Of a stretch of 64,000 bases of DNA, positions 1-64,000 are shown piece after piece. The DNA is taken from positions 496,001-560,000 of the forward strand of contig BLSF01000022.1 in assembly GCA_012862575.1 (NCBI GenBank). The letters run 5' to 3'. The DNA comes from Parietichytrium sp. I65-24A. Its lineage: Eukaryota > Sar > Bigyra > Thraustochytrida > Thraustochytriidae. Every line of letters begins with the position of its first letter. Positions within the stretch are counted from its first letter, which is position 1. Both the position numbers and the translations under genes were made by a program. The notes under the pieces were generated by a model that worked only from the letters and a program-made list of their open reading frames with translations, was not told the origin of the DNA and made no database searches.

Positions 1-2150
1 TTGCTCCTGGGGCGAGATCGAAAGCTGGAAGTACACTGAAAGTTTTGATGGAGCGGCACGCATCGAGGAGACGGCTCCTGGGAGAGGATGTGGTCAAGAT
101 GACTGACCTGCACTTGGAGTACCCGTTTCATGGCGAGCACGCCCATGCCAGAAAGCTGAGCAGCGAAGACATCATTGCAACCTCCCAAGACCGCGACGCG
201 GAAGCGCTCGAGTGGCTGCTGGCAGAACCTGAGGTGGAGTGGGTAGAGCCCGTGATAGACTTTAGTCACACAAATATGGACGCTTTGCACGTTGTGCACA
301 CGGCAACCAACTTGGAGGGAAGTTCTTACGGAGCCCAGGATGGACTCTCGCCGTTATTCGACGCAGGGGTTCGGGGAGAAGGCCAAGTGGTTGCTGTGGG
401 AGACACCGGACTGGACACGAACCACTGCTTCTTCAAAGGCTCGGGTGACATGACCAGGCAGGCCGGAATGCTGTATAACTATCCAAGCCATCGAAAACTT
501 GTTCAATATTACGCTTTCGTTGATGGCATCGACTATTCTCCGCGCGGCCACGGAACCCACGTCTCCGGATCCATTGCTGGTTTCTCTCTGAGTAATGAGG
601 CAACAAATGTCGGCACCCCTAACAACATGAAGGGAATGGCGCCGGACGCGAAACTCGCATTCTTCGATATCGGCAATGGGCAATCCTCGGCAGTCTTTCC
701 CCCATCCGACCTTGCGTCGAGCATGTTCCCCTCTGCCTTCGACGCAGGTGCACGCATTCACAGCAATAGTTGGACTGGCCCACTAAACGCCTACACATCG
801 GACTCCAGGTCGGTGGACACCTTCACATACGAGAATCAGGAAATGTTGGCCCTATTCTCCACGGGAAACGAAGGTCCGGGATTGACCGGAATTGGGTCAG
901 TTGGAACACCTGCAACTTCTAAAAATGCTCTAGCTGTGGGGGCGAGCATGAATTCTGAGCGCACAATGAACATTGTGAGAAAGCCCTGCCTTCTAAAGCC
1001 ATGCATAAACAACTTGGCTTCATTCAGCTCGAACGGCCCGACTTTCGACGGGCGGTTCAAGCCGGACATTGTCGCTCCAGGAAAGTACATTGGCTCCGCA
1101 GCGAGTGGCACAAGCTGTGACATGTCTTTTTTTCAGGGAACCAGCATGGCGACTCCCGTCACCGCCGGGAACGCTGCGCTAATCCGCCAATTCCTGATGG
1201 AAGGACGTTATCCGAACGGGGCAGCGGACTCGCTAACGGCTTTTCGGCCGATGGCAGCGCTTGTAAAGGGCATTTTAATCAATGGTGCGGACCTCTTGTC
1301 GGGGTCCTACGAAGATGAGTCCAGGTCAAGCTTGAGTGGCTCGACGCCCGATTTTAACCAAGGTTTCGGCCGCATTCACCTCACCAACAATATCTACGTG
1401 AACGGTAACACACAGGAAAGCTCTGTGTACCTGGATGGAAGCATCACGAACATGCCTATGATCTCAGAGACAGGCAATGCTGTCTCGTACACGTTTCAGG
1501 TGAAGCAAAATCCCACCAGAGACCTTCGGGTTACGTTGGTGTGGCACGACCCACCTGCAGCCCTGCAATCCACGGTGACCTTAATAAATGATCTTGACCT
1601 CCTCGTGACCGGTCCAGACGGAACCACGTACTTTCCAAACGGCGGGACGGAAGCAGATCGTGTCAACAATGTTGAGCACACGGTGGTTCCCAAGTCAGCA
1701 CTCGCAGGTGGTGGCAATTGGACTTTTACAGTTGTAGGCGCCGCCATCAACGAGGGCGCACAGCCGTTCGCTCTGGTAGCCACACTCCCGCTTGTCTACG
1801 GGGTCGGCTCCCCTGGGTCGGTGATTCGCGAGGACGGAACTGAGCAAGACTTATTCCTCACAACCCCGGTAGAGACCGGTCCGAGCGCTGCAACGATTGC
1901 CATTATCTCTACGGCTTTTGTTCTGAGCGCTGGCTTGCTTGCATATATTTATAAGCGGAGGAATCAGCTCAACGTATCTGGCCGCTCACCGAAACACGCT
2001 GGCATCGTGTCTGTTGCGTCTTCTCAGAGCGCGAAATCGCAGATAAGTCCGTATCAAGCACAGCCCCATCACGGCGGTCAGCTCGGCGGCTATTCTAACT
2101 GGAACACAGGCACGAACAGTCGCTCGCGTGGACTGGAAGGCATGCTTTGA
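1..2150 (+). CDS. Membrane-anchored subtilisin-family (S8, KP-43-like) serine protease, 5' partial
   Basis: The frame is open from the left edge, so the signal peptide and part of the propeptide lie outside the window; the first visible ATG is at 48. The catalytic triad is complete: Asp at 402-404 (GDTGLD), His at 549-551 (RGHGTHVSG) and Ser at 1143-1145 (GTSMATP). The oxyanion-hole Asn is at 867-869 (STGNEGP). The catalytic domain is followed by a beta-sandwich region at about 1480-1790 (VTLVWHDPP, NDLDLLV, NNVEH), as in the KP-43/Cse type of S8 peptidases. One transmembrane helix at about 1885-1950 is followed by basic KRR and a short Ser/Gln/Gly-rich cytosolic tail. The expected role is processing or degrading proteins at the cell surface or in the secretory pathway. 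The sequence SRRRLL at about 66-80 precedes the propeptide-like stretch and could be a processing site. The substrate is unknown. The next gene downstream is the giant surface protein, on the same strand. Confidence 0.9.
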   Translation, partial: APGARSKAGSTLKVLMERHASRRRLLGEDVVKMTDLHLEYPFHGEHAHARKLSSEDIIATSQDRDAEALEWLLAEPEVEWVEPVIDFSHTNMDALHVVHTATNLEGSSYGAQDGLSPLFDAGVRGEGQVVAVGDTGLDTNHCFFKGSGDMTRQAGMLYNYPSHRKLVQYYAFVDGIDYSPRGHGTHVSGSIAGFSLSNEATNVGTPNNMKGMAPDAKLAFFDIGNGQSSAVFPPSDLASSMFPSAFDAGARIHSNSWTGPLNAYTSDSRSVDTFTYENQEMLALFSTGNEGPGLTGIGSVGTPATSKNALAVGASMNSERTMNIVRKPCLLKPCINNLASFSSNGPTFDGRFKPDIVAPGKYIGSAASGTSCDMSFFQGTSMATPVTAGNAALIRQFLMEGRYPNGAADSLTAFRPMAALVKGILINGADLLSGSYEDESRSSLSGSTPDFNQGFGRIHLTNNIYVNGNTQESSVYLDGSITNMPMISETGNAVSYTFQVKQNPTRDLRVTLVWHDPPAALQSTVTLINDLDLLVTGPDGTTYFPNGGTEADRVNNVEHTVVPKSALAGGGNWTFTVVGAAINEGAQPFALVATLPLVYGVGSPGSVIREDGTEQDLFLTTPVETGPSAATIAIISTAFVLSAGLLAYIYKRRNQLNVSGRSPKHAGIVSVASSQSAKSQISPYQAQPHHGGQLGGYSNWNTGTNSRSRGLEGML

Positions 2151-3454
2151 TGCTCGGTGCCCTTATATTCTCTTTTCTTTTTATTCTGACTCCTGCAATG
2201 AGCTCCATCGAACACGGATGTCTTGGCTTGCTGAGCAAGATCCGACGTCATGGAGATGATTTGGGTTTCGTTGTATTCTTGTTAACATTATTCTTTTTTC
2301 TAATTTCCAAACCCGTGAAATGCTTTTTTGTGGTATGCATGTAAATATTATTCTTTGTTTTGGTTTCATTTTTGACTTGGGTCGTCTCTTTGGAACCCTG
2401 TCCCCTGTTTCTTTCGACGATTTTGAAGACCAAAACATGCATTTCAAAGTCGCAACTATCTCTTTCAGTACGTTGGCGTCGTTTGTGCGCTCTGAACTCT
2501 GCAGGTCCATGCTGCTTTTGTCTCGACTCGCATGCCTTTCAGTGAACACATCCCGTCATCGCATTCATTGCATATCATCGCATGGCATTGCATGAAAGCC
2601 TGTCGACGGGGGGAACGGATCCGTTCCGCAAAAGGTCTGCCATCTAAGTGATTCTAAGTGCCACGCACAACACGGGTGTTCGATGGACGACTCTTACTGA
2701 GATAAGCCTCCCAAAGCCTCAAATCCTAAGCTATCCCCACTTCCACAAAATGCACACCTGCCCCGAGGCTCAGAGCATCTCAGAGCTACCGAAGCAGGTG
2801 AACTGACGCAGGACGTCGCAGACTGAGGAGTTGGAGACTAACTCAAAATTAACAGCAAGCCGATACATCGGTACTCAGTACATGGATTCTGTCTCATTGA
2901 GATGATGACAAAATTAAAATCAGAATTCAGAATTCACTGTCAGAACATTCAGAACAGAAAATACGCCAACACCTCCAACAACTTTGTAGAATTTAGCAAG
3001 TCAGCAGCTAGCGGGGCTAGAGCTCCGCTGAACGAATTTACTGTTAGGTGACGCAACAAGCCGAGCCATCTTTTCGTGGTGGCAAGTGCGGCAAGCGATT
3101 AGCTGCAGTGCAAGCGATGCAAGCAGAGCCGTGCACTTGAAAGTTAAAGTTAACCTCTGTGTTTCGAATGCTGGGCTAGCTGGGCTCTGAACTTTTCTGA
3201 ACTCTGTTTTCCGAAAGGACAAACAACACACCAAACAACCATGCCACGCGCATCAGTCAGGCATTCGTTTTCTCCAAGCTCAACATCTAACTCACCAAAC
3301 ACAGCCCAGCACAAACCGCACAAAATGCTATCAATTTCCGCCAACATGTCCACAATGTCCACAAATGTCCGTCTTGTCATTCTTGACATGCGGATAAACT
3401 ATCCTATGCGCTACCTACACATTGGAGCTACTATGCGTAATAGTACTCACTAAG

Positions 3455-3480
3455 CTACTAGCTAGCTAGCTAGCTAGTAG
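3455..3480. repeat. 26-bp perfect palindrome built on TAGC units
   Basis: The 26 bases read identically on both strands, with CTACTAGC at the left end, GCTAGTAG at the right end and TAGC units between. A related AGCT run lies at 4225-4244. Origin by simple-sequence expansion is likely; a protein-binding role is possible but unsupported. Confidence 0.8.
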
Positions 3481-3525
3481 AGGCTAAAGCTATGTACTTC
3501 CGAAGGTCTGTGACTTTTCTTCTCA

Positions 3526-3546
3526 TTTCTTTCTTTCTTTCTTTTT
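3526..3546. repeat. (TTTC)n microsatellite
   Basis: About five tandem copies of TTTC followed by more pyrimidine-rich sequence up to about 3562. Confidence 0.8.
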
Positions 3547-4224
3547 CTCCTTCTCTCTCACACTCTCGTTTTGTCACCCAACTCCGAAGAGACAGAAGAG
3601 ACACGAATACTAGTACTCACTACTCACTACTCAGTAGGTCTCAGCGCGTATTTCCGCGCTTGTTCCGTTTACCTTGGCGCGTCTCTGGGTGACGCAATTC
3701 AATGTATTTGCTTCACACCGAACCCGGCTGAAGAGACGATGCAAGCCGCCATCTTTTTTTCTATTCGACCCAGCCACTCCTACTCCATAACTAGGAGATT
3801 GGATAATACTGTGTAGCAACTGCGGCTCCCCGACTCCAGTTTCGCACGCCCTATAGCCCCCTCTCCTTAAGCACTCCCCAGAAGCTCTTACGCCGAAGGG
3901 GGGCATCGAGCATCCTTTTGCGAGGCTGTGCTACTAGCACGCGCCGTACTCACTGCTAACCAGGGCCGACTCCTCCGGTTTAGACTAGAAGATACTATCC
4001 CTCCGCTGGGTCCACTGTTTCCATTGTGAGGAGGAGCCGAGAAAGGGGTACGCGCTGGAGTCTTATCCTAAAAGCTAACTGTGAATAACAAGGCGGAACT
4101 TGGCGGTGTACAAAAGGGTCGCAAGGGAGTCCCTGCGGCGCGACTACTCGCGGGCGTAAGGCAGGGCGAGAGAGGTTCACAGACGGAGTGAGAGGAGAAG
4201 GAGGAGAACAAGAAGGAAAAGGAA

Positions 4225-4244
4225 AGCTAGCTAGCTAGCTAGCT
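4225..4244. repeat. (AGCT)5 microsatellite
   Basis: Five exact tandem copies of the self-complementary unit AGCT, about 0.7 kb before the start of the giant gene. Confidence 0.85.
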
Positions 4245-4335
4245 GGGTGCTTCGTAAGAAGGGTGCGCGCGTACGCCTCTAAAGTGGGACGAGTGTGTAA
4301 GTTGGAACAATAACTTATGTGTTGAGGGAGAGGGC

Positions 4336-4416
4336 GTGTATGTGTATGTGTATGTGTTTGTGTGGGTATATATATATCGTATATATATATGTGTGGGTGT
4401 GTGTTTGTATATATAT
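4336..4416. repeat. Mixed (GT)n/(AT)n microsatellite
   Basis: Alternating purine-pyrimidine tract: GTGTAT units, then two ATATATAT blocks around CG, GT-rich sequence and a final ATATAT. Such tracts can adopt non-B DNA; no function can be assigned. Confidence 0.8.
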
Positions 4417-4501
4417 CAAGTGAGGCAGAAATGGCGAGCAAGAGAATGTGGAAATTGGAGACATGGATGGAGATGGCATCATGCGATTTCGCCATTTTGT
4501 C

Positions 4502-4527
4502 TGTCATGTGTCATGTGTCATGTGTCA
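4502..4527. repeat. TGTCATG tandem repeat, 3.7 copies
   Basis: Three exact copies of the 7-bp unit TGTCATG and a partial fourth (TGTCA). Confidence 0.8.
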
Positions 4528-4899
4528 CGGTGGATGGGCGATGCGGCGGAATGGAACGTGATGAAGCTGCGATCGGATGATCGTCGGTTGAATTGTAAAA
4601 GTGAAAGAAGGCTTGCTAACCCTTGCGTGTTTGTTTTTAATTGACCAATTTTGAACTGGGACGGAAAATGTAGCCACGGCTCGGGTGTTTTGTTTCGCGA
4701 CTTGGGGAAGCTTTCGACGCTGTCGATATAACGTGGAGGCGGGGTCAATTTTGCGGAATTTTGGGAGCTGATCGATACTTAGGAAAGGTGGTTGGTGGCA
4801 GAGAGTTTTCTTATCGAAGGAAAAGAAACGCTGAGGCGCTTGTCGGAGGGCCAAGTCGCGACCCGTTGGTGCGGGGAGTGCGGGGGGGGTTCGTTCACA

Positions 4900-7800
4900 A
4901 TGCGCGCGATGCGGCTTGCCGCTTTACTCGCGGGCATAGTGGCAGCTTCGAAAGGGTGCGAAAGCGACGTAGACTGCTCGGATGGCCTCGTTTGCAGCCC
5001 GAACGGAGTGTGTGTCGCTGAACACTGTTTGAACGGTGTTTTAGACAGCACAGAGACGGATATTGACTGCGGTGGAGCTTCGTGCGAGCTGTGCCAGGTC
5101 GGCGAGTCGTGCGAGATAGACGCAGACTGTGAAAGCGGCGTGTGTGATGGTAACGAGGCAGTTTGTTTGCACGCCTCTTGCGCCAACGGTGTATTAGATG
5201 GTAATGAGACAGATGTGGACTGCGGCGGTCCGCTTTGTATGCCCTGCGAGGATCTGCTGGCGTGCGCGACTGGCGCAGATTGCGCGAGCGGCCTCTGTGA
5301 CGGAGAGAGGTCCGTTTGCCTTCCTTTGACGTGCCGCGACGGCGTGTTGAACGGCAACGAGACAGACGTGGACTGTGGCGGCCCGGCTTGCGAGGCGTGC
5401 GAACTCGGGATGGACTGCAGGCAAAATAAGGACTGCGAGAGCGGCCTCTGCAACTCTGACCGCGGAGTATGCATGCCGCTTTCGTGCACTGACCATATAT
5501 TGAACGGGAATGAGACGGACGTAGACTGCGGTGGCCCACTATGCGCGCCATGCGAGGCCCAGATGGAGTGTTTGAGCCACGAGGATTGTCTGAGCGGGAT
5601 GTGCGATGGCAAGCGGGGGGTCTGCTTGGACGGTTCGTGCGCCGATGGGATTTTGAACGGCCAAGAATCCGACGTAGACTGCGGAGGCCCCGCCTGCCCG
5701 CCTTGCGAAGAGCGCAAGATGTGCAAGGGCGATGAAGACTGCGACAGCGATATCTGCTGTCCACATTTTAAAGTTTGTTTGGCGGAGTCCTGCCGCAATG
5801 GCAAGATGGATCAGAACGAAACAGACATTGATTGCGGAGGCGAAGGCTGCACTCCATGCCCTGCTGGGCAGGGGTGCGACAAGGACTTTGACTGTCTTTC
5901 GCAGAGGTGCGATTTGGAGTTTCGGCAAATTTGCCTGCCAACGTGGTGCTTCGATGGTAAGCAGGGTTTGAATGAGACTGACGTGGACTGTGGCGGGGAA
6001 TTGTGCCCGCCTTGCCCGGATGGCGACCGCTGCGTCCGGGACCAAGATTGTGAGTCAGACCTCTGCGAGCCTGACTCGGGCAAGTGCTTACCGGCGTCTT
6101 GTGGAAATGGTCGCAAAGACTGGAATGAGACCGATGTGGATTGCGGTGGCCCGGATTGCCCGCCTTGTGAAGAGAAGGGGGCTTGTATATCCGACGGCGA
6201 CTGTGCTGAAGGGTCTTGTGACCCTGACGCGGGCATTTGCGTTCGCATTGCCTGCACGAATGGCGTTCGCGATGGCAACGAGACAGACGTAGATTGCGGC
6301 GGCCCACATTGTCTGCCTTGCGCTCTCGGAGAGCGCTGCCTTGATGCTGAGGATTGCGTTGTCACTGAGTCCTCGTCGGGCAAACCTATCACCTGCGACT
6401 TGTCAAGACAGGTGTGCTCCTTCTTGTCGTGTATGGACGGAGTGTTGAACAATAACGAAACATCAGTGGACTGCGGCGGCCCGTTCTGCCCGCCTTGTGA
6501 GGCAGGAGAAGATTGTGCCTCCAACAGCGACTGCGAAAGTAACCACTGCAGCCCAGAGAGCGGGCTCTGTATGCCCAAGTCTTGCTTTGACGGGACTCTC
6601 AACGGCAATGAAACAGACGTTGATTGCGGCGGTGGCCTGTGCGCGCCATGCGCAGCAGGCAAAGACTGTGACCGTGCTACAGACTGCAAGAGCAGTATCT
6701 GTGACACCGAACAAGGCATTTGCTTGGATGCTTCGTGTGTTGACGGGCGAAAGAATGGTCTTGAGACCGACGTGGACTGCGGTGGTCCTACCTGCTCGAG
6801 GTGCGCAGATATGCAGTCATGTATGTCTCCTACGGACTGTGTCAGCGAGTCTTGCTGCGAGGAAAGGAGCATCTGTTTGCCTGTGCACTGCTCAAACTCT
6901 ATCCTGGATGAGGAGTTTAATGAAACCGACGTGGATTGCGGTGGAAACATCTGTGGCCCGTGCCAAGATAATCTCATGTGTGAACGAGATTCAGACTGCA
7001 AGACCTCAGTTTGTGATCAGGCAGCCGGAAAATGCCTGGCTGCGTCATGTATGAACGGCGTTCTTGACGGTGAAGAGACCGAGGTGGATTGTGGTGGGTC
7101 GCTGTGCGCACCGTGCGAGATCGGAGGGGGCTGCGTTCTTGACCGTGACTGCGTGTCTGGTCTTTGTGGGGAGAACTTTTGGGGAAGCCAAGAGTCCTCC
7201 CTGGGCACGTGCCTCCCAAAGTCATGTTCTAATGGAGTCAAGGATTCTTTCGATGGGGAGGCTGAAACTGATGTGGATTGCGGGGGTGCTTACTGTCCGC
7301 CATGCCAAATTGGAAGGAGCTGCGCAGATGATGGTGATTGTATTTCTGGAGCTTGCGACGGCGACAAGGGTGTCTGCGTTTTGGCGTCATGCAGAAACAA
7401 GTTGCTTGACAAAAACGAGACTGACGTCGACTGTGGCGGGCCCGACTGCTTGCCCTGTGAAGACGGCCTCATGTGCGTACTTGGGACAGATTGTAACAGC
7501 CACCTTTGTGACGCTGCCGCTGGACGCTGCCTCAGCCAGTCGTGTGCAAACGGCATTTTGGATGGTAACGAAACCAGCGTCGATTGCGGTGGACCGATCT
7601 GCTTGCCTTGCGAGGACGGATTGGAGTGTATTTCAGATAGAGACTGCAAGTCTGAAAGGTGCAACGCAGAGTCTGGCCTTTGCATGCCCACCTCGTGCTT
7701 TGACAACGAGCTGAACGGAAACGAAACTGACATTGATTGCGGTGGATTGATGTGCCGTCGCTGTGCAGCCGGAATGGAGTGCGACTCGCACTCTGATTGC

Positions 7801-10800
7801 TTGAGTGGAATGTGCGACAGTAGTCTGGGGACTTGTTTGGCGTCAAGTTGCTCGGACGGTATTCAAAACGGATTTGAGTCTGATGTCGACTGTGGAGGCG
7901 AGCTCTGTGCGCAGTGCGACCTTGGGTTGAACTGTGTTTCTGACGCGGATTGCGAGTCGAGCGTGTGCTGCGATGTACATCATGTGTGCTTGCCGCGATC
8001 TTGCCGCAACGGAAAGCTGGACTTTAACGAGACCGACGTAGACTGCGGCGGTAATACATGCTCTCCTTGCGAAGTCGGCTTGACCTGCGACTTGGACCAC
8101 GATTGCATAAGCGAGTCTTGTAATCAGGACAGGCAGCTCTGCATGCCCAAAACCTGCAATGACGGAAGGAAGAATGGAAATGAGACTGATGTTGACTGTG
8201 GTGGACCATATTGCGCCCCCTGTGCGGTGGGCGACCAGTGCATCTTCAACGCTGATTGCATCGCCGATGTCGCGTTTTGCGATTCTGCCCACGGAATTTG
8301 CTATCCACTCTCCTGCTCCAACATGCGCCAAGACGACGACGAAACTGATGTGGACTGTGGTGGTGAGAATTGCGCCCCATGCGAGGACGGCTCTGTTTGT
8401 GAGAGTGGATTAGATTGCGTCAGTGGCGCATGTGATCCAGACGCTGGAGTCTGTATCCCTCACACTTGTACAGATGGCATCGTGAATGGTGATGAAACCG
8501 ACGTCGACTGCGGAGGGTCAAAGTGTGCTCCATGCCAGGTTGCGAACTACTGCCTCAAGGATAAAGACTGTGATAGCGGCCACTGCGACGATTTCCTCGG
8601 CAAGTGTATCCCAGCCTCATGCGTGGATGGCATTCTCAACTGGAACGAAACTGATGTAGATTGCGGTGGCCCTTTCTGTGCTCCTTGTAGCGACGGTGGC
8701 AACTGCCGCAATGTCAAGGACTGCGTTGCTCTCTGCAATGAGGAGAAGGAAATTTGCATGCCGTTCACCTGTACAGACGGTGTCCAAAATGGAAACGAAA
8801 CCGACGTGGATTGTGGTGGCCCATTGTGTCCGTCATGCACTGGACTGCACCGCTGTGAGAGTAATAGGGACTGTTCCAGTGAGTTCTGCGACACCAGGCT
8901 TTTCCGGTGCATGCCTAGCGAGTGCAACGACCATACCGTTAGTGGCTCGAAGACAGATGTGGACTGTGGCGGGCCCGTTTGCAGTCCGTGTGAAGACGGC
9001 CTCAGTTGTCAGCGGGCTTCTGATTGTCTCAGCGGTGTGTGCGACGATCAATCGAAGCGATGCTTGCCAACAAGCTGCGCAGATAATATCATGAACGGCA
9101 ACGAGACAGATGTGGATTGTGGGGGTGCTGATTGCTTGCCTTGCATCAAGACTGGCTCGAGCTGTCTCGAAGATCGCGACTGTGGTGCTCCAAATCACGA
9201 GTGCGACAGGGAGCTGGAAATCTGTCTTCCTCGATCCGTTATGGCTAGAAAGTTGGCACTTCTTCCAAAGTCTTGCACGAATGGGGTACAAGATGGAGAC
9301 GAAACCGACATAGATTGCGGTGGCGTCTCATGTATGCCTTGCTCAAGCGCTGGCCTGACGTGCCGCGCAAATAGTGATTGTAGTGACGGGCTTACGTGCG
9401 ACCCAAGTGCAAGTATTTGTGTAAAGTCCACTTGCAAGAACTCTCACCAGGACGGATTCGAAACGGACGTGGATTGCGGTGGATTGGAGTGCGCCCCTTG
9501 CGAAGATGGCCACACCTGCCAATCCGACGGGGATTGCTCGAGTAAACGTTGCGATGCGTCATCCAATATCTGTCTGAAGGGAACATGTTTTGACGGTGTA
9601 CATAACAACAATGAATCCGACACTGACTGCGGCGGGGAGTGCGAACTAAAGTGTGGCGAAAAGCAGAGTTGTAATAGCATTTCGGACTGCGCGAAAGGCT
9701 TGTCTTGTAGCGAAAACGAGGCTCTCTGCCTCAAACCGCACTGCTCCAACGGAGTCCAGGATATGGATGAGACCGACACAGACTGTGGTGGGCTGTCATG
9801 CCAGCCATGCAATCGCCGCGCGGTATGCTCTGAAAATTCGGATTGCAAGTCTAACTTTTGCTCGCCCGTCCTATCTCTTTGTCTCCCACAGAGCTGTGGT
9901 AATGGTGTACAGGATGGCGCGGAGACAGATGTCGATTGTGGTGGCGAGTACTGTGCGGCATGCCCTGATCTTCGTGCTTGTCAGCAGAACTCGGATTGTA
10001 TGGGGGATTCGTTCTGTTCTGCGGATGGAATGTGTCGCTCAGCATCTTGCACAAATCGTGTTCAAGATGGCCGTGAAACCGATGTGGACTGTGGAGGCGG
10101 CGACTGCCAACCTTGTGAAGGGGTTGGATCTTCGTCTTGCCTCGTGGATTCCGACTGCGCATCCGGTGCTTGTAGTGTCGAGGGTATTTGTATCGCCTGG
10201 TCTTGTCGGAACGGGGCAAAGGACGGCGAGGAGACCGATGTGGATTGTGGTGGCCCATTCTGTGTGGCGTGCGATAACGGGCTCGGCTGCTTAGACCATG
10301 ATGACTGCTCTTCTGGATTTTGCGATCATGTGGTAGGCCAGTGCAAGAAACCAGCAGTCGAGGATGAATCAGTAGTGGACTGTACCGGCCGGAGAGTAAC
10401 AAATAGGGACTGTGCTTCTAGAACGTACGGATACACCTCATGCGAACAACATTTGGATGACAGCATCTGCGATGACGGCCAATTCGTTAGTGACTCTGGA
10501 ATTGAGCTCAATTTTAATTGCCCTGCATTTTCGTGTGACCGAGGAGCGTGCGGGGCGTGCCGGTCGCCCGGTGAGCCTCTCGCACTCCCTGGCGTCGACT
10601 ACGCCAAATTGAATCAGACCCACTTTGAGACTTCTACTCAGTTGGAGAGGTATATGCGTTGGCAGGAGGCATATGCAAGTGAATACAATGGAGGTATCAC
10701 CTCTATGAGGAATGAATTTTTCCTCTCTTCGAATAAGCTCTTCGATATCCGCCGTTACTCGCAGATTGACTTCTCGCTCTTGAACGATGTCGAAGGATTT

Positions 10801-13800
10801 GGTTTCGAATATGATATTCTCAACGCGCTCGACTTCACCAGCTTGCTGAAAGCAGAGTTTCTTTGCCCGCAGCGATTTGGTTGCCGCATTGCAACAGAGC
10901 TCGGCCCAGCTGTGGATGCTTTTGCTCAGGTCATCACGAGCTTTTATGACTTTAGCGCTATGGCAGATGTGCGATTAAGTGTGGACGGAAGCCCAGATAG
11001 CCACAACCTCTATCTCTTGGACGGCTTTTTTCTTGGCGGCCGCCCAGATCGAATTCAGCAACGGCTGACCATCACAGGTAGTCTTCGACTTGGGCGTCTG
11101 TCCGTTGTTGGCTATGGTGGTGTGCTCGACTTGAACGCCGCAGACGAAGTTCATGTCGAGCGAGGCATTGTCGTGCTGCCTGGTGGGCGTATCGAGCTTG
11201 GCGGGGCCGTGTCTCTCAGTGGGACCTCGTCGTCTTTCATCCTCAACTTTGGCGAAATACTGATCTCGGAATCCTCTGCCGCTCATTCTCGCGAGAGCGG
11301 CGAGGAATCTTTTTCTTCTGCTATCATTCCAGTGCTTGATCTCCAGAGCCTGTACAACTTTGGAACGCTCCGATTTGAGTCCTTCGCTGGATTGCAGATT
11401 TCAGACCGTCTGGAGATCACTCTTTTCCCACCATCCAATACTCTTTTCGAGGACGGCTCTACCGTGCACTGCACATCGGCTAGCGAACGCTGCACAATGA
11501 GAAACCTCGGAATCGTTGAAAGTCTTGGAACCGTATCCCTAGATGTCACCCTTGCCAACGAGCGTCTGGTCCACGTCCAAAAAGGGTCATTCGAGTGCGC
11601 ATTCGGGATTGTGAACAAAGGGCTTGTTCTTGTGGATACCGGTGCGACAATTCGCGTGAGCTCCCGCGGAGTCTTTCAGAATTTTCCCCGGGCAGCCTCT
11701 GGCTTTGACATTCTTTTCGGCTCAAAAATGGAGGACCCCCAGGCGCCAAAGCGCAAACGACTTTCTCTCGCTCGAGACCTGGGCCGCCATTCGCTTATTG
11801 TCAGGGGCGGTCTCGTGGTACAAAAAGATTCCACCCTGTTGCTTTCGGATGACACTCTTGCAACTTTTGTCGGGCCATGCTCAATTGATCTTCAAACTGA
11901 TTCGATCCTTTCTGTCGAGAAGCAAGCTGCGGTTTTCCTTGTCCCGGCTGCTGAAGGGAATCGCTGTGTGCAGAGAGGCCGGACTCCAAATCAGTTCAAG
12001 GGCTCTATTCATTTGCGCCAAGGTGGAGTGTTGGAGAGCTTTGTGCGCTCGGCATCTCAGTTCTCTTTGGAAGGGCCTATCCGGCTCGGGCAAGGTGGAC
12101 AGTTTAGTGTCTTGGAGTTGATCGACGAAAAGTCCAAGCGAAGAATGCTAAGTACAGTGAATACCGGAGTGAGTGGGCCAGTTGCTACCACTGTCTTCAA
12201 GAACGACGTCTTTACCGACTCGGGCTTTCATGTGGCCAGAGGGCAGCGTCTAATTTTCAAAGGTAGACTTGTTGTGACTGGAGATGCAACTATCGATGGA
12301 GAACTTGTCATTGGCGGCACTGCTCTCTTTTCCGGGTTTGTGCAAAACAACGGAGTATTGAGTGTGAGTGAACAAGGCCGTGTTCTGAGCGTTTCTAAAT
12401 ATGGAGGCTCTGGGGAATTGCGCCTGGAAAACGGCGCACTTTTCCACTTTGTGGGAGATGCTGTGATAGAAGGTGATGTTTACAACGAGGGCAAGCTCTC
12501 GGTTGGTATGGATACAAAGGCTTCCGTGACTTCTTTTGAGCGCACTATGTTTAGTTACTCAAATTCGCGGGCCGGAATTCCTTGCCCTTTGCATAGTGAG
12601 CAAACTAGCTCCGTGTACAACTTAGACGTTCTTTTCCGCTCGTCGCTCTCACCGCAACTGAACTGGCGACTTCCCCTTCAAGTTTGTTCGACGACATCGA
12701 TTGTAGATCTTGGGAATGAGCTCTCCGATCAGCTCTTGCTTGGATCGCTTGGTACATCCAAGCGCGGTCTCCAGGAGGATAGCAGCTCCCTGGGTCTAAG
12801 CTTCTCGCTCTCCGATGGTGGCCCAAGTCTTGAGCACTCCAGGTCTAGATCTCTCAGCGCACAAGGTATCCGAAATGGGGCATCTCTGATCATGTCTGTC
12901 AATGTCGGTCACGAAGCAGCTGTATCCCTCGCCTTTGCGGAAGCCAATAACGTCCTTTTGGACCTCCAACCAAGTGCAGCAGTCGACTTTCGTGGCAATC
13001 TTATTGATAGAGGAGGAATTTTTGTGGCTGAAGATGGTGATGTCGGCGTGTACGGATTTCGTAATCTGCTCGAACGCCCACTTGAGAATTTTGGCCGGAT
13101 ATATATCGGACCTGACGCTCAAATCGACGTCTCGGACGTATTGGAGAGCTCTGGAAACATCACCATCACTGGAAACGTGACCTTAAGCGAAGCAGCCGTT
13201 TTTTCCATGGATGTTTATTTAACTGGCTCTCTCACAATTACGGGAACCGGGAATGCAACTTTCGAGAGCACCTTCGATAACAAGGGTATCTTGAGCGTCT
13301 TGGAAGGCGGTAGTGTCGCATGCTTTGGGGTGAGCACTTTTGAAGCTGACAGTGTTACCCAAGTTGATGGTGACATCGAGTTGAGTTACGGCAGCTCTAC
13401 GTCCATTGAGGGCGACTTTTCGGTCTCGGAAACTGGTACGCTAATTGTCGACGGGGCGCAACTCGATGTATTTAGTGCCTTTGTTTACTTGGAAGGTACA
13501 ACCTATATCACTCGAAGTAGCATGGTTGTCATCGAGAATGGCGCTTCTGTGATAGTTGACGGGGAATTCTCTGTCGACGATGAATCCCAAGTGATTGTCG
13601 AGCCAGGCGGCACCCTCAAGCTCGAAGGCAACTCACTTTTTAGAAGTAACTCAAACGCTGATGTCGGGGGTCGTCGCGCACTTGGCCAATCAAAGCAAAT
13701 CACGTTGCTCAATAAAGGAACTGTGAAAGCCGGACGAAACTCTGCAGTCACCTTTGACAACACGAACGTTGGTGGTGCCGGGTTCTTGAGTGCTCAGGAA

Positions 13801-16800
13801 GGTGCCACAGTTATGTGCAAAGGCTCCAAGCTTGATTTGGAAGGTGGAGTAGAGCTGCTGGGTACGTTGGGAGGGGAGTCTACGTGCGAGCTGAACTTTG
13901 GTGGGTCCAGTAGCGTGTCTGGTGTTGTTTCTCTTGGAAAAGAGACTGTGGTGATCGTCGAGGATCAAGTCATTCTTGATCGCGATGCCAAGTGGATAGC
14001 CGAAGGTTCTTTCTCGATTGCGCCGGGTGCTGTGTTCACAGCAAACGGAAAGCTCCGGTCTGTCCAGGCGGTGTTGAACAAGGGGACCCTCTCGATCGGT
14101 TCATCGCGGCACGAGCCAAGTGCGCTAGAAGGAGGATCGCTCTCCTCTGGGACGATTTCAGTCAGCGGTCATCTCCAACTGCAGGATATCAATGTCTTTG
14201 ATGGCCCATTCATTGTTCAAGAGGGCGGTCACGTCGAATTGTTAGAGGACACTCAGGCGTCCGTGCGAAGCCTTCTCGATCACTCCGGCTCCATAGCGCT
14301 TGCTTCTGGCTCCGTGATTGGATGTCACTCGGCGCAATGCAGCTCCTCTACGGAGAGCTCTCTGAGTGGGATTGGCTCCGTCGTGGTGCATCCTGACGCC
14401 CAGTGGGTGCTTGAGGGGTCTGTGGACCTGGCAGAGGACCCGGTCTTCGAAAACGTAATGAATTGTTCTCTGGGAGGAGTCTTGGAAATTGGCGGACCAG
14501 CCAGCGTTGCTCCGCCGATCAACAATCACGGTGTCCTTCAGATCTCTACGGATGGAGACTTGAAATCGACTGGGGTCGTCAACGCGCGCGGTTCGGTTGT
14601 CGTTGATGGAGGTCTTCATCTGCGCGGTGTTGGGTCTTTTGACGGCCGCCTCGAAGGCTTTGGTATCGTCAATGTGGGAAATAAGAGTCGTGTGGACTTT
14701 CAAGGTGATGTCGCTCTTCAGGGGAGCCTGCGTTCCGAGCGTGGTAGCAACGTCACCATCTGGTCTGACAATGCTGTGCTTCAGGGTAGTGCTCACTTTG
14801 AAGGCAGCCTTCTTGTTACAACGATGGCTACGCTCGCAATCTCGTCCCCATCCTCGACTGTTGGGCGTGTTGCCAATTTCATTAGCGACGGGCTCTTCAC
14901 TAACGATGGGTCTTTCATCATCGATACTTTTGCGAAGGTCGGGGGCACTTTCGAGTCCAACGGTAATTGCAGTATTCTCTCGCGTGGTAAGGTGCTTGTC
15001 ATGGGCCAGTTTGATCTTCTTGAAGGGGAGCTCTCTTTGGAAGATGGTGAGCTGGAGGTTCACGCGGAGGGAGAAATGTTGCTAGACGGAACCTCCACAG
15101 TTGTTGGCTCTCCATTGTCGGTCTTGCAGCTTAGTGGTGCGATGAATGTAAATCGCGGGGCACTGATGGATCTGGGCGGTGTCTTCACTTCTTCCTCCAA
15201 TGGCATTTTGACTGTGTCTGGTGGGCAGGTCAATCTCGGTGGGTCAGCTTCTGTGGAAGGATATGTCGACAACTACGGAACGTTGATTGTTAGCAATGCC
15301 GCGTCTCTGACTGGCAGTGGCCGCAATCTTGGAGCTTCTTTCGCAGATCTCAATTTGAGGGCAGGTTCTCACTTTGCTGTTAGGCCCGCCGCGACGGTTT
15401 CTATTACCGGGACACTAGATAGTGTCGGCGAGATCTTTTTGATGCCTCAGTCTGAACTGATCTTCGTCGAGGATAGTTCATCAAAGTTGCGGTTGTCTCC
15501 AACGGAGACGTACTCTCAACTACTCTCTCTGGGCACAATCACTGTGGAGCAGGATGCACTTCTGGAGTCGGAGGTCAATGCAGTGAATACCGGCGAATTG
15601 GATGTTCATGGTCACATGCGCCTCCTGGGAGGAACGATCTCGCTCACTGAAGATAAGGAAGATATCATTAGCAGAGTCCCTCAGTATCTTTCCCAGGATC
15701 TTGGAGCAATCTCGAATGATGACATTGGGGGAATGACAGTTCTTCGGGACGGGCGATTGAGTGGCTGGGCCCAAATTGACGGTGACGTTGTGCTAGACGG
15801 GGCGATTAGTCCTGGTGCCGACTCCAACACGGCCGGCGAGATGGTCATTCTTGGGGATCTTAAATCCCGCGCCTCCATGTCAGTGTTGGATGTCCGAGTA
15901 TTGGACAGCCAAGATGGTTCCTCCATGCCTTCGTATGGTACTCTCCACGTTCAAGGTCGGATCACTGAGCCGATAGCTGTAACAGTGTCTTTACAAAGGT
16001 CTTATGGGGAATCTCTCAGGGTCACCCCTCTGGTCGGCGATCGCGCCCTGAGCGAGTTTGCCTCTATTAGCTCAGTGGTTGCTTCGGGGCCTTCACATTT
16101 GGAGCTAAGCGCAGAGGGCTTTACGGCCGCGACACTCGTCGATGGCGCACGACGAAGAGCTCTTCGTGTCGATGTTTCTATGGCGGGTGCACACGGGCCG
16201 ATGCCTTTCAATGCGGATTTGATGTTTGGCAGGACTGATTCTGTCACTTCTTCTGAGATCCACGCCTTGGATGAAACTAGTACTCAAGAAAGCGACCTTT
16301 CCGATCTAGATGACTCGCTTTACATTGTGGAGATGTGGGTAGGTGGGCTTCGATACCCCGAAACTCTTCGCGATCGCAGATTCTTGGCTGTTATTGACAA
16401 GTTTCTTGGTATGTTCCCCACGATGTCGATCAGGCGAATGAACGCCATCCCTCCTCGACTGGAGGATCACGTCGTGAACGTCAGTTCGTCCGCCTCAAGA
16501 CGTGCGCGATACAAGGAAGGGCAAGGCGGCAGTACTGCCGAGCTTCATCCCGGGGGTCTTCTATTCACGGTGAATCTCACCTGTTTCTCTAGTGTCGAGT
16601 GCAAGTCCTTTTGCGATGCATACCGCGCTACCGAAGCTCAAATGCACGCAGAACTTCTTGACCGTTCTCTCTCCGCAGGAGCAAGGGATCTTGCTCTCCG
16701 GCTTGGTAATGGTTGCTCACGCGCGGATTCGTACAGTAGCACAGAGGTGGAGCAATGGAGTCAAACGGTTTGTCTGACGGACGGGAAGGAGGGCACGTTC

Positions 16801-19800
16801 CACCAAGTCGGTGTGAAATGCGTTCACGAGTGCAAATGCCTCGCTCCAGAAGATTGCTCTTGTTTTATGGACAGCGGTAAGTGGGCTAGTTGCACATGTG
16901 GTCCGTTTTTAGCGGTGAAAGAGGAATTTAGTGCTGGGTCGCTGTCGAATGCCGGGACGGCTCGGCAAGAGCACACTTGTGCTGCAAACGGGATAGGCTC
17001 CGTCAAAGCAGGCACGCAATGCACATTTCCGTTCTTGTACCAAGGGGACCTTCATTACAATTGTGTTGGGACTGGATTTGGTGGCGATGGCTTTTGTGTG
17101 ATCGGAGGCAAGCTGGCCGGCTGCTCGTGTTCTCTCGCTGCAGCAAGAGGCCGTCAGATCGGGGGCGCTTCCGATTCCCTCAACGGAGTAAAACAGCGAG
17201 CATCGGTTGCCATCGCGGACATTACTGGGTGCTCAACGAATGGAATCGGAGTTGCCCCTGCAGGTGATTCATGTGTATTTCCTTTTGCATACAAAGGGAA
17301 GATGCATTTTCGCTGCGCGGATCGGGAGAAACTACTTTTCAATGGTGAACCTGGTGGCTGGTGCCTCAATCGGAAAGGCGAGCGTGGTGGCTGCCATTGT
17401 AGCGCCGCAGGTGAGAGTAAGGAAAGCTCAAAGTCTGATAGTCCAATCTCGCAGACGCGCTCTGTTTCACAAACTGCAGAGGTGGTTCCTGGGTTGGTAA
17501 CATTCGTGGAGGCTCCAAGAGTCGTAGCTGTTGGCGAAACGTCTGTTCAAATTGCAGCTGCTGTCAATGTCGCCAGCAGCGTCAAAGTTTACGCCACTCT
17601 TGAGGGAAATCCTGCCCCTCGTTTAAAGCAAATTCTGTCTATGGGAGATGAGCAGAGTAGCGGAATTGTTGACAGTGAGGACGATGGCGACGATGCCTTC
17701 TTCACATCTACTCTCGGCGCGGCCTTTGATTTGCAAAACGGCCTGTTGGAAGGGCTTGAGCCCGAAACACGCTACGACATTTACTTATATCCTGTTCCTT
17801 CGGATCCGAAGGAGCGTAAGATGATGCAAGTCAGCGAAGACATTCTGAAGCGTTTCATGCTTCGTGGAATCTCTACTGGAAAGCGCGAAAACGTAAGAGA
17901 CCTGCGAGCCCGCCAGGGCCGATTGCTCCTGAATGTGGAGCATCTCAACGTCAAGGAGGGCGCGGATATCGCGGACGAGTATGGTGTACGGCTGAGCCAG
18001 CAGCCACAGTCCTCTGTCACGGTGTCATTGATCCTCCCGGGAAGGAACCAGCTTGAGGCGCAGCCGCTGCAGATGACCTTTACTCCGATTAACTGGAATT
18101 CTACCCAAGTAGTGCAGGTTTTTGCCGTCGACGACGGAATCCTTGAAGATAGCCCGCACACGGACTTGATCATGCATCAAGTTCAGTCCAATGACGAGCA
18201 CTTCAACTACGCTGAAGAGGACTTTCCCGTTTCAGTGTTTATCGAGGATGCGGATGATGCTTTGCAAAACAGCCCGGTGGTCATTCGCCCGTCCAAGCTC
18301 AAGCTCGAAGAAGGAGGCGCTGGAGGCGCATACTCCATAAGGCTCGCAAATGCGCCAAAGTCTCCTGTTACTGTGCAGGTGATCGTTCCTCCTGGTGATG
18401 ACGTTATTGTCGACCCGGAGGAGGTGGTTTTTACTGCAAAGAATTGGGCAGCACCACAGACGGTGCGCGTTCGTGCGCTAGACGACAGGGTATTTGAGGA
18501 CTTCATCCAGGTAGTCCAGCTTCTGCACAAGGTAGCGTCAAAAGATCCGGAATTTGACCGTTCAGCACCAAGCAATGTGGCTCTCTACATCAATGACACG
18601 TCCAGTCAACTCTCCGCGCCCCAGATTCAACTCTCGCCCACGGCGCTGGAGGTGGAGGAAGGGAAAACCACACAGTTTACACTGCAAATTCTCCCAGGTT
18701 CGTACGCTCCTCGGTCTGTGGTGACGATCACCATGAATGCCACTAGACGGATGAGCTTTCGTCCCAGCAAGATTGTAATCCCTCAGCTAGATTGGGCTGC
18801 TGTATTCCCAGTCTCCGTCTTCGTGGAGCGGGATGGTATCGCCGAAGGCGGCGAAGAGTCTTTCAGCGAGATCTTCTTTGACGTTGTGTCGTCGGACGAC
18901 GCTTATGATGGCTTGGAGTTGAGTGAGCTTCCCGTAAAAGTCACGGATACTGATGTGACGGGATTAATTCTGAGTAGGGCTAGCTCAGTGGCTGAGTTGA
19001 ATGAAGTGAATCCAGACACGTCGATATCATACTGGGTATCTCTTTCGGCAAAGCCGCTTGGTACGGTGCAGGTATACCTCCATGTTCAAGATGGGTTCTG
19101 TTTGCACAACAGGAATGGCCCACTCTTCGACCTCGGTCCTTGCAAAATCGATACTGATTGTTTTCAAAGTGCGATGGACTCCTCAGTGAAAAACTTTGAG
19201 TGCAGAAAGGAGACCACGGCATACATCGGAAACGATATACCTGACAATATCTTGTACTTTCGTGAGGAGTCTTGGGACGTGCCGCAAGAAGTCGTCCTCC
19301 TTCCGTACCTGGACAATGTACACGAGGCAACTCCGCACTTGGTGAAAGTTGTTCACGAAGTAAGCAGCTCCGATTCAAGATTTTCCCAGGCCCCGTCTTA
19401 TGTACTTGACCCGGAGGATGGTCTGTTGAGGGTCAGCGAAGATGCTTTCATGGCAGAAATTGTCGATGTAGACGTACCGGGAGTAGAGTTTTCGGTACCA
19501 CTAGTTTCCTTCATGCGTGAAACGGAGGACAGTTCCACTACCTACTTGGTTAAGCTATCCACGAAGCCATGGGCGGCTGTTTCCGTGGACTTGAGTCTTG
19601 CAGCTGAAGACTTGGTTGACTTCTCTCGTGACGAGCACGTGTCAGGCTTGCTCAACTTCGACCCTCCGCAATTGCACTTTAGCTCCTCTGACTGGAACGC
19701 TACAAAATTGGTGAGAGTTTCTCTGGACTCTTCAGAAATGGGATTTCGCTCGGGTTCGGACCAGTATTACACAAGCATAGTGCATAAATGCCGTTCGCAA

Positions 19801-22800
19801 GATCGAGCGTACGATGGTCTTGCAGAGGAGCTCTCCGCAATGGTCATTGAGGATGCTTCAACACGAATCGCGGTTTCGTCTCACGCCCTCGAAACTGTAG
19901 AGGGTGGCGAAGCCGTTGCGCTCTCCGTAAGACTCGCTTCGAGGCCCGTAGTAAGCGACTCACATGCGTCAGATGCAGTTCAGATCTTGTTTGGCCTCGT
20001 CGATGGCGTTTGTGTGACTTCACAGGGTGAGGTGGTGCCTTCAAAGTCTGGGTCTTTAAGCTGCGATTCTGATTCTGATTGTAGAACTGCTCTGGAGGCT
20101 GTTGACAGCGGCGCGTTGTGCTCGCGATTCAGTGACAAAATCAAGATTCACCCGTCGGAGCTTCATTTCGCCACATCCAATTGGCACGTTTCGCAATCGG
20201 TCATGATTAGTGCCTTGGAAGATGAGCACGCCGCGCTTCTGGGAGTTTCTCGTTACTTGCTTTCAGTTCATGCGCTCTCGACGGATCCAAAATTCAATGA
20301 CGATATCCCAACTTGCGTGGCTTTTAACGAAAAAGGAAAGTGTGTGAAGAAAGACACTTCCAGAGCTCTGCACGGAAATGTCACCTTATCTGTGAAAGAT
20401 AATGATGTTCCTGGAGTCAGCTGGGGTGTGCCAAGCTTGCACGTGTCAGAAGGAGGCGAGGATCAAAGTGCTGCACTTCGCCTCTCCACGAAACCAAGAG
20501 GCGCTGTCCGCGTGGAGTTCATGACGTCAGAGCCTGGCAATCTTGTTGTCGAGCCAGCGGAAATCTTTTTCTCGCCGTCGAACTATAGTCGTCCAGCGAA
20601 AGTGTCTATCCGTGCGATCAACGACAACTTTGCAAGCGAGACAGACCGCAGAGCTGCTTCAGTTTTTGCGAAGACAACCTCCGCGGCAGATGAGGCTTAT
20701 GACAGAATCACTGACGAGTTGGAGGTGACTATACAGGACGACGAGAGAGCTGGTGTACATGTGTCGCATGACGTTCTCTTGCTGAATGAAGACGGAAACC
20801 CAACCGTGTATAACCTCACTCTATCGTCAGACCCCGGCGGTTCAGTGCAGCTGGAGATATTGGCCTCATTGCCACTAGACGTGGTTCACCCAAAGCGCAA
20901 GCTGCTGAGCTTTGACTCTTCGAATTGGAACATTCCCCAGCATGTTCAAGTCCGGGCACTTGGCGACGGCGAGCGCAATTGCGATAACCTGGAAAATGCA
21001 GACGGCTCAATCCACGTCCAGTGCGATCCTCGGGAAGTTGTTTTGGTGCACAAAATTCAAGCCTCCAGAGGCACTCGTGGATATGACCACGACATGGTTG
21101 CGGGTGAAATTATAGCTCGCGTCTATGACCGTCATGCCAGCATTGCAACATATCCATCACATCTCGATCTCTTTGAGCATGCCGATTTTCCTGAAAAATT
21201 TCGCGCTTTGATGACTCAAAAGCCAGAAACAAACGTTCTTGTGGACGTGCATGTGGAAGGCCCCAACTCGGAGCGGATTAAGGTGTCTGCAAGTCCTCTC
21301 GTGTTCACACCTGACAACTTTGACGCGGTTCGAGAGATTCCCGTTGTGGTGCAGAGCGACTTTGTGTACCAACCGCCAGCAAACTACCGGGTAGTGCTTC
21401 AAGTCCGCGGAAGCTCCGAGATCGATGTGTCGTATCGCTCCATTCCACAGCAGTTTATTACTTTGAAATTGACCGACGACAAATTTCCAGGACTGATCAC
21501 TCGGGGGTTGAATCGCGACGGAATCGAGATGCCCCCCGGTGTGCAGTTAGCACTGGAGGAGGGCGAGCATTCTGGAAAGGCCTCCGCCAGCGTGGCCGTC
21601 TCATTGGCGTCCCAACCAGCTGGCACCGTGACAGTCCGCGTTGTTTCCAACGACCCAGGGCATCTCGTGGCGAATCCTTCGGAGGTCTCTTTTAAAGTCG
21701 GCGAATGGGACCAGGTGCAAGTGATTCATTTTACTGCAGTCAACGACAATATCTTCCACCCAACTGGATCTCTCCAGGTTTCAGTCGCGTTTCATACTGC
21801 ATCGACTGGTGACAATTTGTACGACAGCTTGAAGCCTCAAGTCATGTTGGTTGACATCGTGGATGATGAGACGCCAGGAATTCTTGTTCAGTCGATTTCA
21901 AAGTCTCACAGTGATTTGACGTTGGACGAGGAGGTTGGTGAGACCTTGCAATTCACTGTGCAGCTCCTCTCTCAGCCCATTGCGGATGTTACCCTCTTCC
22001 TTGACTCGCTCTCGGGTTCTTGCGCTAACTCTGATGGATACTTTGATGGAGAGCTTTGCAACCGGGAGTCGGCTTGTCAAGGAAAAGCCATCTGTATGCA
22101 GGACACAACTGTTTGGTCTTACCCATCCAAGCTCACCTTCACCTCGTCTAACTGGAACATTCCAAGGGTTTTTTCAGTTGGGGCGTTCAAAGATGGCATT
22201 CTGGAGAAAGACGTGCATCGTGGCGAGGTCATCATCCGCTCGGAGAGCATTGGCGACCCGGTGTATAACAAGGCCGTGGAAATCTCATTCCATAACCAAG
22301 AGCTTGTCGACGGCCGCATGACATTTAGTGTTTTAGATTCTGATATGGCCGCTATTATTGTCTCCAAGTCAAGCTCCATCTTGAGCTCGGACGAAGTGAT
22401 CGCGGTGGATGAAGATTCCTGGGAGACCATCAGTGTTCGACTGCTAAGCAAGCCCGCCTCAAGCGTTGAGCTGGTGCTTGCCGAACGAGGTTTGGGATTT
22501 CTTGCATTGGAGGAAGACGTTGTTGTGCTAGATGCTTCATGCTGGGATACTGGCAAGCAGATTCGCGTGCGCGCACTGAAAGACCCGTACGCATGGGCAG
22601 GAGGTGAACGATTTAGTAGTCTGGACCTTGTCGCGTCTTCAAAGGACCGATCCTACAATGGCCTACGGGCAAATGTGGAGTTCAGGATCCTTGATCGCGA
22701 TGTTGCTGGCGTGATCCTTGAGACAAGCGGTGCGGAGAATGAGATACATCCCGAAGGCTCTTGCTTTGAGTACCAAATTCGTCTTGCCAGCCTGCCATGG

Positions 22801-25800
22801 GCTCGCGCTGCGTTGGGAGACGATGCTCAGGTGGCTTCCGTTCAGTTGCAGAGCATGGATGGATATTGCCAACGTAGGGAGAGCAAGATCATCACTGGCC
22901 CGGACTTTGGCACGCCTTGCATGCTTGACTGCGGGTCGGACTTTTACTGTGCACGCTATGCCTCAATTGATGTGTTTCCTACGGAAATTGTATTTTCCGC
23001 GAGCAACTGGAACATACCTCAGACAATTTCCGTCTGCGTCTTAAAGGACGATGTGATTGAGCCCACTGTCCACGAGACCTATATCAGTCATCATATCAAC
23101 AGCGCGGATCCTGAGTTCGCCGAAAGCAAGCCAACGGACCTGGTTGTCAAGGTGGGAGAGTCTCGTCAAGCCAACATTGTCGTCTCGCAACGCGCGTTGC
23201 GTCTCGAAGAAGGTGGCCATGCGGAGTCCTACACGGTTCGTCTTGCTTCCAAGCCTTGGTCTGCGGTCACTGTCTACATTGGAGCAACGGCCGAGGCTGC
23301 TACTTCCGTCAGCAAACTGGTTATCACACCAGAGGCCTGGAGGAAGGAGCATTTGGTCACTGTTGTGGCGGTGGATGACAGTAGCCCCGAGCTTCCCAAC
23401 CCGCATCACGCAAGAATCACTCACTCCTCCGTGTCCGCCGATCCTACTTATGATGGGCTAGAGGGCGAGTTTGTCGTGCTCAACATTCACGACAATGATG
23501 AGGCAGAAAGCCTCATTGGATTGTTTCGTGATCCTGAAGGACTGTCACCTCTGGGCGACGAACCAATGGTTCTTCGAGAGTCAATGCCCTCGTCCAATCA
23601 AACATACTATGTGCGTCTGATGAGAGAGCCGTCATCTCGTGTAGATGTGGATGTTCGTCCGAATAACGGACATTGTGTTCTGAGTGGGCGCTCACAGTAC
23701 GATTTGCATTGCTCTGTAAATGCAGATTGCAAGGCCTATTGCTCGGAAACGGACTGTTTCAGCAGCGCTGTGTGCCAGACCAATTCGAAAGCCTTTGTGC
23801 AAGGCAGCGGGGTCCTCAGATTTACCTCTGATAATTGGTCAATGCTGCAACCAGTGGTACTTTTGCCCTTTGCTGACAAAGTTGCGGAACCCAAGCGTCA
23901 CCGTGCGAAGGTGATGCATTCTGCAACCAGCATTGACTTGGCGTTCAATCAGGCCAAGCTGGGTGCTTTTGTTGATATCCTGGATGCTGATGTTGCATCG
24001 TTTCTCGTGGTACAAAACTGGGATGGTGCACTGCTTGAAGGCGACATGTCTCAGGTTCATTCTTACACCTTGCAGCTGAGCTCCATCCCAATCGCTCCAG
24101 TCGAGGTGCAAATTAGTGCTTCCTTCGGCCTAAAACTCAGTGTTGGAGGGGATGTGGGACAATGCTCAGACTTGATGTGTCAGCTCATTTTCACAAAGAG
24201 TAACTGGTCGGTCCCCGCCAAAGTGGAGGTAGCTGTTGTAGATGACGAGTACGCCGACGGTAACCAAGAGCGCGGAGATCTTCGGAGCGAGCGTATTGTA
24301 CATCTGGCCAGGTCCCAGGATCCATCGTACCGCCGTGTGGAGCATGAGATGCTAGTGGACGTCCAGGATAACGACCATGCCGGAGTGCAGCTCTCTCAAG
24401 AAACTCTTCTCCTATACGAAAACGCCACAGGAAGTCAGCGCGTTCAGCAATACGGGGCGAGGTTGCTCTCCCGGCCAAGAGCATCATTCTGTACCTCTCC
24501 ACTGTCTGGATCTGTTCACTATGATAGACCTTGTAATCGGGATGCGGACTGTCTCCTTCCGATGACGATGTCTCTTGATGAGATGTCCAACACTGTGCCT
24601 CTTACCTGTGTGGTCCAAGAGGCCCCCCTTGCAATTGTTGCGTCTACAAAATCTGGGCATTGTTTGGTCGGGGTGTCTCGCTTGCCGGCCTTTGATGTAC
24701 TCTGCCGCGATGATGGAGATTGCGGCACCGGCAATACCTGCCACAAGCACACCAAGGTTCATTTGTGGACTGCATCTGCTGCTCCAGAACCAACTGAACG
24801 CGTTGTGGCCCAGTTTAGTCAGTCGAACTGGTCTTCTACCGTTCACATCTCAGTCTCTGCATACGCCGATGAAGTTCGGGAACTCGATTACCATGACAGT
24901 CAAATCCTGCATCAAGTCATTAGTGCTGATCCGAAATATTCTTGGGGTGTGGTCGTGCCTGAGATGCACTGCACTATAGTTGACGGAGATCGGGCGGGAC
25001 TCCTCGTTCTAAACGGAGAAACGAATGAACGGCTGGACTCAACATCTCGACTGAGAATTACAGAAGGTGCTTCTTTGCCAGTTCTGATACAGCTTGTCTC
25101 TTCGCCCAATTCCGTGGTGCGACTCCGGTGGACTGTGCCGAATGGTCTAGTTGTGCTATACCAGGGCTCGCGGCGACGTGAACTCGAATTGGGCTCGTAC
25201 GCGCATCGCAACCCCGTACGACTCGATGTTGTCGCGGAGCAAGCTACTGGGGAGGAGAGCTTGCTGGAATTCACGACCGCTTCGCAGGATCTGAACTACA
25301 GGATGGAGAAGTCGGACTCGTTCAAGTTGGCTGTGACGGTGTTGCGTGCTCAGCGTGAGACTCTGGAACTCTCGAGCCACTCTGTGTCTGTCTCGGAAGG
25401 CGGGAATGTTGCCGCAATCTCAGTACACCTCGGATCCAAGCCCGTGATCTCGGGTGGTCAGGTAGTAACTGTGAGCATTGCCGCATTCAACGGATTCTGT
25501 ATGAGCGCAGAAAGTGGCCCACGTTTTGGTACCAATTGCATGACCAATAGCGACTGCGCTGTTGGTGAGACGTGCCGTGCGAATACCAAGTTAAGGACCA
25601 GTGTTTCAGAGCTTGTATTTACTGCAGCGACATGGAGTGCACCGCAAATTGTGCTGATTGAAGCATATGACGATCATGTGGTGGAGCCGTTGCTCGACGT
25701 TTCGCAGGTGCTCTTCACCTCGCATTGTCTTCATGATGCAGCATTTGATTCCATAACAGAGTCAGTTCATGTGGAGATTCTGGACAACGACAAGGCCTCT

Positions 25801-28800
25801 TTAATTGCTATGCAACCCATGCCTGCGGTCCCAGGGATTCCGCAAGCTGTGAACTTTAGGCTCAGCTCCGAGCCCTGGTCTCCTGTGACGATTGCATTGT
25901 CGGATTTTACGCGTGGTGTGGCACTCGCATCAGGAAACAAGGGACAAATAGTCTTCACTCCAGCGAACTGGTCAAGCCACGCTTCGGTCTACCTCGAAGC
26001 AGACAAAGCAGTGGATTATTCTTTGGCTGTCCGAGTAACCGAGTCGAGGGATCAGTCCTACCGAGGTGCCCCGAAGGTCCCATTCCACTTTGCGGTTGTA
26101 GAAGAGGAGGCGTTGCGAGGTCCGGCCCTTTGGCTCGACCAGCATAGCTTAATATTGCAAGAAGGCGGTCTTGAAGATCATTACACGGTTAGCATCCAAT
26201 CAAAGATGAAGCTTCCTTCAAACGCAATCGTTAAGGTGGAACTGAAGTATGACTCTACAAAGCTCTCCGTGCATCCTGAGAGCTGGGAGTTTCTTGGATC
26301 TGACCTCTCGGATGCCAGAAATACCAAAGTGACTGTAAAAGCGGTTGATAACCTCGTCCGTTCGGGATTGGACGAAGCAATTATTCGGCACAAGCTGCTC
26401 ATGAAAGGTGGTGGTGCCGGGCGACTCGGCGATTACGCAGTGGAGCAAGACTTGGTTGTGTCAATCATGGACGATGATGTAGGGGAAGTTCTTATCGCAC
26501 CTCGTGTCATCGACCTGAGTCTTGGAGCCAATACAATGCCTTACAGCATGGTGATCTCCAGCAAGCAACTGAGCCCGACGGCTTATCCTCTTCGTGTCAC
26601 GCCCGTATGGGACAACGGACTATGTTCGGAGATGCCAGAGACCAGATGTCAAAGGTCACAACCCGGCTGTACCTGCGTGAGGTTGAAAGAACTTGGAATT
26701 ACAGTGGAACCAAAAGAGCGACTCGTGACCTGGGAACGCGCTTCGTCTCCGGTCACCTTCACGATCACAGCTTTGAAGAGTGTGTATTCGAGAGAGCTTC
26801 TCGCAGGCAATCTTTTGCTAACCCTGAACCACGAGCTAGCCCCATTCCAGGGAACCTTGCCTGCAGCAGTGACAGTCCCTTCCCAAGATGTGATCATCAG
26901 TAGTGATGACGTCGCGTTGGTTTCAGGCGGCTTGCACGTCAAGGAGCGAAACATCTTGTCTAACATGGAGGTGGATTTTGCCGGTTGTGGTTCGGAGTCG
27001 CAGATGCTCACGATAGCGCTCAGATCCAAGCCGTTGATGCCCGTACGGGTCAAGTTGAGCCAGGGAGTCGAAAAGCCGTTGGAGAGCGATGATAGTTGCC
27101 GAGCATTGAGTGCCAAAATTCAGTTTTCTGGCAAGAACGGTCTTGTTGGCGTAGACACGCCTCTGGTCACCCGTCTGCTGAACGGAACAGGCTTTGCAGT
27201 AGTCATAGGGGGTAATGGTGCTATTTACGTGGTCCAACAATGGATTTCGCCGTCGCTGGCTGCATTTAGTCGCTGTAACACCGCAGATCCAAGCTGCGCA
27301 TATCCATCCAAGCTGCTTGAGCCTGAAAGTGAGCTCATAATTGGCTCGGAGATCGCGTTCTTTCGGACTTCGTGGGATGCGTTCATGTTCGTGTTACGTG
27401 ACTTTAGGTGCTCTTTGGTTGGCGCTCATGCACGAGAGACCAAGCTCTCCTTGAGCTCGGCAACTCTAGAATTTTCCCCGCAAAATTGGAATGTGTCCCA
27501 GTCTGTTTCTGTCAAGAGGCCGTGCGAAGACACTCCGATTTCCAACAAGGCTACCCTGCACGCCATCCTGGAAAGTGTTCATGGACCCGGTGAATTTACC
27601 CGAGACCCGAGCTACTCTGGAAAAACAGAGGAGATCACGCTTCGATTCCCAGAGCTTCACAAGCATGTGGTGGTTGCACATTCAGAAGAACTCGTCTTGG
27701 TCGAAGGCGATTCGAGTGGCGTCCAAGTGTTTATCTCCCTCAGCGCAGAGCCAAACTCGACCGTTTCTGTGCCGAGTTCGCAGCCTTTGGTGCGTGTTCA
27801 CCTCTATCCAAGCTCAATGTCCTGTGTTGGAACAGGGGAGCCTTGTCAACCACAATTAGAGACAATGTGCGACTGTTCATTGCCCGCCGGCGTGGAAGCA
27901 AGCAGTACCGTGCTGGAGTTTAACAAGTACAATTGGATGATTCCACAGTCCGTGACTTTGCGTGCGATTGACGACTTTTTGGACGAAAGCAGATCAAAAG
28001 CAGGACTCCAGAGAAATATCTCTATTGGGGTGGAGAGCCTCGACCCAATCTATCACGGGGCCGGTCACGTCTTGGAGACTCTTGTAGTCGAGGATGACTA
28101 CGCTGGGGTGCACTTTGACAAGGACCTCATCTTTGTCTCAGAAGGCGGTCCTGGGGCTCATCTTGGAGTATCTTTGCAAAGCCAGCCACTGCACCCAGTC
28201 AAATTGCGCTTTGGTGCACATCCTGAGCTGGACATTGCATTCCCCAATGCACTTAACGGGGACGGGTACCTGGAATTCTCAAGTGAAAATTGGAACGTGA
28301 AGCAATTTGTTCTAGTTGCCAAAACTCGAGACTCCATTGCGGAGCCAAAGCCTTACTCCACAGCATTGGTGCCCCTGTTGGAGTCCCAGGACATTTCGTA
28401 TAGTGATGCTATGAACGGGGGCTTTGCTCCCAAATCGGGGGTCGAAGTCTTACTTATTGACACGCACTGGGCGGGCGTTCAGCTCAGTGAGAACGCTGTC
28501 GCGGTTGGCGAAGATTCCGTTGGCGTCTCGTTGTCTCTCATGAGTAGACCGAAAGGCCCGGTGACAATTGAGCCGATCGTACCAGTGTTCTTAATCAAGG
28601 AGGACAGGTTAAATGCTTGCACCGGGAGGGTAGAGAAGCAGGAGGTTTGGACCCCGCTCGTCGCAGTTATTCCAGAGATTGTTACAGTGTATCCAGACTC
28701 ATGGAATGACTCTGTTGCATTCGAGGTCATCAATCTCAACGAAAATCTTTGGATGCCAGAGCACAAGGTGACTGTGAACTTTACAGTTTCGAGTGAAGCA

Positions 28801-31800
28801 GACCTTGACTACAACAGCCCACTGTTGCGTCAGAGGACCTGCGGCGCTTCTCTATGGCATGCCAGCGCTCTTTCGGATCCGCGCGGAGATGCGTTCGAAC
28901 ACGGTTCGCACAGCATTCCAGTGGGATCTCGACTGGTTTGTAAGCACATCGACGGGCTTTGTTGTCCAATGGTTACGGAGCCGTCGCTCCTTGTTCGCGT
29001 GCTAAATCAGGCTTGGGAAGAACCCCCAAAAATGCTGCACGCAAATATGACTTCCTCTGGGCGTCATGTTGCGGTGTCCTTCGATAAAGTGGTGAACGTT
29101 ACTGAATCAATCGGTGCGGTGTTCCCGTGCTCGGACTTGTTTGCGGGTATATCAGAGTCCTATGCCCCATGTAGCTCTGCAGAACACAATGCAGTAACAA
29201 AGAATTTGGAAGAAGCGTTTGGGGCGGGATCCACTTGCTCGTGGACATCTGAAATGCAAGCTGTCATCGCTCTTGGCCACAACGCTCAAATCCGCGCGAA
29301 TGATTTTCTCCACTTGACAGAAAATGCATTGATTGGAGCCCATTCTTCTAGGCGCTTTGCGAGCGGTGCGATATCCGTGACAGGGCCGTGTGACGCAAAG
29401 CAAGAGGTGGGTATGTTTCCATCTCCTCTCAAGGCACGTCCAGCGACCGGCTTGCTCTCTCTGTGTCGCGTGAGCGCACAATCAGGAGAGTGCATCTTCA
29501 CTGACAGAGGCGACGCTTTGACTTCGGAATTCGAAATCTCTGCGACAAATTGGGCAACCGCTCGAGCGCAGGATCAGTCATCCGCACAGTATTGGTTTGC
29601 TGTGATTGAAGTGGGGAGAAAAGAGGAGTGCCTTCGCAGCTGTGCATGTACACACATGAGGCGATTGAATGCCGCAGGCGAGAACCCCTTTGTGCGCACT
29701 GTTTTGCCTGCAGGGAATTTGGCGATTCTTGGTGTAATGGAGGACGCTTTTGGAAACCGAGCTTGCAGCGCCGTGTCCGTCACCATTGCGGACTACAAAT
29801 TCGGGCGCCAGACAGTTCTAGCGTTCCAGGAGACCAATGTGAAACCACTTCTTGCCGACGCGATCCACAGAGAAGACGAATCCAGAGCCCTCCAGCTTTA
29901 TCACATAAGTTTTGATCTGTTGCATGCCAAAGGGCTCTCTAATAGACGCTTGCTCTTGGATAATGGCTTGATCGATTGTCGTGCTGATAGCGATTGCTTG
30001 AATGGCGGGGCCTGCGTAAATGAGCCGTACTTTTCTGCTTCACGTCGCCGATATTGCAAGTGCTTGAAAGGATTCGCCGGGGCGAGGTGTGATATTTCGA
30101 CAAACGGCCCTTCTTCCTCCCAGATTCTACGACAGTTCGCAGAGTTGGTGGAGGCATTTCACAATGGGTCTATCTCCCTCAAACTTGCCCCGGAGTTGAT
30201 CTCGCATCTCATGGATGTGTCAGTATACTATTTGAATTTGGAGTCCGCTGATGCGCTATTTGCAACCCTCAAGCGCGCAGCTGCCCAATCGCCGATGGGC
30301 TTGAGTGATTCCCTGAAAGTCACAGAAAGCTTGGATGCCCTTTTAGAGTGGGTGCACAAGTGGAGCCCTTTTGCGTCCAGTCATAGCGGACGACTCAGCG
30401 CCTGTGGTGTAGCGGAGGTGAAGGATTTGTACGCGAAGTCTGTGTTCCCATTGCTGAAGATGGCCGTTCAAAACCATGGTCTGGCGCTTTCGGAGCACAG
30501 ATTTGAGTCAATAGGATTTGTATCACCATCAGGAGCGGTCCATTTCTCCTTGCTTCCGACGATCATGGCGCAGATTTCAGGGGAGCCGTCGATTTCAACA
30601 CGTGCCTATCTGATGGCCCACAACGTGTTTCGTTGCGATGCCAAAACTCCGATGATGGTCTTTGCTGAATATGCAAAGAACAGAGCAATCCAGTCGCTGT
30701 CCACGCTGGATGGTTTCGAAGAGAGAGAGCTCGTGTGTGCCAAGAGCGTTCTGGGCACACATGGTTCTCAAATTTCCGTTTGCCCCCAGTCTTGCGCTTG
30801 TGACATGAGCCAGGAGGAAACCTTGGCGGTCTCAAAATTTTCCATCACTGTACCAAAGCTCAGGATCACACCGAGTTCTGGAGAATTGAGCGTAACGGTT
30901 GGATCTTCCGGCACGCAGATGTCGCTGGGCTTGGATCTTCCAGAGGGCGTAAGCATTGACGATTTGAAAATTCGATTGGTCGTGAGTGATTCATCGGAGC
31001 ACTGGACTAGCTCTTCCGGTTTGAAGAACTGTGTGTCTTCCCGTACTGGAGCAGTTGGCGCATCATGCGAAAACCGCTGGAAGGACTGTTCTCTGGACCA
31101 AGTTTGCATTCACTTGGAGCGAGCAGATAAGGCGGTGTCTGTCCATCCATCCATTATCTCTTACGGGTCTGCCAATGCAACTAGCAAGCAGGTGGTCGCC
31201 GTGCGAGCTTTGGGCAATGAGCTCTCATCTGCTCGTGATCGTAATGTTTGGCTTCACTTTGTTGTGGAAGGAACCACCGATGCGGCAGAGGTTCTGAAAG
31301 CGTCTGTTGCTCCGGTAAAAATCCATTTGCGTAACCTCGCGCGAGTCGGCTTGCGTTCCACTCCGACCACCCTGGGGCTACGGGAAGGTGACACCCAGCT
31401 TTCATTTCTGACTGTCTCTGCGACGCACAGACCACGTGGGACACTGTTGGTGTCTGCTCAATATGATTCATCACAAGTGCAGGTCTTCCCGCCAAAGTTT
31501 GAGCTGACCGAGGCAAACTGGCAAACCGGAGTCGCCTTGTCCGTTATGGCGGTAGATGACAGAATTTCAGAGCCTACCTTTCATTGGGCAAACGTAACTC
31601 TTGATCTCGAGCGAATCCCTGAAGAAGACCCTTTCTACAGTGCTTCAAGTGCTCAAGGGCTGGCATCGTCCTTGATAGGCATTCTCGTGGAGGACAACGA
31701 GCTCGCACAGTTTTCTTTGTCTGCTTCGTCATTAAAGCTTCACGAAGATGCTGCTGACCCTCAACAGCTCACTGTGTCTGTGGAAGAAGATAGTTTACGT

Positions 31801-34800
31801 GGAAAAGATTTACTCGTCGAACTTGTTTCGTTTGGAGGTTTCTGTTCAGGCGCTCTGTCGCGTCAGCAGCCATGCAACGTGGACGCGGAGTGTCACGGAT
31901 CTTTCGAAGAAAGCTCGGAATGCGTGTTAGAGACTGGCATATACTTTGGAGAACAAGGTGTCCACGCGGAGTATTTGGTCTTCCGTCCGAGCGTTCTTGC
32001 TCACCAGGTTCAAGTTCATGCATACCTTGATCGTGTAGTGGAGGGTGTGCATCACTCGTACATTCAAGCGCGGATTGTTGAGATCCGTGGCGCCACATTT
32101 GAGCCACTGGGGTCCAAAATCCCCCATGTGAGTGTAACTATAATCGATAGTTCGCAAACAAAGGCTGGCTTCGAACTGGCAACAAACGATGGTCCTTCTA
32201 GGTATTCAGCTTTGGTTGCAGAAGGTGGTCGGCCCGCAGTCTATGGGGTGAAGTTGACAAGTCAACCCCTCGGCTCGGTAATTGTGTCTGCAAGCTTTGA
32301 AACGTCAAAGTCTGGTGAGCAGGTGCCAATGCTTGAGCAGCCGCCAAGCCTTGTCTTCACAAGGAAAAACTGGAATGTTCCGCAACAATTCGCAGTGAGT
32401 GCTCAAAATGTCGCCGAGTTGCTAGGATCAAGCCCCCGCTCTGGCATCGCAGTGCATACGTTTTCCTCTGAAACGGATCAGTTCTATGACGAGCTCGTTG
32501 CGAAAGCCGATGCGCATGGTAATACTATGCGAATTTCCGTGGTTGACGGCAAGTCACCAGCAATCATCACGAGTGTCAACTACATTAGTCTGGCGGAAGG
32601 TGAGGCGCAAACTTACAAAGTCAAGCTATCCGCTTCGCCGGCTTCAAAGGTCACTGTCGCTGTAGCGGTACCTGACGGTCGATGCGTCCTTGGAAATCGC
32701 CGCATCTTGCGCGATCGATACTGCATGGATGATGGTGATTGCATTGGAGACTTGGCCGACGTCGAGTTCGACACCGTTGAGGAGAGTCTCTCTTCGAGTT
32801 TGGGCTGGCATGAGGAGGGTTTGGTAGTCTCGCCTCGCTTCTGTTTGCGTATGACGAACGCTGTGATGGAGCCCAGGACGTTAGCGTTCGATTCGAAAAA
32901 TTGGAACAAGTGGCAATCCGTGGCCGTGCGCGCACTTTCTGACGCGATTGCCGACTCGGATGCTTTCAATCTCACGATAAAGCACACGAGCACGAGCGCC
33001 GCGGCAGAGTTTGACGGGTTGAGTCGGAATGTGGGCCTTGATATTGAAGACGTGGATAAATATTCGCTTGAGTTTGCCGGTCCCGAACTGACACTTGCAG
33101 GCGAGCTGCGAGACATCCCAGTAATCCCCGTCGCGAAAGGTTCTTCCGTCTCCTTTACGGTAAAGCTGACTTCTCGACCTCTCGCGACTACAAATGTAAG
33201 CACTTTCGGTGGAGAAGGAATCGTAGTGGATCCATCATGGGTGGAGTTTACTGCGTCTGACTGGGATAGGCCGAGGGTCATTCAGTTAACCTCAGAAGCA
33301 GGCGGAGCTGCAGCGCTCTCTCGTCAGGAATCTCACGAGCTTTCTCTGTTGCTCAGATATCAAATTCAAAGTATGGATGTGCAGTACCGGTCGCTTGCTC
33401 CCGTTCTCGCTATCAATGTAACCGAAGACAGGCGTGCTCTTGTTCGATTTGATGGGGTGAAGAGTCAATACTTTAGGCTCTGGGAGGGGTCGAACAGTAG
33501 CGCAATTTATAGCGCGGCTCTTACTTTTGCGCCTGCAAAGGGAGAAGAAGTCAGACTGCGCATCTCTCCAAGTTCGGGCTACTGCGCCCAGCCTGTGCAC
33601 GGAGAGTCTAATGTACAGGTACCGGTAGCAGACACATTTTGCTCCTCGCCTGCAGATTGCGAGGTTGGGCAACGATGCATCCTTGGGACCAAAATTTGGG
33701 CTTCCCCAGAGGAGCTTGTGTTTTCTTCGGACAATTGGGACCAGATGCAGACTGTTCACGTTTTCTGCTTCGACGACCATATCGTTGAGGGGCCACATTT
33801 CGGGCGTCTAACACACTCCATCTCTGGAGGCCAAGTTTCCAAGCTTGGTCACAGCCAAGTGGACGATGTTCTCGTGTCCATCGAGGACAACGATGTGTTT
33901 GGTGTGGATACTGATAGACAAAGTATGCAAGTGTTTGAGACCCTTGGGTCCACTCCGTCCACTTACAATTTCCGCCTCAAATCGCAACCCACTGCACCTG
34001 TGCAGGTGTCGGTATTGGTGTCTAGCGCTGGGGATCAGCATGGTGTGCGTAACGGAGGGGGTGTCAATGATATGATTGGAATCGTGCCTCAGCTATTTAC
34101 TGTTACTAAGGAGAACTGGTCAATGTGGCGTGCAGTCAGACTCGTGGCCCTCCAAGACAACATAGCGAGCGGAATCATGAAGGTGGAGCTCACGCACTAT
34201 CTGAGCTCTCCTGACTCTGTTTACAACAACGAGTACGGTGGGGATATCTCAGTCCAGCGAATTGACGATGACGTTGCCGGTCTTCGGGTGTCAAAAACTA
34301 GAATGGACATTGTAGAGGGGGCAAGTGTATACGCGGAGAATCAAATTCAGGTACACCTCACCTCCGAGCCGGAAAGTGACGTGCTCGTTGATGTGCGCGC
34401 ATTGGAAGGCTATTGCGAAGGAAGCGAAAGGGGATCGTTCGATTTTAATAGGCCATGTGTCTCAGATTCGGATTGCAGCTCTGGACGAGTGTGCCAAATC
34501 GGTTATGGCTCGTACAGCGACGTTCATTCGTTGCGCTTTACTCCAACGAACTGGAACGTGCCTCAAGTCGTGACCGTGTTTGCTTTCGACGACTCGCTCC
34601 AAGAACCGCCAAGCCACACCTCCGGGTTACTTTTTGCTATCAGCGAAAAGTCGAGCGATGTGATGTACGCCGAGTTGGCCGCCTCTTCCAAGGCATCAAG
34701 CCTCGTGACTGTGAATATTCACGACAACGACCAAGCTGGGGTCGAGTTTTGGCCTGGAAGTGGTGCTGTAGGACGTAGCGTGGACACCATATACTGGGTT

Positions 34801-37800
34801 TCCCTCACCTCCAGGCCACTCAGCTCAGTCACAATTCAACTGTCTGCAGACTCTCCGATTATCCTTGAGAACGTCAAGCTGACGTTTACGGCGCAAGACT
34901 GGGATCAGCCGAGACCGGTCAGGGCTTGGTTGAGTGTGTCGTGGACCTCTGCAACGCAAAGCTTTGCAGATGATTTCACCATAGTTCACCATTTAGTATC
35001 CTCAGACTCCAATTTTGCCAACGTCAAGCCGCTGCAACGAGCTGTGCAGGTCACCCAGGTTCCTGTTCCTGCCGTTCGGGTCGAAATGGACGAGGCGCTG
35101 ACTGTGGTGGAGGGAGGAGCTGGAACGGCATTTCAACTCTCTCTTACGACCGAGCCTTCTTCAGATGTGATAGTGACCGTTTCTGCGCCTTCTGGAGTCT
35201 GCTTTGGAGCAAGAGTGCGCGAACCGCATTACGAGATGCTCTGCGATCCTGCGGCGACACTAGCGAAGGGTTGCGATTCATGCAGGCGAGGAATTGGCAT
35301 GAGCGCAGAGCCTCAGCTTCTTCGTTTCACTGCTTCCAACTGGAGCGTCCCACAGACTGTGAAGGTATCCAAAGCTGATAACGAGATCGACGAGCGCAGA
35401 ACTAGATACTTGAGCCATCGCCGCGTGTCTAGGCTATCTTATCAAACAGAGAGTATGGATGCCCGGTACCACAGAGTAAAAACTCCATTAACCCCTGTTC
35501 TGCTTGTAGATGACGATCGTGCAGGGGTTAAACTCTCCCTTCGCGACGTGTTAACTGGGAGCGAATCAGAGGTTGAGCTATTGGCTGACGGTGATGGTCT
35601 GGTGATTTCAGGGTTGGCTTTGCCGAAGGTTGTGGAAGGCTCTTCCCTCGAGATTACAGCTACTCTACTTTCAAAGCCGTGGGCGGACGTCACATTGTCC
35701 TTCATGTGGGATGTAAACGGAAAGGTGCAGCAATGGTTACTGACGTTCCCTGCAGCATCGTGGAGTGATCCACGGTCGATTCACGTTCAAGTTGGCGACA
35801 ATGACGTTGTTGAAGACACAGGGAACAAGGAAGTGAGCTTGCTCGTGAGCTTGTCTTCCCTAGATGCTCTGTACAGCCGCGCGGCAGAAGATCTTCTTGT
35901 GAGTGTCCTCGACAATGAGTGCAGGGTTGGGGAGTGGAGCTCATGGACGGTGTGCAGCAAGGCTTGTGGAGCTGGTGTGGAGCGCCGTTACAGGCCCATC
36001 ACCTACGCTTTCGATCAAGAAAAAGGTGGATGTCCTTACAGAACCATAGAATCCCGAGGTTGCAATCTTGGGCCATGCGAGTCTCCCTTAGCGGCGTCGG
36101 ACTCGAATAGAGACATGCTCGAATTTTCACTCAAGTTGGGCTCCAGTCTTTATGCGTGGCGGTCATCCAACAGCAGTGGAATGTCCGCGAGCATGGTCTT
36201 GCAGATGGGACGAAATGGTGTGGAGGACATTATCGCTCATGCTCTTGGTCTTCAGCGACATCAAACTGCGATTGCTTCGGTGCAAGAGACCTTGGGCGGA
36301 GGGTTGCAGCTGACCAATTTGCTGTACCCAGTGTCCGGGCAGCGAGTGGAGGAGTTGGAGAACCTTGTCCGTGAGCAGCTTGCAGACAAAGAAAGTGCGC
36401 TCAGCACCTCGGCTCTCGTGAATCAGAACGTGATTAGCGCAGACGCCGTGCGGTTTCAGACACTGCAGAAGAGCAACTTTGCTCTATTCTGTGAGTCTTC
36501 AGAGTTATCAAATACCAACCACCGCATCGCTACGGCAGCTGCTTGCACCGGCTGTGAGCAGCCTGAGCACGACACTGTTTACTGCTGTATAGTGGGCTCT
36601 AGCACGATGTATGGTAGCTTGGGTGGCGGGAGTTCGGTCTCTGAGTCGCGCTGTATCCTCGGTTTGAACAACGTCTCGAAGAGTTATTGCCGCGTTTTGA
36701 GTGTGAAAGGGGAGGGGTGTACATTGGGCTTGCGAGCAAGCCGATGGGCGTATGCTTCCGCTGGGTCGCTCTTGGCTTTGGTGGTGAGCGTTGTTGCCTT
36801 GGCAGTGTATCTAAAGTTGCGGCCGTCTGGCACAATGCAGAATGACTGGTTCAAAACTGCGCGAAGCAGCTGGTATTCTGGAAACAGCGCTTTTAAAAAG
36901 CCCGGAAAAGGCAAGCGGCGAGCGCAGTCTGGGACAAGTGCAAGTGTTGATGGCGGAGAGTCGCAGCGGATGCTGGACTCAGTTGACGATGGGATGTCAG
37001 CTTTTGGGGAGGCTGAAGGTCCTTGGAACTCCAATGTGGTGGGCAGTGCCCAGACTGGAAGCAAAAAGAGTTTTGAGTCGCTCTCCCCGGCGGAGAGCGT
37101 TCAGAACGAGTCTGTGTCGGAAGAGCAAGAGGTGCTACAGCTTTCGCTGGCAGCTCTTTTTGTTGGTCCAGAGCCAAAGGCAGACGATTTATACCCATCT
37201 CAGCGAGTGGTGGTCCACTACGAGTATGATGATACCTACTACCCGGGACGAATTCTACGAAAGCACGCGGAGGATTCAACTTATGAGGTTCTTTTCGATG
37301 ATGGGGATGAGGACGATGCAGTTGATTCGCATTGCCTTCGACTTTATCCGATGCTTGGCCAAAGTGGATCATCTGTAATGGATTCTAGCAGAGCATCTAA
37401 CCCCGAAAGCCACTATCAGTCTAGTGATGACGGGTGCGTGGATGCGCGCGAATTTGAAGTTCGCTTGGTGAAGCACAGCAGTCTAGGGATGGAGCTCGGC
37501 TTGACGGTATCTGGTGAAGTAGTTGTCACAAGTTTTGTTCCGGTTGCTTCTAGCCTTGACGGCGTCGGTGAAGCAGAGCGCTGTGGAGCGATTGCGCCCG
37601 GCGATGAGTTGATTGCAGTGAACGAAAAGCAGGTTGAGTCGCTTGACGATGCTTTGGAGGAGCTTATTAGGAGCGAGAATGACGTTCTTCTTCGCTTTCG
37701 AACGACTCGGCCACTCGCTCTGGTTCAAGTAGGGGATGTCGTGGAGGTCCTCAACCAGGAAACAGGGCGCTGGGTGCTCGCACGAGTGGACTCGTTTGAC

Positions 37801-38448
37801 AAACCAACAAAGACATATTCGGTACACTATGAAGAATGCCCACCGGAGCAAGGTGTGGAGGAGCAAAGGATAAGGTCTTTCCTTGCCATAGGTACCCGAG
37901 TTTTGGTAAAGTATGACGGCGCCGGGGTAGCGTTCCAGGGACGGATTTCCAGTGTTCGTAGTGACGGAAGCTACAAGGTGGCGTTCAGCGATGGCACGGA
38001 GGAGTGTGTCCCTCGCACATGGATTTCGGCGGATCACCCAAACAAATCAGCCGAGGATCTCGAGCTTGTCTCAGCCAACGACGATCCGGCAATGTTGAAC
38101 TTTCTCTTGTTTGGGGAGAGTGGCAGACCGCCGCGAACCGAGTCAGCGCCTAATCAAGAAACGTTGCTGGATCGTTTGAATGCAGATCAATTCGAGGTGC
38201 TCTTGGACACGGAGAAAGGTCTTGGTCTCAAATTGGGGATGACGAAGAGCGGATTTGTAATAGTCACAGGCTTCAAAGACTTGGAAAACGGCGAAAAAGG
38301 ACCGGCTGAAGCTTGTGGAAAACTCCGTGATCAAGACGTGCTACTCTCCGTCAATGGAAAGCGAATCATGGGAGAAACTTTTGAGACGGTGGCGGAGTTG
38401 ATCAAATCTTCAAGTCCACAGCTGAAGATGACCTTTGGTCGCGTCTGA
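4900..38448 (+). CDS. Giant modular type I surface protein (11,182 aa) with Cys-rich, solenoid, Calx-beta, REJ-like, TSP1, Tudor-like and PDZ modules
   Basis: This is one uninterrupted 33.5-kb reading frame. The ATG at 4900 is the first in frame, has A at -3, and starts a good signal peptide (MRAMRLAALLAGIVAASKG). By residue, the order is: 34 DCGG-type Cys-rich repeats (about 20-1817); a Cys-containing linker (1825-1891); a beta-solenoid-like region (about 2050-3690); a Cys cluster (about 3889-4004); two fibronectin-II-like domains (4027-4167); about 26 Calx-beta-like repeats (about 4345-7970); a REJ-like region, an EGF-like domain and a helical region (about 8040-8640); about 12 further Calx-beta-like repeats (to about 10337); a thrombospondin type 1 domain (10341-10393); one transmembrane helix (about 10616-10640); and a cytosolic tail with Tudor-like and PDZ modules. 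The architecture suggests a very long adhesin or matrix receptor coupled to a cytosolic scaffold. The closest analogies are ADGRV1 (many Calx-beta) and polycystin-1 (REJ), but there is no seven-helix or channel domain. The ligand is unknown. Confidence 0.93.
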   Translation: MRAMRLAALLAGIVAASKGCESDVDCSDGLVCSPNGVCVAEHCLNGVLDSTETDIDCGGASCELCQVGESCEIDADCESGVCDGNEAVCLHASCANGVLDGNETDVDCGGPLCMPCEDLLACATGADCASGLCDGERSVCLPLTCRDGVLNGNETDVDCGGPACEACELGMDCRQNKDCESGLCNSDRGVCMPLSCTDHILNGNETDVDCGGPLCAPCEAQMECLSHEDCLSGMCDGKRGVCLDGSCADGILNGQESDVDCGGPACPPCEERKMCKGDEDCDSDICCPHFKVCLAESCRNGKMDQNETDIDCGGEGCTPCPAGQGCDKDFDCLSQRCDLEFRQICLPTWCFDGKQGLNETDVDCGGELCPPCPDGDRCVRDQDCESDLCEPDSGKCLPASCGNGRKDWNETDVDCGGPDCPPCEEKGACISDGDCAEGSCDPDAGICVRIACTNGVRDGNETDVDCGGPHCLPCALGERCLDAEDCVVTESSSGKPITCDLSRQVCSFLSCMDGVLNNNETSVDCGGPFCPPCEAGEDCASNSDCESNHCSPESGLCMPKSCFDGTLNGNETDVDCGGGLCAPCAAGKDCDRATDCKSSICDTEQGICLDASCVDGRKNGLETDVDCGGPTCSRCADMQSCMSPTDCVSESCCEERSICLPVHCSNSILDEEFNETDVDCGGNICGPCQDNLMCERDSDCKTSVCDQAAGKCLAASCMNGVLDGEETEVDCGGSLCAPCEIGGGCVLDRDCVSGLCGENFWGSQESSLGTCLPKSCSNGVKDSFDGEAETDVDCGGAYCPPCQIGRSCADDGDCISGACDGDKGVCVLASCRNKLLDKNETDVDCGGPDCLPCEDGLMCVLGTDCNSHLCDAAAGRCLSQSCANGILDGNETSVDCGGPICLPCEDGLECISDRDCKSERCNAESGLCMPTSCFDNELNGNETDIDCGGLMCRRCAAGMECDSHSDCLSGMCDSSLGTCLASSCSDGIQNGFESDVDCGGELCAQCDLGLNCVSDADCESSVCCDVHHVCLPRSCRNGKLDFNETDVDCGGNTCSPCEVGLTCDLDHDCISESCNQDRQLCMPKTCNDGRKNGNETDVDCGGPYCAPCAVGDQCIFNADCIADVAFCDSAHGICYPLSCSNMRQDDDETDVDCGGENCAPCEDGSVCESGLDCVSGACDPDAGVCIPHTCTDGIVNGDETDVDCGGSKCAPCQVANYCLKDKDCDSGHCDDFLGKCIPASCVDGILNWNETDVDCGGPFCAPCSDGGNCRNVKDCVALCNEEKEICMPFTCTDGVQNGNETDVDCGGPLCPSCTGLHRCESNRDCSSEFCDTRLFRCMPSECNDHTVSGSKTDVDCGGPVCSPCEDGLSCQRASDCLSGVCDDQSKRCLPTSCADNIMNGNETDVDCGGADCLPCIKTGSSCLEDRDCGAPNHECDRELEICLPRSVMARKLALLPKSCTNGVQDGDETDIDCGGVSCMPCSSAGLTCRANSDCSDGLTCDPSASICVKSTCKNSHQDGFETDVDCGGLECAPCEDGHTCQSDGDCSSKRCDASSNICLKGTCFDGVHNNNESDTDCGGECELKCGEKQSCNSISDCAKGLSCSENEALCLKPHCSNGVQDMDETDTDCGGLSCQPCNRRAVCSENSDCKSNFCSPVLSLCLPQSCGNGVQDGAETDVDCGGEYCAACPDLRACQQNSDCMGDSFCSADGMCRSASCTNRVQDGRETDVDCGGGDCQPCEGVGSSSCLVDSDCASGACSVEGICIAWSCRNGAKDGEETDVDCGGPFCVACDNGLGCLDHDDCSSGFCDHVVGQCKKPAVEDESVVDCTGRRVTNRDCASRTYGYTSCEQHLDDSICDDGQFVSDSGIELNFNCPAFSCDRGACGACRSPGEPLALPGVDYAKLNQTHFETSTQLERYMRWQEAYASEYNGGITSMRNEFFLSSNKLFDIRRYSQIDFSLLNDVEGFGFEYDILNALDFTSLLKAEFLCPQRFGCRIATELGPAVDAFAQVITSFYDFSAMADVRLSVDGSPDSHNLYLLDGFFLGGRPDRIQQRLTITGSLRLGRLSVVGYGGVLDLNAADEVHVERGIVVLPGGRIELGGAVSLSGTSSSFILNFGEILISESSAAHSRESGEESFSSAIIPVLDLQSLYNFGTLRFESFAGLQISDRLEITLFPPSNTLFEDGSTVHCTSASERCTMRNLGIVESLGTVSLDVTLANERLVHVQKGSFECAFGIVNKGLVLVDTGATIRVSSRGVFQNFPRAASGFDILFGSKMEDPQAPKRKRLSLARDLGRHSLIVRGGLVVQKDSTLLLSDDTLATFVGPCSIDLQTDSILSVEKQAAVFLVPAAEGNRCVQRGRTPNQFKGSIHLRQGGVLESFVRSASQFSLEGPIRLGQGGQFSVLELIDEKSKRRMLSTVNTGVSGPVATTVFKNDVFTDSGFHVARGQRLIFKGRLVVTGDATIDGELVIGGTALFSGFVQNNGVLSVSEQGRVLSVSKYGGSGELRLENGALFHFVGDAVIEGDVYNEGKLSVGMDTKASVTSFERTMFSYSNSRAGIPCPLHSEQTSSVYNLDVLFRSSLSPQLNWRLPLQVCSTTSIVDLGNELSDQLLLGSLGTSKRGLQEDSSSLGLSFSLSDGGPSLEHSRSRSLSAQGIRNGASLIMSVNVGHEAAVSLAFAEANNVLLDLQPSAAVDFRGNLIDRGGIFVAEDGDVGVYGFRNLLERPLENFGRIYIGPDAQIDVSDVLESSGNITITGNVTLSEAAVFSMDVYLTGSLTITGTGNATFESTFDNKGILSVLEGGSVACFGVSTFEADSVTQVDGDIELSYGSSTSIEGDFSVSETGTLIVDGAQLDVFSAFVYLEGTTYITRSSMVVIENGASVIVDGEFSVDDESQVIVEPGGTLKLEGNSLFRSNSNADVGGRRALGQSKQITLLNKGTVKAGRNSAVTFDNTNVGGAGFLSAQEGATVMCKGSKLDLEGGVELLGTLGGESTCELNFGGSSSVSGVVSLGKETVVIVEDQVILDRDAKWIAEGSFSIAPGAVFTANGKLRSVQAVLNKGTLSIGSSRHEPSALEGGSLSSGTISVSGHLQLQDINVFDGPFIVQEGGHVELLEDTQASVRSLLDHSGSIALASGSVIGCHSAQCSSSTESSLSGIGSVVVHPDAQWVLEGSVDLAEDPVFENVMNCSLGGVLEIGGPASVAPPINNHGVLQISTDGDLKSTGVVNARGSVVVDGGLHLRGVGSFDGRLEGFGIVNVGNKSRVDFQGDVALQGSLRSERGSNVTIWSDNAVLQGSAHFEGSLLVTTMATLAISSPSSTVGRVANFISDGLFTNDGSFIIDTFAKVGGTFESNGNCSILSRGKVLVMGQFDLLEGELSLEDGELEVHAEGEMLLDGTSTVVGSPLSVLQLSGAMNVNRGALMDLGGVFTSSSNGILTVSGGQVNLGGSASVEGYVDNYGTLIVSNAASLTGSGRNLGASFADLNLRAGSHFAVRPAATVSITGTLDSVGEIFLMPQSELIFVEDSSSKLRLSPTETYSQLLSLGTITVEQDALLESEVNAVNTGELDVHGHMRLLGGTISLTEDKEDIISRVPQYLSQDLGAISNDDIGGMTVLRDGRLSGWAQIDGDVVLDGAISPGADSNTAGEMVILGDLKSRASMSVLDVRVLDSQDGSSMPSYGTLHVQGRITEPIAVTVSLQRSYGESLRVTPLVGDRALSEFASISSVVASGPSHLELSAEGFTAATLVDGARRRALRVDVSMAGAHGPMPFNADLMFGRTDSVTSSEIHALDETSTQESDLSDLDDSLYIVEMWVGGLRYPETLRDRRFLAVIDKFLGMFPTMSIRRMNAIPPRLEDHVVNVSSSASRRARYKEGQGGSTAELHPGGLLFTVNLTCFSSVECKSFCDAYRATEAQMHAELLDRSLSAGARDLALRLGNGCSRADSYSSTEVEQWSQTVCLTDGKEGTFHQVGVKCVHECKCLAPEDCSCFMDSGKWASCTCGPFLAVKEEFSAGSLSNAGTARQEHTCAANGIGSVKAGTQCTFPFLYQGDLHYNCVGTGFGGDGFCVIGGKLAGCSCSLAAARGRQIGGASDSLNGVKQRASVAIADITGCSTNGIGVAPAGDSCVFPFAYKGKMHFRCADREKLLFNGEPGGWCLNRKGERGGCHCSAAGESKESSKSDSPISQTRSVSQTAEVVPGLVTFVEAPRVVAVGETSVQIAAAVNVASSVKVYATLEGNPAPRLKQILSMGDEQSSGIVDSEDDGDDAFFTSTLGAAFDLQNGLLEGLEPETRYDIYLYPVPSDPKERKMMQVSEDILKRFMLRGISTGKRENVRDLRARQGRLLLNVEHLNVKEGADIADEYGVRLSQQPQSSVTVSLILPGRNQLEAQPLQMTFTPINWNSTQVVQVFAVDDGILEDSPHTDLIMHQVQSNDEHFNYAEEDFPVSVFIEDADDALQNSPVVIRPSKLKLEEGGAGGAYSIRLANAPKSPVTVQVIVPPGDDVIVDPEEVVFTAKNWAAPQTVRVRALDDRVFEDFIQVVQLLHKVASKDPEFDRSAPSNVALYINDTSSQLSAPQIQLSPTALEVEEGKTTQFTLQILPGSYAPRSVVTITMNATRRMSFRPSKIVIPQLDWAAVFPVSVFVERDGIAEGGEESFSEIFFDVVSSDDAYDGLELSELPVKVTDTDVTGLILSRASSVAELNEVNPDTSISYWVSLSAKPLGTVQVYLHVQDGFCLHNRNGPLFDLGPCKIDTDCFQSAMDSSVKNFECRKETTAYIGNDIPDNILYFREESWDVPQEVVLLPYLDNVHEATPHLVKVVHEVSSSDSRFSQAPSYVLDPEDGLLRVSEDAFMAEIVDVDVPGVEFSVPLVSFMRETEDSSTTYLVKLSTKPWAAVSVDLSLAAEDLVDFSRDEHVSGLLNFDPPQLHFSSSDWNATKLVRVSLDSSEMGFRSGSDQYYTSIVHKCRSQDRAYDGLAEELSAMVIEDASTRIAVSSHALETVEGGEAVALSVRLASRPVVSDSHASDAVQILFGLVDGVCVTSQGEVVPSKSGSLSCDSDSDCRTALEAVDSGALCSRFSDKIKIHPSELHFATSNWHVSQSVMISALEDEHAALLGVSRYLLSVHALSTDPKFNDDIPTCVAFNEKGKCVKKDTSRALHGNVTLSVKDNDVPGVSWGVPSLHVSEGGEDQSAALRLSTKPRGAVRVEFMTSEPGNLVVEPAEIFFSPSNYSRPAKVSIRAINDNFASETDRRAASVFAKTTSAADEAYDRITDELEVTIQDDERAGVHVSHDVLLLNEDGNPTVYNLTLSSDPGGSVQLEILASLPLDVVHPKRKLLSFDSSNWNIPQHVQVRALGDGERNCDNLENADGSIHVQCDPREVVLVHKIQASRGTRGYDHDMVAGEIIARVYDRHASIATYPSHLDLFEHADFPEKFRALMTQKPETNVLVDVHVEGPNSERIKVSASPLVFTPDNFDAVREIPVVVQSDFVYQPPANYRVVLQVRGSSEIDVSYRSIPQQFITLKLTDDKFPGLITRGLNRDGIEMPPGVQLALEEGEHSGKASASVAVSLASQPAGTVTVRVVSNDPGHLVANPSEVSFKVGEWDQVQVIHFTAVNDNIFHPTGSLQVSVAFHTASTGDNLYDSLKPQVMLVDIVDDETPGILVQSISKSHSDLTLDEEVGETLQFTVQLLSQPIADVTLFLDSLSGSCANSDGYFDGELCNRESACQGKAICMQDTTVWSYPSKLTFTSSNWNIPRVFSVGAFKDGILEKDVHRGEVIIRSESIGDPVYNKAVEISFHNQELVDGRMTFSVLDSDMAAIIVSKSSSILSSDEVIAVDEDSWETISVRLLSKPASSVELVLAERGLGFLALEEDVVVLDASCWDTGKQIRVRALKDPYAWAGGERFSSLDLVASSKDRSYNGLRANVEFRILDRDVAGVILETSGAENEIHPEGSCFEYQIRLASLPWARAALGDDAQVASVQLQSMDGYCQRRESKIITGPDFGTPCMLDCGSDFYCARYASIDVFPTEIVFSASNWNIPQTISVCVLKDDVIEPTVHETYISHHINSADPEFAESKPTDLVVKVGESRQANIVVSQRALRLEEGGHAESYTVRLASKPWSAVTVYIGATAEAATSVSKLVITPEAWRKEHLVTVVAVDDSSPELPNPHHARITHSSVSADPTYDGLEGEFVVLNIHDNDEAESLIGLFRDPEGLSPLGDEPMVLRESMPSSNQTYYVRLMREPSSRVDVDVRPNNGHCVLSGRSQYDLHCSVNADCKAYCSETDCFSSAVCQTNSKAFVQGSGVLRFTSDNWSMLQPVVLLPFADKVAEPKRHRAKVMHSATSIDLAFNQAKLGAFVDILDADVASFLVVQNWDGALLEGDMSQVHSYTLQLSSIPIAPVEVQISASFGLKLSVGGDVGQCSDLMCQLIFTKSNWSVPAKVEVAVVDDEYADGNQERGDLRSERIVHLARSQDPSYRRVEHEMLVDVQDNDHAGVQLSQETLLLYENATGSQRVQQYGARLLSRPRASFCTSPLSGSVHYDRPCNRDADCLLPMTMSLDEMSNTVPLTCVVQEAPLAIVASTKSGHCLVGVSRLPAFDVLCRDDGDCGTGNTCHKHTKVHLWTASAAPEPTERVVAQFSQSNWSSTVHISVSAYADEVRELDYHDSQILHQVISADPKYSWGVVVPEMHCTIVDGDRAGLLVLNGETNERLDSTSRLRITEGASLPVLIQLVSSPNSVVRLRWTVPNGLVVLYQGSRRRELELGSYAHRNPVRLDVVAEQATGEESLLEFTTASQDLNYRMEKSDSFKLAVTVLRAQRETLELSSHSVSVSEGGNVAAISVHLGSKPVISGGQVVTVSIAAFNGFCMSAESGPRFGTNCMTNSDCAVGETCRANTKLRTSVSELVFTAATWSAPQIVLIEAYDDHVVEPLLDVSQVLFTSHCLHDAAFDSITESVHVEILDNDKASLIAMQPMPAVPGIPQAVNFRLSSEPWSPVTIALSDFTRGVALASGNKGQIVFTPANWSSHASVYLEADKAVDYSLAVRVTESRDQSYRGAPKVPFHFAVVEEEALRGPALWLDQHSLILQEGGLEDHYTVSIQSKMKLPSNAIVKVELKYDSTKLSVHPESWEFLGSDLSDARNTKVTVKAVDNLVRSGLDEAIIRHKLLMKGGGAGRLGDYAVEQDLVVSIMDDDVGEVLIAPRVIDLSLGANTMPYSMVISSKQLSPTAYPLRVTPVWDNGLCSEMPETRCQRSQPGCTCVRLKELGITVEPKERLVTWERASSPVTFTITALKSVYSRELLAGNLLLTLNHELAPFQGTLPAAVTVPSQDVIISSDDVALVSGGLHVKERNILSNMEVDFAGCGSESQMLTIALRSKPLMPVRVKLSQGVEKPLESDDSCRALSAKIQFSGKNGLVGVDTPLVTRLLNGTGFAVVIGGNGAIYVVQQWISPSLAAFSRCNTADPSCAYPSKLLEPESELIIGSEIAFFRTSWDAFMFVLRDFRCSLVGAHARETKLSLSSATLEFSPQNWNVSQSVSVKRPCEDTPISNKATLHAILESVHGPGEFTRDPSYSGKTEEITLRFPELHKHVVVAHSEELVLVEGDSSGVQVFISLSAEPNSTVSVPSSQPLVRVHLYPSSMSCVGTGEPCQPQLETMCDCSLPAGVEASSTVLEFNKYNWMIPQSVTLRAIDDFLDESRSKAGLQRNISIGVESLDPIYHGAGHVLETLVVEDDYAGVHFDKDLIFVSEGGPGAHLGVSLQSQPLHPVKLRFGAHPELDIAFPNALNGDGYLEFSSENWNVKQFVLVAKTRDSIAEPKPYSTALVPLLESQDISYSDAMNGGFAPKSGVEVLLIDTHWAGVQLSENAVAVGEDSVGVSLSLMSRPKGPVTIEPIVPVFLIKEDRLNACTGRVEKQEVWTPLVAVIPEIVTVYPDSWNDSVAFEVINLNENLWMPEHKVTVNFTVSSEADLDYNSPLLRQRTCGASLWHASALSDPRGDAFEHGSHSIPVGSRLVCKHIDGLCCPMVTEPSLLVRVLNQAWEEPPKMLHANMTSSGRHVAVSFDKVVNVTESIGAVFPCSDLFAGISESYAPCSSAEHNAVTKNLEEAFGAGSTCSWTSEMQAVIALGHNAQIRANDFLHLTENALIGAHSSRRFASGAISVTGPCDAKQEVGMFPSPLKARPATGLLSLCRVSAQSGECIFTDRGDALTSEFEISATNWATARAQDQSSAQYWFAVIEVGRKEECLRSCACTHMRRLNAAGENPFVRTVLPAGNLAILGVMEDAFGNRACSAVSVTIADYKFGRQTVLAFQETNVKPLLADAIHREDESRALQLYHISFDLLHAKGLSNRRLLLDNGLIDCRADSDCLNGGACVNEPYFSASRRRYCKCLKGFAGARCDISTNGPSSSQILRQFAELVEAFHNGSISLKLAPELISHLMDVSVYYLNLESADALFATLKRAAAQSPMGLSDSLKVTESLDALLEWVHKWSPFASSHSGRLSACGVAEVKDLYAKSVFPLLKMAVQNHGLALSEHRFESIGFVSPSGAVHFSLLPTIMAQISGEPSISTRAYLMAHNVFRCDAKTPMMVFAEYAKNRAIQSLSTLDGFEERELVCAKSVLGTHGSQISVCPQSCACDMSQEETLAVSKFSITVPKLRITPSSGELSVTVGSSGTQMSLGLDLPEGVSIDDLKIRLVVSDSSEHWTSSSGLKNCVSSRTGAVGASCENRWKDCSLDQVCIHLERADKAVSVHPSIISYGSANATSKQVVAVRALGNELSSARDRNVWLHFVVEGTTDAAEVLKASVAPVKIHLRNLARVGLRSTPTTLGLREGDTQLSFLTVSATHRPRGTLLVSAQYDSSQVQVFPPKFELTEANWQTGVALSVMAVDDRISEPTFHWANVTLDLERIPEEDPFYSASSAQGLASSLIGILVEDNELAQFSLSASSLKLHEDAADPQQLTVSVEEDSLRGKDLLVELVSFGGFCSGALSRQQPCNVDAECHGSFEESSECVLETGIYFGEQGVHAEYLVFRPSVLAHQVQVHAYLDRVVEGVHHSYIQARIVEIRGATFEPLGSKIPHVSVTIIDSSQTKAGFELATNDGPSRYSALVAEGGRPAVYGVKLTSQPLGSVIVSASFETSKSGEQVPMLEQPPSLVFTRKNWNVPQQFAVSAQNVAELLGSSPRSGIAVHTFSSETDQFYDELVAKADAHGNTMRISVVDGKSPAIITSVNYISLAEGEAQTYKVKLSASPASKVTVAVAVPDGRCVLGNRRILRDRYCMDDGDCIGDLADVEFDTVEESLSSSLGWHEEGLVVSPRFCLRMTNAVMEPRTLAFDSKNWNKWQSVAVRALSDAIADSDAFNLTIKHTSTSAAAEFDGLSRNVGLDIEDVDKYSLEFAGPELTLAGELRDIPVIPVAKGSSVSFTVKLTSRPLATTNVSTFGGEGIVVDPSWVEFTASDWDRPRVIQLTSEAGGAAALSRQESHELSLLLRYQIQSMDVQYRSLAPVLAINVTEDRRALVRFDGVKSQYFRLWEGSNSSAIYSAALTFAPAKGEEVRLRISPSSGYCAQPVHGESNVQVPVADTFCSSPADCEVGQRCILGTKIWASPEELVFSSDNWDQMQTVHVFCFDDHIVEGPHFGRLTHSISGGQVSKLGHSQVDDVLVSIEDNDVFGVDTDRQSMQVFETLGSTPSTYNFRLKSQPTAPVQVSVLVSSAGDQHGVRNGGGVNDMIGIVPQLFTVTKENWSMWRAVRLVALQDNIASGIMKVELTHYLSSPDSVYNNEYGGDISVQRIDDDVAGLRVSKTRMDIVEGASVYAENQIQVHLTSEPESDVLVDVRALEGYCEGSERGSFDFNRPCVSDSDCSSGRVCQIGYGSYSDVHSLRFTPTNWNVPQVVTVFAFDDSLQEPPSHTSGLLFAISEKSSDVMYAELAASSKASSLVTVNIHDNDQAGVEFWPGSGAVGRSVDTIYWVSLTSRPLSSVTIQLSADSPIILENVKLTFTAQDWDQPRPVRAWLSVSWTSATQSFADDFTIVHHLVSSDSNFANVKPLQRAVQVTQVPVPAVRVEMDEALTVVEGGAGTAFQLSLTTEPSSDVIVTVSAPSGVCFGARVREPHYEMLCDPAATLAKGCDSCRRGIGMSAEPQLLRFTASNWSVPQTVKVSKADNEIDERRTRYLSHRRVSRLSYQTESMDARYHRVKTPLTPVLLVDDDRAGVKLSLRDVLTGSESEVELLADGDGLVISGLALPKVVEGSSLEITATLLSKPWADVTLSFMWDVNGKVQQWLLTFPAASWSDPRSIHVQVGDNDVVEDTGNKEVSLLVSLSSLDALYSRAAEDLLVSVLDNECRVGEWSSWTVCSKACGAGVERRYRPITYAFDQEKGGCPYRTIESRGCNLGPCESPLAASDSNRDMLEFSLKLGSSLYAWRSSNSSGMSASMVLQMGRNGVEDIIAHALGLQRHQTAIASVQETLGGGLQLTNLLYPVSGQRVEELENLVREQLADKESALSTSALVNQNVISADAVRFQTLQKSNFALFCESSELSNTNHRIATAAACTGCEQPEHDTVYCCIVGSSTMYGSLGGGSSVSESRCILGLNNVSKSYCRVLSVKGEGCTLGLRASRWAYASAGSLLALVVSVVALAVYLKLRPSGTMQNDWFKTARSSWYSGNSAFKKPGKGKRRAQSGTSASVDGGESQRMLDSVDDGMSAFGEAEGPWNSNVVGSAQTGSKKSFESLSPAESVQNESVSEEQEVLQLSLAALFVGPEPKADDLYPSQRVVVHYEYDDTYYPGRILRKHAEDSTYEVLFDDGDEDDAVDSHCLRLYPMLGQSGSSVMDSSRASNPESHYQSSDDGCVDAREFEVRLVKHSSLGMELGLTVSGEVVVTSFVPVASSLDGVGEAERCGAIAPGDELIAVNEKQVESLDDALEELIRSENDVLLRFRTTRPLALVQVGDVVEVLNQETGRWVLARVDSFDKPTKTYSVHYEECPPEQGVEEQRIRSFLAIGTRVLVKYDGAGVAFQGRISSVRSDGSYKVAFSDGTEECVPRTWISADHPNKSAEDLELVSANDDPAMLNFLLFGESGRPPRTESAPNQETLLDRLNADQFEVLLDTEKGLGLKLGMTKSGFVIVTGFKDLENGEKGPAEACGKLRDQDVLLSVNGKRIMGETFETVAELIKSSSPQLKMTFGRV
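4957..10350 (+). repeat. Array of 34 Cys-rich DCGG repeats in the giant protein
   Basis: Each unit is about 53 residues (159 bp) and follows the pattern C-x-NGxxxGNETDVDCGGxxCxPCxxGxxC, then a DC, a CD and a final C. I counted 34 occurrences of DCGG. The second half of each unit resembles small disulfide modules of the Dickkopf-N/EB type; similar repeats occur in secreted proteins of bacteria and protists. The acidic D-x-N-x-T-D-x-D core resembles a calcium-binding loop. In 19 of the 34 units it also contains an N-x-T/S glycosylation sequon (NET or NES), mostly in the first 27 units. Cysteine spacing is well kept, so the array is probably folded and functional. Confidence 0.88.
11041..15960 (+). 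other. Beta-solenoid-like region of the giant protein
   Basis: About 1,640 residues with almost no cysteine are made of short Gly-, Val-, Ser- and Asn-rich strands with recurring patterns such as LNKGTL, NNGVLSV, VDGGLHL and SVSGHLQL. They repeat every roughly 20-25 residues. This is the look of a right-handed parallel beta-helix, as in bacterial filamentous adhesins and autotransporter passengers. Basic R-R-x-L type sequences interrupt it. The fold assignment is by pattern only. Confidence 0.6.
16978..17401 (+). other. Two fibronectin type II-like domains of the giant protein
   Basis: Two copies of a four-Cys module share the signature NGIG, then C-x-FPF-x-Y-x-G, then x-C, and end in a Cys-x-Cys pair (CSC, CHC). 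The FPFxYxG core and spacing match fibronectin type II/kringle-like domains, which often bind collagen-like or glycan ligands. A Cys-dense stretch at about 16564-16910 with CKCLAPEDCSC and CTCG precedes them and is not assigned. Confidence 0.7.
17932..28850 (+). repeat. First Calx-beta-like array (about 26 repeats) of the giant protein
   Basis: Repeats of about 130-150 residues share this order: an EGG turn, Y-x-V-x-L-x-S-x-P, V-x-V, a strand ending in F-T-x-x-NWN-x-PQ-x-V-x-V-x-A-x-DD, an IxH...S-x-D-x-x-Y stretch and a closing V-x-I-x-D-N-D-x-A-G-V. This matches the Calx-beta fold pattern, including the closing acidic DxDxxG motif expected to bind calcium. I counted 26 units by the conserved W/NW position; units 18, 21 and 22 are divergent. 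Several units carry an extra Cys-rich insert between strands, for example at about 19091, 20007, 22018, 22864, 23668, 24655 and 25495. Confidence 0.8.
29020..30840 (+). other. REJ-like region, EGF-like domain and helical segment between the two Calx-beta-like arrays
   Basis: Residues about 8041-8310 show REJ/polycystin-type features: PKMLHANMTSSG, VSFDKVVN, CSDLF, TCSW, ALGHNAQIRANDFLHL, then LPAGNLAILGVMEDAFGN. An EGF-like domain with six Cys follows at about 29968-30093 (CLNGGACV, CKCLKGFAGARC). A helical, Leu/Ala-rich stretch with a few Cys runs to about 30840 and could be a GAIN- or REJ-associated region. The REJ reading is by motif and needs a profile search. Confidence 0.5.
30850..35910 (+). 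repeat. Second Calx-beta-like array (about 12 repeats) of the giant protein
   Basis: The repeat pattern is the same as in the first array, with conserved Trp positions at about 31510, 32380, 32900, 33260, 33735, 34110, 34550, 34900, 35340 and 35760. Units with a Cys-rich insert (at about 31030, 31840, 32680, 33580, 34405 and 35190) alternate strictly with units lacking it. The period of insert plus plain unit is about 790-880 bp. Confidence 0.8.
35920..36078 (+). other. Thrombospondin type 1 domain of the giant protein
   Basis: Residues 10341-10393 carry the classic WSSWTVCSKACGAG signature (W-x-x-W-x-x-C-S-x-x-CG-x-G), then R-x-R and closing Cys residues in C-P-Y and CNLGPC. This is a typical extracellular adhesion module and lies close to the membrane. 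Confidence 0.85.
36745..36819 (+). other. Single transmembrane helix of the giant protein
   Basis: Residues about 10616-10640 (WAYASAGSLLALVVSVVALA and a few more) are uniformly hydrophobic and are followed by basic residues. Together with the N-terminal signal peptide this gives type I topology, with about 10,600 residues outside and about 540 inside. Confidence 0.85.
36820..38445 (+). other. Cytosolic tail of the giant protein: Tudor-like, PDZ, two Tudor-like, PDZ
   Basis: The tail starts with a Ser-rich linker. A Tudor-like module at about 37186-37350 reads RVVVHYEYDDTYYPGRIL and VLFDDGDEDD. PDZ 1 at about 37453-37710 has GMELGL, GAIAPGDELIAVN and a closing L-x-F strand. Two more Tudor-like strands sets lie at about 37726-37880 (GDVVEVLNQETGRWVLARV) and 37891-38030 (GTRVLVKYDG, YKVAFSDGTEE). 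PDZ 2 at about 38191-38445 has GLGLKLGM, GKLRDQDVLLSVNGK and ends the protein. PDZ domains normally bind C-terminal peptides, so the receptor carries its own scaffold instead of a PDZ ligand. Confidence 0.75.
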
Positions 38449-38891
38449 TTCTCGGGTTTTCCAGTAGTACCAACGAAAGGAAACAGTTGTCAGATTTCTG
38501 GCGAAAAATTTGCCTTCCACTTCTGAGCTTCGGTTTTCCAAAAAAAAAGGAGTGGACAGATTCTTCTTCTCTTCACTCTCTGTGGACATCTGCACGCGGA
38601 CGACACATAGTTGATACAAAAATGAATGAATTAAAATGCAAAGATGAATCAAATTGTTTAGTTAATATTTCATTTCCGCCGCCCCAGACTAGAGTACGAA
38701 AAGCCACGATTTTCGCCCTCGTGATCTCTTTTCGCCGAAAAGTTCAAACCCTCGCGGCATTCTCGCGCGCAGATCATATGGCTCGTATTTACATTTTACT
38801 GCTGGAGCAATAGTGCGATCGACGGTGCGACGTAGTGGAGACTCCCTAACTCCTTGCCAGAATGAAGAGAGTAAAGTGCTGAGGGTGTTGA
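38449..38891. other. Short spacer between convergent genes
   Basis: These 443 bp separate the end of the giant gene from the end of the PWWP gene on the other strand and must hold both 3' UTRs. I recognise no gene or clear AATAAA signal here. Confidence 0.6.
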
Positions 38892-40442
38892 TTAACCTTG
38901 TTTGGGCTTGAGCATGGACACCCAGATCTTACGAACAGCTTTTGCTAAAACTTTGACTTTGTCGTTCTCGTGGTTGCGGAGGGAAGAAATGGTTGATCCA
39001 ATTTTGGATTTCTCTAGGAGGTCCGGAGTAATCTTCACTTTGGCTAATCGCTCCAACAGCAAAGCCATCTTCTCCAACGAAGCGCGGTCTCCTTTTCGTT
39101 GTGAATATCGATCAAGTTTGCCCTTGCAGCGAATGAGGCGGTCCAGAAGTGGTTCTGTCACTTGTTTGGTCTTGGTCTTGCGCTTGCCAGCCGCTTGCGC
39201 GACCTTGCGTTTCTTGGCGGGCCCACCAGCGGGTTGCGATTGTTTCCGTTTCTTCTTTGGCGGCGGCCTCTTGCTTGCTCCCGGTGTGTATTCATCCGAG
39301 TCGCTCTCGTCGTCGCTTTCGCTCTCATCCTCTTCATTCTCGAGTTCATACTGGTCTTCGTCGTCCTCATCGCCATCATCATCATCATCATCATCATCAT
39401 CTTCTTCTTCTTCTTCGTCGTCCTGATTGCCGCCTTCTTTTACCTGGCTGCCACTGCTAGCCTCATTGGAATCCCGCACTTGGCTGTTTGAGTTGGCAGC
39501 TTTCGGTCCTCTTCCAGAGACGGGATCGCCGTTAGAGATTTTGGAGGGCTTGACTGAGTCGTCTTCACTGTTCTGCCTCGAGCGCCACCCTTCCGGTGCC
39601 GAGGAGTACCTGTCACCCACCTCTGCGTCGGGGAACACGTAGTTGATGACTAGCTGCCCTTCCTTGTCAGAAGGGAGGAGCACCACGGACCCGGCCATGG
39701 CCGGCTCGAAAGGGTCTTCGCCCGTCTCCGCCGACTCGGGCATATTTGCGTCCTCGGGAATTGGTTCGAGGCAGCTGCTGCCTGCTCCGTGTGCGGTCTG
39801 CGAGTGCTGCGCGTGCTGCGCGTGCTGCGAGGGCCGTCCGCGGCCGCGGAGCTTGACGTTTCTCCTCCTGCTCCCACTCCCATTCCCACTCCCGCTCCTG
39901 TTGCCGGCGGAGCGCAAGCTCTGCAAGCTCTGCAAGCTCTGCGCCTCGTCCGTTTCGTCGTCCTCGGCGTCGCCGATGGCCAGCGTTCCGGACTCGTTCT
40001 TGGCCAGGATGATCTGGCCGATGGCGTCCAGCGGCTGCTTCTGCAGTCTCTCGGCCTCCTGCGCCACCGTTTCGAGGAACGCCAGGTTGCGTTTCGTGAG
40101 CGGCTCGCCGTCGTTGGGCCCATCCTCGGCGCCTCTGAACGGCACCATGTTGGCCACGATCGCCTTGGACAGAATGCCGTACCCGAGCCAGTACACCACC
40201 ACGCTCTTGCGCTTGGAGCACAATGCGTCTTTCGCCAGCTCCAGCTGCGCCTTGTTGCCCGTCAGCAGCCGCGGCGGCACCGCCACGCACGGCACGAAGA
40301 TGGAGTTCTTGTCGAACCGCGCCCAGAACACCTTGCCCACAGCGTCCTCGCACTCCGCCGGCAGCTTGCTCGCCAGATCGTTCACCTTGCGCTCCAGCTG
40401 CGCCACCACCAGCTGCCGCTTGCCCAGCCGCCGCTCCCCCAT
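38892..40442 (-). CDS. PWWP-domain protein with C-terminal TFIIS-N/IBD-like domain (LEDGF/HDGF-like)
   Basis: This 516-residue protein starts at an ATG with A at -3. Residues about 39-100 look like a PWWP domain: GKVFWARFDKNSIFVPCVA, then a YWLGYGILSKAIVANMVPF stretch matching the conserved second half. The usual PWWP tetrad itself is altered (IFVP). The middle is low complexity: QSL/HAQ short tandems, then a long Asp/Glu run at about 39330-39420 and Lys-rich basic stretches that look like nuclear signals. The last 90 residues (LLDRLIRCKGKLDRYSQRKG ... ISSLRNHENDKVKVLAKAVR) match the TFIIS N-terminal/LEDGF integrase-binding-domain helical bundle. PWWP domains read methylated histone H3, and the C-terminal bundle binds elongation factors, so a transcription-linked chromatin adaptor is likely. 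No ortholog name can be fixed from this alone. Confidence 0.75.
   Translation of the reverse strand: MGERRLGKRQLVVAQLERKVNDLASKLPAECEDAVGKVFWARFDKNSIFVPCVAVPPRLLTGNKAQLELAKDALCSKRKSVVVYWLGYGILSKAIVANMVPFRGAEDGPNDGEPLTKRNLAFLETVAQEAERLQKQPLDAIGQIILAKNESGTLAIGDAEDDETDEAQSLQSLQSLRSAGNRSGSGNGSGSRRRNVKLRGRGRPSQHAQHAQHSQTAHGAGSSCLEPIPEDANMPESAETGEDPFEPAMAGSVVLLPSDKEGQLVINYVFPDAEVGDRYSSAPEGWRSRQNSEDDSVKPSKISNGDPVSGRGPKAANSNSQVRDSNEASSGSQVKEGGNQDDEEEEEDDDDDDDDDGDEDDEDQYELENEEDESESDDESDSDEYTPGASKRPPPKKKRKQSQPAGGPAKKRKVAQAAGKRKTKTKQVTEPLLDRLIRCKGKLDRYSQRKGDRASLEKMALLLERLAKVKITPDLLEKSKIGSTISSLRNHENDKVKVLAKAVRKIWVSMLKPKQG
39374..39416. repeat. (ATC)n/(TTC)n run inside the PWWP gene
   Basis: Nine ATC units followed by TTC units encode the Asp then Glu run on the minus strand. 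The run is in frame and is likely a length-variable acidic linker. Confidence 0.85.
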
Positions 40443-40594
40443 ACTCTACACTCGACACTCGACACTCTACACTCAACACTCAACCTGTGTAAAGTGTCCG
40501 CGGACACCTCCGCCCCACACCTACTTGACACTTGACACTTGAAACGCCGCGGACACTTGAAACTTTGGACAGAGGGCAGAGGGCAGAGGACAGT

Positions 40595-40624
40595 GGGACG
40601 CTGGGACGCTGGGACGCTGGGACG
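40595..40624. repeat. GGGACGCT tandem repeat, 3.8 copies
   Basis: Three exact copies of the 8-bp unit and a partial fourth, about 150 bp upstream of the PWWP start. Confidence 0.85.
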
Positions 40625-42263
40625 GATGTTGCTCGCGAGGACACCTGCGCAGAGTCGGTTGTGGCGGTTACGGAGCCGTTTTGTTTTGTCGACTGGTTAG
40701 CCGTTCGCCCAGGTGCTCACAAGGTTCACAAGGACAGCGTTGGAGTGTTGAGACGTGTTGAGATATGTTGAGTTGTGTTGAGATAACTTATGTGGAGATA
40801 GATATGTGGAGCGTTGGACGAGGAGAGAGCGGAGCGAGTTGGAGTGACTAGCTAGCTCTAGAGTCTAAAGAGCAGCGCAAGAAGGAGCTGGTCGTTGCCG
40901 CAGTGGTGTTCGTTAATGGTGGCAGTGGTGGCAAGCTGGTTCGAGACGGCACTGTTGGGTTAAGGAACATGGCGACGTTTATGATTGTTGCACGGCGTTA
41001 ATGAGCGCGGGTTGCGTGTCTTTTGCGTGCATGTGCGGGAAATACGCGGGCAGGTCACGCAAGAAAATAGATTGTGCCTCCTGAACCAACGTGACATTGC
41101 TTCTTTTTTCAGCCTCTTTATGCAAATCTTCGCGAGCTCAGCTGAGCCCGCACAATGGGATGTCGTCCAGGCCGAAGAGCTCCTGGCTTGTGCGGAACAA
41201 GGGTCCAAGGAGTCTTGCGCGGATATTCGGTATGGTGAGCCACGAATTTAGCTTCGGGCTTTGTGGGCAACCTTTGCCGAATCTTCTCAAGCGAACCAGC
41301 ACATGGTCAAGCTCAAGCTCAAGCTGATGGAGCGTGCTGTGGCTTCAACCCTCCATACTCGTGCACTTCCCAAGGCTGTGGTGCAGAGCCGCATTGGTTT
41401 AACGTCAGATTTAATTGCGACGTGATCATCGAAAGAGACAGCGGGGTCGGGAAGTAATTGCATGGTGTTCGAATATGAGCTCAGGTGTGTTCATCAGTTC
41501 CAGGTGTTTGTTTCTTCGCAACCGATATCAACCTCTCCTTGGAGCAATCGGAGGTCTGGCTTGGATCGTCGTCATCTCCGCGATCTTTTGCTGCTCTTCT
41601 CTTTTGCGAGCGGAAGGACCGTGACACGCTCCCCAAAATTTTCGTTCTTAACAATGGCCTCCTTCGTAGGCTCTACAACCTGTGGATGGAGCCAATCTTC
41701 ATGGTGGAGCGCGAGATCCCTTCTCCTTTTGCCTGTCTTACAGCTTTTGTGTATTGTTGAAATACAAGCTTCTTTTCCGTTCTGCATTTTGGGGTCACGG
41801 TCTGGTCTGGTCTGGTCTCGTCTGCTCGATCTCAAGGCCGCACAGGGCATGGCCACGTGACCAATTCGTCGACCCAAGCGAAATTTTGTTTTGTAAATCC
41901 TAGCTAGGAGCCTTCAAGCAGGAGTTTCGATGTCACTGTCGGGGCCAAGAGGTTTGCAAATCGCTTGCAAATTCGCATTCCACAAGCTGTAAAACCCAAA
42001 AGACACGAAAGCCGGCGCCTCAGCATTCCGGAATAGAGTCGTCCAACCAATCTTTTGTCAATATGTCTCCGTGCACCATCAGTTCTGCGCCTCATGTCAG
42101 AAAATGGCCAAGTTCATTTTCCTTCCAATACGATGAGATGGATGGGATGGTGAGATCGCAGCAGAGTTCAACGCGAGGTCCTCGTAGAACGCCCCGCACC
42201 ATCCCAGGAATCCAAGGATGCCGTCCCATTAACTCAGCGAGAGAGTAGAGTCTAGCGCTCAAA

Positions 42264-42470
42264 ATGGATGCGACTATCGAAACTAACGAACAGCTTTTTT
42301 CTTCAAGACCACTACAAAGGCCAAAAGCGCGTGCTTGGAAGGAAGAGGCGGTTGGATGTTTGCGGCAGTGTAAACCAAAAGGAGAAACAGATTGGTTGAC
42401 ATGGTTGACAGAAAAGTCCAAAAAAGAAATGCTCCAAACTATGAGGGAAACTATGACGAACGACTCATAG
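42264..42470 (+). CDS. Doubtful small ORF (68 aa), hypothetical
   Basis: The ATG lies in AAAATGG and the frame runs 68 codons. The composition is Lys/Glu/Trp-rich (KARAWKEEAVG, WLTWLTEKSKKEML) and looks more protein-like than the other spacer frames. No family is recognised, and random occurrence is quite possible. Confidence 0.2.
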   Translation: MDATIETNEQLFSSRPLQRPKARAWKEEAVGCLRQCKPKGETDWLTWLTEKSKKEMLQTMRETMTNDS

Positions 42471-42822
42471 ATGACTGGTTAGGTGTTTCTTCATACACGC
42501 CCTTAGCATCTATCCAGCAAGTGGCTACTAAATCAACCTACCTACGACTAAACCCGGTGTGTGTCTTAGGCGTTTCGACCAAGGAAGCTTCATTTGTTCT
42601 CTCGTTAACGGCTACATAGACCGGGAAGGTTGTCCTATTCCCGGTCTATCAGGTACCATAGGAATCGCATTTCGATTGTAGAATTTAGAATAATGAATTT
42701 ACATGTTAGAAAGAAGACTCCTTCCATTTTTGATTGATGTGGGAAACGAATGAAAAGCGTCCGCGAGCACTGAAGTTGGTGTCCCCGAGTAAACAGATGT
42801 AGCCAACGTCCCATCGTCCTTT

Positions 42823-42854
42823 GACTGACTGATTGATTGATTGATTGATTGACG
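42823..42854. repeat. (GATT)n microsatellite
   Basis: About seven tandem GATT/GACT units, 200 bp upstream of the ATG at 43052. A related ATCA/TTGA pair lies near 59000-59110. Confidence 0.8.
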
Positions 42855-43051
42855 TAAGCACACGATCCTTCAAAGCCAATTGCATAATTGCATGCGCTTG
42901 GTGTGTCGGGGTTAGTGGAATTGTTTGATTGCTTTCTCGAGCTCCATCTTGCTGCAAATCACGCACGCTCTTTCTGGCGCGAGGGCGGAAGCATCGGGTC
43001 TTGCTCTGCGTCGTTGCCGTTTCGTAGTTGCGATCGCAGTGAAACGCGCGG

Positions 43052-43759
43052 ATGGCCACCAAAGCTTCGAATGGTCTGGTGAGTGTCTTGGGCGTTGCGG
43101 AAAGGGAGCGGGTGGAGAAGTCCGTGGCCGCGAAACACATTCGCTCAGGGAAGAATGCCGCCGCAGAGCTCGATGGAATGGGCGTTCTGGAGTCGTCTAC
43201 CAAATTGAAAACCGCAGAAATGATGCGATGGATTGGCGTGCTGCTCAAACAGGCATATGCGCGAGCCAATCTTGAAGACCTGAGCGAATTTGCAGCGAGC
43301 CAGGTGCGTGGACTTGGACATGCTGGCGTGGAGCGGGTTGTGAAGAGTTTTGGATATGTCTTCGTGGAAGGAGAGCCCCTCGCGTACCTGGCGCTCGACT
43401 GTGTCCGGATCTTGTGCTTGGACGAAGTGTTCAGGAATGCGATACTGGATGAGGTAGACTGCGTGGCGAGTATTATTGGCGGAGCTTTCACGTGTTGCAG
43501 CGTGTGTACGGAAAGTTTGGACGGGAATCAGAGGAGCGAAGGAGCTGCAGGCGCTTGCAGCTCTGAGCTTTTGTTTATTATTTACACTGTGGAGCTGATG
43601 GACACACTCGCCGGGTTGTCCATGGCGAAAGCCCGTGTACTCTTGCGTAGAATAAGGGGAGTCAAGTTTTTGCGCAGAGCTTTGAGCTGCATGGAAAACG
43701 CGGCGCTCAAGAGGGCGCACATCCAGAAAACGATTGCGCTTCTGTCGGCCTTGGAATAA
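43052..43759 (+). CDS. Unrecognised 235-residue helical protein
   Basis: The ATG at 43052 has G at +4 (ATGGCC). The protein is rich in Ala, Leu, Val, Glu and Arg and appears mostly helical. A run such as MMRWIGVLLKQAYARANLED and the C-terminal RRIRGVKFLRRALSCMENAA suggest amphipathic helices. Hydrophobic stretches (LAYLALDCVRILCLDEVF, SELLFIIYTVELMDTLAG) are too short or broken for clear membrane spans. I considered PEX11-like and Armadillo-like proteins but see no signature for either. The opposite strand has a 229-codon frame with unnatural composition, so this strand is preferred. The gene is convergent with the next one. Confidence 0.5.
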   Translation: MATKASNGLVSVLGVAERERVEKSVAAKHIRSGKNAAAELDGMGVLESSTKLKTAEMMRWIGVLLKQAYARANLEDLSEFAASQVRGLGHAGVERVVKSFGYVFVEGEPLAYLALDCVRILCLDEVFRNAILDEVDCVASIIGGAFTCCSVCTESLDGNQRSEGAAGACSSELLFIIYTVELMDTLAGLSMAKARVLLRRIRGVKFLRRALSCMENAALKRAHIQKTIALLSALE

Positions 43760-44321
43760 TGCTTGTTCTTTTACGCTCGTGCAACTTTTCCTTGTTGTTG
43801 CCGCGGACGGACCTGTGTGTGTAAATTTCTCCAACTAGCTTGGTGCGAATGCATTGTTCATAGGTATTCTAGCCCGACCGAGAAAAGGACGGAACAATCC
43901 CATCGTCAGATTTTGCAAGCGAGCAAAAGTCATCAGCTTTCTCGTCTCGCTTTTAGTTTTACTTGGAGCAAAGCGCAACGAAATTCATCTTCTCGGCACA
44001 GCGGAGAACTTGACGTGACAGTGAGAAAAGGAGTTCGGAAGGTCAAACAAAGCACCAACCTTTCTTTTTTCTTTGTGGAGAGCTGTATTTGGATTGAATG
44101 TCCATGGAGTGCACGAAACCAGGAGGTAGATAAATGCTCAAAATTTTGTTCAGATTTAGTCTTCAGGTCGGTGTTAAAAAGAGGGCAAAACTGTGTTGTT
44201 GTCAAAAACCTGTGAGGTCTTCCTCTTCACAGGTAAAGTCAAGCGGGGGACGCAGAGCGGCTTGCCCCCGCATAAATCGTAAAATGAGTTTCTTTCTGTT
44301 CGTGTGCTTCCGTCTGCTCGT
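43760..44321. other. Spacer between convergent genes
   Basis: These 562 bp should contain the 3' UTRs of both flanking genes. I see nothing else that can be supported. Confidence 0.5.
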
Positions 44322-44954
44322 TCAGGTTCGGGTTTGGTGGACGTGGAGCTCAGACTCCAGCTGGCAGATCTTCCTGTCCACAGCGGTCAGGAAGGTGGCA
44401 AAGTTTTCGACCCTCGTCCCACATGCGATGCACTCTTGAGTCTTCAAGCTCTGGGCCTTTTGCTCCCGAAGTGTGGCAATTTTGCCCTTTTTGTATTCAA
44501 AGGAGCACCACTCGTCCGAGTGCACGCTGTTGCGGAGAGCCTCGTGGTCAGCCAGGAGGGAGAGCTCGCTCATGCACTCCTTGTGTTTCTCTACAAACTT
44601 GTTTCGCGAAGTCTCGCACAGCATCAGCGTGCGCTTCATGCGCTGTCCCGAACACACAGCAACCGTGGGCAGTGCACTTTGGCACAGCGAGCAGATGCCG
44701 TTCTGGGCGACCTTGGAGTACTGCTCTTCCGCAAGTCTGGCGGCGCCGGCGAGCTTGAGGATGCCGCGCTCAAACTTGGACCGCTTCTCCTGAAGTACCT
44801 TGATGCAGTCGAGGGTAAAGCTGCGCGACCGCTTGTGCAAGCTCTTTTTGTTGATGGGGGAAGCCGAGTTGGCCGATCCGACCATCATGTCCTCCTGAAC
44901 CAGCGGGCTGCCTTGTATCGTGTTGCCTCGAGCCATGGGATACACCAGTTGCAT
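44322..44954 (-). CDS. Unrecognised Cys- and coiled-coil-containing protein (210 aa)
   Basis: The frame starts at 44954 (G at -3); a second Met at 44936 (GCT next) is an alternative start. The protein has a basic segment (NKKSLHKRSRSFTLDCI), then long charged helices (VLQEKRSKFERGILKL, SELSLLADHEALRNSV, KKGKIATLREQKAQSLK) typical of coiled coil. Eight Cys in the second half include two CxxC pairs (CSLC and CIAC), which could bind zinc. No family is recognised. The overlapping plus-strand frame is Leu/Ala-rich without motifs and reads as an antisense shadow. Confidence 0.5.
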   Translation of the reverse strand: MQLVYPMARGNTIQGSPLVQEDMMVGSANSASPINKKSLHKRSRSFTLDCIKVLQEKRSKFERGILKLAGAARLAEEQYSKVAQNGICSLCQSALPTVAVCSGQRMKRTLMLCETSRNKFVEKHKECMSELSLLADHEALRNSVHSDEWCSFEYKKGKIATLREQKAQSLKTQECIACGTRVENFATFLTAVDRKICQLESELHVHQTRT

Positions 44955-45340
44955 CCCGCAGGTCTGCTGAACGGACTCGCGGCTTGGCTGTCTGCTCTTT
45001 CAAAGAGTTTGTAGATCTGAGTCGTCGATTGGAAAGGAAAGAAAGCAGAGAAGGGCGCAGGGAAGCGCGCACAATTTGCGTTTCTCTGTCACTCAGCCCT
45101 CCGGCAAGCAGGGGGGCGCGGCGCACCACGGCGCTTCCTTGAGTCGGCAGTTTGGGGTTTACTCGACCCACTGTCAATACGAGTTGGGGAAAGAGTGCGT
45201 GCTCCCGAGACCGGCTTTCCTGCAAGGCAAGGGAAGGCAAGGAAACTGCAAGTCTACGGCGTCGTTGCCGAACGACAACAAGCGAGCAAACAAACAAATA
45301 AAGAATGAAACACACCCACACACACCCACACGGCACAGCG

Positions 45341-45370
45341 CAACGCAACACAACGCAACACAACGCAACA
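45341..45370. repeat. CAACGCAACA tandem repeat, 3 copies
   Basis: Three exact 10-bp copies directly after two CACACCCA-type units. Confidence 0.9.
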
Positions 45371-45746
45371 CACGCACACCCAGGGCAAAGGCGGATTTGA
45401 AAGACGACTGGTCAACGGTGTGAGTGAGCGAGGGACTGCCCTGCTGGCTGGCTGATTTCGTGCGTGTGTCCTGGCTTGTGACTTGTGACTCTGGCTGTGC
45501 GCCTAGTGCCCAACTCTGTACTTGAGTACCAGAACTAGACCTCCTTCTCTTGACCCTCTTGACCAACCAAGGTTGAACAGGAAATGCAGCAAGGAAACGA
45601 GCGCAAGTACTCTCACGGACTGATGGTGGCGCAGGACACAAGTAATGCAATGAGAAAAGAGAACGAGAATGAGAATATGAGAAAGGTTTCGGCCTGACGC
45701 GATCGAGCGCGATGCTGCCACATAACAAACAAACAACCACAGAGAC

Positions 45747-45794
45747 GAAGGAAGGAAGGAAGGAAGGAAGGAAGGAAAGAAGGAAGAAAGAAAG
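45747..45794. repeat. (GGAA)n microsatellite
   Basis: About eight GGAA/GAAG units, then GAAA interruptions. Confidence 0.85.
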
Positions 45795-45871
45795 TAGCCG
45801 AGGCGCAGGCACTAGTGTACCAAGCGCTGCATTAACCTCAATGAAAAGCAGCGCGCTCTCCTGCAAGCTGG

Positions 45872-45923
45872 CCACTTTTGACCACTTTCGACCACTTTCG
45901 ACCACTTTTGACCACTTTTGACC
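45872..45923. repeat. ACCACTTTYG tandem repeat, 5 copies
   Basis: Five 10-bp copies of ACCACTTTTG/ACCACTTTCG with one variable position. The period is close to one helical turn. Confidence 0.9.
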
Positions 45924-47709
45924 AAAATGGCCTTGTGCAGCTGGGTTAGCATTGTTTTAACATCGTTAGCATCCTTCCTTCCCTCCTTCCCTCCTCCTTC
46001 CTTCCGATCGCGCGTACAGCTTGAGCTAAGCGCCGCAGGAGGGAAAGAGGGAAGGTACTAGCAGCCCGGTCAAAAATCTGCGCGAGTCTTTTTCTTTCTT
46101 TTCACAATCGTCACCGCTGGCTTGTATGCGGTATTAGGTGCCATGGTGATACTGTGAATAGGCTTGTTGGTCGATGCGAGCTGGCTGTGAGGGAGAGAGT
46201 GAGGAGCGGAAATGAGCTTGGGCTTTGTTTTTTTCTTTTTCGTTTTCACTTTGTGCAATTGTGGCAATTGTGGCAGTCCGTCCACTCCGTGCAACTCCGT
46301 CAGTTGAAGTTTCCATTCATGTAAAGAATTTAGATTTATAATACATTTGGAAAGAAGAAGGTACTCTCGGCACCGGTGCTGGTATCACGACGGCTCGGTG
46401 GCCTTGCGACTCATCAATACTTCTCCCGTATCCGTCTATAGCCATCTCATTCGTGGCGCTGGTGCGACTAATAAACAAAGTGCGCGAAGTTTCGGATCTG
46501 CCGAGCTCGTGATCAGCTGAATCATCTGAATACTGAATACTGACAGTGAATACAGAAAACCGAACCTTCCAAGCCACTGACGTGGGCCACCGATCAACGA
46601 CAGGTGCAGGGAATGCTGGCGAAGATAATTTGTTAAAAAGAGAGCTTTCTTGTGCACACGAGTAAACTTACTGAGCTCTGAGTATCACAATCATAATCCG
46701 ATGCATGTTTGAGCGACGTGTCACACTCACGGTTGGCGAGCCCTCAAACTTTGAACTTTGAACCATATACTAGCCAGCTATCTACTATTATTAACATCTG
46801 CCTAGCTAGAGTATACCAATACTGACTGTGTGTACACAAAGTTCACATCGACTGCATTCTCCCTCACTGCTCCTTCCTTTTCCCTCTCTCCCCAGCTCCC
46901 ACTCTAAACCGTAGCCGGCGCTAACCCCGCCCCTTCCTTCTCCCCCGGAACACCTCCTCCCACTTTCCTCTCCACTCCGCCTCTTCCGCAGGTCTTACCT
47001 CAGGCAATAAGCGAGCGGGTAGGAAGGCTGCACGTCAACTTTGCCGAGCCGGAAACTACGCCGGCGTGGTGGTAGAGTGTTTAGGAATAAGAGGTAGAAT
47101 GGGTGTGCGTGTAGGCCGGCATTACGATAAAGGGTAGGAGTCCGACGTTCTAGGTGGGTTGACTGCGACTTTGGTGTGGAATGAAGACAGGGCTTTTTTG
47201 GTTTTGCCATTTGTTGACGTTACCAGTGCTGTGTTTACGATTGTGCTTGAAATTTGAGTTGAATTTTTAAAGGTAATTGTCAGACTGGGTCGCTTGGCAA
47301 GCGCTTGGCGAACTTGTCTCCTTCGTTCGTTTGGCAGTGCGCGCAACGCTTCCAGCGCTTCGTTTTCAACTTCTTAACTTTCAAAGGTATCTATCCTGCG
47401 AGCTGCCAGTAAGACTTACGAGCGTTTCCGAGCGAGGGTTCGAGCTGGCCACTTCCAGCATCTTCCAGCACACTGGGTGTGATGAAAGCTATCCAATTTT
47501 CGAACATGGCGAGTAACCGCGGTGGGCCGGCATGTGTTGCGCTTTCAGAGCTGAAAGCTTCTCCTGTGTCTTAAAAAGACTCCAGACTCCGGTTGGCGTG
47601 TGTAAGAGTGTGCAAGTCCGATTGTCATTCCGTCTTGCCTCTTGCCTCCGTTCCAGTTCAATTTCCAATCCCTCGCGCAATTGTAAGTCACGACTTGCAC
47701 AGTCAAGTG

Positions 47710-47736
47710 GGTGGGTCGGGTCGGGTCGGGTCGGGC
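47710..47736 (+). repeat. Six-run GGG array, G-quadruplex candidate
   Basis: Six GGG runs (first bases at 47710, 47714, 47719, 47724, 47729 and 47734) are separated by T once and TC four times. This fits the four-run, short-loop rule for an intramolecular G-quadruplex on the plus strand, with two spare runs. Confidence 0.8.
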
Positions 47737-50308
47737 CCACCCATCATAGGAGGGGTTAGAGCCGCCTAAAGCATCACCAGAGGCCTGTTTGTTCTTTGTT
47801 GACCTGATCGAAACTATCGAAAGTGGCGAACTCGCTTTCCCTTCGACTGCTGTCTTCGCAATCGTTGCAGCTCTTTGTGTCAAGGATGTTTCCACAAAGC
47901 CGAATCGACTTTGCTACTTCGCTTTGCTAAGACTTGGATAAAAGTTGGCTGAAATTGGCAAAGTGCTAAGACTGCGAGCTGACATTGGCACGAGCTACAA
48001 GAGTATCTGACAGTGATTGTAAGGTACACTGGCAGGACTCGTAATTAACGCCTCTGTACTCTGCATAAATTACTGTACTCACTGTAGGCTACTAGAGAGA
48101 GCTGCCCACCTGCCAAAGTTGCCAGAGGAGCCCGAGTCCAAAAAGTCGAAAGATACTCTGTTCAGTTGTTACTTGCAATGCTACATGAATTACCGATTGG
48201 CGTGAAATCGGGTTAACTGGTTAGTGGGACTGGCAGAATTGGCAGTCACTTTGTGAACCGGCCTGGTTCTCTTTTTTTGTGCGCAAGCCCTAAGGAAAGC
48301 GCTGGTCACTGATTAGTACTCGTCACATCGTCATCGCGGTGCATCGCCGCACGCAGCACCATCCCGGAATGATCAAATTATCATTCTTTGGTTCTGCAAA
48401 CTTCCTCAGTACAAGCTGTACAAGCATTGCATCGACCAATGACCAACAAGTCCAACCTATCCAACCTCGTTTGATTCTCTTGACTCTTGTGGTTGGGTTT
48501 TGGACCTGCGGGTGGGTGCTGCGAATCCTGCAAAATTTGAACTTCTTTAGACCCAACTTATGGGCAAACTGTTCCAACGTTTTCCATGAGGTATTCATTC
48601 GTCTCACGACTTCGACGCGCCACGATGCAGAGGCTCTGAACTGCAACGCACCGTGACAGCAACGCACAGCAATGGAAAGAGAATGGATGTGGACTCACAG
48701 TCAAGCCAACCATGGCAAGAGCCCTTGCAAAAGAAGACAACTTTGCACTTGCGTCTGTTCTGGGAAACGTGCGAACAAGTGAACTATGAAATTTCGAATC
48801 ATGATTTTGACCCGGAGTGACACCCAATGTGGGGACAGGATAATAGTATTCACTACTCGTCACTACACGAGTAGGCAGAAATGAGATTTTTCCCGACTTG
48901 GACTTTGGAAGCGAATGATTGCAAATCATGTTTGCCACTGCTCATTCCTCGAGCGCCTCAATAGAACTACCCAAGCATTTACCTAGCACTCTGCCGAGTT
49001 GCCCAAGTGAAAGTGTTTTCACATCGTTGCGCATCTTGAACTCGTAGTCAACCTTACACCGGACTCATAACCAGTCGGTAGTCTGTTCCTATTTGAAACC
49101 AATAAGCATCCATAGAAGCGCTGGTACTGACTGTGATTGTACACAATGTGCTATGTGTCTTGGTACTACAAACACGTGTGCCGTGAACGTTCATTGATGA
49201 ACAATCAGTAACTTACTCAGGACTGAGTAGAGCACAATGAGTACGTGTACGTACAGCGCCGTCAGGGAACGCCGTTGATGGATGTTAAGGCATGGCGTGG
49301 AAAATTAAAAGCGAGGTTTCGTGCAGAGGCCACAAAGTTCTCCAGGTCTCGTCAAGGCCCACAACCCGCACCGGTACTCACAGTCAGTACAGTATGGACC
49401 CTAGCTGCGCTTATGGAGTGCTAGGTACCTTCCATTCTCGAGTTTGGGTGCTCCCACATTTTGCCTCTCGTTGGTACAAAATATTGCAGTGATTGCAGTG
49501 CGAATGAAGCATGCAGGGTCTCCGCATCTCCGATCGGGACTTCCGATCAACGGTTGATCGGGTCTAGTCGCCCATCTCTCACTCGCCCCGCGAGTTCCCA
49601 CCTATCACCACGCAAAAACGTCACGAGTCATGAAAGGGGGGAAGGAAAAGCTTGGTTTGGGAATTAAATTAGCTCTGATGGTTTGGTTGACAATGGTTTC
49701 AAAGTTGACGGAGTTTGATAGGTGCTGGGTACCTCACGGTCATGGCAAGTCATTGGCTGGACTTACCGAGGATTGTGCGAACCGGGCGGTTAGGAAAGGT
49801 TGGTTGAAGAAAATACGGTTTGAGAAGATGTGAGTTGCCGAGAACCAACATACCCAGCATCGGTCGCGACCTTACTCACACGGGCTTGAGCGAATTCCCA
49901 ATTTGTGACTTGAAGTTCTCACCGCCGGCTAGCTAATACATGTGCAGTTCCGGGGCGTCCGGGACCCAGACTACCCAGACTGCTTGAATGTCGGCATACA
50001 TATCAGTGCTCCAGAGCTAGAGACGATCTGCTACTGCAGTTGGAATTGCAAAGCTCAAAATGCGTATGTGAAAGTGTGGACAAGTCACAGCACATATGCT
50101 CTCTACGTTTTTTTGAACTGAGATTCTGAAAAATTCGCTAACGCCCTTCTTCCCAATTTCTTGTTCCCTACAAACCTTTGCGTTGTCTAGGAATTCTCGG
50201 AATGGCGGAATGTTTCGAAAAAAAATTGCTGATGCAATCAAAGCTCAAATAACAATTCACAACAGTGCTTAAAGTTAACAGTTAATTTAAGAAAGGATGT
50301 AGTGTGTC

Positions 50309-50349
50309 GGTTCCTTCGCTCAGCCGAGATGTTCGTTGAGCGGGGAACC
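50309..50349. other. Strong 14-bp hairpin (41 nt)
   Basis: GGTTCC then TTCGCTCA pairs with TGAGCGGG then GGAACC: 6 Watson-Crick pairs, 2 G-U pairs as RNA, then 6 more pairs, with a 13-14 nt loop. It lies about 310 bp beyond the 3' end of the Rho-like gene. The decamer GTCGGTTCCT recurs at about 50415. A GC-rich palindrome and a GGCTCGAAC sequence follow it. It could be a small RNA structure or a decayed element; neither can be shown. Confidence 0.5.
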
Positions 50350-50504
50350 GGCCCGGGCCCGGGCTCGAACGCGGATACATGCCATGAGGCATGGTTGGCA
50401 TAGCTCTCAGAATAGTCGGTTCCTGAAAGTCAAGCCGAAAAGTCACGAGCGAACCCATTGTGCAAGTTGCATGGGGATGATGTCAAGTCCACAACAACGC
50501 AGAG

Positions 50505-50510
50505 TTTATT
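50505..50510 (-). terminator. Candidate polyadenylation signal AATAAA for the Rho-like gene
   Basis: TTTATT on the plus strand gives AATAAA about 150 nt past the stop of the minus-strand GTPase gene. This is only a six-base match in the right place. Confidence 0.35.
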
Positions 50511-50657
50511 GAGAGGGTTATGTATAAAATTATTCACTGCTGCAAAGGATGAAAACTAATTTTCTAAAGAGTCAAAAATCAAAATCTATGTACACATAAT
50601 CGTCAGCGTCCCCAGTAAGACGATTGCAGTTGCCTGGAGTAAGAGCCGTCCAGGCGC

Positions 50658-51284
50658 TCACTGCACTATGCATCTGCATCTAATCTTCTCGGAGTGTCCG
50701 GAACTAAAACTATCTTCAGGGCCATCACGCACAGAGCCTTTGCCAGTTTGCACGCAATGGTCCATGGCCATCTCAAATGCAGTCTCTACGTTGACCATGT
50801 CTTTTGCAGAGCACTCGACATATCCCAGCGCTCCAATTTCGTTGGCATATTCCTCCAGCTCCTCTTTAGATTGGGTGAAGGTTCCATGCTCCCGTAAATC
50901 CGATTTGTTGCCAATGAGGACGAAAGGCGTGCCAGGCCGCCGTTCGTCGATTTCATTTTTCCACTGCTTGATGTGCAACAGAGATCGCTCGCTCTCTAAT
51001 GAAAAGCACACCAGGAAAACATCCGTGTCAGGATACGATACAGGCCTCAGATGCTCGTACTCTTCTTGCCCGGCAGTGTCCCACAACCCGATAAGGTAGT
51101 CCCTCCCGTCGATGGTGCGAAGAGTTTCAAAGTTGTCAAAGACCGTTGGGACATATGATTTCGGAAATCGCCCCTCAGTGTAGCTCACGAGCAAGCTGGT
51201 CTTGCCCACGGCGCCGTCGCCAACAATCACCAACTTTAGGCTCGTGAACGATGGGACCGCCAACGCTGCAGTCTTGGCTACCAT
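50658..51284 (-). CDS. Rho-family small GTPase lacking the Rho insert helix
   Basis: The protein has 208 residues; its ATG has A at -3. The GTPase motifs are complete: P-loop GDGAVGKT (22-29), effector loop YVPTVFDN (44-51), WDTAGQEEYEHLRPVSYPDTDV from 68 on, G4 NKSD (126-129) and G5 ECSAKD (157-162). It ends in CIVQ, a CaaX box for prenylation, with another Cys two residues before. Switch regions and DVFLVCFS are clearly Rho/Rac type, so a role in actin or membrane dynamics at the plasma membrane is expected. Two features are odd. G4 is NKSD as in Ras/Rab, not the TKxD typical of Rho. The usual 12-13 residue Rho insert helix after G4 is absent (LREHGTFTQSKEELEEYA follows directly). It is probably an unusual Rho-branch GTPase. 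Confidence 0.9.
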   Translation of the reverse strand: MVAKTAALAVPSFTSLKLVIVGDGAVGKTSLLVSYTEGRFPKSYVPTVFDNFETLRTIDGRDYLIGLWDTAGQEEYEHLRPVSYPDTDVFLVCFSLESERSLLHIKQWKNEIDERRPGTPFVLIGNKSDLREHGTFTQSKEELEEYANEIGALGYVECSAKDMVNVETAFEMAMDHCVQTGKGSVRDGPEDSFSSGHSEKIRCRCIVQ

Positions 51285-52035
51285 CGTGCGCAGATCTTTC
51301 GTGCCGTGCGAGGTCGCTACTCGAGTAGGGCCATGTCAATCTCAATCCAAAGTCGCGTGATCCTCCAGCTCTCGAGCGACCTTTTCCCTGCGGTCCACTC
51401 TCAGCTCGACCTTTGCAAAGCCGCGAAGCGACGAGGTTGGGGCAAGCGCACGTGCTCTTGGTGAACTAGAGAGAACCTGCGCTCGAGGACTCACTGTCGG
51501 CACCTTGCTTGTGTCTGGCAGTGCAGTGCAGCGTATCGTAGTGCGTTTCAAGTCTGCAGGCATCCATTGAAACAAACCAATGTCCGCAACTCTCAGTCTC
51601 GCCACCCAACCCACCCTATCCATCCCTCCATGCAGTCTATCTACCTCATCATCTATCGCGCACTCACTCACTCACTATTGTTACGTATCCATCTACCTCC
51701 GCGACTGACACCAGCAGATGCAAGAGTTGCCAGTGCAGGCACGCTAGCTCTCCTGCTATTTCGAACGCTGAGATTGACGCCACTAGTTAGGTACTGGCTG
51801 TGAGGGGTTCTCGCTCTCGCTCTTGCTCTTGCTCTCTCTGTCGCTGGTTTCCTTTGTGCTTTTCCTTCTTCATTCAATCAAGCGTTTAGCTGCTAGCTTC
51901 AAGTTCAAGTTGATGTGGACGGCTAGGACGGCTGGTTGATCACATATGACACTGGTAGGTAGGTGTCTCTCAGACCACCGTGACTCACAAGACTTGTCCT
52001 TCTTCTTGCACTTGGCCCTTCCTTCTTTCCGTTTC

Positions 52036-52070
<35 letters not shown>

Positions 52071-54023
52071 CTTCTTTCCTTCCAACCATCCATCTCACGC
52101 TGGCCTATCCGTCCATCTGCTGGTCTCGACTCTTCGCCTTTCACATAAAAAAGAAAAGAGGAAGTGCGTGCGAGGAGTGCGAGGCATTCGACTCTCTCTT
52201 CTGGCACACCTTTCGGGCAACGTAGTATTCTGTTCTGTTTTAACTGAAGAGTGTTCATGAGTGAAATGAATTGAAGTGAAATGAAATGAAGAATTAATGG
52301 CGATGGAAGGTGGAAAACGAAAGAGACGGAAATGGCTTGCCCTTGCTCTTGCTCTTGCAGCCTTTCGTCATTTACCAGTTTTGCCACTTTTGCCAGGGCA
52401 GCAGCTGCCTTTGCTTCTGCTTTCGGGCCAGTCAGCCACTGATCTCCATGTGAAAACATTCGCCTTTGCATGTGAGCATAGTAAGCATCGTTCGTCCGTC
52501 TGCCCTGCACTGTGCAGTTTCCTTGCTCGAACGCTAGCGCCCGACCCACTACGCGCAGCACTATTTGCGCGGCTACGCAGTGCAGTTCGTGGAGTTGGCG
52601 CGTCGCACACCCTGACGCCTCGTTCCTCTGGTCTCACAAAGCGTCTCACTGTCCGTCGCAGTCACGCACTCACGCAGCCACGTAGTCGCAGAATAACTTG
52701 TTCTGAGGGAAGGAAGAGAGTTGCTACGCGGTTGGTTTCACGGCGGATCATGCGGATCAGTCGGTTTTCAATCAGAGTTTTCAATGAGCATGAGCAAAAC
52801 GGAGTTGGAGCCTCGCAGATTGCAATCCGTTGTTTCTTTGGTGACATTGGTCACCGTGGCCGTGACAGCCAGTCAACGTAAGCCTGAAGCTGACTTTCAC
52901 TGCAAAACGGAGCACAAACGCACCAGAGCAGTCAGTCAAGAGGCTCCTCCATTTCCACTATCGTTTCATTTGCATTTCCAGTCAGAGTTCTGGAAGACGC
53001 GAAGGAGTGGAGGCAGCCAGCAGCAATAACACCAAGGGCTCGTAAGGGCTACAAGGGCCGTCGCGGAGTGTCCCGGAAGCGCTTTGGAAGTGGAACCTTT
53101 GTGCTCCTTTGTGTCCATGACCATTGCATGCGAAAGTACGGCGCCACATCTCAAAGTGTGCACCGAAAGGCTTAGGCTAAGTTAAGTGTGTCTTGTCTCA
53201 CTTGCTCAAGCCTTCCCAGCAGCAGCTGTGAGGTGGAGTGGTGGAGGTGGTGGAGGCTTGCCAAGTCCGGCAGTCTGGCCATGTCTGGCCAGCAAGGCAT
53301 ACCAAGGCAGTGACATGGGAGATTGAAAGGCGTCGCCAGTTCGAGAATCAGGGGCCGCTGTGCCAACGTTAGGCCGGTAGATAGGTAGACTGTGTAGATT
53401 GTGTGGATTGTGTGGATGAGTTGACAGCGAGTACTGCACTCCCGCTCATTCTTTCCCAAAGTCTTTTGTGAGCGTATTGTTTGCCCACTTTCGTTCGTTC
53501 CACGAGTTTTACGACTAACTCGTAGTCATCTTCGGAGTTTTTTGGTTTTCACTGTCAGTTTTCAATGAGCATCTGTTCTTTAGTTCGTGAAAACGACTCA
53601 AGTCTACAATTGTCTTTAGGTAGGCCTACTGCAGTTCATTCCCTCTCCGCTTTCATGAGGTGTGCGAGCGTTCTCGGCAGAGCAAGTCTGATGATTGGAT
53701 GGAAGCTAGAGACACATGAGAGCACAAAAGACCTCACAGCCTGTACCGCTATGCCCAATGCACACTTTGGCAACCTTGAGACCCAATCACACAAACACCA
53801 GCTCTAGAGGCAGGCGAAGCGAGAATCGAGACGCATCGAGATATTGCAACGAGACCGTGAAAAAGGTGTCGAAGGCACAAAATGACTCCTTTTCCTATTT
53901 CTAGATGAGGTCGCGGAGTGGGTTCGAGTTGAAAATGAGTACTCAGTACTGTAGCCACAGATGCATCCTTCCAAAATTTTGCCTTCCTTTTTTCTTAACG
54001 GTAACGGTTATACATGTAGACTG
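51285..54023. other. 2.7-kb gene-free spacer
   Basis: No gene is supported on either strand; frames of up to 212 codons here are low complexity or lack motifs. It holds a CTTT microsatellite at 52037-52070, short CTTGCT and ACTCACTC tandems, and the promoter of the Rho-like gene near 51285-51500. Confidence 0.5.
52037..52070. repeat. (CTTT)n microsatellite
   Basis: Eight or more CTTT units in a longer pyrimidine-rich tract that extends to about 52085. Confidence 0.85.
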
Positions 54024-55559
54024 TCAAAGGGGCGGGCTCTGAATGTCATCTGCGGCGACGCGGTCACAAACAACGCGCTGAGATGGCACCTGTTGAGTGG
54101 TAAACAGTGGGTGCTGGCAGAGGAGATGCGAGTGAAATACGATTTGATACAAGCAACTTGCCACCTCCTCAACGCTGTAGATTCCGTTCAATTCAGAAGC
54201 GGAACCGTGGCAGACATAACGCACCATGGTGAACCGGCCGCCAAAGTCACCAACATCGCACTTGGATCCGTCTGCGTAGATTTGTACAATAGCGGGATCC
54301 AAAGCACTCCTATCAAAATACAATAGATCTTTACTCTGTGTGTCTCGGTCAAAGCTTTTTATGAAGCTCAACACCGGGGGGGGCAACTCATAAGCAACGT
54401 CCGCAACGTAATTGCCGAGCTGATATAATGAACTGATTTCTAACTTTCGTCGCCCTTCACTGTCGTTTGATTCGTCCACGTGGAATTGTCGAATTCCTTG
54501 CTCCACACAAAGCTCGTAGGTCCACCACTGCAGTGTTTTTTGAAAACAAAGCCCCGAAACGGCGCGCATGGCGGACCAGGCGTCGTCTGCCCCTCGCGGT
54601 TGCAAACCTGTCTTGCACAACGCAGGGCTGCACAACGTGAGCGTGTAATTGCACAGCGAGTGCTCCTCGATCGACTCAAACCTTAGCAGATTCTCTCCCA
54701 AGCGCTCGCCTCGCGAATCATGCTCAAGTTCTTCGCGAGGGCAGCAAAAGAACATCGCGCGGGACTCTCGTGGCAACGCAGTCTCGTCGCAGGGTTGGCC
54801 GTCGATGTATTTCACCCCCAAGTACAGGTGCTGGTTGTCCTCAACAGCATCTTCTGATGCAGCCGCCTCTTCCATTCCGTCTTGGGCCCCGCGATCGAAG
54901 GGCGATGAATCGCTCACCGACGTCACGGCCGATGAGGCGCTGTCCAGTCGGCCGAGGCTCCAAGCCATGTCCGCCATTTTGCGCGACTGGCCGTGGTACT
55001 GGTGCACTCCGTCCCAACAAAACTCATAGCTCCAAAACCCTTTCTCCATCACCAGGCACCTGCCGCCCAGAATGCTCTGCACCACCGCGAGCGCCTCTTT
55101 CGCGACCTCGCCGGAGCTGAGTCCGCTGCCACCTCCTCTCTGCCTCCCCACAGCAGGTTCTCCTTCGCCGTTAATCTTGGTCACTCTGCACACCATTGGC
55201 GCGCCATCTCTCGCGGACATGCTCCATCGCCGCGCACCTTCGCCTGCCGCCAGGGCCGTCTCCGAGATATGCAGCCCGCGAGCGCTTTCCAGCACTTTGG
55301 TCAGCTCCGCGTTCCGCCGCGAGTGATCCCTGCTGCGCTCCGACACCACTTCCACCACTTCCACCACCACGTCCTCCTCTTGCGACTGCCCTTGCGTAGT
55401 ACGCGCCTCGCACGGCTCCGTCCCCCAAACCACGGCCCACGCCAAGGCCGCCGCCAGCGCCAGCGCCCCGCGCCTGCGGAACGCTTTTCGGGACCCCCCG
55501 CCCCGCGCCGAGCCCGTGGGCGCCGCGTCGTAATCGCGGGCGTCCGACTCCGAAACCAT
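54024..55559 (-). CDS. ER lectin with two MRH domains (OS-9/ERLEC1-like)
   Basis: The protein has 511 residues; its ATG has A at -3. A hydrophobic segment at 31-46 after RRR fits an uncleaved signal anchor or a late signal peptide. MRH domain 1 (about 168-316) reads GFWSYEFC, VHQYH, LPRESRAMFFCC and EEHSLCNY. MRH domain 2 (about 338-485) reads QWWTYELC, RQFH, GRFTMVRYVC and VEEVASCLY. The Trp, Gln, Arg, Glu and Tyr positions used for mannose binding can be matched in both, with the double Trp only in domain 2. Two MRH domains and the length resemble ERLEC1 (XTP3-B). The expected role is recognising trimmed N-glycans on misfolded proteins for ER-associated degradation. No C-terminal KDEL-type signal is seen. 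It is divergent from the next gene. Confidence 0.8.
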   Translation of the reverse strand: MVSESDARDYDAAPTGSARGGGSRKAFRRRGALALAAALAWAVVWGTEPCEARTTQGQSQEEDVVVEVVEVVSERSRDHSRRNAELTKVLESARGLHISETALAAGEGARRWSMSARDGAPMVCRVTKINGEGEPAVGRQRGGGSGLSSGEVAKEALAVVQSILGGRCLVMEKGFWSYEFCWDGVHQYHGQSRKMADMAWSLGRLDSASSAVTSVSDSSPFDRGAQDGMEEAAASEDAVEDNQHLYLGVKYIDGQPCDETALPRESRAMFFCCPREELEHDSRGERLGENLLRFESIEEHSLCNYTLTLCSPALCKTGLQPRGADDAWSAMRAVSGLCFQKTLQWWTYELCVEQGIRQFHVDESNDSEGRRKLEISSLYQLGNYVADVAYELPPPVLSFIKSFDRDTQSKDLLYFDRSALDPAIVQIYADGSKCDVGDFGGRFTMVRYVCHGSASELNGIYSVEEVASCLYQIVFHSHLLCQHPLFTTQQVPSQRVVCDRVAADDIQSPPL

Positions 55560-55924
55560 TTTGGATTCTCTTACTTTGAACGTTGCGGCGTTGCGGCGCG
55601 ACCGCGACCGCCAGCGCGCGGGGAAAGAAATGGTCGTTCGATATGACCGCCGAAGGGTACGCGCGGTCAGTGCTTGAGCGCTGAGACATGCTAGACTGAA
55701 AAGGTGTGTGTAGGACCGATAGATAGGCTATCCGGAGACTAGCTAGTAGAGCGAGAGAGAGAGAGAGCGTGTAAGGGTGCGCGCGCTGTCAGGGTTCGTA
55801 GAGGACCGGCCGGTACGCGCGGGGACCGAAGGCGGTCCGCTGTGTGCTGCGTTTCTTCTTGGGTTTGGGAGAGGTTGGATTCGTCAGTCTGGAAAGGCTG
55901 CAAGGAGCGAACGCGGGGTGCGCG
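55560..55924. promoter_or_regulatory. Divergent promoter region between ER lectin and hydrolase genes
   Basis: Only 365 bp separate two ATGs that point away from each other, so the promoters and 5' UTRs of both genes must share this stretch. It holds GATAGATAG, ACTAGCTAGTAG and a short GAGAGA run at about 55750-55770. No TATA box is certain. Confidence 0.5.
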
Positions 55925-56950
55925 ATGATCAAACCGGGTGCTATTCCGAGTGGGCACACGCCGTTCTCGTGGACCGGTCAAAGTCTCGGCGATGGCGGCG
56001 ATGGCGGCGAAGGCCATCATGGCCGGGATGGCCGGCCGGGATGCGGCGTGGCGCGGCGGATTGAAGAATTTCGCGCGGAGGGCTCTGGTCTGCGATGGGA
56101 CAAGGTCTTCGCTGCGAAGGTTGGCAGCAGCGAGTTCGGTCTGCCGGGGGATGTCATGGTGGAGAACGCTGGGGAGAGGCGGGCGATGGGCTTTTACTTT
56201 TTTGTGGCGGTCAGGCCAGACAGGGTGTTGTTGGTGGACTGCGGCTTCTACTCGCCCAAGTGCGTGCGAGCGTTCAAAGTGGCCGAGTTTCTTCATCCGC
56301 TTCAGCTGCTGGAGAGCTGCGGCGTGGAGTCTGCTGAGATGGTGACGGACGTCATCATCACGCACGCGCACTGGGATCACATGAACGGCGTACATCTCTT
56401 TCCCAACGCCACGGTGTACATCAGCGAGAGGGAGCTGGACTTTATTCGCGCCACGCCATTCGAAACGGGCCTGCACTCCTCCAGAAGATGGCTAACCAAA
56501 ATGGGCCTCGCGGACGTAGCCAACGAGATTGGGCCGAACGGCATCTCTCCTGCGGATGCGGACCTCCTGGAGCAGCTCTATCGCGCAAATAGGCTCGTGC
56601 CATTGTCGTTCTCACACCAGGAGACCGTTCGCCACCTCGGCGACAACGTGTTTGTCGTGGATGCACATGGGGCTCATACTCCGGGAACGGTGTACGTAGC
56701 TTTAGGTTTCGCGCCAGGTGAGGATTTGCTCGTCTTTACAAGCGACTGCGCGATGATGTATGACAACATCGGCCCTCCCCTACAGGCCACGGGCTGCTGT
56801 CAAAGCTATTTTCGTAACATGACCGCCCTGCGCGAAATCTCGCAAATCACGAGTCCGCAGTACATCATCCCCGGCCACGATCTGAGGCTCGAGCAGCGCT
56901 TCCAACCGGTTAAGGCAAACTTGTTCGACCTCACGAAGCCGATCATGTAA
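55925..56950 (+). CDS. Metallo-beta-lactamase-fold hydrolase
   Basis: The first in-frame ATG at 55925 (G at -3) gives 341 residues. The metal-binding set is complete: HAHWDH (H147, H149, D151, H152), H251 in HTPGT, D274 in FTSDC and H318 in IIPGHD. This is the two-zinc metallo-beta-lactamase superfamily, with spacing like N-acyl-homoserine lactonase/glyoxalase II relatives. The substrate cannot be told; hydrolysis of a lactone, thioester or similar ester is the usual chemistry. The first 55 residues are Gly-rich and not conserved-looking, so the true start or an upstream exon is uncertain. No signal peptide is visible, so it is probably cytosolic. Confidence 0.85.
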   Translation: MIKPGAIPSGHTPFSWTGQSLGDGGDGGEGHHGRDGRPGCGVARRIEEFRAEGSGLRWDKVFAAKVGSSEFGLPGDVMVENAGERRAMGFYFFVAVRPDRVLLVDCGFYSPKCVRAFKVAEFLHPLQLLESCGVESAEMVTDVIITHAHWDHMNGVHLFPNATVYISERELDFIRATPFETGLHSSRRWLTKMGLADVANEIGPNGISPADADLLEQLYRANRLVPLSFSHQETVRHLGDNVFVVDAHGAHTPGTVYVALGFAPGEDLLVFTSDCAMMYDNIGPPLQATGCCQSYFRNMTALREISQITSPQYIIPGHDLRLEQRFQPVKANLFDLTKPIM

Positions 56951-57250
56951 GGACATGTCCGTGAGTGTAATAGAACCATCTTGTTTATGTTTTGAGCAAT
57001 CTGTTCCCTACACTGCTCCCAGGCAAGGGAGTATATGTACCGGTATGTCATCACTGGGCGACGCAGTGAATCTTTTAAACACATCCGAGGGGTCGTAAAC
57101 TTGATTTCTTGTGTCTTCGACTCTTCGTGTATGTATGCGTGTATGTATATACAGTTTAATTAGGAATAAGTTGTGTTTTCCACCCACCATCACGTTTGCT
57201 CAAGAGCATTATCAATCCCGTTTCTTTTGTTCTAGTTCTAGCGTTGTGGA
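56951..57250. other. Short spacer between convergent genes
   Basis: These 300 bp hold the 3' UTRs of the hydrolase and of the minus-strand gene. A TTTAAT at about 57155 (ATTAAA on the minus strand) is a weak polyadenylation candidate. Confidence 0.45.
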
Positions 57251-58840
57251 TCATGCACCGTCTTGTCTATCATCACCGCCTTTCACTGCCGCGTCCTCGT
57301 CCTCGTCGTCTTCATCGTCCTCATCCTTCTCTTTCTCCTCGTCGTCATCGTCTTGGTCAATATTCTCGTCTTCTGCCCCGCTAGGATCCCGCTCCTCATC
57401 GGCATCGGCACCTTTGTCAGGGAGCGGCAAGCCTTGAAGAAAGGAGGGCTTTGTGCTTTTCAAAATATCGCCGATGGTCGACACGACCTTAGCTCTCCCT
57501 ACCTCATCCTCCACAAGTTTCTGCGCTCCAATCGCCGTGAGGCACGAGTCGACAAATTGGGCAAAGTACGAGTCGGTATCTAGAGCAGTTTGCAAAGCCC
57601 GGTATTTGTTTGGAGCCTTTTCGATGGTGACAAGGAGCTCTAACAGCCTCGGATCCCTCATTTGCTTTTGGACAGGCTCGTTGGTATCCAAGCGCGACAA
57701 TACCCCATCGGCTAGCGACCACTGTTCTTGCTGCTGGTCTTCCACGAACCTCTGGAAAGACGAAGAATGACCGTCTTTGAGCATAAATTCAAGAGAAACC
57801 TCTCTTGAAGAGTTGGCTTCTATTTTTCGGGACTTGCGCCCTTCCGCGGAAGCATCGTCACTCACGGCTGCGCGTTTTTTACTCACGCCCTGAAGTTGCT
57901 CCGCAAGCGTGTCCAAATCACTTTGGTTAAGGATCTTTCTTGCTTTCTCGTTCAACTCACTCTCATCCAACTGGAATTCATCATACTCCTTCACTGCGCA
58001 ACCGAAAACCACCCTCGCCTTTGTCTTTTCGTTTTTACCGATTCGATCAGAAAGAGGCTCTGCAAGGTCGAATTTTTTCTTGATCCACCACAGACTCATC
58101 TCTTTCTCATCAGCCCAATCGTTAAACGCGGATTTACCTTCGCGCATGGTCTCTAATCTAAGTGACTCCTCAATGTCTTCTTGCGAGCCACTGGTTTCAT
58201 CCTTCAATAAGCTAGCCCATCGACCAACGTCCGCGGCATCAAACTCAATATTTTTCAGCAGATGCGGAGCAGCCCAGAGCCTCCAAAGCTCCGTTTGCTC
58301 TTCCTCCGACCACATTGTCGGGGAGCCTTGCTTTCCTTCTTCGACGCCTTTGGAGCCGGCAGATTTGACGGCATCCGCGGCTGCGCGAGCCTCGTCGCCG
58401 GGCTCCTCCTCAGAGCTCTCCTCTCGTGTGTCGACTTTGGGAGGGGTTCCAGACGAAGGCTCTACTAGGTTTCCGGGTTCCGCGTTGCCACCCACATCAG
58501 GAGGGTTTCCCGCGTCGGTCTCCGTCGATGAGTCCAGTATGGCCGAAGGTGGCGCCTGGGCCTCCGCATTCTGTGGAGGCAAGGTTTTTACGGGAGTCTC
58601 GCCATTTTCTGTCTCCTCTTCCATGCCCCGCCCGGTGTGGCTCGCAGTCAGCTGTGGGCCTCCATCCCTCTGCGCGATGAGCTTCTTTTGCGCACCGATC
58701 TGCAACCAGCAGAGTGTGAGCAGCTTGGAAGCCACGGCTTTGGCACTTTCCGTAGCGCCGACGCGACAAAGCGAGAAGCCGCCAACAAAGTGCTCACCCA
58801 GCGTACTCGTGCCGACGAGTGCGAGCTGTAGCTGCACCAT
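57251..58840 (-). CDS. Acidic protein with ZNHIT3-like C-terminal domain
   Basis: The frame gives 529 residues from the ATG at 58840 (G at -3). A second start at 58624 (GRG-MEEETENG) would drop 72 hydrophobic, poorly typical residues and may be the real one. The middle is Ser/Pro/Glu-rich and then has a mixed helical domain around WSEEEQTELWRLWAAPHL and WADEKEMSLWWIKKKFDLA. Residues 391-437 (RDPRLLELLVTIEKAPNKYR, FAQFVDSCLTAI) match the C-terminal domain of ZNHIT3/yeast Hit1, which binds NUFIP/Rsa1 in box C/D snoRNP assembly. No HIT zinc finger is seen, and the protein is over three times longer than ZNHIT3. The last 40 residues are nearly all Asp, Glu and Lys. A snoRNP-assembly or chromatin role is inference. 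Confidence 0.6.
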   Translation of the reverse strand: MVQLQLALVGTSTLGEHFVGGFSLCRVGATESAKAVASKLLTLCWLQIGAQKKLIAQRDGGPQLTASHTGRGMEEETENGETPVKTLPPQNAEAQAPPSAILDSSTETDAGNPPDVGGNAEPGNLVEPSSGTPPKVDTREESSEEEPGDEARAAADAVKSAGSKGVEEGKQGSPTMWSEEEQTELWRLWAAPHLLKNIEFDAADVGRWASLLKDETSGSQEDIEESLRLETMREGKSAFNDWADEKEMSLWWIKKKFDLAEPLSDRIGKNEKTKARVVFGCAVKEYDEFQLDESELNEKARKILNQSDLDTLAEQLQGVSKKRAAVSDDASAEGRKSRKIEANSSREVSLEFMLKDGHSSSFQRFVEDQQQEQWSLADGVLSRLDTNEPVQKQMRDPRLLELLVTIEKAPNKYRALQTALDTDSYFAQFVDSCLTAIGAQKLVEDEVGRAKVVSTIGDILKSTKPSFLQGLPLPDKGADADEERDPSGAEDENIDQDDDDEEKEKDEDDEDDEDEDAAVKGGDDRQDGA

Positions 58841-59001
58841 CGCTCGCCGCTTGCGCCGCTTGCGCCACCTGGACGACCTCCGATGTTTTTATTGGCTTTG
58901 CAATGCTTTGTAGCACTTCGCGAACGAGACCGAAAGACGTTCTCTTCGGTCGCTGTGTACTAGCGCGCGTGTTTTTCCCCGCACATGTCTTGGCAAGCGA
59001 T

Positions 59002-59111
59002 TGTTGATTGATTGATCAACTCGGAAGGTTTTTTACTTTTTACAGTTATACAACAGTAGTACTTTCATCAAGTGGCACAGTCAATCAATCAATCGAAATC
59101 AATCAATCAAA
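59002..59111. repeat. Inverted TTGA/TCAA microsatellite pair
   Basis: TTGATTGATTGATCAA near 59005-59020 is complementary to TCAATCAATCAA near 59081-59092, with a second TCAATCAATCAA near 59098-59110. A stem of at least 12 bp with a loop of about 60 nt is possible. Confidence 0.65.
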
Positions 59112-59920
59112 AACACATGGTCAGTATCGTCGCGTGGGTCGATTGACATGTGAGTGAAGGACAAAGGATGAAGAATGAAGGCATGGGACATCATGGGACC
59201 CGTAAGAGCGTATTCTTTTACTTGCGCTGTCCCTTCTGGCGGAACTTTGTCTCTCGCAAGTTTCAAGTGAAAAGCTGTCGCTCGAGCGGGCCAGCCAAGG
59301 AACGGCTGGATGTCGAGAGAGTATGGTTTAGAGTAGTTTCTGGGATACGAGCTTGGTTATTTTCCTTAGCTGGCCTGGGAAGCTTAGAAGCTAGTCCACA
59401 CACAAACAGGTCAGGTGCATGCATGAAAGAGTTATCGACCACTTGCCTGTGAACAAACACTGCACTGCAAAGCCGCCAATTGCAACGCTTTCCATAAAGC
59501 GCAGCTACGGAAACGTGTCGCGGTCTAGTCTGTTCTCGTTGACTTTTCTTGGCACAGAACAGTACAGAACGGAACAGGCAGAAGACGCATTTGTCGCGGA
59601 CCAAGCTCTAGCTAGATCCTCTGGGTATACTGCGTGCATGAAAGAGAGCCATGTTTGTAAGAACCGGTTTGCGTCAGTTTTTTGAAATGCCTTGGCGGAG
59701 TTGCTCAGATAACTTGCTTGCGGCAAAGCAGGAATTGCTGTGTGAGGTGAGGACAGGATTGTGTTGGTAGACTTCTGTGCATCACCACTAGCCAAAAAGC
59801 AATGGGCCACAATCGGGCAATGGACCAACCGATTGTAGCAAACCGTGCGAGCGCATGTTGGTGCAGGCGGAGTCAGATCGCCCCTTCGCGTCTTTCGCTC
59901 TAATGCGCATGAATACGGTG

Positions 59921-59935
59921 AAAAAAAAAAAAAAA
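59921..59935 (+). repeat. A15 homopolymer
   Basis: Fifteen A in a row, about 80 nt past the stop of NDUFS6 as read on the minus strand (there T15). No flanking duplications were seen that would mark a retroposed copy. Confidence 0.85.
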
Positions 59936-60012
59936 TAGAACAAAGCATCGTCATGAAAGCAATGAAGGAAAAAGAAAAGAAAAAGAAAAAATGAACAATG
60001 GAGGTGACGGCC

Positions 60013-60357
60013 TTAGTGATGATGTTTCATTATGTATCTGATGCCGCAGTACTTGCAGGTCTTTGGCGTGTCTGGGTCGATGGTATCAAGCTGAATGAAT
60101 TCGATTGGATGTCCGAGAGAGCCGCCGCCACCGTCGCACAGAGCCGACACTCCGTCCACTTCCACAACCGGCGCCTTTGCGATCAACTCCTCCGCGTTGC
60201 TGTGGTGCGGGTTCGCATACTTTCCAGTAGGCTCCGCGCTCTGGGCGTTCACCTTGTACGACAAGCTCCTCACCGCACAAGCACGAACCTGCGCGCGGCT
60301 CGCCGCAGCAGCGCGTGCGGCGGCCAAAGTCGCCGATCTCCGGAGCACAAAAGACAT
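60013..60357 (-). CDS. NDUFS6: Mitochondrial complex I subunit NDUFS6 (13-kDa, zinc-binding)
   Basis: The ATG at 60357 (A at -3) gives 114 residues that begin MSFVLRRSATLAAARAAAAS, a typical Arg/Ala/Ser mitochondrial presequence. An earlier in-frame ATG cluster at 60402 would add 15 residues without presequence character. The C-terminus carries the zf-CHCC signature: CDGGGGSLGHPIEFIQLD, then C-K-YCGIRY and a final His run (KHHH). This matches NDUFS6, the zinc-binding accessory subunit of NADH:ubiquinone oxidoreductase. The length agrees with the family. The gene is intronless. Confidence 0.93.
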   Translation of the reverse strand: MSFVLRRSATLAAARAAAASRAQVRACAVRSLSYKVNAQSAEPTGKYANPHHSNAEELIAKAPVVEVDGVSALCDGGGGSLGHPIEFIQLDTIDPDTPKTCKYCGIRYIMKHHH

Positions 60358-60994
60358 TCTCGCTACTGCATCAAACCAACCACATTCGCGCACCATCATC
60401 AAATGTTAGCATCCATCCTCCATCTTCCATCCACGGTCAGCGACACCTCGCAAACTCTAAACTCTCATAATCGTGCGTGCACACCAACTCTCACACTGGC
60501 GCACTCACTTCTGTTCCAGTCCAACTTGCCACTTGCCACTTTTCACAGCAGCGTTGAGCCAACTTACTGGTACCAACGACAGTTTCTTCCTCTGTATTCA
60601 ACTCAATTCGTTCAACTCGTCCCGCGCACAGAGCTCAAAGTGTCCGCGCGAGCATCGCACATATGCCGAGAACTAGAGTAAATGGTAGCGGCGCATAGGA
60701 CTTGGTGTTTTGCCGGCAGGGCAGGCATAGCGGGGATGTGGAGAATGGTAGGCGAGTGTGGTGGTGCAGTAAGGTGAAAGTAGTGTGCAGAGCGCGTATT
60801 GTTGGATATGTGAATATGGAAAGGTGTATTTGGTGTGTATTTGCGATTATGGTTGGCACGCAATGGCCCAGCAACTTCTTCGATCAAAAGATGAAACCCA
60901 GAGAGTTCCACCAGGTTGAAATTGGACACTGAGAGGAGTTGAAATCAGGTGTTGCTCTCAGCCTTATGAAAGATATGTATGTTGTTTTTAAGAT
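60358..60994. other. Spacer with no recognised feature
   Basis: These 637 bp lie between the start of NDUFS6 and the end of the SLATT-like gene, both on the minus strand. The part next to 60358 should hold the NDUFS6 promoter. Nothing specific was recognised. Confidence 0.5.
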
Positions 60995-60999
60995 TTATT
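60994..60999 (-). terminator. AATAAA overlapping the stop codon of the SLATT-like gene
   Basis: TTTATT on the plus strand reads AATAAA on the coding strand and overlaps the TAA stop at 60995-60997. If it is used as a polyadenylation signal, the 3' UTR would be only some 15-30 nt. It may be coincidence. Confidence 0.3.
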
Positions 61000-62401
61000 C
61001 AGAGAAATAGCCTTGCGATACCTTGGACTTGTACACCAGATGAGAAGTTGTGAACCCATCACTTCCTACTCTTGTAATTCCGTCATCGATTTCTAACTCC
61101 TCTTCCTTGACGTAATCGACCACCTTTCCGCCAAAGGACACTCGATATGCCTTCTTCCCTTGTATTTTAATCACTTGACCTTGCACTCTCTTGCCTCCAA
61201 AGACAGCAATGACCTTGGTCCCCTTCGCAAACTTTGGCGAAGCATGCTTGCCACCTTGATACAAAAATGCGCGGTTCATCGGAATTCTCTTTTCAGCATC
61301 CCCGTCGTCATAGTCCACATCGATGGTGCCGTCCGGGTACACTGCAACGATTTTTCCCGGATAGTAGCGGTCAGATCCACGGAAGCGGCATGCAACACGA
61401 TCGCCCACATCCAATAGTCTCTGCCCGACATCTGGTTTTGCGAGACCTTCGGAAGGGGCGCTGTGAGGCTCGGGGGCCGTTGGACTTGGCACAAAATCAG
61501 TTACTTTACGCAGAAGCTCGATCCGGATACGGCGCCTGACTTCACCGCTTGCCAGGCGAATATCTGCGGTCCCGTCTTCATGGACCTTCTTGACAACTCC
61601 GTTACGGGGGGAACCTTTGCCGTTGTCGTCCACCTGAACTCTTTCGCCTCGCTTGAAAGAAGTCTCCCAGATGACATCCGACACGTCTTCTGAAATATCG
61701 GTGTCTACGTCCGACTTGTTTGGGTCCTCAACGTCACCCTGCGGGCTGACCTTTTTCTCAGACTTTTTCGTGCAGCATGTGCTGAGCCAGAGCCGGTCAC
61801 AGCAATTCACAGGCATTCGGTCGGTATACTTGTTGTTCATAGTCCACGAAGGCAGCGGGAATTGGCATGCCGCGTTTGCCTCATAGTTCTCACGCGCCCA
61901 GCGCGTAAGTAAGTCAAGCTGCCCCTCGTGGTCGTTCTTCGTGAAAAGATATCTTGTCGCGACAATGTCCTCCACGAGAACAGCCATGCGCACTGCGGTC
62001 ATGCGATGGCTCTCGGCCTTCTGCTCGAACCTTTGCACCCAAATGAGACTCAAAAGGATGCTATTCGCCGTGGACATCGAAATTAGCACCCAGCGAGTCG
62101 CGGAAATCTCACTAAACGCCGCCACCGCTGTAGCGAGGGCGGCAAGCACCACGGCCGGGATGGCGTATTGCAAGCGTTTCTTGTCGTAGTATTCATAGGC
62201 TGCACTGTGTCGTCTTCGCATAATGCGCACATTTTTCAAAATCCGCGATGCGCGCTCAAGATGGCCGAGGTTGTCCGCAAGGTCGGCGAGCTCCCCGTCG
62301 TCGCCTTCCACTTCGACGTGCATGTAGTTTTCCTCTGACCTAAACTTTTGCAGTGCCGGCGGCTGCAAATTCTTCAAGTGCTCGCCATTCGAGGGGATCA
62401 T
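60995..62401 (-). CDS. SLATT-like two-helix membrane protein with three Tudor-like modules
   Basis: The first in-frame ATG at 62401 (A at -3) gives 468 residues; the frame stays open upstream only to a GTG at 62521. Residues about 45-150 match the SLATT pattern: RRRHSAAYEYYDKKRLQYAI before helix 1 (80-96), helix 2 (103-121), then WVQRFEQKAESHRMTAVRMA with conserved-looking Lys/His. In bacteria SLATT proteins are predicted pore-forming effectors of nucleotide-signalling defence systems; SLATT-like proteins are also known in fungi. A CC-CC cluster at 200-210 (NCCDRLW, STCCTKK) could be palmitoylated. Three Tudor-like modules follow: about 250-300 (GERVQVDDN), 332-381 (GDRVACRFRGSDRYYPGKIV, DYDDGD) and 394-435 (GTKVIAVFGGKRVQGQV). 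The second resembles the Tudor-like module in the giant protein's tail. The role is unknown. Confidence 0.7.
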   Translation of the reverse strand: MIPSNGEHLKNLQPPALQKFRSEENYMHVEVEGDDGELADLADNLGHLERASRILKNVRIMRRRHSAAYEYYDKKRLQYAIPAVVLAALATAVAAFSEISATRWVLISMSTANSILLSLIWVQRFEQKAESHRMTAVRMAVLVEDIVATRYLFTKNDHEGQLDLLTRWARENYEANAACQFPLPSWTMNNKYTDRMPVNCCDRLWLSTCCTKKSEKKVSPQGDVEDPNKSDVDTDISEDVSDVIWETSFKRGERVQVDDNGKGSPRNGVVKKVHEDGTADIRLASGEVRRRIRIELLRKVTDFVPSPTAPEPHSAPSEGLAKPDVGQRLLDVGDRVACRFRGSDRYYPGKIVAVYPDGTIDVDYDDGDAEKRIPMNRAFLYQGGKHASPKFAKGTKVIAVFGGKRVQGQVIKIQGKKAYRVSFGGKVVDYVKEEELEIDDGITRVGSDGFTTSHLVYKSKVSQGYFSE

Positions 62402-63595
62402 CTTGCACGCCGCTGCTGCTTCTGCACCTGGTCGCCTCTTCGCCTTCTCGCCTTCTCGCGCTCTCGCCTTCTGATACCCTTCGCTCTGTTCAAAGCTTTC
62501 AATTGAATTTTGAACTGCCACTTTTTGGTACGCTCGGTCCAGACCACAAAAATCAGTCCGCTCAAGCGAAGAGCTCGAAACCTTTCAACTTTCAACTTGC
62601 AATTTCCAACTCGCAACTTCCAATGCACACACAGTGTACTACGTATAGATAGATAGCCCGAAAAGTAGTCTTTGCGAAAAAAGAGAGATGCGGGAGAGCT
62701 GTTACATTGCCAAGTTAGAACCTCGGACGTGGTCAGCGTAAGGTCTGGGCGCAGATGCGTAAATTGATACGCATTATACTTTCTCTCTATCAGTAGCTAG
62801 TGCGATCTCTTCCACAACTCGGACAAACATAGATCCGGTGAACACTCTATTCCCCCGACTAGCGAGCCTGATATCTCGGGATCTAGTCTTCAAGTTGGAC
62901 GGCGGCCGCGCTCCACAAGTGGGAAAAAAACAAACGCTTTCCTGTGTACCGTTTAGTTGAAACGGAACCTCCTTGAGTGACTGTGAACTACTTTCTCTTC
63001 AACTGCGCCAGAGGAATCTTCAATTGCGCCATGAAGACGGAGCTTTCACTCATCTAAGCTTAGACAATCGAATATACCACCGACCTCCTTCGTGATCGGT
63101 GGCCAGAGTTGCCTGCCGCCTCCTGAGAGCCTCGGACGGACAGACTACGGTGACGTGAGTGTTTCCAAACGGACAAGTTGCACATATGAAGCGCTTGGGC
63201 TCTCCTTCTATTCAATGTGTTGAAGAATCTATACAGAGGGGAATCTCCGCATTACGCTGTAAGAGATCCAAACGATCGAATGGCGGAATTAGCGGGCTTG
63301 TGGAGGTGGTTGGCGTTGTTGTCTTGTTCGCGTGTGTTCACTTTTGTTCCTGAATTTTCTCTTGTCGATAGTGAGAGTTGAGTTTGTGAGCGTGGGTTTC
63401 ATAAACGGCCACCAAATGACGAAAAACATATTTGAAATTAAAAAAAAAAGAGAGAAGAAAATATATTTTGATCGTAATGGAAAGCAAAACAATAATTTAT
63501 TTAGAAATAGAAACAAAACTTCCGAATGAGAGCAACATGCATTGTCCGTGGATCCATGAGGATGGAAGGCCAATGAAAATGATCTTGCTGAACAC
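62402..63595. other. 1.2-kb spacer
   Basis: No gene is supported. The stretch near 62402-62640 is the 5' flank of the SLATT-like gene and has pyrimidine-rich CTTCTCGCC units. An AATAAA on the minus strand at 63496-63501 probably serves the right-edge gene. Confidence 0.5.
63496..63501 (-). terminator. Candidate polyadenylation signal AATAAA for the right-edge gene
   Basis: TTTATT on the plus strand, about 95 nt past the stop of the minus-strand frame at 63596. Only a sequence match in a plausible position. Confidence 0.35.
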
Positions 63596-64000
63596 TCAGA
63601 TCTTGTCACTCATAGGATCTGCAATTTCTGCTTCGGGCAGGTCTCCCTTTACGACAGTCGCTTCCACCAACTTTGAGGCTGGAGTTGTGGCCGTGGACGC
63701 GGCAGCACCGGCAAGCATAGGCTTGACCACGAAGAATGCGACGGCTGCCAAAAGTAGCACACCTCCAACAGATGCACCAACGATGGCCCCGACTGCAGAA
63801 GAGCCTTCATCATCATCTGAGCCATTTGCAGCATTATCAAGGCCAGACGACACTGTAGGACTCAAAGTTGCCGACCCGCCTTCCACGCTGGGCGGGCTCG
63901 TGGGCGGGGTCGTCGTTGGAGCAGCGGTTGGAAGGTCACAGGTGGCCGACGGCTCGACACTGAACGCGGTCACATTCTCAGAAAACATGCTCTTGAGTGA
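63596..64000 (-). CDS. C-terminal end of a type I membrane protein, 5' partial at the window edge
   Basis: The frame is open to the right edge of the window, so the start is outside; the Met at 63988 is probably internal. The visible part has FSENVTAFSVEPSATC, which includes an N-glycosylation sequon, then a Thr/Pro/Ser-rich stalk (TAAPTTTPPTSPPS) likely O-glycosylated. One transmembrane helix follows at about 63718-63787 (AVGAIVGASVGGVLLLAAVA), and a short cytosolic tail ends in MSDKI. It looks like a cell-surface protein; the ectodomain family cannot be told from this fragment. Confidence 0.65.
   Translation of the reverse strand, partial: SLKSMFSENVTAFSVEPSATCDLPTAAPTTTPPTSPPSVEGGSATLSPTVSSGLDNAANGSDDDEGSSAVGAIVGASVGGVLLLAAVAFFVVKPMLAGAAASTATTPASKLVEATVVKGDLPEAEIADPMSDKI

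Follow-up and report, generated by a model that had tools for sequence, protein, structure and literature searches.

The giant open frame and its modules

The window, by which we mean the whole 64,000-nt stretch of Parietichytrium sp. I65-24A DNA that was analyzed, carries on its forward strand a single reading frame with its first in-frame ATG at 4900, its stop at 38448, and a length of 11,182 codons; the frame is open at least from 4792. A preliminary description of this DNA had proposed a stop-free single frame of 33.5 kb encoding 11,182 residues, and its coordinates (4900 to 38448, forward strand) proved to be exact. In base shuffles of the same stretch (n = 30, three forward frames), the longest stop-free run was 254 codons. 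Codon position 1 was the G peak in 22 of 22 intervals of 1.5 kb across the giant frame, and Tandem Repeats Finder (period up to 500) returned 19 rows in the window, none of them inside the frame. On these three grounds, a chance origin of the 11,182-codon frame is excluded. Our impression is that a single-exon frame of this size is very long for a protist.

The genes around the giant frame look eukaryotic in type, with neighboring frames for a subtilase, a Ras-superfamily GTPase, a protein with a TFIIS-like (Med26) domain, one of metallo-beta-lactamase fold, and one resembling glucosidase II beta (PRKCSH); searches of the window for tRNAs and Rfam families gave neither. The subtilase (Peptidase_S8; positions 3 to 2150, forward strand) has a hydrophobic segment near its C terminus, and its frame runs off the start of the window; the giant gene begins 2.7 kb downstream of it. 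On the reverse strand, positions 60995 to 62584 encode a protein with two hydrophobic segments and, in its C-terminal part, Tudor-like stretches, which scored 19.9 bits with Tudor_5 (cut-off, 31) and resembled the Tudor domains of the giant protein in pairwise comparison (E = 3e-5). This organism may make a practice of placing Tudor-like domains on membrane proteins, of which these would be two cases.

Table 1. Features of the giant gene, in window coordinates
Feature	Positions	Strand	Basis
Entire gene as one open frame, 11,182 aa	4900..38448	+	ORF and codon-phase signal
Putative signal peptide	4900..4953	+	by eye
34 Cys repeats (~51 aa), sequon before DCGG in 19/34	4954..10356	+	repeat count and alignment
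All-beta, probably beta-solenoid region, limits by eye	11017..16059	+	12892-14151 modeled, low confidence
Two fibronectin type II (FN2) domains, outer limits by eye	16978..17400	+	PF00040, E 1.2e-8, two stretches
Calx-like Ig repeats 1-25	17923..28815	+	iterated profile, predicted fold
Cys-containing region, earlier called REJ-like	28816..29980	+	without Pfam REJ match
EGF-like domain	29992..30087	+	Pfam on short segment, PDB sequence search
Region between EGF and second Calx-like block	30088..30975	+	Pfam on 29983-31095: EGF models only
Calx-like Ig repeats 26-37, Cys insert/none alternating in 12/12	30976..35919	+	profile, Cys counts
Thrombospondin type 1 (TSP1) domain	35920..36078	+	TSP1_spondin, E 1.2e-12
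Juxtamembrane ectodomain, Cys-containing	36079..36756	+	Pfam on 35920-36789: TSP1 models only
Transmembrane helix	36757..36813	+	hydropathy
Basic cluster KKPGKGKRR directly inside membrane	36895..36921	+	sequence
Tudor-like domain 1 (Crb2/53BP1 type)	37204..37341	+	Pfam, PDB sequence match
PDZ domain 1, start by eye	37459..37680	+	Pfam
Tudor/Agenet-like domain 2	37732..37854	+	Agenet, Pfam
Tudor-like domain 3 (53BP1 type)	37888..38004	+	Pfam, PDB sequence match
PDZ domain 2, runs to stop, start by eye	38188..38445	+	Pfam

The segment-wise Pfam search suggested in the preliminary description recovered FN2, EGF, TSP1, PDZ, and Tudor domains and returned neither REJ nor the Pfam Calx-beta family. 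The expected FN2 domains were found in two stretches (PF00040, 35.2 bits; cut-off, 22.2), and the expected TSP1 domain matched both PF00090 (33.6 bits; cut-off, 21.6) and PF19028 (48.4 bits; cut-off, 41). The EGF assignment also held: a short segment scored 25.3 bits (cut-off, 21.5), and longer segments fell slightly under the cut-off. A single membrane helix had been predicted, and hydropathy analysis yielded one strong hydrophobic helix (KD 2.27; runner-up, 1.5), with FN2, EGF, and TSP1 on its N-terminal side and PDZ and Tudor on its C-terminal side. No ligand-binding domain was identified in the giant protein. The REJ-like module was not borne out by Pfam, either over the whole protein (E ≤ 0.01) or in a short segment (E ≤ 5); a PDB sequence search of the region gave mainly EGF-type matches. 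The beta-solenoid claim fared in between: the model of a 420-residue piece showed short, regular strands and had low confidence (pLDDT 45.9), and most of its weak PDB fold hits were beta-helix proteins, the best being antigen 43 (E = 0.046), while a PDB search by sequence gave no match for the region. The stretch at 11017 to 16059 is probably a beta-solenoid, with weak support from this model.

The proposed N-terminal Cys-repeat array was confirmed by counting the DCGG repeats. Their alignment has 11 invariant columns, 7 of which are Cys, and an N-x-T/S sequon lies directly on the N-terminal side of DCGG in 19 of the 34. No family in Pfam or NCBIfam matched the array, 206 residues of it (4 of the 34 repeats) had no match among plasmids, and its profile gave an unconvincing best E value of 0.055 against PDB sequences. 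The repeat, recognizable by ETDxDCG, recurs in three copies on two IMG/VR contigs (E = 6e-11 or better), two copies on one and one on the other compared with 34 in the giant protein; these three copies have L or A at the position of the sequon Asn. The Cys-rich repeat proteins concerned, around position 8000 of each contig, look bacterial, and the viral nature of the contigs is doubtful. Among the bacterial Calx-like loci described below (L003 to L082), no match to the Cys array was found at E ≤ 0.01.

Calx-like repeats, their bacterial relatives, and the alternating Cys inserts

A profile grown from nine seeds identified 37 Calx-like repeats in the giant protein, 25 at residues 4342 to 7972 and 12 at residues 8733 to 10340. 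Repeat 22, which has an irregular sequence and is long, was omitted from the first alignment; the alignment used for modeling holds 29 of the 37 repeats. One repeat modeled with these 29 aligned repeats adopted an Ig-type fold with high confidence (pLDDT 96.9). Comparison of the model with the PDB gave 133 hits at E ≤ 0.001, the best 50 of which were pilus chaperone and pilin complexes and one MSP-family protein; the NCX Calx-beta domain was not among these best 50. A search of the PDB by sequence was unconvincing (best E = 0.13). The preliminary description had called the repeats Calx-beta-like, and the repeats gave no match to Pfam Calx-beta (PF03160) at E ≤ 0.01, nor did a profile of Calx-beta derived from bacterial genomes match the giant protein directly, all scores being negative. 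However, profile-profile comparison with PF03160 gave 63.5% for the giant-protein repeats and 93.9% for their bacterial kin (profile from the first 400 of 537 matches), against maxima of 2.5% (57 valid of 60) and 1.1% (59 of 60), respectively, in shuffle controls. These observations suggest that what stands of the claim is a remote link over the core of the domain, the repeats being remote relatives of Calx-beta with a predicted Ig fold. A 674-residue part of the array had no match among plasmids or among phages, and no relative of the repeats was found on viral contigs.

Relatives are found in bacteria. A pattern search of bacterial genomes returned 252 matching stretches and 139 relatives, of which the best 80 were retained; the repeat was present in all 80 of these loci and in three or more copies in 57, with a total of 516 repeats at an i-E value below 1e-3, although the loci are not fully independent (L035 and L056 share a contig, and L006 looks much the same as L040). 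The loci are titled Planctomycetota, Verrucomicrobiaceae, cyanobacteria, Flavobacteriaceae, and others, and they share with the giant protein both the repeat unit, with its F-x3-NW motif, and its arrangement in arrays within long frames. Since the loci had been chosen by the NW motif, the motif was excised and each half of the repeat was retested, after the 115 of 516 repeats that lack the motif had been dropped. Matches were retained by 352 of 401 N-terminal halves and 239 of 401 C-terminal halves, compared with 0 and 0 in shuffles. By this sequence comparison, the homology of the giant-protein and bacterial repeats extends beyond the search motif. Pfam applied to six bacterial relatives reported Calx-beta at E ≤ 0.01 in three, and over the cut-off in one, at a neighboring domain.

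Three bacterial loci deserve separate mention. On a Phycisphaerae contig, a single 4,259-codon frame holds 35 Calx-like repeats (L042, 272 to 12280). A cyanobacterial frame (L010, 8123 to 10717) pairs Calx-beta above the Pfam cut-off with Calx-like NW repeats. An open frame 10,339 codons long carries Calx-beta repeats (L090, on G003 contig 6), in the genome that also contains L027 (Calothrix).

The giant-protein repeats differ from the bacterial ones in their Cys content. At least four Cys are present in 15 of the 37 repeats (full repeat limits, repeat 26 included), whereas 0 of the 516 bacterial repeats have at least three and only 8 have at least two. The inserts that hold these Cys start with G-x-C in 12 of the 15 Cys-rich repeats, typically followed by C..D.DC and another Cys. 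The NCBIfam model Myxo_Cys_RPT reached one such insert only, below its cut-off (E = 0.0014; 18.7 versus 25 bits). By eye, the insert also resembles the latter half of a repeat from the N-terminal Cys array; profile scores were about 1 bit, and we do not claim that the two are one module.

Along the chain, repeats with (1) and without (0) an insert follow the order 0001010000101010101001100 in the first block and 101010101010 in the second. Inserts thus occur on every second repeat through all 12 repeats of the second block (26 to 37), and the first block (1 to 25) contains an alternating run of 11 with irregular ends. The 27 changes in this order were reached in 0.03 to 0.06% of 100,000 label shuffles, depending on the threshold, in what was a post hoc test. 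In the core columns, with the insert left out, repeats resembled each other more closely at lag 2 than they did at lags 1 and 3 (P = 0.0165), and similarity was higher among insert-bearing repeats than in mixed pairs (P = 0.004; 14-repeat labeling, with repeat 26 scored as plain). The simplest reading is that a two-repeat unit was duplicated. If neighboring domains are related by roughly a half-circle turn, the insert loops would come to lie on one face of the chain.

The predicted cytosolic tail and possible functions of the protein

Pfam places Tudor, PDZ, Tudor/Agenet, Tudor, and PDZ domains in this order in the tail, in agreement with the Tudor-like and PDZ tail proposed earlier. For PDZ, PF00595 and PF17820 were over the cut-off in two stretches; for Tudor, Tudor_3 (36.6 bits; cut-off, 25.8) and 53-BP1_Tudor (31.2 bits; cut-off, 22) were over theirs; Agenet, at the second Tudor position, scored 28.3 bits on the 518-residue tail (cut-off, 27) and 22.9, below it, on a longer segment. 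The best PDB sequence match of Tudor 1 and of Tudor 3 was 53BP1, weakly in each case (E = 0.017 and 0.023). As we read these alignments, four of the five positions that we take to form the aromatic cage of 53BP1 look compatible in both, and the fifth is D or T. No relative of the tail was found on viral contigs.

We consider it likely, at roughly two chances in three, that the giant protein is a type I single-pass surface adhesion receptor that couples contact to a PDZ/Tudor scaffold, a reading that starts from the observed open frame, module identities, single strong helix, and insert alternation. The preliminary description had likewise suggested a receptor; a long single-pass surface protein with a scaffold-type tail is retained from it, and its hint of a mating receptor is not upheld, because REJ was not confirmed. 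In the predicted orientation, some 10,600 residues would extend outside the cell, beginning with a distal stalk of 34 Cys repeats that would be rich in disulfides and partly N-glycosylated. The stalk would be followed by the beta-rich, probably solenoid, segment, the two FN2 domains, and the 37 Ig-fold Calx-like repeats, a chain interrupted by the Cys-containing region with its one EGF domain; TSP1 would come last, near the membrane. Such a rod, perhaps binding Ca2+, would keep the distal part off the cell and might bind substrate, matrix, or prey, and the Cys-bonded loops of alternate repeats, if on one side of the rod, could be sites of binding or stiffening. On the cytosolic side, the three Tudor-like domains and both PDZ domains may recruit partners, so that a pull or contact from outside would lead to assembly of a cytosolic scaffold. 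Tudor domains are mostly nuclear, and for this reason a pure membrane scaffold fits uneasily.

Among the alternatives, it is possible, if unlikely, that the ectodomain is shed as extracellular matrix or holdfast glue and that the tail serves for sorting and anchoring only. The 34 Cys repeats, together with the 15 inserts, would fit a cross-linkable material, a Cys-containing segment adjoins the membrane, and a subtilase gene is nearby, but a five-domain PDZ/Tudor tail exceeds the needs of an anchor. We regard as improbable a Notch-like arrangement, in which the ectodomain would serve as sensor and a cut at the membrane would release the tail, whose PDZ domains and 53BP1-like Tudor domains would then work in the nucleus. 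The Crb2/53BP1 models above the Pfam cut-off, the weak PDB matches, and the compatible cage positions agree with it, but the fifth cage position is nonaromatic in both domains. Similarly, KKPGKGKRR resembles a nuclear localization signal by eye, but basic clusters commonly follow membrane helices and are ordinary there. The subtilase is a possible protease for this cleavage by proximity only. Against the arrangement, the protein at 60995 to 62584 has two hydrophobic segments, so that Tudor-like domains may serve at membranes in this organism. Equally doubtful is a contact receptor coupled to the reading of methyl marks, in which a 53BP1-like Tudor/PDZ tail, below a giant ectodomain made mainly of bacterial-type repeats, would be freed to the nucleus or would read methylated partners at the membrane, as one of a larger group of membrane proteins with Tudor tails in this organism. 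That the assembly or gene model fuses two or more genes is very improbable, for although the single exon is very long, the frame is continuous, keeps its codon phase throughout without a DNA tandem array, and shows one kind of repeat before and after the interruption.

Comparison with known proteins

Judged against prokaryote, plasmid, phage, and virus collections, the PDB, and the open-access literature, the giant protein consists mostly of known modules in what appears to be a new combination. The giant gene unites repeat types common to bacteria with a PDZ/Tudor tail and, if conserved, would be a concrete candidate for cell attachment and contact signaling. The alternation of the Cys inserts and the ladder of sequons are new and open to structural testing; neither was seen in the bacterial relatives examined. 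In the open-access literature, at the level of titles and abstract openings, no such protein is described among the matches listed, and the terms Calx, PDZ, and Tudor each occur 0 times in the main text of PMC12221091. Calx-beta is counted among adhesion GPCR modules in PMC12716839.

Neither GPS/GAIN (whole length) nor CSPG repeats gave a Pfam match in the giant protein at E ≤ 0.01, and hydropathy shows one strong helix in place of a seven-helix region. ADGRV1, FRAS1, and polycystin-1 are poor matches, since their seven helices, CSPG repeats, and REJ, respectively, were not found.

Partial likenesses to known systems nevertheless exist. ADGRV1 combines dozens of Calx-beta repeats in a giant ectodomain with seven helices and a PDZ-linked cytosolic scaffold; the giant protein shares the giant Calx-type ectodomain and the PDZ link but has one strong helix instead of seven, and its PDZ domains lie within the protein itself. 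The FRAS1/FREM proteins, which are single-pass and combine Calx-beta with Cys-rich modules and CSPG repeats, are alike in the first two respects, whereas the N-terminal array and the tail differ. For 53BP1 and Crb2, the likeness lies in the tail, where their Tudor models match and most cage positions look compatible; in the giant protein, these Tudor domains follow a large ectodomain. The lamin B receptor is likewise a membrane Tudor protein, to which the giant protein adds a large ectodomain.
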